This document shows, piece by piece, positions 1 to 38,865 of a stretch of DNA of 38,865 bases (position 1 is its first letter; each line of letters starts with the position of its first letter). A program made the translations under genes and the position numbers. The notes under the pieces were generated by a model. It was not told the DNA's origin. It saw nothing but the letters and a program-made list of their open reading frames with translations, and did no database searches. Source of the DNA: Segeticoccus rhizosphaerae (lineage in GTDB: Bacteria > Actinomycetota > Actinomycetes > Actinomycetales > Dermatophilaceae); the NCBI RefSeq assembly GCF_009192725.1, contig NZ_VOHR01000005.1, forward strand, positions 1-38,865, in the 5' to 3' direction.

Positions 1-280
1 TGAGAGCGTGCGGGTCAGGGTCGCCGGGGTTTCTGGTTCGCCGGTGCCGGCGGGTGCGACGGCGGCGGCGTTGAACGTGACGGTGACCGGTCCGAGGGCG
101 AACGGGTTGTTGTATGTCGGGGCGGGGTCGGATGGTCGGTCGACGTTGAACTTCGCCAAGGGGCAGACGTTGGCGCACCTGGGGATCACCAGGGTGCGGT
201 CGGACGGGACCGTGACGATCGTGAACCACTCGCGTGGAGCGGTGCACGTGCTGGTCGACGCGACCGGCTATCTTCGCTGA
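1..280 (+). CDS. C-terminal end of a secreted repeat-domain protein (partial)
   Basis: Only the last ~92 codons are present; the frame is open to the left edge, so the true start lies outside. The residues follow the pattern of a beta-rich module common at the C-terminus of secreted actinobacterial proteins (amidases, proteases, repeat proteins): a LNVTVTGP strand, a Y-V-G turn, a TLNFAKGQT strand, then a final strand ending HVLVDATGYL. That resemblance is from memory of the family, and the enzyme it belongs to cannot be named because the catalytic part is missing. The stop is 31 bases before the sulfotransferase start, so the two may be co-transcribed. It could mark the boundary of the surface-polymer cluster. 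Confidence 0.6.
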   Translation, partial: ESVRVRVAGVSGSPVPAGATAAALNVTVTGPRANGLLYVGAGSDGRSTLNFAKGQTLAHLGITRVRSDGTVTIVNHSRGAVHVLVDATGYLR

Positions 281-311
281 CCGACGGCTCTACGACGAGG
301 AGGCCCGTGCG

Positions 312-947
312 GTGCCAGTCTTCAGGAAAGACGGTCGGAGCGTTCTGTTCATCCACGTTCCCAAGGCCGGTGGTTCGAGCATTGAGCGCATGTTCGGCGA
401 CGCTGGCTACACCGTCCACTACCGCGACCCACGCCTGGGCAAGGGATCGCTCAACCGCCTACGGCGCTGCTCGCCACAGCACATGCACGCGTCGATCCTC
501 CAGGAGGTCTTCCGGATCGACCTGTTCGACGTCGTCTTCATGGTGACCCGGCACCCGCTGACACGCTTCCGCTCCGAATACGGCTACGCGAGGCGCCACG
601 AGGACGTGGCGACCGACTCCGAGGCGGTCGAGCAGTGGGCCGAGAGGGCGTTCAGCGCCTACGCGAAGGACCCGTTCCACCTGGACAACCACCTCCGACC
701 GCAGTCGGACTTCTACCTGCCCGGGTGCACCGTCTATCGGCTCGAGGACGGCATGGAGGGCGTCATGGCCGACCTCGGGCGGCGCCTCGGCACCGACTTC
801 GGCGGCGAGGTTCCTCGCGTCCTGGAGCGCAAGAAGGAGAGCGGGGTCTCCAGCAGCGAGTTCACGGTGTCCGGACAGCTGCAGCGTCGGGTCGAGGCGT
901 TCTACAGCGAGGACTACGACCGCTTCGGCTACCAGCGCGGAGCCTGA
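312..947 (+). CDS. Sulfotransfer_2-family sulfotransferase
   Basis: A predicted PAPS-dependent sulfotransferase of 211 residues, cytosolic, with no signal peptide or membrane segment. The PAPS 5'-phosphosulfate loop is seen as HVPKAGGSS (residues 15-23), and the 3'-phosphate motif as TRHPLTRFRSEY (79-90, with R80 and S88). The frame is open upstream, but GTG 312 is chosen for two reasons: GAGGAGG lies 8 bases before it, and the paralogue at 37939-38568 begins with the same VFRKDGR residues. The two paralogues align without gaps over the first ~90 residues. It ends 8 bases before the convergent GT2 gene. The acceptor is unknown; context suggests a glycopolymer or glycolipid. Family assignment is firm, the specific substrate is inference. 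Confidence 0.85.
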   Translation: MPVFRKDGRSVLFIHVPKAGGSSIERMFGDAGYTVHYRDPRLGKGSLNRLRRCSPQHMHASILQEVFRIDLFDVVFMVTRHPLTRFRSEYGYARRHEDVATDSEAVEQWAERAFSAYAKDPFHLDNHLRPQSDFYLPGCTVYRLEDGMEGVMADLGRRLGTDFGGEVPRVLERKKESGVSSSEFTVSGQLQRRVEAFYSEDYDRFGYQRGA

Positions 948-955
948 GGCGAGGA

Positions 956-2908
956 TCAGTTGCGGCGCGCCCAACGCGCGCGAGCCGTCCGCAGGCCCCT
1001 GGCCGTTCTTCGTCTGGCCGAGATCGCTGTCGCCCGTAAAGCAGCACGTCCGCGGCCGGTGTGCACGGCCTCAGGCGTGCTCTGCGGCTCCGACGGCGGT
1101 CGAGGTGCCCGCACGATCCGCACTCCGTCCGCCCCTCGCCGCAGACCCGCCAACGGTCGGCTGGCCCGGATCCCGAACCGGGCCCGCACCGCGTGGACCT
1201 CGTCGTCCTCGGGCACCTCGACGAAGGCCAGCAGGGTCGCCCCGGCCGCATTGGCGATGACCCGGGCCGGGTGGGCATGGTCGTCGACCAGCACCTCGCC
1301 GGACAGGCTCGAGCGCGCACCGGCCGGGACGTGCACGTGGGGCAGCGGCCAGCGGATCGCGACCTGTGTCTCCTCGCGCGTCACCACCAGGTCCTTGCGG
1401 TCCGGCCGGGCGTGGTCCAGCAGCGCGCGTGCCTCCGACCTGGTGTCCACGGCGACCGTGCCACCCACGGTGGTGTAGAGCAGCGCCTGCCGTCCGTCCC
1501 CGATGGCGAGGTCGGAGACCGGCTTCGGGGCAGCGAGCCGTGCCTTGAGCGGCCAGCCGAGACCGAGGATGCGGATGACCAGATCCCAGATGCCGTCTTC
1601 GAGCGGCTCGCCGAAGGCCGCAGTCGCGGGGTCGAGCTCAGCCCGGAGGCTGAACGTCAGCCGATCCCCGTCGACGTCCAGTCCGCCCTCCGTGGGGAGG
1701 TTCCAGTCGACCAGGTCCTGTCGGCGGTGGACGATCAGGTCGGAGCGGTTCGCGGCCAGGGCATCGGTCAGGTCGGTCTCCTCCGGTGACAACCCCAGGT
1801 GGTCGGGCACGACCCGGTGCACCCGGCTGTCCACGCGTGCCACGCGCACCGGCCCCGAGGCTCCCTCGACATGCCCGCGGCAGACGAGCACCCACCGGTC
1901 GCCCTCCCAGGACACCCGGGTCTCGGTGACCGCGGGCCGGATGCCTCGATCGAGCTCGGCGAGCCCGGCCAGGGCCTCCCAGTCGCCACGGCGCAACAGG
2001 ACCGAGCGCATCCGGTCGGCCGGGGTGAGCGCGGCGTCGGTGCCGGGTGGGAAGTAGTGCAACAGCCCGCTGAACTTCTCGGCAAGGGTGCCGCGATAGG
2101 AGTCGCTGAAGCCGAGCAGCTGCGGGTTGAGCCGCTCCAGGATCCGGCTGCGGTACCACCGGGCCAGCAGGGTGTCCCGCTTGGTGCCGGGCGGCAGCTC
2201 ACGCACGATCGGCTGGAGAGACCGTTCGAAGGAATCCCAGTAGACCTGCACGTCATACCCGGCCTTGTGGCTGTTCCCGGTGCCGATGATCCACGTGTAG
2301 CAGGGGTACTCAGCGAAGATGGCGACCTTTTCGGTGCGGACGAAGGCCTGGGCATTGAAGTCGAAGTCCTCCAGCCGGATCCGCCCCTCGGGGAACCGGA
2401 TGTCGTGCTCGAGGAGGTACTCCCGGCGATAGAGCTTGTGCGGTGTGAGGCAGGCGACCACCTCCGCGTCCCAGTGGGTGACGCGCGGGACGTTCTCACG
2501 CCAGGTGGCCCACCCCGGCGTCTTCCACCCGTCGACGACCTCCTTCGGGATGACCACGTCTGCGTCCACGTCCCGAGCGAACGCGACCAGCCGCTCGAGG
2601 GCTTCCGGGAACATGGCGTCGTCGTGGTCCATGAAGAGCACGTAGTCACCCGACGCGCGCTGCACCCCGACGTTGCGGGGACGTCCCGGCCAACCCGACC
2701 CCGGGATCCGGTCGACGACCAGGTTGGGATAGACGCCGGCCAACCTCTGCAGCCGGTCGAAGGTGTCGTCGGTCGAGCCGTCGTCGATGACCACGACCTC
2801 GAACTCGGACGGGCCCAGTGACTGCCGCTGCAGCTCGGACAACGTCCACTCGATCCGTGCCCCGGTGTTGTAGGACGCCATGACCACACTGACTTCGACG
2901 GTCGACAT
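956..2908 (-). CDS. Family 2 glycosyltransferase with long beta-rich C-terminal region
   Basis: A 650-residue protein whose N-terminal ~220 residues are a GT-A family 2 domain: VSVVMASYN strand (6-14), DDGS (42-45), a GSGWPGRPRN segment (70-79) and DHDD as the metal/nucleotide-sugar motif (94-97). The remaining ~430 residues have no obvious second catalytic domain. They look beta-rich, broadly like the C-terminal modules of teichoic-acid glycosyltransferases such as TarS/TarP (inference), and end in an Arg/Ala-rich tail. No membrane segment is seen. Start ATG 2908 lies 7 bases after the TagF/GT4 fusion stop and has AGGTGG upstream, so the two are one operon. Likely role: adding a sugar to the wall polymer made by its neighbour. 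Donor and linkage are not known. Confidence 0.85.
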   Translation of the reverse strand: MSTVEVSVVMASYNTGARIEWTLSELQRQSLGPSEFEVVVIDDGSTDDTFDRLQRLAGVYPNLVVDRIPGSGWPGRPRNVGVQRASGDYVLFMDHDDAMFPEALERLVAFARDVDADVVIPKEVVDGWKTPGWATWRENVPRVTHWDAEVVACLTPHKLYRREYLLEHDIRFPEGRIRLEDFDFNAQAFVRTEKVAIFAEYPCYTWIIGTGNSHKAGYDVQVYWDSFERSLQPIVRELPPGTKRDTLLARWYRSRILERLNPQLLGFSDSYRGTLAEKFSGLLHYFPPGTDAALTPADRMRSVLLRRGDWEALAGLAELDRGIRPAVTETRVSWEGDRWVLVCRGHVEGASGPVRVARVDSRVHRVVPDHLGLSPEETDLTDALAANRSDLIVHRRQDLVDWNLPTEGGLDVDGDRLTFSLRAELDPATAAFGEPLEDGIWDLVIRILGLGWPLKARLAAPKPVSDLAIGDGRQALLYTTVGGTVAVDTRSEARALLDHARPDRKDLVVTREETQVAIRWPLPHVHVPAGARSSLSGEVLVDDHAHPARVIANAAGATLLAFVEVPEDDEVHAVRARFGIRASRPLAGLRRGADGVRIVRAPRPPSEPQSTPEAVHTGRGRAALRATAISARRRTARGLRTARARWARRN

Positions 2909-2915
2909 GGGCCAC

Positions 2916-5567
2916 CTACCGCGTTGCGGACTGGTCGCCGGATGAGGTGGCAGGCTGGCCGCGATCGAGGTGGGCGGCCGGGACCCCGATGGCCCGGTAG
3001 AACTCTTCGACCGCCTCCTGGTTGTATGCCGTGGCGTCGAAGGCGCGCTTGGGCACCTCACCGGCCAGTGCACGTCGCATCCCGCCGGCCAGAGCCTCCA
3101 CCGACCGGTCCACCACCAGCCCGACGTTCTCGGGCAGGGCACCGCCGACCGAGGCGAAGTCTGTGGAGACGACAGGCAGCCCCAACACGAGCGCCTCGAG
3201 GATCACCATCGGTTGTCCCTCGTAATCGCTGGAGAGCACGAAGCAGTCCGACTCGGCCAGGATGGCGAAGGGATTGTTCTGGTGGCCGGCCAGGATGACG
3301 GCGCGGGCGAGGCCGAGCCCGAGGGCGAGCGACTGGAGCTGCTCCTGGAGAGGGCCGCTGCCCACGATGACCAGTCTGGTTGCGGGGTGCTCCTGGTGGA
3401 CGGCGTCGAACGCACGGATCAGTCGGGCATGGTTCTTCTCCGGGGAGAGCCGACCAACGGTCACGAACGTCGTGACACCGGGGGCTTCCGGCAGCACCGT
3501 ATCGACCGTGCGACGCCGCTGGACCTCGGCCTCTATGGCGTCCAGACCGTAGGAGCGCGCAAGCTCGGCGACCGCGGCCGGGAGCGGCGTGACCGGGATG
3601 GTGCCGCTGTCGTCGCGGTCCCTGGAGCCACCCTCCAAGCCGTGCGCCATGGTGGTGATGCGCCGATCGTTGATCGTGTTCCGCGCATACGTGTGCTTCT
3701 CCGGGTCATCCACCTCCGTGAGCTTCCTGGCATTGATCTCCATCAGTGCCTTGGACACCGAGACCAGGTGGTCGTAGCCGGCATACGTGGAGAAGACACC
3801 TCGGAGGTTGGCCTCGTGCGCGCGACGGCCGTCGACCTCTCGTTCCTGATCGGCCTTGAGGTCGTTGTGCAGCCAGATGGAGTGGCTCGCGGCCTCTCCC
3901 TGCAGCAGGAGGAAGGACCAGAAGGCTGCATAGCCGCTGAAGTCGATGATGTGGTCGAAGGATGCCTCCCCGAAGCAACGCCGCCACTCGTCGCGAAAGA
4001 GGGCTGTGACGCCGGGGACGTCCAGTCCGGGAGCGTTCATCCCCAACTCGAGAAGCCGGTTGCGGTCTCGCTTGTGTCGCTTGCTGGGCGTCATGCCACC
4101 CACCCTCGGGATGACCCTGACCCGAGGATGGATCGCGGCGGCATTCCTGGCCTGGTCGGCATTGCGGCTGTAGGTGTAGAAGGCCGTGACATCGAAGCGG
4201 TCGTGGTCGATGTTGTTGAGCAGGTTGATCGCAGACGTGGTGATGCCGTTCGAGCGCATCCCACCGAGATAGATCAGGATCCGTCGTCGTCCGTCGTGAC
4301 GGGCGGGCCGCACGTCATACCCTCGACGCTTTCCGCCGAAGATGATGTCGATGACCCGCTCCGTCGCGTGTCCGTCGTCCTTCGGCGCGAAGCGGCCGCG
4401 CACCGTGTCGTAGGCCTCGCGGTGTGAGACGAGCGGATCCTCCGGGTCCCCTGACCCGGCTGCGACGACGAGCCGCGCCAACTCGGGGATCCGCGACACC
4501 ACGGGCCCGGGGAGCTCGTCCGGCGCCAGGTAGAGCCCGCGGTAGCCCTCGTAGTCCTTGAGGTCCGGGGTGAAGAAGATGATGGGACGGCCGGTGGACA
4601 AGAAGTCGAAGAAGACGCTCGAGTAGTCGTTGACGAGCACGTCCGTCACCCCGAGCACCACATTGGTGGGTATCTCGTTCGGCACCAGGGTGTCCCTCAG
4701 GTCCGGTTGCTCGAGCGCGAAGCCATAGGCCTGCTGGTGCACCTTGAGCAGCACGATGTGGTCGGGCGGCAGCTGTGCCCGTAGGCGGCGCACGCGTTGC
4801 CCCAGGGCGGCGGCGTCATTGCTCGGTGAGTGGAATGACTGCCCCCGCCAGGTAGGCGCATACAGAACGACCTTCTGGCCCTGTTGGAGGGGGATCCCCG
4901 AAGCGCGCAGCCGGGCCAGGACGCGGAGTCGCTCCGACGCGTCCAGGTGCTGCCGGTCCACCCGCGGTGCGCCCTCGGTGACGATCTCGCCGCTGAAGAC
5001 GTTCGTGAGCCGGTAGGACGACTCGTACATCTGCTCGGCCATGAACGGGCTGGAGGCGAGCAGGTAGTCGGCGCTGAGGAGGTTGCGTATGACGTTGCGC
5101 GCGTTGGGGCCGCCCTCCGGCTCGTCATACCCCATGGTCTTGAGCGGCGTGCCGTGCCAGGTGTTCACGTAGACCTGACCCTCGCGCTTGCCGAAGTCCG
5201 GCGGGAAGGTCGCGTTGTTGACCAGGTACTTCGCGGTTGCCAGGGCACGGTGGTACGACGGCGAGCCCTGCTGGACGAAGCGGACCCTGGGGTGCCGCGC
5301 AAACTCCCTCATGGTCGCGCCGGCGGCCTCATCGTCACTGATGACCCAGATGTGGTGGAGATGGGCATACCGGCTGTCCTCGAGCAGACCACGGAAGATC
5401 GCCTCCGGGTTGCACAGCACCCCGTTTCCGGCGAACGACTCGTAGAGGACGTGCGTCTCCTCGATCGGCCGGGCGCGCCAGAAGAGCCGCCACTCGAACT
5501 GCCCGGTCTTCCGCAACTTGCGGCTCACCCTCCGCAGGCCTTTCGGGGCAGGGATCTTCGGGGTCAC
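2916..5567 (-). CDS. CDP-glycerol glycerophosphotransferase / GT4 glycosyltransferase fusion
   Basis: An 883-residue two-domain protein. Residues ~35-410 match the Glyphos_transf (TagF/TagB) family, which moves a polyol phosphate from a CDP-polyol to a growing teichoic acid. Seen: TWHGTPLK (137-144), YAPTWRG (236-242), LLKVHQQ with the second conserved histidine H277, and NDYSS (313-317). The last is normally TDYSS, so this copy has Asn for Thr. Residues ~428-860 are a GT4 domain: GGMRSNG near the start, GRLSPEKN (705-712) and an E-x7-E motif, E783/E791. Start GTG 5567 is preceded by GAGGAG and matches the start of the divergent paralogue. First gene of a two-gene minus operon. One protein may add a sugar and a polyol phosphate in turn (inference). 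Confidence 0.87.
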   Translation of the reverse strand: MTPKIPAPKGLRRVSRKLRKTGQFEWRLFWRARPIEETHVLYESFAGNGVLCNPEAIFRGLLEDSRYAHLHHIWVISDDEAAGATMREFARHPRVRFVQQGSPSYHRALATAKYLVNNATFPPDFGKREGQVYVNTWHGTPLKTMGYDEPEGGPNARNVIRNLLSADYLLASSPFMAEQMYESSYRLTNVFSGEIVTEGAPRVDRQHLDASERLRVLARLRASGIPLQQGQKVVLYAPTWRGQSFHSPSNDAAALGQRVRRLRAQLPPDHIVLLKVHQQAYGFALEQPDLRDTLVPNEIPTNVVLGVTDVLVNDYSSVFFDFLSTGRPIIFFTPDLKDYEGYRGLYLAPDELPGPVVSRIPELARLVVAAGSGDPEDPLVSHREAYDTVRGRFAPKDDGHATERVIDIIFGGKRRGYDVRPARHDGRRRILIYLGGMRSNGITTSAINLLNNIDHDRFDVTAFYTYSRNADQARNAAAIHPRVRVIPRVGGMTPSKRHKRDRNRLLELGMNAPGLDVPGVTALFRDEWRRCFGEASFDHIIDFSGYAAFWSFLLLQGEAASHSIWLHNDLKADQEREVDGRRAHEANLRGVFSTYAGYDHLVSVSKALMEINARKLTEVDDPEKHTYARNTINDRRITTMAHGLEGGSRDRDDSGTIPVTPLPAAVAELARSYGLDAIEAEVQRRRTVDTVLPEAPGVTTFVTVGRLSPEKNHARLIRAFDAVHQEHPATRLVIVGSGPLQEQLQSLALGLGLARAVILAGHQNNPFAILAESDCFVLSSDYEGQPMVILEALVLGLPVVSTDFASVGGALPENVGLVVDRSVEALAGGMRRALAGEVPKRAFDATAYNQEAVEEFYRAIGVPAAHLDRGQPATSSGDQSATR

Positions 5568-5619
5568 GCACTTGCTCCTCACCGGCTCGACTGCACCCAC
5601 TGTCGTGGGGCCATCACGG

Positions 5620-5625
5620 AGTCTA
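5620..5625 (-). promoter_or_regulatory. Possible -10 box (TAGACT) for the minus TagF/GT4 operon
   Basis: On the minus strand TAGACT fits the actinobacterial TANNNT -10 pattern about 52 bases before GTG 5567, giving a leader that carries the GAGGAG ribosome site. No clear TTGAC-like -35 lies at the usual spacing, so the call is weak. Confidence 0.25.
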
Positions 5626-5750
5626 AGGCCGCCCGGCATTCGCGGGATCGGGTCGACGCGTCGTCTCGGGCGTCCCGCGTGCGTGTTCGGGACCGTGCTG
5701 CTGCCTTGGAACGGCCTGAGAGCTCGGTGGTGGATGCCCGCCCTCGCGGA

Positions 5751-5756
5751 TAGGTT
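5751..5756 (+). promoter_or_regulatory. Possible -10 box (TAGGTT) for the plus TagF/GT4 operon
   Basis: TAGGTT fits TANNNT and sits 25 bases before ATG 5782, which would leave a short leader containing the GGAGAGGG ribosome site. No convincing -35 is seen. The 214-base divergent region 5568-5781 holds no other recognisable feature. Confidence 0.3.
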
Positions 5757-5781
5757 GGAACGAAATTGCGGAGAGGGCACC

Positions 5782-8367
5782 ATGCACATTCCGTCCCCGA
5801 CCCGGGTTCGCGTTCGGCGCTTTGTTCGAAAGGTGCGCAAGACGGGGACCTTCGAGTGGCAAAACTTCTGGCGCTCGCGACCGATCCAGGACGACACGGT
5901 CCTGTACGAGTCCTTCGCGGGCAACGGCATGCTGTGCAACCCGGAGGCGATCTTCCGGGGGCTACGGTCGGATCCGGGCTTCGCACACCTCAAGCACGTC
6001 TGGGTCCTGTCCGATCCTGAGCGCTACCGCTCGACCATGGACCGGTTTGCCCACGATGGCAGCGTCACCTTTGTCCGCCGTCACTCGGCCGCGTACTTCA
6101 GGGCTCTGGCGACCAGCAAGTACCTCATCAACAACGCCACGTTCCCCTGGGAGTTCTGCAAGCGGGAGGGCCAGGTCTACCTGAACACCTGGCACGGCAC
6201 GCCGCTCAAGACCATGGGTTACGACTCGCCCGAGGGGGGCCGGGGGGCGACCAACGTCGTGCGCAACTTCCTGATGGCCGATTTCCTGCTCTCCTCAGGT
6301 CCGTTCATGACCCAGCGGATGTATCAGGACGGCTTCCGCCTGACCAACCTCTTTCGCGGCCGCATCGTCACCGAAGGCTTTCCGCGGGTCGACGAGCAGT
6401 TCCTCACCGACCTGGAATCAGCCGGCCTCCGCCAGCGGCTGAGGGACTCCGGCCTCGCGGTCGGGGAGACGGACCGACTGGTCCTCTTCGTCCCCACCTG
6501 GCGCGGGACCTCCTTCCATGCCCCTACCAACGATGTGGCTCTCCTCGGGGAACAGGTTCGGGCCGTCAGGGCCGGACTACCGAAGGGACACCAGGTCCTG
6601 CTCAAGGTGCATCAACAGGTCTACGGCTTCGCCCTCGAGCACCCGGACCTCGCAGACATCCTGGTCCCCAACGAGATCCCCACCAACCAGGTCCTCGGCC
6701 TCACCGACGTCCTGGTGACCGACTACTCGAGCGCCTTCTTCGACTTCCTGGCAACCGGACGGCCCATCATCTTCTTCACCCCCGACCCGGGGCGGTTCGG
6801 GGAGCGCGGCATCTACCTGGACGCGGAGCAGCTCCCGGGACCGACAGCGCGGACCGTCCCGGAACTCATCCGCCTCATCCGGGCGGTCGGAACCCACGAG
6901 ACACCAGATCCCGAAGTCACCCACCGAGAGGTCTACGCCAACGCCCGACAGCGCTTCGCCGCCGGCGACGACGGGTCGAGCGCGAAGCGGGTGATCGATG
7001 TCGTGTTCAGGGGAAGCGCTCGACATGATGTCGCACCGCTGAGCCCCGACGGTCGGGAGTCGATCGTGATCTATCTCGGAGGACTGCGATCCAACGGCAT
7101 CACGGCATCGGCGCTCAACCTGCTGGCGAACATCGACCACGACCGCTTCGACGTCACGGCCTTCTATGCCGAACCCGACGACCTCGAGCGTCGACACAAC
7201 GAGGCGAGGATCGACCCGCGCGTGAGAGTCTTCCCGCGTGTCGGGGGCATCATCCCCAGCAAGAAGGACCGCTGGAACCGCCGACGCCTCCAGACGATCG
7301 GTGTCGATGCTCCACGGCTGGACCTCGACTCCATGAGAGCCGTCTTCGGCCAGGAGTGGCGGCGCTGTTTCGGCGAGGCGCGCTTCGACCATGTCATCGA
7401 CTACAGCGGCTACGCGTCGTACTGGGCCTTCCTGCTCCTCCAGGCGCCGGCCCGGTCGCGTTCCATCTGGCTGCACTCCGATCTGAGATCCGACCAGATG
7501 CGAGAAGTCGACGGTCATCGTCCCCACGAGGCCAACCTGCGTGCGGTCTTCTCGATGTATCCCGCGTTTGACCACCTGGTGTCCGTGTCCCCGGCACTGT
7601 GCCGGATGAACGCGACGAACTTGTCGGACGTCGTCGCGAAGGAGAAGCACACCTGGGCACGCAACAGCATCAACGTCGAGCAGATCCTGCGGCTCGGGCG
7701 GGGCGTGGATGCCGTCGACCACGGCCGGCCGCCTCCTGTCGTCCTGCCCGACACCCTGTCGGAGGCGATGTCGGCACTGGCACAGCGTTACGGGATCGAG
7801 GGCCTGGTGGCCGAGGTGGAGCGCCTGCAGATCGTCGATCGATTCGCGCGGAGGCATTCCGGGGCTTTCACCTTCGTCACCGTGGGGCGGCTCTCCCCGG
7901 AGAAGAATGACGACCGTCTGATCGAAGCCTTCGACCTGGTGCGCCAGGAACACCCTCTGGCCAGACTCGTGATCGTGGGAGGGGGCCCGATGCTCGACGA
8001 GCTCAAGACGCGAGTTGATCGTCTCGGCCTCTCCGAGGTCGTGACGATCGCCGGCCAGCAGGCCAACCCGTACGCCATCATGGCGCAGTGCGACTGCTTC
8101 GTGCTCTCGAGCGACTACGAGGGACATCCGATGGTCTTCCTCGAGGCCAGGGTTCTTGGCCTGCCCATCGTCAGCACGGACTTTCCCTCGATCAACGGCG
8201 CGCTGCCGGAAGGAGCCGGTCTGGTGGTCAGCCGAGACACACAAGCCCTGGCCGCGGGCATGCGCAGTGCGCTGGCCGGTGAGGTGCCCACCAAGCCCTT
8301 CGACGCCGCTGCCTACAACGCCGAAGTCATCGCGGAGTTCTACTCCGCCATCGGAGCCCGCTCATGA
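5782..8367 (+). CDS. CDP-glycerol glycerophosphotransferase / GT4 fusion (inverted paralogue)
   Basis: 861 residues with the same architecture as the gene at 2916-5567, to which it aligns without a gap over the first ~330 residues. TagF part: NNATFPWEF (118-126), TWHGTPLK (137-144), H277 in LLKVHQQ and a canonical TDYSS (313-317). GT4 part: from about residue 420, with GGLRSNG, GRLSPEKN and YEGHPMVFLE giving E-x7-E. No signal peptide or membrane segment; TagF-type enzymes work on the inner membrane face. The frame is open further upstream, but ATG 5782 has GGAGAGGG just before it and matches the paralogue's start. Its stop overlaps the next gene's start as ATGA, so the pair is translationally coupled. 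Predicted to build a polyol-phosphate/sugar polymer. Confidence 0.87.
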   Translation: MHIPSPTRVRVRRFVRKVRKTGTFEWQNFWRSRPIQDDTVLYESFAGNGMLCNPEAIFRGLRSDPGFAHLKHVWVLSDPERYRSTMDRFAHDGSVTFVRRHSAAYFRALATSKYLINNATFPWEFCKREGQVYLNTWHGTPLKTMGYDSPEGGRGATNVVRNFLMADFLLSSGPFMTQRMYQDGFRLTNLFRGRIVTEGFPRVDEQFLTDLESAGLRQRLRDSGLAVGETDRLVLFVPTWRGTSFHAPTNDVALLGEQVRAVRAGLPKGHQVLLKVHQQVYGFALEHPDLADILVPNEIPTNQVLGLTDVLVTDYSSAFFDFLATGRPIIFFTPDPGRFGERGIYLDAEQLPGPTARTVPELIRLIRAVGTHETPDPEVTHREVYANARQRFAAGDDGSSAKRVIDVVFRGSARHDVAPLSPDGRESIVIYLGGLRSNGITASALNLLANIDHDRFDVTAFYAEPDDLERRHNEARIDPRVRVFPRVGGIIPSKKDRWNRRRLQTIGVDAPRLDLDSMRAVFGQEWRRCFGEARFDHVIDYSGYASYWAFLLLQAPARSRSIWLHSDLRSDQMREVDGHRPHEANLRAVFSMYPAFDHLVSVSPALCRMNATNLSDVVAKEKHTWARNSINVEQILRLGRGVDAVDHGRPPPVVLPDTLSEAMSALAQRYGIEGLVAEVERLQIVDRFARRHSGAFTFVTVGRLSPEKNDDRLIEAFDLVRQEHPLARLVIVGGGPMLDELKTRVDRLGLSEVVTIAGQQANPYAIMAQCDCFVLSSDYEGHPMVFLEARVLGLPIVSTDFPSINGALPEGAGLVVSRDTQALAAGMRSALAGEVPTKPFDAAAYNAEVIAEFYSAIGARS

Positions 8368-10505
8368 CCGGGGCGGAGGCCGGTCCGGCGCAACCAGCGA
8401 AGGTGAAGGTGAGCGTCGTCGTGCCGGTCTTCAACCCCGGCGGGCACATCGACCCGCTGATCCGGTCGTTGGCAGAGCAGACGATGCCGGCCTCGGACTT
8501 CGAGACGATCTTCGTGGATGACGGGTCGACCGACGACACCCCGGGCAAGCTGGACCGGTTGGCCGCGTCCACACCGAATGTCAGGGTGATCCACACCCCG
8601 GGCTCCGGATGGTCGGGCAGACCACGCAACATCGGCATCGACGCGGCCGAGGGTGAGTACGTCCAGCTCGTCGACCACGACGACGAGTTGGGCACGGAGG
8701 CGTTGGAGCGGCTGTACGCCTATGCGGTGGCGAACGGGTCGGACGTCGTCGTGGGCAAGGAGGTGCGCAAGGGCGGCGCCTGGCACGTGGCGCCCCTCTT
8801 TGACAAGAACCGTCCTCGAGCCACCTTCGGGAAGGACCCGCTGGTGGGCATCATGACGCCACACAAGATGTTCCGGCGGGAGTTCCTGAACGAACACCAC
8901 ATCAGGTTCTTCGAAGGGCCGCGGCGAATGGAGGACCACCCCTTCGTCCTGGAGGCGTTCTTCTGCGCCGACGTGATCTCGGTGCTGTCGGACTACCCCG
9001 TCTACTACTGGCACCGGCGCGCAGACCGCGGCAACGCGGGAGCGCGGGCCTACGAGTGGGCCGACTTCTACGTCTACATGCGGGACACCCTCGACGTCAT
9101 CGAGCGCTACACCGAGCCGGGGGATCTCCGGGACCGGCTGCTGGCCTTCTACTACGACAGCAAGGGGCTGGGCTGGCTGACCCGGTCGGTGCCGCACCGG
9201 ACGCCCGCGGAGTTGCGCAAGCACTTCGATGCGCTGCGGGAGCTGGCGCAGGAGCGCTTCCCGCCCTCGGTGGACATCCACCTGCACGGCATGGCCCGGG
9301 CGCGTTCCCAGCTCCTTCGGGCCGGTGACTTCGAGGGCCTGGTCGCGCTGGGAGCCGTCGAGTCGGCCATCGGGGTCCACCAGGAGCTGGTCGAGATCGA
9401 GGTCGTGGACGACACGTTTCGGGTGCGAGCCATCACAGGCCTGTGCTACGGAGACGGCTCACCGTTGCAGTTCCAGGTCGACGGTGGGCGGACCTGGTGG
9501 CGGCCTCCGATCGAGCTCGGCTCGCCGGTGTCCCACGACGTCCTGGACTTCAGCGCGGTCCACGGCCGGCGGCGGATCGAGCTCGCCCTGCGCAATCGCC
9601 GTTCTCACGACGTGCACCTGATCAGCGGGGACGCAGAGCAGATGACGGAGGAAGCACCCGGCATCCTTCCCTTCACCTTCGACACGGTCTTCGAGTTCGA
9701 CCCCGAGACCGTTGCGGGCGGGCAACCGTTGGAGCCCGCCGTCTACGACGTCTTCGTGCGGGTGACCTGCTCACCGTGGCGGAGGCAGGCACCGCTGCAG
9801 AGCCTCCCCGGGGCGCCCCAGCGGAGGCCCTTGAGCAGAGGGTCGCGGGCGACCCACAGCGTCGTGCCTTTCACCACGCCGAGCGGGCGGGTCGCGCTCG
9901 ACGTCGACCACCAGACCCTCATCGACCAGGAGGCGGAGATGAACGACCGTGAGGCGACCTCGACCGGCGGCAACGGGCCCGGGCCCAAGGACCAGGCTGT
10001 CGTGGTGGAGGTGACCTCCAGCTATGCGCGGCGCTCTGCTGACCGGGTGCGTCTCGTGCTGCACCTGCCCGGGGCGGGGACGAGCGATGGACAACGGGCC
10101 CGGGTGCGTCTTCAGCGCGCGCAGAGTGCCGTGACGGGTGACGCCACGGTCACCGACGCCATAGGCGGGATCCGCGTCGAGGCGGGGCTGCCGGCCGACC
10201 GTCTGCCGTCCGGTACCTGGAGCATCGCCGTCAGCCTCGGCCAGGGTGAACGCTTCCAGCGAGTGCAGGCACGTCTGCTCACGAGCACGACCCGGCCCGT
10301 AGCGCTCCTGACGGGGTCCGCGCCCCGCGGATCGGCCTCGGGAGGAAGCGGGCGCGTCGCGCAACCACCCAAGGCTCCCGGTCACCCCGATTGGATGCGT
10401 CGTGCCGGTCGGCAGGTCGATCGGGCGCTCGGTGTGCTGCCGCCGGCACAGGCCGCACGCTGCCGCAAGGCACTTCGCGCGACGGCGCGCCGAATGCTCG
10501 GCTGA
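8364..10505 (+). CDS. Family 2 glycosyltransferase with long beta-rich C-terminal region (paralogue)
   Basis: 713 residues. The GT-A catalytic domain occupies roughly 13-230: VKVSVVVPVFN, DDGS (52-55), GSGWSGRPRN (80-89) and DHDD (104-107). A linker follows, then ~380 residues that look like repeated beta modules, and a basic C-terminus. The GSGW-GRPRN and DHDD context is shared with the gene at 956-2908, so the two are paralogues in mirror-image positions. ATG 8364 overlaps the TagF/GT4 stop by four bases. It is predicted to decorate the polymer made by the upstream fusion; two paralogues suggest two related but different acceptors or donors (inference). Confidence 0.85.
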   Translation: MTGAEAGPAQPAKVKVSVVVPVFNPGGHIDPLIRSLAEQTMPASDFETIFVDDGSTDDTPGKLDRLAASTPNVRVIHTPGSGWSGRPRNIGIDAAEGEYVQLVDHDDELGTEALERLYAYAVANGSDVVVGKEVRKGGAWHVAPLFDKNRPRATFGKDPLVGIMTPHKMFRREFLNEHHIRFFEGPRRMEDHPFVLEAFFCADVISVLSDYPVYYWHRRADRGNAGARAYEWADFYVYMRDTLDVIERYTEPGDLRDRLLAFYYDSKGLGWLTRSVPHRTPAELRKHFDALRELAQERFPPSVDIHLHGMARARSQLLRAGDFEGLVALGAVESAIGVHQELVEIEVVDDTFRVRAITGLCYGDGSPLQFQVDGGRTWWRPPIELGSPVSHDVLDFSAVHGRRRIELALRNRRSHDVHLISGDAEQMTEEAPGILPFTFDTVFEFDPETVAGGQPLEPAVYDVFVRVTCSPWRRQAPLQSLPGAPQRRPLSRGSRATHSVVPFTTPSGRVALDVDHQTLIDQEAEMNDREATSTGGNGPGPKDQAVVVEVTSSYARRSADRVRLVLHLPGAGTSDGQRARVRLQRAQSAVTGDATVTDAIGGIRVEAGLPADRLPSGTWSIAVSLGQGERFQRVQARLLTSTTRPVALLTGSAPRGSASGGSGRVAQPPKAPGHPDWMRRAGRQVDRALGVLPPAQAARCRKALRATARRMLG

Positions 10506-10530
10506 ACACCGCGCTGCGCCCTGCGTTCAG
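10502..10530. terminator. Inverted repeat between convergent genes, possible bidirectional terminator
   Basis: CTGAAC (10502-10507) and GTTCAG (10525-10530) are exact inverted copies, and each includes or borders the stop of one of the two convergent genes. The loop is 17 bases and GC-rich with a small inner GCG/CGC pairing. There is no U tract, so this is a moderate-to-weak terminator candidate. Confidence 0.35.
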
Positions 10531-11282
10531 TCCGGTGTGCGCAGGCCTGCCGAGGCCAGCACGCGTCGCACTTCGGGGGCCGCCCGTCCCGCTGGCAGTT
10601 GGCGCAGCCGTCGGAGGTCGGGCCAGACCGGTGCTGCGAGGAACTGCGCGGGGTCCATGGCACGGGTGCGCCGCAGCACCTCCTCCGGCACGGTCTGGGG
10701 ATCCGGGACGACATACTCCTCGACGACATCGTCGTACGCATCGATCAGCGCGTTCGACGAGGCGTCCGGAGCGAGGAGCACGAGCGTGCCGGTCGGAGCG
10801 GTGTCCATCTCCAGGCACACGAGGTCGGGACGCAGGGCGCGCACCGTCGAGACGACCTTGTAGACGTCGCCTGCCCAGGCCCGCCGCTTCTTGGCGGCCT
10901 CCCGCCCGCGGCCGGCCTCGTCGACGTGCCGGGGCAACATGTCGTCCAGCACGATGACGCTCGCCGGGTGGGTGTGCCGTTCCACGTTGATGAGGTCACG
11001 CAGGGCGTACTCCGACAGGTGCATCCCATCGATGAAGGCCAGGTCGATGACCGGCTCGGGGAAGTGCGCCAACGGCGCCTTCCTCGCGAAGAACTCGTCG
11101 CTGGTGGACCGCACCAGCTGAAGGTCACAGGAGACCTCGTTGATGACCGAGAAGGCAGGGTCGACGCCGATCGTCGAGGTTCGCGACAGCGTGATGCTGC
11201 GGCCCGTCTGGACGCCGATCTCCAGATAGGTGCGCGGACTCAGCAGCTCGTGCAGCCTGCTCAAGAGTTCATGGCGCAGCAC
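10527..11282 (-). CDS. Class I SAM-dependent methyltransferase (Methyltransf_24-like)
   Basis: 251 residues. Motif I is YLEIGVQTG (19-27), followed by an IGVDPAF strand that would bind the SAM ribose, then DLAFIDGMH and VIVLDDMLPRH, a pattern found in sugar O-methyltransferases and related proteins of glycan clusters. The C-terminal ~100 residues extend past the Rossmann core. Start GTG 11282 has AGGAG six bases upstream. It is a single gene, convergent with the GT2 gene and divergent from a sulfotransferase. A sugar or polyol of the polymer is the likely acceptor from context only. The methyltransferase fold is firm, the substrate is unknown. Confidence 0.75.
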   Translation of the reverse strand: MLRHELLSRLHELLSPRTYLEIGVQTGRSITLSRTSTIGVDPAFSVINEVSCDLQLVRSTSDEFFARKAPLAHFPEPVIDLAFIDGMHLSEYALRDLINVERHTHPASVIVLDDMLPRHVDEAGRGREAAKKRRAWAGDVYKVVSTVRALRPDLVCLEMDTAPTGTLVLLAPDASSNALIDAYDDVVEEYVVPDPQTVPEEVLRRTRAMDPAQFLAAPVWPDLRRLRQLPAGRAAPEVRRVLASAGLRTPD

Positions 11283-11330
11283 GGAGTACTCCTGTCGTGT
11301 CTTCCCGAAGGCTCGGAACTCCTCGTCGTC

Positions 11331-11336
11331 AGCCTA
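11331..11336 (-). promoter_or_regulatory. Possible -10 box (TAGGCT) for the methyltransferase
   Basis: TAGGCT on the minus strand fits TANNNT about 48 bases before GTG 11282. No clear -35 is seen. The rest of the 216-base divergent region 11283-11498 contains a CCCTCGAGGG palindrome near 11443 but no plus-strand TANNNT box. Confidence 0.25.
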
Positions 11337-11498
11337 TCCGTCTCGGCGGGAGTCGCCGTGGTGGCGGCTCGCGGAGGTCGCGCCCCGCCATGGATCATCG
11401 AGTGCCAGCATGGGAAGGCGAGAGTGTGGCACCCTCGAGGGAGTCGACCATCTTCGCTGTTGTCCTGCAGCGATCCGAACTGCGGAGGTTCCTCGGCC

Positions 11499-12326
11499 AT
11501 GAGCCGCTCGTTGACGCACCGCGCCGCGCTCATGGTGCCTTCGCTGCGGCGGGTGCTCGAGGACCGCGATGCCACCCGGGCCGAGTGCAAGGCGCTCCGC
11601 AAACGGGCTGAGCGGCTCCGGAGGGAGCGCGACGCGCTGCGCCGACAGTACGAGGTGCTCCTCGAGGCCGACACGAGCCGGTGGGACCAGCTGCGCTACG
11701 TCTTCATCGCCACCTACGGCCGTTCCGGATCCACCCTGCTCCAGGGAATCCTCAACGCCACGCCCGGCTACCTCATTCGCGGAGAGAACGACAGTGCCCT
11801 GTTCCACCTCTTCCGCTATCACCAGCTGGCGACCGAGCGGCGGGATCTGTTGAAGGGGCGCCACCTCACGTCGGCCCATCCCTACTTCGGGATCGACGGG
11901 TATCCCGACGACGTCGCGCTCGCGCAGCTGCGTTCGGTGGCGCTCAAGACGATCCTGCGTCCGGAGCCCGACACGCGAGTCACCGGCGTCAAGGAGATCC
12001 GCTGGAACGACCCGCGGGTGCCTCAGTTCGTGGCCTTTCTCCAGCAGGCGTTTCCGGGATCGCGTTTCCTCATCAACACCAGGGACAACGACCAGGTGAG
12101 CCGGAGCAAGTGGTGGGCCAAGCGTCCCAATGCCCTGGAGCAGATCCGTGCCCGGGAAGCCAAGCTGCTCGACCTGGCAGCCGTGCTGGGAGACGACGCC
12201 TACCACGTGCACTACAACGACTACGTCGCTGACCCCACAGTCCTCGAGGGCATGTTCAGCTGGTTGGGCGAAGACTTCGATGTCGACCGAGTGGCTGCGA
12301 CCTTGGCTACGCCGCACTCCTACTGA
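11499..12326 (+). CDS. Sulfotransferase with N-terminal coiled coil
   Basis: 275 residues. Residues ~17-57 are a charged Arg/Glu/Leu-rich stretch likely to form a coiled coil. The sulfotransferase domain follows: YGRSGSTLLQ (73-82) is the PAPS 5'-phosphosulfate loop, and INTRDNDQVSRS, with R195 and S201, fits the 3'-phosphate site. No signal peptide is seen. ATG 11499 is chosen because GGAGG lies about ten bases before it; the open frame to its left is non-coding. Its stop overlaps the convergent LicD-family gene by seven bases. The coiled coil could mediate dimerisation or docking to a membrane enzyme (inference). The acceptor is unknown. Confidence 0.8.
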   Translation: MSRSLTHRAALMVPSLRRVLEDRDATRAECKALRKRAERLRRERDALRRQYEVLLEADTSRWDQLRYVFIATYGRSGSTLLQGILNATPGYLIRGENDSALFHLFRYHQLATERRDLLKGRHLTSAHPYFGIDGYPDDVALAQLRSVALKTILRPEPDTRVTGVKEIRWNDPRVPQFVAFLQQAFPGSRFLINTRDNDQVSRSKWWAKRPNALEQIRAREAKLLDLAAVLGDDAYHVHYNDYVADPTVLEGMFSWLGEDFDVDRVAATLATPHSY

Positions 12327-13612
12327 CCGGTCGCCTGCTCTCCCGCGATGTCCTCGTAACCCGCGCCCGACCACTGGTGCCGGAAGGCAGGGTCGGGGTT
12401 GCGCCACCCTGGGCCGTAGACGGTTTCGAGGTACTGCAGGGGGTTGCGTGGAAGGGGGCACGCGTGACCGAGCATGGGTCCCTCGGAGGTCGGAAACATC
12501 GTCTCCCGGTGGAGCGAGCCGCGGGTGCCGGGATACCACGAGATCGCGTCCCCCTCGAAGATCCCGACGAAGACGTCCAGCTTCTTGCCCTGGCCGGGCC
12601 TCGCCACCTGACGATGGGCGAGATGTCTTCCGGTGGCGGTGTAGCCCGCGCTGGAGAGGAAGGCGCTGATCCGCTGATTCGCCTGGGCGAGGGTGGCCGC
12701 CTGGTGGGGCTCGAAGGCCACGATGAGGTCGAGGTCGTCGTCGTGCGGGATGAGGTCACCGTCGCGAACCACCGCCAGCACGGCGCCGAAGCCGAAGCAG
12801 ACGTGCGGCGTGAGCTGACGGAGCCGGTGGACCACCTCGACGGCCGTGGCCACGTAGTTCCGCTTCTCGTCCTCGGACCAGTAGCGGAATGACCGCTTCA
12901 CCCCGTGGATGGTCCACTCCAGGCTGCGGGCTCCGAGGATCCCGTGGTTGACCGCTCCACGGACGGCCGCGCGTTCGTCATCGGTGATCCACGGGAGGTG
13001 CTGCAGCGCGTTGGATGCCCGTTTGTAGGCGCCGACCCCCATGTCCACGACGATCGCGGCGAGGTCAGCAGTCTCATCGGAGAGGGGTTGGAGGCGGTAG
13101 AGGGCCTGTTGGGCGAGGACGCTGCGCAGCAGCTGGACCCGGGCCCGTCCGTCGTAGACCTTCTGCCACGATCCATCGGCTCCAGCCACGAGCATCTGCA
13201 TCCCGCGTGCCCGCGACGCGTTGGGGCTCGTGACGTTGTGCACGGTCACGTGACGGATCCCCACGGGCCGATCGAACGACACCTCCACCCAGGGAGCGGT
13301 CTCCAACTCGGTGTGGAAGGCTGCGTCGTGGTGCCCGTGGGCCTCGAACAGCGCAGCAGCGGCCGTCCCGGTGGTCCCGGTCCAGGCGCTACTACTCCTC
13401 CACGAGGCGTGTGACCGCCAGTTCTCGTCATCGGCCGCCACCTCGATGGCGTGCAGGTGGAAGTACGTCTGACCAGGCACCTGGAGTCGAAGCCTGACGG
13501 CGCCGTCGTGGTCCACGGGCACACGCAGGACTCCCTGCGGAGCGAGGAAGTCGAGGTCTGGAAAGGCTGCCCTGACGCCTTGGATCTCCGTCACCAGACG
13601 TGCGGGATCCAC
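12320..13612 (-). CDS. LicD-family transferase with N-terminal discoidin-like domain
   Basis: 430 residues. The C-terminal ~150 residues carry the LicD nucleotidyltransferase-fold signature: GFGAVLAVVRDGDLIPHDDDLDL (broken here as GFGAVLAV, then RDGDLIP, then HDDDLDL; acidic metal-binding residues near 284-290), then GKKLDVFVG. LicD proteins transfer phosphocholine or other phospho-groups onto teichoic acids and glycans. The N-terminal half is not part of LicD: the run from TAPWVEVSF through HVTVHNV to ADGSWQKV resembles a discoidin (F5/8 type C) carbohydrate-binding sandwich. Start GTG 13612 lies four bases after the upstream methyltransferase stop, with only a weak ribosome site, so coupling is likely. 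Last gene of a four-gene minus operon, overlapping the convergent sulfotransferase by seven bases. Confidence 0.75.
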   Translation of the reverse strand: MDPARLVTEIQGVRAAFPDLDFLAPQGVLRVPVDHDGAVRLRLQVPGQTYFHLHAIEVAADDENWRSHASWRSSSAWTGTTGTAAAALFEAHGHHDAAFHTELETAPWVEVSFDRPVGIRHVTVHNVTSPNASRARGMQMLVAGADGSWQKVYDGRARVQLLRSVLAQQALYRLQPLSDETADLAAIVVDMGVGAYKRASNALQHLPWITDDERAAVRGAVNHGILGARSLEWTIHGVKRSFRYWSEDEKRNYVATAVEVVHRLRQLTPHVCFGFGAVLAVVRDGDLIPHDDDLDLIVAFEPHQAATLAQANQRISAFLSSAGYTATGRHLAHRQVARPGQGKKLDVFVGIFEGDAISWYPGTRGSLHRETMFPTSEGPMLGHACPLPRNPLQYLETVYGPGWRNPDPAFRHQWSGAGYEDIAGEQATGQ

Positions 13613-13616
13613 GGGC

Positions 13617-14270
13617 TCAGCCTTGGCGCACGAGGAGGCAACGGGCCACGTGGGCGTCGTCCTGCTTGTACTTCGCGAACCCGAATCCCTCGACCGAGTA
13701 GGTGGTCCGGAATCCGTGCTCGAACGCGTCAAGCTGGAAGGTGACAGGTTCGAGGAACCGGCGGAAGTGTCGCTCGGTCACCTTCTCGCCCGTCCGGTCG
13801 CGCGTGGTGCGGAATTCGACCGCCATGAGGTCGCCGGGCTTCGTCAGGGCGCGGGCACAACGGAAGAAAGCCCGTTCCTCCTGCTCGGTGATGGCGTGCA
13901 GGAAGAAGCGCGCGTAGACGACGGTCGCCCCGTCGGCCGGCGGGACCTTGTCGGCGAGCTCGGGGTCGTCGATGCGTGCCGCGACGAAGTCGGCATCGTG
14001 CCCGAGGGACTGGGCGTTCTCGTGACAGCGCTTGATCGCTGGTTCGGCGGCGTCGATCCCCACGACCTGGTGCCCCTGGGCAGCGAAGAACATGGCGTCC
14101 CGACCGTTTCCACAGCCGAACTCGACGATGCGGTGATGTCGGTCCAGCTCGCCCGCCACGAAGGTGGCGAACTGCGAGGGCAGGCCCGGTCCACTCGCGC
14201 GCGCGTAGTACGCGTCCCAGTAGCCAGCGTCGCCCGCCTGCAGGACGGTATCGTCCTTCTCGTCTGGCAT
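13617..14270 (-). CDS. Class I SAM-dependent methyltransferase
   Basis: 217 residues. SAM-binding motif I is VEFGCGNGRD (49-58), followed by HQVVGIDAAEPAI with the acidic ribose-binding residue, and later VVYARFFLHAI as the post-motif strand and helix. This is the Methyltransf_25/TehB-like fold. Start ATG 14270 has GGAGGGAG upstream; an open frame continues to 14360 but overlaps the previous gene and lacks a ribosome site. It lies 65 bases after the sulfotransferase and four bases before the LicD-family gene. Expected to methylate a polymer sugar or a polar head group (inference). No closer family name is justified. Confidence 0.75.
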   Translation of the reverse strand: MPDEKDDTVLQAGDAGYWDAYYARASGPGLPSQFATFVAGELDRHHRIVEFGCGNGRDAMFFAAQGHQVVGIDAAEPAIKRCHENAQSLGHDADFVAARIDDPELADKVPPADGATVVYARFFLHAITEQEERAFFRCARALTKPGDLMAVEFRTTRDRTGEKVTERHFRRFLEPVTFQLDAFEHGFRTTYSVEGFGFAKYKQDDAHVARCLLVRQG

Positions 14271-14335
14271 CAGGCTGTCTCCCTCCGAGGACGTGACCCG
14301 TCCTGCGTCGATGCAGCGTACATCGCGAGAAGTGG

Positions 14336-15430
14336 TCACCGACGACGGGAGCGCCGCCACGCCGCGACCTCGGCGCGCGTCGCTCTGACAACTCCCCGCC
14401 CGAGCGACCCGAGCCCGGTCTCCTCCGCGGCGGAGGTGGCACGGCCCTGTCCCGGTGTGGAGACCTCCCCGGCCTCGATCTCCTTGCGGATACGCCTTTC
14501 GGCAGCCCGGACCCGACGCTGGATCTCGTCATGGGAGAGCGCGACCGCGTCCTTGTACATCGTGCCGTAGGTGGCTCGCAGCCGGTCCAGCTCGGTCAGC
14601 GCGGCTGCATCGAGGTCAGTGGACCCCGACGCGTGCCCGGTCAGGATCTGCCAGGCCCCCTCGGCCAGGTCGACCAGCTGTTGAGGGGCGGACACGTTCG
14701 TCCAGTCGGCCCGTATCCGGTGCAGGCCGGGGTCGATGAAGTCGTCGACCGCGTGCGGCTCGGTGCTGCGGAGAACGCGCTCGTCGAGACCGAGGTCGAG
14801 GGTGTCCGAGATGCGAAGGAGCGTGCCACGCCAGTCGGTGAGCAACTCGTCATACAGGGCAAAGGTCCGGCGATGGCCGCGCGAGGTGTGCTCGTTGACG
14901 GTGGTGGCATTGAACCATCCTGCGACCAGGCTGATCTCACGGTCGGCTCGTTGTCGCGCGTTCTTGCCGCCGTAGTAGGTGGTGCGGCTGCCGACGACCT
15001 CGGCGGGGTGACGGAGCATGGTCAAGAAGGTGGGCTCGACGCCGACGGAACGCGCTGCCCCTACCCACAGATCACGGAACCAGAAGGCGCGGGGGTCCTT
15101 GATGACGAGGTGCGGCTGCTCGAACGCCTTCTCGAGCCAGGTCGTCAGCGTGGCCTGGGGCCTGCGCCCCTTGCAGACCTTGTCGACGAGCGACGGCGCG
15201 TCGGGACGGGAGTCCATCGTGTTGACGCTCGCACGGCGCAGATGACGCTTGTGGAAGTTGATCACCCAGAGCGGCTCGTAGTGTCCCCGCGGATTGGCCT
15301 CGGTGGCGCCCATGACTGGCGGCGGCACGGTGTAGCCGAGCCGCGTGAGGGCGCCGGCCACCATGCTGGTGCCGCTGCGGCCGGCGCCAGTGACGATGAC
15401 CAGCCTTCGTGCGGTCTTGGGATCAGTCAT
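14336..15430 (-). CDS. Sulfotransferase family protein
   Basis: 364 residues. The P-loop-like PAPS site is VTGAGRSGTSMVAG (13-26), and RHPAEVVGSR fits the 3'-phosphate motif. IKDPRAFWFRDLW is a conserved block shared with the paralogue at 22059-23288. The last ~110 residues are helical and charged, ending in a basic tail. ATG 15430 overlaps the stop of the TagF/GT4 fusion by eight bases, so translation is coupled. PAPS would come from the CysDNC proteins encoded elsewhere in the window. Substrate unknown, probably the product or precursor of the neighbouring TagF fusion (inference). Confidence 0.8.
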   Translation of the reverse strand: MTDPKTARRLVIVTGAGRSGTSMVAGALTRLGYTVPPPVMGATEANPRGHYEPLWVINFHKRHLRRASVNTMDSRPDAPSLVDKVCKGRRPQATLTTWLEKAFEQPHLVIKDPRAFWFRDLWVGAARSVGVEPTFLTMLRHPAEVVGSRTTYYGGKNARQRADREISLVAGWFNATTVNEHTSRGHRRTFALYDELLTDWRGTLLRISDTLDLGLDERVLRSTEPHAVDDFIDPGLHRIRADWTNVSAPQQLVDLAEGAWQILTGHASGSTDLDAAALTELDRLRATYGTMYKDAVALSHDEIQRRVRAAERRIRKEIEAGEVSTPGQGRATSAAEETGLGSLGRGVVRATRAEVAAWRRSRRR

Positions 15431-17885
15431 GTTTGCGCGCCTCGGTGACGCCGCAGATGACCGTGCGGAAGCGGTCGAGGGCGTCGCTGTTGTGCTGGTC
15501 CGCGTCGAAGGATGGGTGAGGGACCGTGCCCTCGAGAGCACGTCGCATCCCTTCGGCCACTCCGTCGGCGCTGGGCGGAACGACCACCCCCACGCCTTCG
15601 GGGAGGACCCCGCGGACGGAGGGGTAATCGGTGCTCACCACCGGGAGGTCCAGGACCCTGGCTTCGAGAGTGACCACGGAGTGGCCCTCGTAGTCGCTGG
15701 AGACGATGAGAGCGCACGCGGTGTGCATCATGGCGTAGGGATTGTCGACCCTGCCGGTGAAGGCGACGCTGGAGCTCAGCCCGAGCTCGTCGACCAGAGC
15801 GGCCAGCTGAGCACGAAGCGGCCCGTCGCCGACGATGAGGAGACGTGCCTCCGGGTGATCCTTGTGGACCTGCTGGAACGCCCGGATGAGCCTCACGTGG
15901 TTCTTCTCCGGCGACAGCCTCCCGACGCTCACGAAGGTCCGGTCCTGCGCGCCGGCAAGGCCTGGGCGGTCCTCCACGGCCTCCGACGCAAGGCGCCTGA
16001 TCCGGTCGGCATCGATGACGTTGGGCACCCAGGTGAACTTCTCGGGTGCGGCCATGCCACTCAGGTTGCGTCGGTTGACCTCGTTCAGCAGCTCCGAGAC
16101 CGACACCAGGTGGTCGAACGAGCCGTAGAGGGAGGTCACCGCGCCAAGGTTCTCGGCGTGTGGCCTCGCGCCCTCCACCTCCCGTGCCTGGTCAGACCTC
16201 ATGTCACTGTGCAGCCAGATCGAGTGGCTCCTGGCGGGCCCCTGCAGGGACAGGTAGGCCCAGACCGGTGCGTAGCCGCTGAAGTCGATGATGTGGTCGA
16301 AGCGGATCTCGCCGAAACACCGCCGCCACTCCTCCTGGAACATTCGTTGCGCCACGGACAGGTCCAGGCCCGGCGCCTGGATGCCGCGCCGCAGCAGGCT
16401 CACCCGGTGGCGGCGGTCGCGTTTGCTGCTCGTCATGGACCCGACACTCGGGAAGAGGCGGACGGACATCGGCAGAAGCTCTGCGGTCTGCCTCTGCTCG
16501 GCCGTCGGTTGGTGGCTGTAGAAGACGGAGACGTCCACCTGCTCAGGGTCGAGCAGCCGCAGGAGGTTCACCGCGGAGGCGGTGATGCCGTTGGGACGCA
16601 GGCCGCCGAGGTACATCAAGATCTTCGGGCGGCTGTCGTGCCGGATCCGCGTGACGTGGTGCCTTGCTGCTCCACCACCGAAGACGACGTCGACCACGCG
16701 CTCGCTCACCCGCCCGTCGTCGCGTGGCGCGAATCGTTCCGCCGCCTTGTGGTAGGCCGAGGCGTGCGTCACCTGCGGGTCGTTGCCTTCTCCGCTGCCC
16801 AGGAGGCGGATCGCCTCGGTGAGCTCGCGCGTGGATCGGGTCACCGGGCCGGGCCACTCCTCGAGCGGCAGATAGAGGCCGCGGCCTTCGGTGTAGTCGT
16901 CCAGGTCGGGCGTGTGGAAGACGATGGGTCGGCCGGTGGAAAGGAAGTCGAAGAAGATGCTCGAGTAGTCCGTGACCAGCACGTCGGTGCAGGCCAGCAC
17001 GCGGTTGGTCGGGATGTCGTTCGGCACGAGGACGTCGCGGAAGCCGGCCAGGCCGGCAGCGTGCCGGTGGACCTGCTGGTGCACCTTGAGCAGGACCCGG
17101 TGACCGGGCGGCAGGCCGGCCTGGATCTCCTGGACGCGCCGCCGCAGGCCGGCCACGTCGTCCTCGGGCCGCAGGAAGGACTCGCCGTGCCAGGTCGGGG
17201 CGTAGAGGACCACTTGCTCGCCCTCGGCCAGATCCAACCCCGCATCCCTCAGCTCGCGGCGCACGCTCGGAGCAACCACGTCGGCCGGCTCCTGCAGGTC
17301 GGTCCTGGGCGTCCCCTCCTCAATCACCTGTCCCTCGAACACGTTGTGCAGCCGAAACGCCGACTCGTAGAGCTGCTCGGTCATGAAGCGACTGCCGGAG
17401 AGCACGAAGTCGGCGCTGGCCAGGTTGCGGATGATGTTGCGCGTGCCCACCCGGTCGAGCGCGTCATACCCCATCCGCTTGAGCGGCGTGCCGTGCCACG
17501 TGTTGACGTAGACCTGACCGGGTCGCTTCGCGAACTCTGCCGGAAAGGTGGCGTTGTTGATCAGGTAGCCGGCCGTGGCGAGCACACGGTGGTAGGCCAG
17601 GGAGCCGTGCCGGACGAAACGCACGCGCGGGTGGGCAGCAAGCTCGCGCAACGCTTCGCGGTGTGCCCGCGGATGTGACACCGCCCACACATGATTCAGG
17701 TGCTGCTTCTCCGGGTCGGCGAGCAGCGCCCGGAAGATGGCCTCGGGATTGCACAGGACGCCACTGCCCGAGTAGGCCTCGTAGAGGACGGTGTCAGGCT
17801 GGACCGGACGGGTGCGCCAGTAGGCGCGCCACTCGATGGGCCAGGCCTTGGCCACTCTGCGGAGAGCGAGCGTGACTGGGGACAC
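15423..17885 (-). CDS. CDP-glycerol glycerophosphotransferase / GT4 fusion (third copy)
   Basis: 820 residues, the shortest of the three TagF/GT4 fusions. TagF part: NNATFPAEF (110-118), TWHGTPLK (129-136), YAPTWHG (228-234), H269 in LLKVHQQ and TDYSS (305-309). GT4 part: from about residue 410, with GGLRPNG, GRLSPEKN, and YEGHSVVTLE as E-x7-E. It has diverged from the two mirror-image copies but keeps both catalytic-type histidines. GTG 17885 has no clear ribosome site, but a TAATCT box lies six bases before it, which fits a leaderless start. First gene of a minus operon with a sulfotransferase, a methyltransferase and a LicD protein, divergent from the GT2/TagF gene. Confidence 0.86.
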   Translation of the reverse strand: MSPVTLALRRVAKAWPIEWRAYWRTRPVQPDTVLYEAYSGSGVLCNPEAIFRALLADPEKQHLNHVWAVSHPRAHREALRELAAHPRVRFVRHGSLAYHRVLATAGYLINNATFPAEFAKRPGQVYVNTWHGTPLKRMGYDALDRVGTRNIIRNLASADFVLSGSRFMTEQLYESAFRLHNVFEGQVIEEGTPRTDLQEPADVVAPSVRRELRDAGLDLAEGEQVVLYAPTWHGESFLRPEDDVAGLRRRVQEIQAGLPPGHRVLLKVHQQVHRHAAGLAGFRDVLVPNDIPTNRVLACTDVLVTDYSSIFFDFLSTGRPIVFHTPDLDDYTEGRGLYLPLEEWPGPVTRSTRELTEAIRLLGSGEGNDPQVTHASAYHKAAERFAPRDDGRVSERVVDVVFGGGAARHHVTRIRHDSRPKILMYLGGLRPNGITASAVNLLRLLDPEQVDVSVFYSHQPTAEQRQTAELLPMSVRLFPSVGSMTSSKRDRRHRVSLLRRGIQAPGLDLSVAQRMFQEEWRRCFGEIRFDHIIDFSGYAPVWAYLSLQGPARSHSIWLHSDMRSDQAREVEGARPHAENLGAVTSLYGSFDHLVSVSELLNEVNRRNLSGMAAPEKFTWVPNVIDADRIRRLASEAVEDRPGLAGAQDRTFVSVGRLSPEKNHVRLIRAFQQVHKDHPEARLLIVGDGPLRAQLAALVDELGLSSSVAFTGRVDNPYAMMHTACALIVSSDYEGHSVVTLEARVLDLPVVSTDYPSVRGVLPEGVGVVVPPSADGVAEGMRRALEGTVPHPSFDADQHNSDALDRFRTVICGVTEARKHD

Positions 17886-17891
17886 GCCCGC

Positions 17892-17897
17892 AGATTA
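17892..17897 (-). promoter_or_regulatory. Leaderless -10 box (TAATCT) for the third TagF/GT4 operon
   Basis: TAATCT on the minus strand ends six bases before GTG 17885. This spacing places transcription start at or next to the start codon, which matches the lack of a Shine-Dalgarno site. No obvious -35 is present. Confidence 0.5.
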
Positions 17898-17960
17898 ACT
17901 CACCGGGAGCGCGTTCCCGGCGGGCCTTCTTGCCTCCGTCGGATGACGGGACCGAGCAAG

Positions 17961-17966
17961 TACAGT
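17961..17966 (+). promoter_or_regulatory. Possible -10 box (TACAGT) for the GT2/TagF operon
   Basis: TACAGT fits TANNNT and lies 31 bases before ATG 17998, leaving a leader of roughly 25 bases with the GGAGG ribosome site. No TTGAC-like -35 is seen at standard spacing. Together with the TAATCT box it makes a compact 112-base divergent control region. Confidence 0.35.
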
Positions 17967-17997
17967 GTCGTGCTGGCAGACAACCAGCGGAGGTCGG

Positions 17998-20820
17998 ATG
18001 AGTGAGTCGGGGGAAGCCAGCCCCGCAGTCAGTGTCGTGGTGATCGTCTACAACGATGCCGAGCGGCTCCCGGTTGCGGTGGACTCCGTGCTTCGTCAGA
18101 CCCTGCGCAGCCTCGAGGTGATCATCGCCGACGACTGCTCGACCGACGGCACGCCGGAGGTTGCCCGCCAGTTGATGAGCCGGGACCCTCGGGTGCGCTA
18201 CACGCGACTCCCGGAGAACAGCGGTGGTTGCGGCGCACCGCGCAACGCCGGCATCCAGGTGGCGCGAGCCCCCTACGTCATGTTCCTCGACAGCGACGAC
18301 CGCTATGAGACGCATGCCTGCAAGAACCTCCTCGAGGCGATCGAGGACACCGGCGCGGACTTCGCCATGGGCCTGGCGCGTCGACAGAACATGGACACCA
18401 AGAGCTCGACGCAGTGGTATCCCGAGCTCTTCCGGGAGCGACGGGTCGTCGGCGGCCTGCAGGAGTCCCCGCAGCTCATCTCCGACACGATCTCGGTGAA
18501 CAAGCTCTACCGCCGCAGCTTCCTCGATGAGCACGAGCTCCGGTTTCCGGTGGACATCCACTACGAGGACCAGTTGTTCACCTATCAGGCGTACAGCTGC
18601 GCGACCTCCATCGCGATCATCCCCGAGACGGTCTACATCTGGCGGATCTATCCGTCCCACGGCCAGCAGTCCATCACCCGCAACCGGCACCGGATCGACA
18701 ACTTCCGCCACCGCCTGGAGGCCAACCGGCGGATCGACGCGTTCGCCCGGGCCAACGTCAACGAGGACCTGCGCCGGGTCAAGGACCTGAAGTTCCTGAC
18801 CCACGACCTGCGGCTCTACCTCGAGGACTCCATCGGGGGCGACCCCGCCGTGACCCACGAGGTGCTGGACCTCGCCGACCCCTACCTGCGGTCGATCCCC
18901 CGGGACCGCTACGACGAGCTGCCCACCGGCCTGCGCGTGGCGTGCGCCATGGCGCTGCGCCACGATGCTGACGGCGTGCGGGGAGCCATGCTCTTCGACC
19001 GGCAGAACGTCCTCGGCGGTCGCATCTCCCGGCACGGTGACCGCTGGTTCTGGTCCAGCGCCCAGGGGCCCCCCGGCCCGGACCCACGTTTGGCTCCCGA
19101 CTCCTGGGAGAACGTCCTCGCGGACGTCACCGGTAGCACGCTCGTCCGGGCCCCGGCGGCGTCCTTCGACATGCTGCACGAGGTCCGGGAGGTGCGCCGG
19201 TCCAGCAGAGGGCTGCGCGTGCGCGGTATGACGTTCGACGGACTCGGGAAGCTGGCCGCCGGCGATGACTGGACGCTGTCGCTCTCGCTCGTGCGGCGGG
19301 ACGCGCCGTCCGAGGCCGTGCAGGTGGCCATGGCCACGTGTTCGGCGGAGGGGGAACGCGGCGAATGGGTCGAGTGGAGCGCGGAGCTGCCGCTGGACTC
19401 CCAGGTGTTCAGGATCGACCACCGGGTGCTGTGGGACCTCTGCGTCGAGGTCCGGATCGACGACGCGGCACCGCTGCGACAGGTCGTCCAGTGGCGCTGC
19501 GGCGACGCGGAGGTCTCGGCGCCGGTGCGTGGCCCGGGTGGTCGGGTCTTCTCCGACCGACTGCAGGCCTACCGCACCTGGAACGGCCGGTTCGCCCTGC
19601 GCACCGTGCTGCGCGGCTGGGTCCGGCTGCGCATCGGGCGCAGGCTGGAACGGCGGCTGAAGCCCTTCCTGCGCAAGAAGGTCGTCCAGCGTTGGAAGCG
19701 GGTCGACTCCGCGCGACTGCGCTCCCCGATCTACGACGCGATGCGGCGGCTGCCGCTGGACCCCCGCAGCGTGGTGCTGGAGGCGCACCTCGGCACCATT
19801 CACGGTGACAGCCCCAAGTACGTCGGCGAGGCGCTGCGCGAGATCCGCCCCGACCTGCAGCGCACCTGGGTCCTGCCGCGTGGCCACCGGGCGCCCTCTC
19901 CGGGGGACCGAGTGGTCCAGCGTGGGACCTACCACTACCTGTTGGCGTTGGCACGGGCGAGCTTCCTCGTGGACAACCAGACCTTCCCGGGCTACTTCCG
20001 CAAGCGAGCGGGCCAGCGCTATCTCCAGACCTGGCACGGCATACCCCTGAAGAAGATGGGGATCGACGTCGGTGACTCGGCTCAGCTGACCGCAGAGGCG
20101 GCCAGCGGCGACCGGGGAGTGGGCGCGTGGGACCAGCTCGTGGTGCCGTGCCCCTACTTCGAGGACGTCTTCGTCCCCGCGTTCCAGTTCCGCGGTGAGC
20201 TGGTGCGCTACGGCACCCCCCGGAATGATCCGCTGGTCACCGGGGCCATCGACCGCACCGACGTCCTGCGCCGGCTCGACATCCCGACAGACAAGAAGGT
20301 GGTGCTCTACGCGCCCACCTTCCGGACGGACCAGAACCGTCGGCCGATCAGCCTGCCCTTCAACATCCGACAGTTCGTCGAAGGCCTGGGCCCTGACTGG
20401 GTGCTGCTGCTGCGACCTCACTACCTCAACCGGATCCATGTGCCCGGCGGCGTGCGCACGAGCGTCCTCGACGTCTCCGGAGTCGAGGACGTCAACGATC
20501 TCTACGTCGCGGCCGACGTCCTGGTCACCGACTACTCGTCCGTGATGTTCGACTACGCCTTGCTGCGCAAACCGATCGTCTACTACACCTACGACTACGA
20601 GGAGTACCTCGGCAAGAGAGGGGTCTACTTCGACCTCAAGGACGTTGGCCCCGGTCCCTTCGTGCAGACGACGGACGAGCTGGTCCACGCAGTGCGTGAC
20701 GCCTTGGCCGACCAGCACCGATATGACCAGGACCTCGAGAAGTTCATCGACCGCTATTGCGGCCGCGAGGACGGGATGGCCTCGCGGCGCGCTGCGCTCG
20801 CCCTCCTGGGGAGGGACTGA
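17998..20820 (+). CDS. GT2 glycosyltransferase / CDP-glycerol glycerophosphotransferase fusion
   Basis: 940 residues with the domain order opposite to the other fusions. N-terminal GT-A domain: VSVVVIVYND (11-20), DDCSTD (45-50), GAPRNAG (79-85) and DSDD (98-101), to about residue 230. A linker and a beta-rich region follow (about 330-560). The C-terminal ~380 residues are a TagF-type domain with TWHGIPLKKMG (H680), YAPTFR, LLLRPHYLN (H808) and TDYSS (844-848). Known relatives are described as bifunctional GT2/CDP-glycerol:glycerophosphate transferases. Start ATG 17998 has GGAGG five bases upstream. Two bases separate it from the GT4 gene. It could lay down alternating glycosyl and polyol-phosphate units (inference). 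Confidence 0.87.
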   Translation: MSESGEASPAVSVVVIVYNDAERLPVAVDSVLRQTLRSLEVIIADDCSTDGTPEVARQLMSRDPRVRYTRLPENSGGCGAPRNAGIQVARAPYVMFLDSDDRYETHACKNLLEAIEDTGADFAMGLARRQNMDTKSSTQWYPELFRERRVVGGLQESPQLISDTISVNKLYRRSFLDEHELRFPVDIHYEDQLFTYQAYSCATSIAIIPETVYIWRIYPSHGQQSITRNRHRIDNFRHRLEANRRIDAFARANVNEDLRRVKDLKFLTHDLRLYLEDSIGGDPAVTHEVLDLADPYLRSIPRDRYDELPTGLRVACAMALRHDADGVRGAMLFDRQNVLGGRISRHGDRWFWSSAQGPPGPDPRLAPDSWENVLADVTGSTLVRAPAASFDMLHEVREVRRSSRGLRVRGMTFDGLGKLAAGDDWTLSLSLVRRDAPSEAVQVAMATCSAEGERGEWVEWSAELPLDSQVFRIDHRVLWDLCVEVRIDDAAPLRQVVQWRCGDAEVSAPVRGPGGRVFSDRLQAYRTWNGRFALRTVLRGWVRLRIGRRLERRLKPFLRKKVVQRWKRVDSARLRSPIYDAMRRLPLDPRSVVLEAHLGTIHGDSPKYVGEALREIRPDLQRTWVLPRGHRAPSPGDRVVQRGTYHYLLALARASFLVDNQTFPGYFRKRAGQRYLQTWHGIPLKKMGIDVGDSAQLTAEAASGDRGVGAWDQLVVPCPYFEDVFVPAFQFRGELVRYGTPRNDPLVTGAIDRTDVLRRLDIPTDKKVVLYAPTFRTDQNRRPISLPFNIRQFVEGLGPDWVLLLRPHYLNRIHVPGGVRTSVLDVSGVEDVNDLYVAADVLVTDYSSVMFDYALLRKPIVYYTYDYEEYLGKRGVYFDLKDVGPGPFVQTTDELVHAVRDALADQHRYDQDLEKFIDRYCGREDGMASRRAALALLGRD

Positions 20821-20822
20821 TC

Positions 20823-21971
20823 GTGCCGAGCAAGCCACCACTGCTCCTGATGTCCAACCACATCGACGGGGTCGGCGGAGTGGAGCGCGTGGCGGACGAA
20901 CTCGCCAGGGGATTCAGCCGTCGAGGTTACGACGTCTCGCTCATGGGGATCAGGCCGACCGCCGGCGAGCGTGTCTCGTTGGCCGGGCGGCCCTACCACA
21001 CCGGGTTCCTGTCCGACGAGATGGACGATCCCGCCCCCGGGGGAGCGAAGAGGGGCCCGGCCATGATCGCCTGGCGGCAGAAGCGGGAGCAGCGCCGCCA
21101 GGAGGCGGTCGAGAGCCTCCGGAAGACGCTGGGGCACTACACCGAGGGCATCGTGATCTGCATGCAGGTGTGGGTCATGGAACACCTTGCCGACCTGGGC
21201 CTCGCAGACGTCATGGCGGCCGGTACTCGGCTCATCGGGCAGTACCACAGCTCGTATGCCGCAGCTCACACGACGGGCGACTACCGCAGGCTGTTTCGTC
21301 GTTACCGTGACATCGACAAGTTCGTCCTCCTCACGGACACGGACGCCCGCTTGTTCCAGCAGCAGGACTTCAACAACACGACGGCGATTCCGAACCCGTT
21401 GCCTCGTTTCGACGAGCACCCGGGAGGGCCGCGCGAGAACCTGCTGGTCTCGCTGGCCCGCTACCACAAGCCCAAGACCATCGACCACGCGCTGCGCGCG
21501 TGGGCCACCATCGCCCCGGAGTTCCCTGAGTGGCGCTTCGAGCTCTACGGCGGCGGTCCGGACCGCGCTGACCTCCAGGACCTCATCGACGACCTCCGGA
21601 TCGGCGCCTCCGCGCGCTTGATGGGCCCCACCGCTGACGTCGGCCGTGTCCTCTCCCGAGCGAAGCTGCACGTGCTCAGCTCGCAGTACGAGGGGTTGCC
21701 CATGGTGCTGGCGGAGGCGATGTCGATGCGAGTTCCGAGCGTGACCTATGACTCCTCACCCGGGGTCCGGGAGATCGTCTCCGACAACATCGACGGGTTC
21801 GTCGTCCCGAAGAACTCGGTGGACGAGCTCGCAGAGCGTCTCCGTGAGTTGATGACTCACGAGGGGCTCCGGTCCACGATGGCGACGTCCGGCGTGCGTT
21901 CCGCCAGGAGGTACCATCCGGACACCGTCCTGGACTCGTGGGAGCAACTGTTCACCAGGACCCTGCGATGA
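20823..21971 (+). CDS. Family 4 glycosyltransferase
   Basis: 382 residues. The N-terminal Rossmann half begins MSNHIDGVGGVERVADELA-like, the usual GT4 glycine-rich acceptor loop. The C-terminal donor half shows LVSLARYHKPK, LYGGGPDR and YEGLPMVLAE, where E290/E298 form the E-x7-E retaining GT4 motif. No membrane segments. Start GTG 20823 follows the previous stop by two bases and has GGGGAGGG seven bases upstream, so it is the second gene of the plus operon. It would add a sugar from a nucleotide donor to the polymer backbone or linkage unit. Donor unknown. Confidence 0.86.
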   Translation: MPSKPPLLLMSNHIDGVGGVERVADELARGFSRRGYDVSLMGIRPTAGERVSLAGRPYHTGFLSDEMDDPAPGGAKRGPAMIAWRQKREQRRQEAVESLRKTLGHYTEGIVICMQVWVMEHLADLGLADVMAAGTRLIGQYHSSYAAAHTTGDYRRLFRRYRDIDKFVLLTDTDARLFQQQDFNNTTAIPNPLPRFDEHPGGPRENLLVSLARYHKPKTIDHALRAWATIAPEFPEWRFELYGGGPDRADLQDLIDDLRIGASARLMGPTADVGRVLSRAKLHVLSSQYEGLPMVLAEAMSMRVPSVTYDSSPGVREIVSDNIDGFVVPKNSVDELAERLRELMTHEGLRSTMATSGVRSARRYHPDTVLDSWEQLFTRTLR

Positions 21972-22017
21972 CGGCCGGTTCAACGGCAAGGCAAGCATGC
22001 TCACCAGTTCTGTCCGG

Positions 22018-22033
22018 CCGCGCCTCCGCGCGG
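22018..22033. other. GC hairpin in the 87-base gap before the sulfotransferase
   Basis: CCGCGC and GCGCGG flank a CTCC loop, giving a perfect six-base-pair stem, with further possible pairing of outer CCGG copies. There is no T run, so it may weaken read-through or stabilise an mRNA end inside the operon rather than stop transcription. Function unproven. Confidence 0.3.
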
Positions 22034-22058
22034 GCCCGGCCCAGGGACGGAGGAATTG

Positions 22059-23288
22059 ATGTCCAATGACACGCCCGGTGGTGGCGACCGCCGCACCATG
22101 GTCATCGTCACGGGAGCTGGGCGCAGCGGCACCAGTTCGGTTGCGGGCGCGCTCAAGCAGCTCGGCTTCCACGTGCCCCTGCCTGAGGTCCAGGGCAACC
22201 AGGCAAATCCCCGTGGGCACTTCGAACCCCGGTGGGTGGTCAACTTCCACGCCAGGTTGTTGGCTGCCGCCGACGTCTTCCTGATGGATGCGCGACCGGA
22301 GGCGCTGGACAAGGCGACCGAGGTCGGCGCCCGCCCCAGGATCCGCGCGGAGCTCAAGGCCTGGGTCGATGAGGCCTTCGTGCACCCACGACTGGTGATC
22401 AAAGACCCTCGAGCCTTCTGGTTTCGTGACTTGTGGGTGGATGCCGCGCAGTCCGCCGGCGCGGACCTGCGATTCATCACCATGCTGCGGCATCCCGCCG
22501 AGTCGGTGGACAGCCGGCTGACCCATTACATGAAGGACCAGGATCCGGCGCGGAGGGCGGCACAGGGCACGACGCACCTGGCCGGTTGGATCAACGCGAC
22601 GTTGGCAAACGAGCGCACCTCCCGCCCCTATCGTCGTGCCTTCGTGCAGTACCCCGAGCTGATCCAGGACTGGCGCACCACGATGCGTATGGTCCAGGAC
22701 ACGTTGGACCTGCGTTATGACGGACCGATCACCGACGGAGAGCACCACCCGATCGATGACTTCATCGATCCCGCGTTGTACCGGGTCAAGGCGACCTGGG
22801 AGGACCTCGCCCTACCGGTGTGGCTTCGGGACCAGGGCGAGGACGTCTGGCAGGCGCTTGCCGAAGGGTCCGATCCCACCCGGCAGAGCCCGACGGCGAC
22901 CGCACGACTTGATGAGCTGGCGGGGCGCTACGACGCGTCGCACGCCGAGTGCGCCGCCGTGGCTGCCGACGACATCAACGCGGCCGTCCGGAGAGCGCGG
23001 CGCGAGACACGTAAGCAGGTTGCCGCCGAGCACAAGAAGGCGCAGGCGGAGGAGGCCGAACGGAAGGCCGCCGAGCAGAAGCGGGTCGCCGCGGAAGAGA
23101 TCGCTCGGCGTGAGGCTCAGGAACCGTCGCGTCAACGCCGACGAGCCACGACCACTTCGGCATCCGCTGGTGGGCGAGGTGATGTCCCGAAGGCTCTGGT
23201 GACCGCTGGCCTGCGATCCGCCCGACGGGTGGTGCGCCGCAGCCGGAAGGTCGCCCACCTCGCTCGTGAGCGGTGGCGAGCCGAGTGA
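22059..23288 (+). CDS. Sulfotransferase family protein with charged helical tail
   Basis: 409 residues, paralogue of the protein at 14336-15430. PAPS site VTGAGRSGTSSVAG (17-30); conserved IKDPRAFWFRDLW block; RHPAESVDSR as the 3'-phosphate motif. After about residue 290 comes a long charged segment: an Ala/Glu/Lys/Arg-rich run (about 305-360) likely to be a continuous helix or coiled coil, then a basic tail. Start ATG 22059 has GGAGG seven bases upstream; an in-frame TTG one codon earlier is less likely. It sits between the GT4 gene and the GtrB-like gene. Expected to sulfate a polymer sugar in the cytosol. The tail may bind a partner or the membrane (inference). Confidence 0.82.
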   Translation: MSNDTPGGGDRRTMVIVTGAGRSGTSSVAGALKQLGFHVPLPEVQGNQANPRGHFEPRWVVNFHARLLAAADVFLMDARPEALDKATEVGARPRIRAELKAWVDEAFVHPRLVIKDPRAFWFRDLWVDAAQSAGADLRFITMLRHPAESVDSRLTHYMKDQDPARRAAQGTTHLAGWINATLANERTSRPYRRAFVQYPELIQDWRTTMRMVQDTLDLRYDGPITDGEHHPIDDFIDPALYRVKATWEDLALPVWLRDQGEDVWQALAEGSDPTRQSPTATARLDELAGRYDASHAECAAVAADDINAAVRRARRETRKQVAAEHKKAQAEEAERKAAEQKRVAAEEIARREAQEPSRQRRRATTTSASAGGRGDVPKALVTAGLRSARRVVRRSRKVAHLARERWRAE

Positions 23289-23391
23289 TGGGCGGAACAC
23301 GGATCGGTCGGTCGGCTCGTGCCCGGCGGGACGACGCCAGCTCGCTGCGCTCGGCCGAACGGCACGGTCGTTGCTGTGAGCGTCGGTCACC

Positions 23392-24402
23392 ATGACGAGG
23401 CAGGAAGATCCCGCGCTGGAAGACGTGGAGCGCCTGGAGAGGTCGGAGCCGCCATCCGCGAGCAAGCTCGACCGTCGGGAGTTCATGTATTCGATCGTCG
23501 TGCCTGTCTTCAACAGCGCCGACGTGGTGGGCCAGACGGTGGACCGGATCCAGGAAGTGTTCGAGGAGTCCGAGCTGTCGTATCAGATCGTCCTGGTGAA
23601 CGATGGCAGCCGCGACGGAAGCTGGGACGTCATCTCGCGGAAGGCTCGAGCGAGCTCCCGTGTCGTGGCGCTGAACCTCCTGCGGAACTATGGGCAGCAC
23701 TACGCCAACCTGGCCGGAATGCGTGAAGCGGAGGGAGACTACGTCATCACGATGGATGACGACCTCCAAAATCCGCCTGACCAGGCGTTGTTGCTGATCG
23801 ACGAGGCGATGAGGGGGCGCGACGTCGTCTTCGGCAGGTTCGAAACCAAGCAGGCGGCCGGCTACCGTCGCATCGGTAGCAGCCTGATCACCTTGATCAA
23901 TCGCCGGATCTTCGCGCAGCCGGCTGACCTCGCAGTCTCCAATTTCCGGATCATCCGGCGCGACGTGGTCGACCGGATCTGTTCGTCCCACACGGCCTAT
24001 CCCTACATCACCGGGCAGGCGCTGATGTACTCGTCCAACCGAGCGAATGCCGGAGTCCGGCACGAGCCGCGACGGGTTGGCAAGAGCACCTATGGGCTGC
24101 CCAAGATCCTGCGCCTGGTGCTCACGATCCTGTTCAGCTATTCGTCGTTCCCGCTACGAGCGGCGGCGGCGTTCGGCTTCGGGGTGGCGATCCTGAGCTT
24201 CGTGCTCGGACTGGTCTACCTGATTCGAGCGCTCTTCGTGGCCAGCCCTGTGCAGGGGTGGACGACACTCGTGGTCCTGCTGTCCATCTTCAACGGTGTG
24301 ACGATCGCGTTGCTGTCGATGCTGGGCGAGTATGTCGTGCGCACGTTGAACACGGTGAGCACACAGGACCGCTATCACGTCGTGGATCGGGTCTCTTCGT
24401 GA
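23392..24402 (+). CDS. GtrB/DPM1-like membrane-anchored GT2 (polyprenyl-phosphate glycosyltransferase)
   Basis: 336 residues. The GT-A domain has YSIVVPVFN (33-41), NDGS (70-73) and MDDDLQNPP (121-129); the DDDLQNPP form is typical of enzymes that charge polyprenyl phosphate with a sugar. Two hydrophobic helices near the C-terminus (about 245-270 and 280-305) anchor it, as in GtrB. ATG 23392 has no ribosome site, but codons from there have strong third-position GC. ATG 23485, just before YSIVVPVFN and preceded by GGGAG, is a real alternative start (305 residues). Its stop overlaps the next start as GTGA. It may supply lipid-linked sugar to the GT-C enzyme at 27668-29194 (inference). Confidence 0.84.
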   Translation: MTRQEDPALEDVERLERSEPPSASKLDRREFMYSIVVPVFNSADVVGQTVDRIQEVFEESELSYQIVLVNDGSRDGSWDVISRKARASSRVVALNLLRNYGQHYANLAGMREAEGDYVITMDDDLQNPPDQALLLIDEAMRGRDVVFGRFETKQAAGYRRIGSSLITLINRRIFAQPADLAVSNFRIIRRDVVDRICSSHTAYPYITGQALMYSSNRANAGVRHEPRRVGKSTYGLPKILRLVLTILFSYSSFPLRAAAAFGFGVAILSFVLGLVYLIRALFVASPVQGWTTLVVLLSIFNGVTIALLSMLGEYVVRTLNTVSTQDRYHVVDRVSS

Positions 24403-25166
24403 CCCGCCATATGTTGGTCATCGGCGGACAACGGTGCGGGACCACCTATCTGCACGGACTGCTGGACTGGCACCCCGAGATCACCATGGCGCGTCCGGCG
24501 CGCCCGGAGCCCAAGGTCTTCCTGTCGGACGAGTTGAGCGCGAGGGGGCGGGAGTGGTACCGCAGAACGTATTTCGCTCACGCAACGGACGAGGCGCTCC
24601 TGGGCGAGAAGAGCACGAGCTACATCGAGGATGCCGAGGCGCCAGCGCGAGTGCAGCGAGTCCTCGGCGTCACCGAGTGTGTCGTGCTGTTGCGTGACCC
24701 TGTTGAGCGGGCAGTCTCCAACTGGCGCTTCAGCACCGACCACGGAATCGAGACGCGCCCGCTCGAAGTCGCGCTACGTCAGAACCTGGAGGGGCCGACC
24801 GACTGGAGTGGTCTCTTGACCTCGGTCTCCCCCTTCGCCTACCTCGAGCGCGGGCGATACCTGGACTACCTGGAGCCCTGGCTCCAGGCGTTCCCGTCGA
24901 ACTCCCATGTGTTCTTCCTGCAGGAGCTTGCCGGTGACCGGCATACTCTGCAGAGGTTGTTCCGCGCGCTCGGGGTTGCCGACAACGTTCGACCGCCGGG
25001 GGTGGCACAGCCCATGAACCAGAGCCATGAAGGCCGGCCGCCCTTGACGATGGAGCTGACGAACGCACTACGTGAGTACTTCGCCGATTCCGACGCAGCA
25101 TTGAGCCGGCGCCTGGGACGTGCCCTTCCCTGGCCAACCTTGAAGATGGGACTGAACCATGGATGA
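24399..25166 (+). CDS. Sulfotransferase (Sulfotransfer_1, NDST-like)
   Basis: 255 residues. PAPS 5'-phosphosulfate loop GGQRCGTTYLHG (9-20), EKSTSYI, then LLRDPVERAVSNW as the 3'-phosphate site and RGRYLDYLEPWL near the middle. This is the layout of Sulfotransfer_1 domains, including those acting on amino or hydroxyl groups of glycans. No signal peptide. GTG 24399 overlaps the upstream stop by four bases; an internal ATG four codons later is possible. It overlaps the WecE-like aminotransferase by eight bases, so an amino sugar is a tempting acceptor, meaning N- or O-sulfation of the 4-amino sugar (speculation). Confidence 0.83.
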   Translation: MTRHMLVIGGQRCGTTYLHGLLDWHPEITMARPARPEPKVFLSDELSARGREWYRRTYFAHATDEALLGEKSTSYIEDAEAPARVQRVLGVTECVVLLRDPVERAVSNWRFSTDHGIETRPLEVALRQNLEGPTDWSGLLTSVSPFAYLERGRYLDYLEPWLQAFPSNSHVFFLQELAGDRHTLQRLFRALGVADNVRPPGVAQPMNQSHEGRPPLTMELTNALREYFADSDAALSRRLGRALPWPTLKMGLNHG

Positions 25167-26349
25167 GACCTCGCGTGAGAACCCTGCAGGAGCCATGGAG
25201 CCGATCCCGTTCAACCGGACGGCAGTGGTGGGGAGGGAACTGGACTACATCCAGGAGTCGATCGAGCGCGGCCACACCTCATCGGGCGGAACCTTCTCCG
25301 CGCGAGCAGGCCAGATCCTTGCCGAGGAGACAGGCGCAGAGGAGGTCTTGCTCACGACGTCGTGCACGAGTGCCCTCGAACTCAGCGCTCTGATGCTGGA
25401 CCTCGGGCCCACCGACACGGTCATCGTCCCGTCGTTCACCTTTACGTCCAGCGCCCTGGCGTTCGCGCGCCAGGGGGCTCGACTGCTGTTCTGCGACATT
25501 GAGCCGCAAACACTCGGTCCGGACCCGGAGCATCTGGAGAGCTTGCTGGACGAGACTGTGCGTGCTCTGGTCATCGTGCACTACGCGGGCATCGCCTGCG
25601 ATGTCGACGGCATCCGCAAAGCCTTGGCACGGTGGCCAGACGTCGTGCTCATCGAGGACAACGCGCACGGGCTGCTCGGTACGTGGGGTGGCGCACCGCT
25701 GGGTAGCCTCGGCCGATTCGCCACATTGAGCTTCCACGAGACCAAGAACTTCACGTGCGGAGAAGGTGGTGCTCTGCTGCTCAACGAGGCCAGTGACATC
25801 GACCGCGCAAGAGTGCTGTACGACAAGGGCACCAACAGACAGGCGTTCATGCTCGGGCAGGTGGACAAGTACTCCTGGAAGGACACCGGAGGATCGTTCG
25901 GGCTGTCGGACACGCTCGCGGCCTACTTGACCGCCCAACTCGAACAGCGGGATCACATCCAGAGTCGCCGTCGAGCAGTCTTCGAGACGTACGAGCGAGC
26001 GCTCGCACCTTTTGCCGACGACCTCGGTTTCCAGCTGGCCGAGATCCCGCCCGACCGTGGCTCGGCCTACCACATGTTCTATGTTCTCCTTCGCGATCGG
26101 GAAACCCGGAACATGGTGTTGCAGTCCATGCGCGCTGCCGGCGTGAATCCGACCTTCCACTACGTCCCGCTGCACAGCTCTCTCGGTGGCCGACGCTTCG
26201 CCGCTCGTCCGACCGAATGCCCTGTCTCCGAGCAGATCAGCGGGCGGTTGCTACGCCTGCCGTTCTTCAACGATCTCTCTTCGGAGGACGTCACCCGCGT
26301 GGCCTCGGCCTTCCTCAACGCCGTGTCACGAGGAGACATGCCGAGCTGA
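25159..26349 (+). CDS. wecE: dTDP-4-amino-4,6-dideoxygalactose transaminase (WecE/RffA-like)
   Basis: 396 residues of the DegT/DnrJ/EryC1 PLP-dependent aminotransferase family. It turns dTDP-4-keto-6-deoxyglucose, the RmlB product, into a 4-amino-4,6-dideoxyhexose with glutamate as amino donor. Specific WecE features: IPFNR (16-20), VVGRELDYIQ, LLTTSCTSALELSAL, HYAGIACDVD, the PLP lysine K196 in SFHETKN, and GQVDKYSWKD. These resemble E. coli WecE much more closely than generic family members. Last gene of the plus operon; ATG 25159 overlaps the sulfotransferase by eight bases. The product would be dTDP-Fuc4N, though a Qui4N epimer cannot be excluded. RmlA and RmlB are encoded ~9 kb away. Confidence 0.88.
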   Translation: MDETSRENPAGAMEPIPFNRTAVVGRELDYIQESIERGHTSSGGTFSARAGQILAEETGAEEVLLTTSCTSALELSALMLDLGPTDTVIVPSFTFTSSALAFARQGARLLFCDIEPQTLGPDPEHLESLLDETVRALVIVHYAGIACDVDGIRKALARWPDVVLIEDNAHGLLGTWGGAPLGSLGRFATLSFHETKNFTCGEGGALLLNEASDIDRARVLYDKGTNRQAFMLGQVDKYSWKDTGGSFGLSDTLAAYLTAQLEQRDHIQSRRRAVFETYERALAPFADDLGFQLAEIPPDRGSAYHMFYVLLRDRETRNMVLQSMRAAGVNPTFHYVPLHSSLGGRRFAARPTECPVSEQISGRLLRLPFFNDLSSEDVTRVASAFLNAVSRGDMPS

Positions 26350-26368
26350 GCCCTGGCTCCCCGTCGTC

Positions 26369-26388
26369 TGGCCCTCCGCCCGGGGCCA
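26369..26388. terminator. Hairpin between convergent operons, probable bidirectional terminator
   Basis: TGGCCC and GGGCCA are perfect inverted copies around an eight-base loop, filling the 39-base gap between the wecE stop and the flippase stop. Position between two long convergent operons supports a terminator. There is no U tract, as often in high-GC actinobacteria. Confidence 0.45.
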
Positions 26389-27678
26389 TCAGTGCTTCCG
26401 TCGTGAGAAGTGGGCCTCGCCCACGCTGAGGATGGCGAACGCCGCCGCCTCCGCTGCGAGGAAGCACCAGACGATCCGGTCAGAGGGTGGAAGCGCCCCC
26501 AAGGCGAGGAAGGCAAGCCCGCCGACGACAAAGGCGCCCAGCCACCCGATGACCGCGTTCCTCGGGCGGCCGTGAGCCAGGATACTGATCACCAAGACCA
26601 GGTTGGCGACGGCCAACGTGCACGCCACAGCCACCACTCCGGAACTCATCCCGTCGAAATGCACCGTCGCCCCGAAGATCAGCCGCAACACAGGAGGGCC
26701 GAGCCACACGCCGAAGACTCCGGCCAGACCGACGGTGACGGCCGTCGTCGCCAGGGTGGCGGCGCGGAGTCGCTGCAGGGCCGCGGTCTCCTCAGCGACG
26801 ACCAACGCGCTGATCTTGGAGCTCAGCTGGGCGACGAGTCCGATGGCCAGGAGATAGGGCGCTCTGAAGAGGGCGAGAGTCGCGAAGAGCGCGGTGACGG
26901 CGGCTGGAGTTCCACCGGCGAGTGCCAGGAGGACAGGTGAACCGGTCAGCACGATCTGCCCGAGCAGCTGGGCAGACCCTGCACCGGTGAGGAACGTGAG
27001 CGGCCTGCGCCGTTCGGTCGTCGTGACCCCTGTCCCAAAGCGCACGGAGCGCAGCCAGAAGACCGACACGAGATGGCCGGCGACGAGGCTCAGGCCGTAG
27101 GCCGAGGGATCGCGCACTCCCGACACGAACAGTGCTCCCACCGCGATGCAGCGAAGTCCGTTCTCGGCCACCAGGCTCACGCCGATGCTCACGTAGCGAC
27201 GGCTCGCGTTGAGCCTCCCTCTGACGACGCCGATCACGCCGGAGCCGAGGGTCAGCAGCGCGACCAGCGCCGGCCACGCCACACCGTCGACATGGAAGAG
27301 CGGCATGCGCCCCAGCCAACAGAGGCCGCCCAACGCGATGGACGAGGCCAGCACGGCCATGGAGACGCGGGGCAACGCGTGACGAACGGACCCCTCGCCC
27401 TGCACGGTCACCGTTCGCGTGATCCAGTGCTGCAACGGGAATGTCAACGCTGCGGCTGCAAATCCCCAGTAGGTCCACAACACCGAGACCGGTGCCGCAG
27501 CCTCCGCGCCCAGAGCGCGGGTCGAGAGGGCAAAGACGACGTAGGCCAACAGCCCGCTGAGACCCGAGCCGAGCGCCAACGCGATGGTGTCACGCCGCCT
27601 GCCGGCCGGTCGAGGGTCTTCCACCGGGGCGGGCGAGCGACGCCGGGATGGGCCCACTCCGGGCTCGTCAGCTGACAT
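26389..27678 (-). CDS. Polysaccharide flippase-like membrane protein (MATE/MOP superfamily)
   Basis: 429 residues. A charged ~30-residue cytosolic head is followed by about a dozen hydrophobic segments with short loops, the pattern of Wzx/MurJ-type flippases. Segments such as LALGSGLSGLLAYVVFALST and the mid-protein LLGQIVLTGSPVLLALAG fit that fold. There is no exact signature motif, so the call rests on topology and context. It would move a lipid-linked glycan across the membrane. ATG 27678 overlaps the GT-C stop by 11 bases, and no ribosome site is evident, so it depends on coupling. Last gene of the rmlB-to-flippase run. An O-antigen polymerase-like role is less likely because large loops are absent. 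Confidence 0.7.
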   Translation of the reverse strand: MSADEPGVGPSRRRSPAPVEDPRPAGRRRDTIALALGSGLSGLLAYVVFALSTRALGAEAAAPVSVLWTYWGFAAAALTFPLQHWITRTVTVQGEGSVRHALPRVSMAVLASSIALGGLCWLGRMPLFHVDGVAWPALVALLTLGSGVIGVVRGRLNASRRYVSIGVSLVAENGLRCIAVGALFVSGVRDPSAYGLSLVAGHLVSVFWLRSVRFGTGVTTTERRRPLTFLTGAGSAQLLGQIVLTGSPVLLALAGGTPAAVTALFATLALFRAPYLLAIGLVAQLSSKISALVVAEETAALQRLRAATLATTAVTVGLAGVFGVWLGPPVLRLIFGATVHFDGMSSGVVAVACTLAVANLVLVISILAHGRPRNAVIGWLGAFVVGGLAFLALGALPPSDRIVWCFLAAEAAAFAILSVGEAHFSRRKH

Positions 27679-29194
27679 GCTTCAACGCACGGAGGGTCTT
27701 CTGGCCCACCGACCGATCCACGAACCAGACCCACCCCGGCCCGTTTCCGACCCGCTGGTAGCCGTCACTCAGGGTGCCTCGCAGCCACGCGGGGACGGAG
27801 CCACCCACCGCGATCACCGTCGGTCTCTGTTCATCGATCCAGTTGGCGTACCCCTCCAGGCCCCCGGGCCAGGTGTCGTTCATGTAACGACCCAACCCGC
27901 CGGAGAGCGTCTGGTAACGCGTCGGGTTGGTCTTGTGTGCGAAAACCATCGGCTGCGGCGCATTGATCGACAGCATGGAGGCGTCGTCGGGCAGTTCGGC
28001 CATCACCGTGGTCACTGATTGACGCTGGGCGGTCAGCCTCTGATCGCGTTGGCCGACGGAGAAGTTGAGCGCCATGGCGACCCCGGCCACGATCCAGACC
28101 AGCGACAAGGCCAACACTCGTCGTGGTGCCAGGTGGCGGCTGAGCGCCTTCACCACCCCTCCGTAGGCCAGCGCTGCCCAGGGGAGCACGGTCATGGCAT
28201 CCGGCCAGTCATCGAAGTTCAGAAACATCCAGGCAATCGCCACCAGGGCAGCCACAGCGAGGCCCACCGTTGAGACCGCAGCAGGCTCAGGGCGATCTCT
28301 GGTGCGCCACCACTGCACTGCACTTCTGCCGAGTTCACTCAGACCGAGCAGGACGATGGCAGCCACGCCGACGAGCGCCACCCAGAGCGAGGCGCCGTAG
28401 CCGCCCTCCAACTGCCACCAGTTGGTGGCGAATCCTCGTGTGATGGAGTTCCCGACGTTGTACTCGCTGTTGAGTGCCCAGAACGCGGCGAAGGCCGTTT
28501 GCAGAGCCCCCGCGGCAGTGAAATAGACGATGCAGACCACGACGGGGACGATTCCACCGAAGGCAAACTGCACGGCCGACCGAAGCCGATCCCCGGCTTG
28601 GACCGCGATCAGACCGACAAGTGCAATCGCCAGCCCCACTGGAAAGGAGATCTGCAGGATGAGCGTTGCCAGGCTCAGCGCCACACCCGCCCCAAGCCAC
28701 CGTCGATGGTGGACCGCCCATGCTGAGACCAGCAGCATCAGGAGCATCGGCGTCTTCTCGCGCGGTCCGCCAGAGGCATAGGCAATGATTCCGTGGAAGC
28801 TCAGGAACGCGGCAGCGGAGGCCAGCCCCGCAGCCTTCGAGCCGAAGACGTCCCGGCCCAACAGATAGACCATGCACACACCTGCCACCGCAAAGAGCAG
28901 GAAGAGCAGGCGCATGCCGAAGACGTCGTCGAGGCCGCCGATCCGGGCAATCAGGACGCCCAAACCGGGGAGCCAGTGTGCAAGGGGCCCAGCACGGTTG
29001 AGGATTCCCTCATAGGGCGGGACGCCTTCAAAAACCTGCTGCCCGGCGTAGCTGTAGATCCCGAGGTCCCGGGACAGCACACCGTTGAAGCCGTGCAGCG
29101 AATACACGAGCAGGCCGACGGCACCGACCAGCCAGGTCAGGAGATCGAAGCGAAGCCGTGGCCGGTGCACCCGGGTGACGCGGCCCCCGGCCAT
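27668..29194 (-). CDS. GT-C fold membrane glycosyltransferase
   Basis: 508 residues with about ten or more membrane helices. After the first helix an external loop holds SRDLGIYSYAGQQ, where the Asp is in the position of the catalytic acid of GT-C enzymes (PMT/ArnT type). GVPPYEGILNRAGPLAHWLPG follows (broken as GVPPYEG and NRAGPLAHWLPG). The last ~100 residues after the final helix form an extracytoplasmic domain. GT-C enzymes use polyprenyl-phosphate sugars, which the GtrB-like enzyme at 23392-24402 could supply (inference). ATG 29194 is eight bases after the cysN stop. The longer open frame to 29305 overlaps cysN and was not used. Confidence 0.75.
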   Translation of the reverse strand: MAGGRVTRVHRPRLRFDLLTWLVGAVGLLVYSLHGFNGVLSRDLGIYSYAGQQVFEGVPPYEGILNRAGPLAHWLPGLGVLIARIGGLDDVFGMRLLFLLFAVAGVCMVYLLGRDVFGSKAAGLASAAAFLSFHGIIAYASGGPREKTPMLLMLLVSAWAVHHRRWLGAGVALSLATLILQISFPVGLAIALVGLIAVQAGDRLRSAVQFAFGGIVPVVVCIVYFTAAGALQTAFAAFWALNSEYNVGNSITRGFATNWWQLEGGYGASLWVALVGVAAIVLLGLSELGRSAVQWWRTRDRPEPAAVSTVGLAVAALVAIAWMFLNFDDWPDAMTVLPWAALAYGGVVKALSRHLAPRRVLALSLVWIVAGVAMALNFSVGQRDQRLTAQRQSVTTVMAELPDDASMLSINAPQPMVFAHKTNPTRYQTLSGGLGRYMNDTWPGGLEGYANWIDEQRPTVIAVGGSVPAWLRGTLSDGYQRVGNGPGWVWFVDRSVGQKTLRALKHVS

Positions 29195-29202
29195 CGTCCG
29201 TG

Positions 29203-30453
29203 TCAATCGGCGTCGTTGATCATGCCGGCGCCGACGGTGTTCCCGGTGGCCTCGTCGATCAGGATGAACGCACCGGTGGTGCGGTTCTTGTCGTAGGGAT
29301 CGCACAGCAGCGGCACCGCGCTGCGGAACTGGACCCGACCGATCTCGTTGAGGCCCAGCTCGCCGGTCTCCATGTCGCGGTGGAGCGTGTTGATGTCCAG
29401 ACGGTACTGGATGCTCTTGATCAAGACCTTCCCCGTGCGGGTCGTGTGCTTGATCGCCAGCTTCTGCCGCGGTCGCAGGGGCTCGTTGGTCATCCAGCAG
29501 ACCATCGCGTCGATGTTCTGGCTGGGCGTGGGGGAGTTCTTCGGCCGGCAGATCATGTCGCCGCGGGAGACGTCGAGGTCGTCCTCGAGCCGGACGGTGA
29601 CCGACATGGGCGGATAGGCCTCGGAGACCTCCTTGTCGAAGACGTCGATGGCCTTGATCCTGCTCGTCATCCCGCTGGGGAGGACCTGCACCTCGTCACC
29701 AGGCTTGAGCACGCCTCCGGCGACCTGCCCGGCATACCCGCGGTAGTCGTGGAACTCGTCCGACTTGGGCCGGATGACGTACTGCACCGGGAAGCGCGAG
29801 TCGATCATGTCGCGGTCGGAGGCCACGTGGACGTTCTCGAGGTGGTGGATCAGCGACGTGCCGGCATACCAGGGCATGTTCTCGGAGCGGGTGACCACGT
29901 TGTCACCCTTGAGCGCGGACATCGGGATGATGGTCAGGTCGGGGATCGCCAGCTTGGTCGCGAACGAGCCGAACTCCTTGGCGATCTTGTTGAAGACGTC
30001 CTCGTCGTAGTCGACGAGGTCCATCTTGTTCACCGCGAGGACCAGGTGGGGGACGCGTAGGAGCGACAGCAGCACCGCGTGGCGACGGGACTGCTCGGTC
30101 AGGCCGTTGCGCGCGTCGACGAGCACCAGGCCCAGGTCCGCCGTGGACGCACCGGTCACCATGTTGCGGGTGTACTGGATGTGCCCGGGCGTGTCGGCGA
30201 TGATGAACTTGCGCTTGGGGGTGGCGAAGTAGCGGTAGGCCACGTCGATCGTGATTCCCTGCTCCCGCTCGGACCGGAGTCCGTCGGTGAGCAGCGCCAG
30301 GTCGGTGTAGTCGTAGCCGCGCGACTTGCTGGTCGTCTCGACCGCACTCATCTGGTCCTCGAAGATCGCCTTCGAGTCGAGCAGCAGGCGCCCGATGAGG
30401 GTGGACTTGCCGTCGTCGACCGACCCGGCTGTGGCAAAACGGAGCAGATCCAT
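29203..30453 (-). CDS. cysN: Sulfate adenylyltransferase subunit 1, GTPase (CysN)
   Basis: 416 residues. CysN is the GTPase subunit that drives CysD to make adenosine 5'-phosphosulfate from sulfate and ATP. Seen: P-loop GSVDDGKS (10-17), GITIDVAYR switch I, DTPGH, NKMD as the guanine motif, then elongation-factor-like beta-barrels. There is no C-terminal APS-kinase fusion; that activity lies in the separate cysC. Length is normal for a stand-alone CysN. Start ATG 30453 follows cysD by three bases. No cysH or sulfite reductase is in the window, so the PAPS made here may be aimed at sulfotransferases. Confidence 0.96.
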   Translation of the reverse strand: MDLLRFATAGSVDDGKSTLIGRLLLDSKAIFEDQMSAVETTSKSRGYDYTDLALLTDGLRSEREQGITIDVAYRYFATPKRKFIIADTPGHIQYTRNMVTGASTADLGLVLVDARNGLTEQSRRHAVLLSLLRVPHLVLAVNKMDLVDYDEDVFNKIAKEFGSFATKLAIPDLTIIPMSALKGDNVVTRSENMPWYAGTSLIHHLENVHVASDRDMIDSRFPVQYVIRPKSDEFHDYRGYAGQVAGGVLKPGDEVQVLPSGMTSRIKAIDVFDKEVSEAYPPMSVTVRLEDDLDVSRGDMICRPKNSPTPSQNIDAMVCWMTNEPLRPRQKLAIKHTTRTGKVLIKSIQYRLDINTLHRDMETGELGLNEIGRVQFRSAVPLLCDPYDKNRTTGAFILIDEATGNTVGAGMINDAD

Positions 30454-30456
30454 GGT

Positions 30457-31368
30457 TTAGAAGTAGCCCTCTCGCTTGCGGTCTTCCATTGCGGCCTCGG
30501 AGAAGCGGTCGTCGCCGCGGGTGGCACCCCGCTCGGTGACCGTGGCGACCGCGATCTCGTCGATGATCTCGTCGACGGTCGCGGCCTCCGACTTCACGCA
30601 GCCGGTCAGGGTCATGTCACCGACGGTGCGGAAGCGCACCATCTCCTTGGTGATCGACTCACCCTTCTTGGGCTGCACCGCGTCGGAGGCGGACAGCAAC
30701 ATGCCGTCGCGGGCGATGACCTCGCGCTCGTGGGCGAAGTAGATGGACGGCACCTCGATGCCTTCGCGGCCGATGTAGTGCCAGATGTCGAGCTCGGTCC
30801 AGTTGGACAGCGGGAAGACCCGCATGTGCTCGCCCTCGTGCAGCTTGCCGTTGTAGAGGTTCCACAGCTCGGGGCGCTGGTTCTTGGGGTCCCACTGGCC
30901 GAAGTCGTCGCGGTGGGAGTAGACGCGCTCCTTCGCCCGGGCCTTCTCCTCGTCGCGGCGTCCGCCACCGAACGCGGCCGTGAAGCCTTCACGCTCGATC
31001 GCGTCCAGCAGGGTGCCGATCTGCAGGCGGTTGCGGCTCGTCTTGCCGTCGTCGACGACGACACCGTTCGCGATGGCCTCGTCGACCGAGGCGATGATCA
31101 TCCGCACGCCGAGGCGGTCGACCCACCGGTCACGGGTCTCGATGACCTCGGGGAAGTCGAAGCCGGTGTCGACCTGCATCACCGGGAAGGGGACGCGCGC
31201 CGGGTAGAAGGCCTTCTCCGCCAGGCGCAGCATGACGATCGAGTCCTTGCCGCCGGAAAAGAGCAGCACCGGCTTGCGGAACTCCGCCGCCACCTCGCGG
31301 AAGATGTGGATCGACTCCGACTCGAGCTCGTCGAGCTGGCTCATCCGGTAGTCAGTGTGCACAGCCAT
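30457..31368 (-). CDS. cysD: Sulfate adenylyltransferase subunit 2 (CysD)
   Basis: 303 residues. This is the catalytic ATP pyrophosphatase-type subunit of the CysDN sulfurylase. Seen: LLFSGGKDS (36-43, PP-loop), MQVDTGFDFPE, GGGRRDEEKARAKER and DPKNQRPELWN, all highly conserved in CysD. Start ATG 31368 has GAGGAGGG upstream at a somewhat long spacing. It lies 46 bases after the permease and three bases before cysN. Works in the cytosol with CysN to make APS, which CysC then phosphorylates to PAPS. Length is typical for the family. Confidence 0.96.
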   Translation of the reverse strand: MAVHTDYRMSQLDELESESIHIFREVAAEFRKPVLLFSGGKDSIVMLRLAEKAFYPARVPFPVMQVDTGFDFPEVIETRDRWVDRLGVRMIIASVDEAIANGVVVDDGKTSRNRLQIGTLLDAIEREGFTAAFGGGRRDEEKARAKERVYSHRDDFGQWDPKNQRPELWNLYNGKLHEGEHMRVFPLSNWTELDIWHYIGREGIEVPSIYFAHEREVIARDGMLLSASDAVQPKKGESITKEMVRFRTVGDMTLTGCVKSEAATVDEIIDEIAVATVTERGATRGDDRFSEAAMEDRKREGYF

Positions 31369-31414
31369 CGTCAGGTGGTTCCCTCCTCGTGGATGCGCGC
31401 AACTCTACACACGC

Positions 31415-32383
31415 TCAGGTCCGCTCCGACGGACGAGTCGGGGAAGTCGGCTCGTCGTGGGACGGGGCCGCGACCGGGAGCGACTCGAAGGGTGCGAGAC
31501 CGTGCAGCTTGCGAACGCCGCCCCAGATGACCGGACCGAGGATCAACATGCCGGCACCGATCATGCCCACCCACTCGGGCGGGACCTGCAGCATCGAGAG
31601 TCCGGTCAGGGACAGCACCATCACGATGCCTCGCCGGATCACCGACTGGGAGACCCAGCTGGCCAGCTTGGCGCCGAGGAAGGTGCCGGGCATTCCACCG
31701 ACGATCAACGGGATGAGCACCGCCCAGTCGACCCCCGAGACGATGACGTGGCTGATCGCCGCCGACACGACCAACGGGATGGCCTGCACCAGATCCGTCC
31801 CGACCAGGCGCCGCGGCGACATGCGTGGATAGAGCAGCACGAGCGCCACCATGATGAGTGATCCCGAGCCGACCGAGGTCAGGCCCACCAGCAGCCCGCC
31901 GGTGGCACCGATCAGGAAGGTGGGGAGCGGCTTGACCGGAGACTCCGGCCGGCCGGTGTGCTCGCCGCCCTCGTGCAGGTTCTTCACCATCTGCAGGTAC
32001 ATCCGCAGGGCGTAGGTCGATGCCGTGATCAGCAGGGTGACGCCGATGGCGAGCTTGATGAACTGCTCCTGTGCCTCGCCGGCCGCCACCGCCTTGATGA
32101 TGAACGCGCCGGCGAAGGCTGTCGGCACCGAGCCGGCGATCAGCCAGGCGGCCAGCTTCAGATGAGGTGAGCCACCCTTCCAGTGCACCGCGGCCCCGAC
32201 GCTCTTGTTGAACGCGGCCGAGACGAGGTCGTTGGCCACGGCGGCCGAGGGTGGCACGCCGAGCAGGATCAGCGCCGGGGTCATCAGGGCACCACCGCCC
32301 ATCCCGGTCAGCCCGATGACGATGCCGACCAGGAAGCTGACCACCAGCAGCGAGAGCGCGGTCGTGGTCAGCAGGTCACTCAT
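31415..32383 (-). CDS. TauE/SafE (TSUP) family permease
   Basis: 322 residues with about eight to nine membrane helices in two repeats. The first repeat begins FLVGIVIGLTGMGGGALMTP (18-37), the second GATGGLLVGLTSVGSGSLI; the paired glycine-rich G-x-T-GMGGG/SVGSGS motifs define this family. TSUP proteins move sulfite, sulfonates or related sulfur anions. Its place between cysC and cysD suggests sulfate uptake or export of a sulfur anion (inference). ATG 32383 overlaps the cysC stop as ATGA. The C-terminal ~20 residues are a Ser/Thr/Pro-rich cytosolic tail. Confidence 0.88.
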   Translation of the reverse strand: MSDLLTTTALSLLVVSFLVGIVIGLTGMGGGALMTPALILLGVPPSAAVANDLVSAAFNKSVGAAVHWKGGSPHLKLAAWLIAGSVPTAFAGAFIIKAVAAGEAQEQFIKLAIGVTLLITASTYALRMYLQMVKNLHEGGEHTGRPESPVKPLPTFLIGATGGLLVGLTSVGSGSLIMVALVLLYPRMSPRRLVGTDLVQAIPLVVSAAISHVIVSGVDWAVLIPLIVGGMPGTFLGAKLASWVSQSVIRRGIVMVLSLTGLSMLQVPPEWVGMIGAGMLILGPVIWGGVRKLHGLAPFESLPVAAPSHDEPTSPTRPSERT

Positions 32384-33684
32384 CGCTCACCCCGGCCCGC
32401 CGGGCTCCCGGTCGGGTCGGCGTCGAGGTCGACCAGACCGTCTTCAGCCAGCAGCCCGAGCACGTCATCGACCACCTCGTCGACCGTCCGCCCGGCGGTG
32501 TCGACCCGCAGGTCGGCATCGTCGGGCTCCTCGTAGGGCGAGGAGATGCCCGTGAAATCCGGTATGTCGCCCCGCCGCGCCTTCGCGTAGAGGCCCTTGC
32601 GGTCCCGCCGCTCGCACTCCTGCAGTGGCGTGGCGACGTGGACGAGGACGAAGGCGCCACCGGTCGCATCGACCATCCGACGCACGGCGGCCCGGGTGGA
32701 GGCGAACGGGGCGATCGGGCTGCAGATGGCCGCGCCTCCGTGGCGGGCGATCTCCGCGGCGACCCACCCGATCCGGCGGATGTTGGTCTCGCGGTCCTCC
32801 CGCGAGAACGTCAGGCCCGCCGACAGGTTGCGCCGCACGACGTCACCATCGAGCAGGGTCACGGTGCGGTGGCCCTCGGCGACGAGCCGGTCGCGCACGC
32901 CCCGGGCCACGGTCGACTTGCCGCTGCCGGACAGCCCGGTGAAGAACAGCACCATCCCGCGGGCGGTTCCGGTCGGGCGGTCGGACCGCACCACCGCCTC
33001 GACGGCGGCCGGCAGGGGTCCCTCGCCGACTGTCTCGAGGACCTCGGCCGGGGCGTAGGCCCGGACGACGCGGTCCTGCACCGCGCCGTCGGCCCCCGCC
33101 CGGTCACGCCGGGCGAGTGGCACGGCGACGACGTGCGCGTTTCCGATCAGGCCGGCGGCCGCGAGGCTGGCCCGGATCAGGCCGGTGGCGGACAGACCCT
33201 CGGGCCGCCCCTCGCCGACCAGCGCGAGCAGCAGCACCGGCCGTCCGGCTGCGGCCGCGGTGATGTGGTCGATGTCCTGCTCGGTCAACGGCCGCGCGCT
33301 GGGCACCGTGATGGTCTCGGGCGGGAGCCCCGTCCGGAGCTGCTCAGGGGCGAGGTAGAGGTGGTCGAAGACCCGCCCCTCACGACGGGTGAGTCCCCGC
33401 ACCGCTCCGACGAGGCCGACGGTGGCTGCGTCCTCCTCGAAGGTGTCCTGGATCTCGAGGGAGGCGAGCGGCACCCCTTCGGGATCGACCAGCTCGACGG
33501 TCGTGCCGGGCGACAGCCTCGGGGCCAGGTCGCGGGACGTGGTGAGGGTCACGCCCGTCTCCGGTGTCCCGAATCCGCGAAGCGGGGCGAGGGCTCCGGT
33601 CATCAGCAGCTCGAGGTCGTCGAGCTCGCCGGCGGACGGCGCCAGCTGGACAGTGTTGCCGTCGGCCGTGTTCACGCCGGGCAT
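32380..33684 (-). CDS. cysC: Adenylyl-sulfate kinase with degenerate ATP-sulfurylase-like N-terminus
   Basis: 434 residues. The C-terminal ~190 residues are an APS kinase: P-loop GLSGSGKS (250-257), DGD (279-281), RRNLSAGLTFSREDR and CSPIAPF, where the Ser corresponds to the loop normally reading SPYRADR. It turns APS into PAPS. Residues 18-125 match the PUA-like N-terminal domain of ATP sulfurylase (GELDDLELLMTGALAPLRGF). Residues ~126-235 lie where the sulfurylase catalytic domain would be, but its QxRNP and GRDHAG motifs are absent, so that half is probably inactive or regulatory. ATG 33684 is preferred; GTG 33711 directly after the rmlD stop is an alternative. Sulfurylase activity comes from CysDN. 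Confidence 0.9.
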   Translation of the reverse strand: MPGVNTADGNTVQLAPSAGELDDLELLMTGALAPLRGFGTPETGVTLTTSRDLAPRLSPGTTVELVDPEGVPLASLEIQDTFEEDAATVGLVGAVRGLTRREGRVFDHLYLAPEQLRTGLPPETITVPSARPLTEQDIDHITAAAAGRPVLLLALVGEGRPEGLSATGLIRASLAAAGLIGNAHVVAVPLARRDRAGADGAVQDRVVRAYAPAEVLETVGEGPLPAAVEAVVRSDRPTGTARGMVLFFTGLSGSGKSTVARGVRDRLVAEGHRTVTLLDGDVVRRNLSAGLTFSREDRETNIRRIGWVAAEIARHGGAAICSPIAPFASTRAAVRRMVDATGGAFVLVHVATPLQECERRDRKGLYAKARRGDIPDFTGISSPYEEPDDADLRVDTAGRTVDEVVDDVLGLLAEDGLVDLDADPTGSPAGRGER

Positions 33685-33711
33685 TCTGTCATCCGCGTCC
33701 CGCCTCGGCAC

Positions 33712-34559
33712 TCACGTGGGCACGACGCGCGGGAGCGCTTCCGTCAGCGCGTCGCGCCAGTCGCGGACGGGCGCCCGACCGACGCGTTGCCAGGCGTCGT
33801 GGCCCAGCACGCTGTATGCCGGTCGCGGCGCCGGACGCGGGAAGGCGGCGGTGGTGGTGGGGCGGACCCGGTCGGGGTCGAGACCGAGGCCGGTGAAGAT
33901 CGCGCGGGTGAACTCGAACCACGTGGTCGATCCGGAGGACGTCGCGTGGTAGGCGCCGGGGGGTGCCTCCGCCTCGACGAGCCGCAGGATCGCGTCCGCC
34001 ACGTCGACGGTCCAGGTGGGTTGCCCTTCCTGGTCGTCCACGACGTCGAGGGTGTCATGATCGCCGGCGAGCCGGGCCATCGTCTTGACGAAGTTGCCAC
34101 CGTGCTCGCCGTAGAGCCAGGCGGTGCGGACCACCAGTGAGTCGGGGCACAGCGCCCGCACGGCCCACTCCCCGGCGGCCTTCGTCCGTCCGTAGGCGGA
34201 GCGTGGAGCCAGAGGCGCGTCCTCGGCATACGGGCTGGTGGCGTCTCCGGCGAAGACGTAGTCGGTGGAGACCTGCACGAGCCTGGCTCCGGCGCGCTCG
34301 CACGCGCGGGCGAGGTTGCCGGCCCCGATCGCGTTGATGGCGAAGGCGTCCGGTTCGTGGCTCTCCGCGTCGTCCACCGCGGTCCAGGCGGCGGTGTTGA
34401 CCACGACGTCGTGCGAGGACACCTCAGCCAGGCAGGCGTCCGGGTCGGTGACGTCGAGGTCGAGGCGGGCGGCCGCGGTGACATCGTGCCCGGCGGACCG
34501 GGCGGCAGCCACGACGTCCTGCCCGAGCATGCCGCCGGCACCGGTGACCAGCCAGCTCA

Positions 34560-34560
<1 letters not shown>
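33712..34560 (-). CDS. rmlD: dTDP-4-dehydrorhamnose reductase (RmlD)
   Basis: 282 residues of the extended short-chain dehydrogenase family. RmlD reduces dTDP-4-keto-L-rhamnose to dTDP-L-rhamnose with NAD(P)H. Seen: nucleotide loop [10 protein letters not shown] (6-15), [12 protein letters not shown] (55-66), STDYVFAG (98-105) and catalytic Y123/K127 in YGRTK. Start ATG 34560 shares one base with the rmlB stop (TGATG). The longer open frame to 34689 only overlaps rmlB. The stop lies 27 bases before the preferred cysC start, so rhamnose and PAPS genes are in one transcription unit. Stand-alone RmlD, not fused to RmlC as in some actinobacteria. Confidence 0.94.
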
Positions 34561-37096
<2,536 letters not shown>

Positions 37097-37134
37097 ACCT
37101 CCTGGGGAATCCCACATCGCGGGCCAGTCCTTGT

Positions 37135-37140
37135 TAGCGT
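37135..37140 (+). promoter_or_regulatory. Leaderless -10 box (TAGCGT) for the phosphodiesterase gene
   Basis: TAGCGT ends seven bases before ATG 37148, the same geometry as at rmlA and rmlB. It overlaps the alternative GTG 37139, which argues for the ATG. Confidence 0.45.
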
Positions 37141-37147
37141 GAGGGTG

Positions 37148-37912
37148 ATGAGCATCTTCGGCGGACGGCCGACCATCCTCGGACATCGCGGGCTCGGTGC
37201 TGGCGTGGTCGACGGCCACGCGGAAAACACACCCGACTCGTTCCGCGGGGCCGTGAAGGAGGGGTTGCGCTGGATCGAGACCGATGTGCGCCGCACCCTC
37301 GACAACGCGGTGGTGGTCGGGCACAACCCGAGCCTGCACGACGGGTCCTTCCTCGAACAGCTCACCCTGGCGCAGGCGCGCGAGCTCGGGGTGCTGACCA
37401 TCGAGGAGCTGCTCGAGGAGCTGCCGGACAACATCGGCGTCAACCTCGACGTCAAGAGCTGCCTCGAGGACGCCCTGCGGCCACCCGCCCAGACCACGGC
37501 CGCGATGGTCGCGCCGTTGGCCAGGCAGATCTCGCGGGAGCGGCCGTTCCTGCTCTCGTCCTTCGACGCCTCGGTCGTCCTCCTGGTGCGCGAACGCGCG
37601 CCCGAGGTGCCCTTGGGCCTTCTGACGTGGTTCACCTTCCCGCTGCGCAAGGCCATCGCGGCGGCGGCGCAGCTCCACGTCGAGGTGGTCAGCGCCCAGG
37701 TGGGGTCATTCCTGCGCCGGAGCGTGGAACCGAAGCTGCCGCAGGTCTCCAACGACTACGCCGTGGACGTGGCGCACCGTGCCGGGCTCGAGGTCATGTG
37801 CTGGTGCCCCGACCTCGAGGACGCGCGAGACCTCTTCGAGGCGGGGGTCGACGGGGTCGTGGTCAACGACGTGCCGCGCGCACTCGAGGGTCTGCGTGGG
37901 GTCGCTGACTGA
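37148..37912 (+). CDS. Glycerophosphodiester phosphodiesterase
   Basis: 254 residues of the GDPD TIM-barrel family, which cleaves glycerophosphodiesters to glycerol-3-phosphate and an alcohol. Seen: LGHRGLG (11-17) with the first catalytic His, ENTPDSF (26-32), the metal-binding pair E44/D46 in IETDV, H59 as the second catalytic His, and NLDVKS near 100. Two small departures: the residue after H59 is Asn instead of the usual Asp, and the EIK glutamate is Asp, a change I believe common in actinobacteria. No signal peptide, so it acts in the cytosol. In this setting it could recycle glycerol phosphate from polymer or lipid breakdown (inference). GTG 37139 is an alternative start. Confidence 0.87.
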   Translation: MSIFGGRPTILGHRGLGAGVVDGHAENTPDSFRGAVKEGLRWIETDVRRTLDNAVVVGHNPSLHDGSFLEQLTLAQARELGVLTIEELLEELPDNIGVNLDVKSCLEDALRPPAQTTAAMVAPLARQISRERPFLLSSFDASVVLLVRERAPEVPLGLLTWFTFPLRKAIAAAAQLHVEVVSAQVGSFLRRSVEPKLPQVSNDYAVDVAHRAGLEVMCWCPDLEDARDLFEAGVDGVVVNDVPRALEGLRGVAD

Positions 37913-37938
37913 GTCCACCCCGGGACGCTGCTCGGCGG

Positions 37939-38568
37939 TCAGGCGGTATAGCCGAACCGCTCGTAGTCGGCCCGGTAGAACTCCTGGATCTGCGTCAGCA
38001 GCGACGGCGTGATCTCGACGTCCTTGCTGGAGTAACCGGCGCTGTGCGCGCCCTCTCTCACCCGTGGGACGTCGCGCGTCAACCCGAGGTCGTGGGTCTG
38101 GTCGAGCTTTTCGACGATGGCGCTGAGGCCGTCCTCGAAGTAGTGCACCTCGGCCTCCTGCAGGTAGAAGTCCGCCTGGGGCCGAATGTGGTTGTCGTGC
38201 AGGTGCGGGTCGACCTTGCATTTCGCGAAGTTCTGCTGTGCCCACGCCTCCACGCGTGCCCCGTCCACCCCGACCTCCCTGCGGCGGGTGCGCCACAGGT
38301 ACTCCGACTGCAACCGGCGCACGGGGTCGCGCACCATCATGAACACGAGGTCGAAACGGTCGATCCGAAACAACATCCGCAGCAGCTCCGCCTCCATGTG
38401 CTGCGGTGTGCTCCGGCGGAGGTGGTTCATGTTGTCCCGACCCATCCGGCCGTCGAGGTAGGTCGTGACGTAGCCACTGTTCTTGAAGACCCGCTCGATG
38501 GTGGAACCGCCGGTCTTCGGCACGTGCACGAACAGGATCTTTCGTCCGTCCTTGCGGAACACGGGCAT
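37939..38568 (-). CDS. Sulfotransfer_2-family sulfotransferase (paralogue of the left-end copy)
   Basis: 209 residues. PAPS loop HVPKTGGST (15-23) and 3'-phosphate motif VRDPVRRLQSEY (79-90, R80 and S88). It aligns without gaps to the protein at 312-947 over the first ~90 residues and shares its FRKDGR start, LRR-x-x-PQHM block, DNH-x-RPQ-x-DFYL block and RFGY end. Start ATG 38568 is supported by the paralogue; the ribosome site (AGAAAG) is weak. Cytosolic. Convergent with the phosphodiesterase gene (26-base gap). With its paralogue it brackets the whole polymer cluster in opposite orientation. Substrate unknown. Confidence 0.86.
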   Translation of the reverse strand: MPVFRKDGRKILFVHVPKTGGSTIERVFKNSGYVTTYLDGRMGRDNMNHLRRSTPQHMEAELLRMLFRIDRFDLVFMMVRDPVRRLQSEYLWRTRRREVGVDGARVEAWAQQNFAKCKVDPHLHDNHIRPQADFYLQEAEVHYFEDGLSAIVEKLDQTHDLGLTRDVPRVREGAHSAGYSSKDVEITPSLLTQIQEFYRADYERFGYTA

Positions 38569-38608
38569 GGCACGGCTGCTTTCTGCGCTGGGACGAAGTG
38601 CGACGGTC

Positions 38609-38628
38609 TATGGAGCGTCGGCTCCGTA
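38609..38628. other. Palindrome upstream of the right-end sulfotransferase
   Basis: TATGGAGC and GCTCCGTA can pair (eight positions, one wobble) around a GTCG loop. The palindrome abuts the -10 candidate at 38628-38633 and lies 41 bases before ATG 38568, so it could be an operator or a leader hairpin. Function unproven. Confidence 0.3.
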
Positions 38629-38633
38629 GGATA
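38628..38633 (-). promoter_or_regulatory. Possible -10 box (TATCCT) for the right-end sulfotransferase
   Basis: TATCCT on the minus strand fits TANNNT, 59 bases before ATG 38568. No clear -35. The 157-base region 38569-38725 otherwise holds a TGACGTCA palindrome at 38664 and the leaderless box of the next gene. Confidence 0.25.
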
Positions 38634-38713
38634 CGACGCCACCCAGTCTCGGTGCGCACAGGCTGACGTCACCGGGCGACCCTCGAGGGGTGCCGTGGAG
38701 CCGCGATCCTCGC

Positions 38714-38719
38714 TACCCT
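38714..38719 (+). promoter_or_regulatory. Leaderless -10 box (TACCCT) for the right-edge gene
   Basis: TACCCT ends six bases before GTG 38726, with no Shine-Dalgarno sequence, matching the leaderless pattern of other genes in the window. Confidence 0.4.
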
Positions 38720-38725
38720 TCTGGG

Positions 38726-38865
38726 GTGAGTGCGCCAGGTGTCGGTGTGCAAGGGCTCGCTGAGCAGGAGGGACGAGCCGGCGGCGCCGTCGGCACCCTC
38801 CCCGAACCGCCCGATCCCGCACCCCCGGGCCCGCCGACGCCGGGGCCGCCGACGCCGGGGAGGGT
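38726..38865 (+). CDS. N-terminus of a proline-rich protein (partial)
   Basis: The frame from GTG 38726 stays open to the right edge, 46 full codons. The first ~25 residues are Gly/Ala/Glu-rich and polar, then Pro-rich with two PPTPG repeats. No hydrophobic signal segment is visible, so it may be a cytosolic protein or have a long disordered N-terminal head before a membrane helix. No function can be given. The TACCCT box six bases upstream supports the start. A short open frame in GC-rich DNA could also be chance. Confidence 0.45.
   Translation, partial: MSAPGVGVQGLAEQEGRAGGAVGTLPEPPDPAPPGPPTPGPPTPGR
38831..38860. repeat. Two tandem exact copies of a 15-base unit
   Basis: The unit CCGCCGACGCCGGGG occurs twice back to back and encodes PPTPG twice in the partial reading frame at the right edge. 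The array may continue outside the window. Likely a length-variable proline-rich region. Confidence 0.6.

Follow-up and report, generated by a model that had tools for sequence, protein, structure and literature searches.

A candidate locus for a sulfated surface glycopolymer in Segeticoccus rhizosphaerae

The locus described here appears to activate sulfate solely for the decoration of a surface polymer of teichoic-acid-like type. The window that we analyzed is the whole of contig C445 of the Segeticoccus rhizosphaerae assembly (NZ_VOHR01000005.1, 38,865 nt), and the locus may thus be cut at both ends. The host genome, which belongs to the family of Janibacter and Humibacillus, is 95.1% complete and is spread over 761 contigs. 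We favor, with moderate confidence, the explanation that most of a surface-glycopolymer locus lies on this contig together with the genes that supply its sulfation. In this explanation, a dedicated PAPS pathway feeds cytosolic sulfotransferases whose substrates are surface glycopolymers, among them probably the one made by TagF-type enzymes. The co-location of sulfotransferases, TagF domains, cysDNC, and dTDP-sugar genes, which a preliminary description had noted, was confirmed by matches to Pfam, NCBIfam, and PDB entries (Table 1).

Table 1. Genes of the window, with the matches on which their assignments rest
Feature	Position	Strand	Evidence
Sulfotransferase, Sulfotransfer_2 type (ST2_a)	312..947	+	Pfam 44.6 bits, cut-off 22
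GT2 glycosyltransferase with TarS linker	956..2908	-	Glycos_transf_2 + TarS_linker; PDB 8bz4 "Glycosyltransferase" 8e-76
TagF domain fused to GT4 (copy a)	2916..5600	-	Glyphos_transf 251.8 bits + Glycos_transf_1
TagF domain fused to GT4 (copy b)	5833..8367	+	Glyphos_transf 226.5 bits
GT2 glycosyltransferase with TarS linker	8403..10505	+	Pfam
Methyltransferase (Methyltransf_24)	10527..11282	-	Pfam
Sulfotransferase, Sulfotransfer_3 type	11499..12326	+	47 bits, cut-off 27
LicD-like protein, F5/8C-like N-terminal part	12320..13594	-	LicD 22.5 bits, cut-off 22.6
SAM methyltransferase	13617..14270	-	Pfam
Sulfotransferase-like protein	14336..15430	-	Sulfotransfer_3 23.8 bits, below cut-off 27; PDB 4gox 1.3e-4
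TagF domain fused to GT4 (copy c)	15423..17855	-	Glyphos_transf 259.7 bits
GT2 fused to TagF	17998..20820	+	Glyphos_transf 309.8 bits; PDB TagF 3l7i 1.1e-72
GT4 glycosyltransferase	20850..21971	+	Pfam
Sulfotransferase, Sulfotransfer_3 type	22059..23288	+	36.8 bits, cut-off 27
GT2 glycosyltransferase, two C-terminal hydrophobic segments	23392..24402	+	Pfam; hydropathy
Sulfotransferase, heparan-sulfate 3-O-sulfotransferase-like	24411..25166	+	Sulfotransfer_3 30.5 bits, cut-off 27; PDB 1t8t 7.5e-13
Sugar aminotransferase, dTDP-4-amino-4,6-dideoxygalactose transaminase type	25159..26349	+	NCBIfam NF008687 433.5 bits, cut-off 375
Polytopic membrane protein, candidate flippase	26389..27624	-	9 hydrophobic segments; without Pfam match
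Polytopic membrane protein, candidate GT-C	27668..29194	-	7 hydrophobic segments; without Pfam match
CysN, ATP sulfurylase large subunit	29203..30453	-	TIGR02034 561 bits, cut-off 336
CysD, ATP sulfurylase small subunit	30457..31368	-	TIGR02039 442 bits, cut-off 397
TauE/SafE permease, candidate sulfate carrier	31415..32383	-	PF01925 161.7 bits
CysC, APS kinase with N-terminal extension	32380..33684	-	APS_kinase 191 bits; PDB 3cr8 7.6e-66, residues 232-420
RmlD	33712..34560	-	Pfam
RmlB	34560..35555	-	Pfam
RmlA	35625..36500	+	NTP_transferase 234.5 bits
RmlC	36500..37096	+	dTDP_sugar_isom 180.8 bits
Glycerophosphodiester phosphodiesterase	37139..37912	+	GDPD 85.3 bits
Sulfotransferase, Sulfotransfer_2 type (ST2_f)	37939..38568	-	55.3 bits, cut-off 22

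All four TagF-type domains (PF04464) first reported for the window score above the cut-off. Of the catalytic histidine motifs, WHG occurs in 4/4 domains and the second-histidine pattern, as written for the scan, in 3/4; TDYSS likewise matches in 3/4. The LicD assignment is weaker: the gene is LicD-like and its translation contains DDDLD, but its score lies just under the cut-off, and its F5/8C matches are also below theirs. The dTDP-sugar genes are present, and since rmlA and rmlC were found in addition to those listed before, rmlABCD is complete. A TagD-like gene lies on contig C197 (PDB TagD 1coz, 4.2e-37), with an NCBIfam score of 132 bits, below the cut-off of 165.4; the model used finds matches in 12 of the 14 control genomes as well, above cut-off in 2. 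No TarI-like gene for CDP-ribitol supply was seen, since the three matches to the IspD model are two contig-end pieces (C16 and C299) and a protein read as GlmU-like. Four candidate LCP ligase genes (LytR_cpsA_psr) are present in the genome, none of them in the window. The four TagF domains, the two GT2 proteins with TarS linkers, and the TagD-like gene resemble wall teichoic acid synthesis and support, at the level of sequence, the term "teichoic-acid-like"; the window differs in that its TagF domains are fused to GT4 or GT2 and in that six sulfotransferases and a PAPS pathway share the locus.

The six sulfotransferase genes proved real. Each encodes both PAPS motifs, a loop resembling 5'-PSB and an R...S motif resembling 3'-PB, which read VPKAGGSS and RHPLTRFRS in the protein at 312, and no membrane segment is predicted in any of the six. 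The plus-strand gene at 11499-12326 is preferred to a long minus-strand reading frame at 11334-12539, which appears spurious. The proteins at 312 and 37939 are 45% identical, as are those at 14336 and 22059. The sulfotransferase fold was checked on the 37939 model alone (mean pLDDT 78), for which the top 50 rows of VIA-align 2 (Z 10.7 to 7.5) are all sulfotransferases or sulfotransferase domains; the top 17 are the Alicyclobacillus sulfotransferase 3rnl and heparan-sulfate-type sulfotransferases, with Z scores of 10.7 for 3rnl and 10.4 for 1t8t. Foldseek with this model returned nothing at E < 0.001, its best rows being sulfotransferases, and phmmer of the protein against the PDB gave chance matches only. 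The model of the 14336 protein (mean pLDDT 44.8, two-row alignment) was too poor for use. Across the genome, two Pfam models detect 11 sulfotransferase genes, six on the window contig and five on contig C223, and their confinement to these two contigs indicates that the grouping is not due to chance.

The complete PAPS pathway was likewise upheld by family models. The window's APS kinase is the only strong one in the genome (194 bits in the genome-wide search; the next match scores 20.7 bits), and a TauE/SafE gene adjoins cysC in 13 of the 16 cysC loci read, the window included. The reported absence of sulfate-reduction genes holds genome-wide, as neither CysH nor sulfite reductase, which together would mark assimilatory sulfate reduction, was found. 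The sulfite reductase model (NIR_SIR) has no match in the host genome and matches 11 of 14 controls; the sole PAPS_reduct match in the host is the window's own CysD, and this wider family is matched in 14/14 controls. The absence is not final, since the genome is 95.1% complete. Such a set, cysDNC with sulfotransferases and neither reductase detected, corresponds to the sulfation-dedicated pattern of Pontimonas, and because the genome shows neither a PAPS reductase nor a sulfite reductase, its PAPS is expected to go to sulfation.

The same link between sulfotransferases and APS kinase recurs in other genomes. APS kinase is present in 19 of 21 genomes with sulfotransferases versus 10 of 57 without (78 genomes; Fisher test P = 4e-9, uncorrected for relatedness). 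Distances were measured between gene starts; each sulfotransferase gene was entered about once, each genome contributed a single sulfite reductase position, and second NIR_SIR matches, mostly of nitrite-reductase length, were left out of the counts. Of 30 strong APS kinase genes, 9 have a sulfite reductase about 2 kb away, 10 have a sulfotransferase at 0.8 to 10.4 kb, 11 are near neither, and none is near both; by genome, the corresponding counts are 9, 10, 10, and 0. We infer a sulfated surface glycopolymer with good support from PAPS synthesis lacking a detected reductive sink, six sulfotransferases among glycopolymer genes, and this recurring association.

In the proposed pathway, the TauE/SafE permease would import sulfate, and CysDN and CysC, by their family assignment, would convert it to APS and then PAPS. 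The six soluble sulfotransferases, some akin to heparan-sulfate-type enzymes, would then add sulfate esters to glycan intermediates or to the polymer on the cytosolic side. The polymer itself may be built by the glycosyltransferase-fused polyol-phosphate transferases of TagF type, supplied with CDP-glycerol by the TagD-like enzyme encoded elsewhere in the genome; the TarS-like GT2 enzymes would use dTDP-rhamnose and a dTDP-amino-deoxysugar to decorate it before its export. If a teichoic-type polymer is completed in the cytosol, cytosolic enzymes that use PAPS would be able to reach it. What the sequences show directly is the set of genes and motifs, their grouping on one contig, the failure to detect reductive genes, and the recurrence in relatives, whereas the acceptor, its linkage, the route of export, and anchoring to the wall are inferred.

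The identity of the TagF product with the sulfated polymer is less certain, because only 3 TagF-GT4 loci of 79 have a sulfotransferase within about 10 kb, TagF is not associated with APS kinase, and a second, Wzy-like sulfotransferase locus exists. The 79 loci come from the best 80 of 280 relatives, a set that includes several short contigs and may miss records near the host genome. Distant sulfotransferases near TagF loci may also be missed, since the profiles were trained on proteins of the window and its relatives; 2 of 42 proteins were left out of training (one fused to GT2 and one over-long), three places had no called gene, and one locus without called genes (L105) was covered by six-frame search only. 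For TagF with APS kinase, the test over the 78 genomes gives no association (P = 0.67 with short weak TagF matches included, 0.43 with strong matches only). The association of TagF with sulfotransferases is only moderate, TagF being present in 12/21 genomes with them versus 16/57 others (P = 0.018, short weak matches included) and in 11/21 versus 11/57 when TagF matches above 90 bits are counted (P = 0.006), again with relatedness ignored.

Seen from the side of the ST2 subfamily, the link to TagF is strong. A search of the order's 396 genomes found ST2 in 14; within about 10 kb, a TagF domain (a match above 100 bits to a custom profile) occurs in 10 of the 14 and cysD, cysN, and cysC together in 8. 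Weaker TagF matches, such as the partial ones of 31 to 81 bits in genomes G117, G225, and G398, were left uncounted, and some stretches are cut by contig ends (G037 and G225). Since the ST2 query held proteins found near TagF, we also counted the 11 genomes that supplied no query protein, which fall into only two genera: TagF is nearby in 7 and cysDNC in 6. The combination of sulfotransferase, cysDNC, and TagF recurs in a few related genera. The conserved neighborhood on which the preliminary description had staked its proposal is found for sulfotransferases with APS kinase and for ST2 with TagF, but is rare from the TagF-GT4 side, and its sulfated wall polymer stands better as a sulfated surface glycopolymer than as a TagF product. 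We advance only tentatively, as somewhat doubtful, the stricter proposal of a sulfated teichoic acid, in which a TagF-made glycerol-phosphate backbone would bear sulfate esters added by cytosolic ST2-type sulfotransferases, with the PAPS pathway kept for this purpose only. If true, a Gram-positive wall polymer with negative charge from both phosphate and sulfate exists, and sulfate activation is uncoupled from sulfur assimilation in several actinobacteria. The gene signature, ST2 near TagF and cysDNC-TauE, occurs in culturable strains, among them Isoptericola halotolerans KCTC 19046 and Janibacter corallicola NBRC 107790.

The sulfated product could instead be a Wzx/Wzy-type polysaccharide, or its lipid-linked units, next to an unsulfated TagF polymer, a reading that we consider rather unlikely. 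It draws on the scarcity of sulfotransferases at TagF-GT4 loci and on C223, where the five sulfotransferases are accompanied by TauE and by genes of Wzz-like, Wzy_C-like, deacetylase, and GT2 type; the Wzz-like and Wzy_C-like matches are both below cut-off, and the genome search placed no strong APS kinase there. The C223 locus could be the main PAPS consumer. Where Sulfotransfer_3-type clusters of relatives include cysC, the stretches read (L043-L050) contain no TagF, and one of these clusters has Wzx, Wzy, and Wzz. In genome G030, which has no TagF match, six sulfotransferases occur together with TauE, cysN, and cysC and with genes for Wzx, Wzy, and Wzz (cysD is absent or beyond the contig end). 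Against this reading, the window's six sulfotransferases lie among TagF genes, ST2 keeps company with TagF as counted above, and no Pfam match to Wzx, Wzy, or Wzz was found among the window genes scanned, two polytopic proteins being without family. Under the favored explanation of sulfation of surface glycopolymers, the same PAPS supply probably serves the C223 locus as well.

Small molecules, glycolipids, or proteins are improbable as the substrates of these sulfotransferases. Sulfotransfer_3 members are diverse, and the nearest PDB match of the proteins at 14336 (1.3e-4) and 11499 (0.011) is 4gox, the sulfotransferase domain of an olefin/polyketide synthase. However, no polyketide or peptide synthase was matched among the window genes scanned, the neighbors are polymer-making enzymes, and the proteins at 24411 and 37939 resemble heparan-sulfate-type enzymes. 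That cysDNC serves ordinary assimilation and lies here by chance is highly improbable: many bacteria use cysDN and cysC for assimilation too, and reductive genes could be missing from a 95%-complete assembly, but neither CysH nor sulfite reductase was found in the host, genome G008 (99% complete) has cysDNC and sulfotransferases and no match in a search with NIR_SIR, and no APS kinase near sulfotransferases is also near a sulfite reductase.

The preliminary description knew of no comparable actinobacterial system, a remark to be qualified by two published, unproven precedents. With respect to the literature searched, the combination of TagF genes with a sulfation-dedicated PAPS supply is new; sulfation without reduction and a sulfotransferase polysaccharide cluster have already been predicted in print. 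Among the matches listed from the open-licence literature, titles and abstract openings contain no chemical description of an actinobacterial teichoic acid or wall polymer that bears sulfate, and those on sludge polymers do not name Tetrasphaera. Bacterial sulfated polymers studied with their biosynthesis genes, from marine Cobetia and Vibrio and from cyanobacteria (synechan), belong to other phyla and are by title capsular polysaccharides or an exopolysaccharide rather than actinobacterial TagF-type polymers (PMC11766843, PMC11641403, PMC8205485). For Pontimonas salivibrio CL-TW6, sulfate activation without sulfate reduction was proposed to serve cell-wall modification; its authors inferred a polyrhamnose polymer and reported TagB and TagD missing, whereas the genome studied here has TagF domains and a TagD-like gene (PMC6106888). 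The wps-1 polysaccharide cluster of Actinoplanes missouriensis, which includes a methyltransferase and two sulfotransferases that belong to different families, was proposed from prediction without chemistry to make a sulfated polysaccharide; it is Wzx/Wzy dependent, the terms PAPS and cysC are absent from the main text, and the host's C223 locus resembles it more than the window does (PMC13390465).

The sulfotransferase locus occupies a complete contig, C445, of the host genome (4.44 Mb, 761 contigs, 95.1% complete), and 29 called genes span 95% of its length. The preliminary description had listed its genes correctly, with rmlA and rmlC missing; rmlA, rmlB, rmlC, and rmlD are all present. Four proteins carry a TagF domain (three TagF-GT4 and one GT2-TagF), and the remaining glycosyltransferases are two GT2-TarS-linker proteins, a GT4, and a GT2 whose C-terminal part has two hydrophobic segments. 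The window also encodes two methyltransferases, a LicD-like protein, a GDPD, and a DegT aminotransferase that scores over the cutoff for dTDP-4-amino-4,6-dideoxygalactose transaminase. The sulfate activation genes cysN, cysD, and cysC are present, the CysC protein being extended at its N terminus, along with a TauE permease. Six sulfotransferases are present, among them 14336 (numbers are gene starts), which falls under the Pfam cutoff yet shares 45% identity with its window paralog 22059. A profile of this pair recovered no further members from the loci read.

Positions of individual features in the window and in related loci (L, stretch read; G, genome of a relative; C, contig)
Position	Strand	Feature	Remark
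2-280		C-terminal protein end, truncated by contig end	No Pfam match
12320-13594		LicD-like protein	N-terminal part weakly F5/8C-like (carbohydrate-binding)
14336-15430		Sulfotransferase-like paralog	Separate group of two with 22059-23288
22059-23288		Sulfotransferase-like paralog	Separate group of two with 14336-15430
23392-29194		GT2 with hydrophobic C-terminal part (two segments); two unassigned polytopic membrane proteins	Possible set for extracellular glycosylation
32380-33684		CysC	About 230 additional N-terminal residues; weak PUA_2 match only
33898-33989	-	tRNA-Gly (acc)	ARAGORN; inside rmlD; probably spurious
L031:10779-17854, L032:3502-10293		Second host locus, C223	Five sulfotransferases, one GT2-fused
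L048 (G008:C5:592000-611999)		Locus of G008	cysDNC, TauE, and sulfotransferases
L084:9150-9878		ST2 gene of Humibacter albus DSM 18994	Cofactor loop present; immediately upstream of TagF-GT4

With both cofactor motifs in all six sulfotransferases and a predicted membrane segment in none, sulfation should be a cytosolic reaction, in the compartment that contains PAPS. The nearest PDB match of the 24411 protein is heparan sulfate 3-O-sulfotransferase. The model of 37939 (mean pLDDT 78) aligns best with sulfotransferases (3rnl, Z 10.7, 3.9 Å over 180 residues; 1t8t, Z 10.4, 4.2 Å over 183 residues).

Searches of the host genome for the reductive branch matched only CysD itself with PAPS_reduct and nothing with NIR_SIR, the latter being positive in 11 of 14 control genomes. 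Since no reductive outlet for PAPS was detected and the only strong APS kinase of the genome lies in the window, the cysDNC genes most likely feed sulfation. This arrangement matches the description of Pontimonas salivibrio, in which sulfate activation and sulfotransferases are reported, neither PAPS reductase nor sulfite reductase was detected, and cell wall modification is presumed to be the purpose (PMC6106888). Sulfate activation with no sulfite reductase detected recurs in the relative G008 (2.4 Mb, 99% complete), where neither NIR_SIR nor TagF matched anywhere in the genome. The extra part of CysC is possibly a degenerate ATP-sulfurylase-like part, and long CysC proteins also occur in several relatives.

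Sulfotransferases over the cutoff occur in 21 of 78 genomes sampled, the host's included, and a strong APS kinase accompanies them in 19 of the 21 versus 10 of the 57 others (P = 4e-9, uncorrected for relatedness); removing the host leaves 18 of 20 versus 10 of 57. Of the 30 strong APS kinase genes, found in 29 genomes, 9 have a sulfite reductase at a distance of about 2 kb and 10 have a sulfotransferase at 0.8 to 10.4 kb. No gene has both in its vicinity, and the other 11 have neither; some of the latter sit on fragmented contigs. TauE adjoins cysC at 13 of 16 cysC loci read (window, G008, G016, G025, G026, G030, G037, G074, G089, G117, G172, G225, and G398) and was not detected beside cysC in G046, G055, and G073.

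We built a profile of the Sulfotransfer_2-type subfamily (ST2) from the proteins at both window ends and three relatives. Among 396 genomes from the order it matches 14, which represent four genera in three families. A TagF domain lies no farther than about 10 kb from an ST2 gene in 10 of the 14 (G000, the host; G037, G055, G089, G117, G159, G172, G226, G237, and G417), and cysD, cysN, and cysC do so in 8 (G000, G055, G074, G089, G117, G172, G225, and G398). Leaving out the three query-supplying genomes gives 7 and 6 of 11, respectively, and these 11 represent two genera. G089 combines TagF-GT4, two ST2 genes, two more sulfotransferase-profile matches, cysN, cysD, cysC, and TauE inside 20 kb. 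ST2 genes at G226:C10 and G237:C10 have no TagF or cysDNC neighbor within about 10 kb, and G073 has ST2 with neither nearby, its TagF and cysDNC lying together elsewhere in the genome. ST2 is one sulfotransferase subfamily linked to TagF.

The gene set includes TagF only sometimes. Scanning named genomes for TagF-GT4 yielded 79 loci (best of 280 relatives), mainly from Microbacteriaceae by record titles, and a six-frame search placed a sulfotransferase within about 10 kb at 3 of these 79: in Janibacter corallicola, which like Humibacillus belongs to the host's family; in Humibacter albus, with no cysDNC inside the stretch read; and in Isoptericola halotolerans, of another family in the order, which additionally has cysD, cysN, and cysC. 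Sulfotransfer_3 clusters near cysC in G025, G026, G030, G008, and G046 showed no TagF inside the stretches read, nor did whole-genome searches of G025, G030, and G008. The G030 cluster contains Wzx, Wzy, and Wzz genes; in G025 and G030, cysC and cysN were seen, and the stretch or contig ends before cysD. Across the 78 genomes, TagF is not associated with APS kinase (P = 0.67) and is moderately associated with sulfotransferases (12/21 versus 16/57, P = 0.018; 11/21 versus 11/57 for matches over 90 bits, P = 0.006).

The second sulfotransferase-rich host contig, C223, also carries TauE, a polysaccharide deacetylase, a single TagF, and Wzz-like and Wzy_C-like genes, both under their cutoffs. The window cysDNC genes probably supply both loci. 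C223 is similar in kind to the wps-1 cluster of Actinoplanes missouriensis, in which both sulfotransferase genes are required for normal sporangia and for which the authors propose a sulfated polysaccharide without chemistry (PMC13390465).

The co-location of sulfotransferases, TagF, and cysDNC is real, beyond chance, and the host likely makes a sulfated surface glycopolymer. Sulfated surface polymers have already been proposed in actinobacteria, and the TagF combination is a new variant; the literature searched gave no chemical proof of such a polymer in this group.

TagF polymers are known to be finished in the cytosol and exported afterwards. A polymer completed there would be an accessible substrate for cytosolic sulfotransferases, and sulfation of the TagF polymer itself is possible, at a little under an even chance. 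CDP-glycerol may come from a TagD-like gene on contig C197. The genes imply rhamnose and a 4-amino-4,6-dideoxyhexose as sugars, and either a sugar or a polyol would carry the sulfate. The GT2 with hydrophobic segments and its two polytopic neighbors, which had no match in the Pfam search, could form a GtrB/flippase/GT-C-type set.
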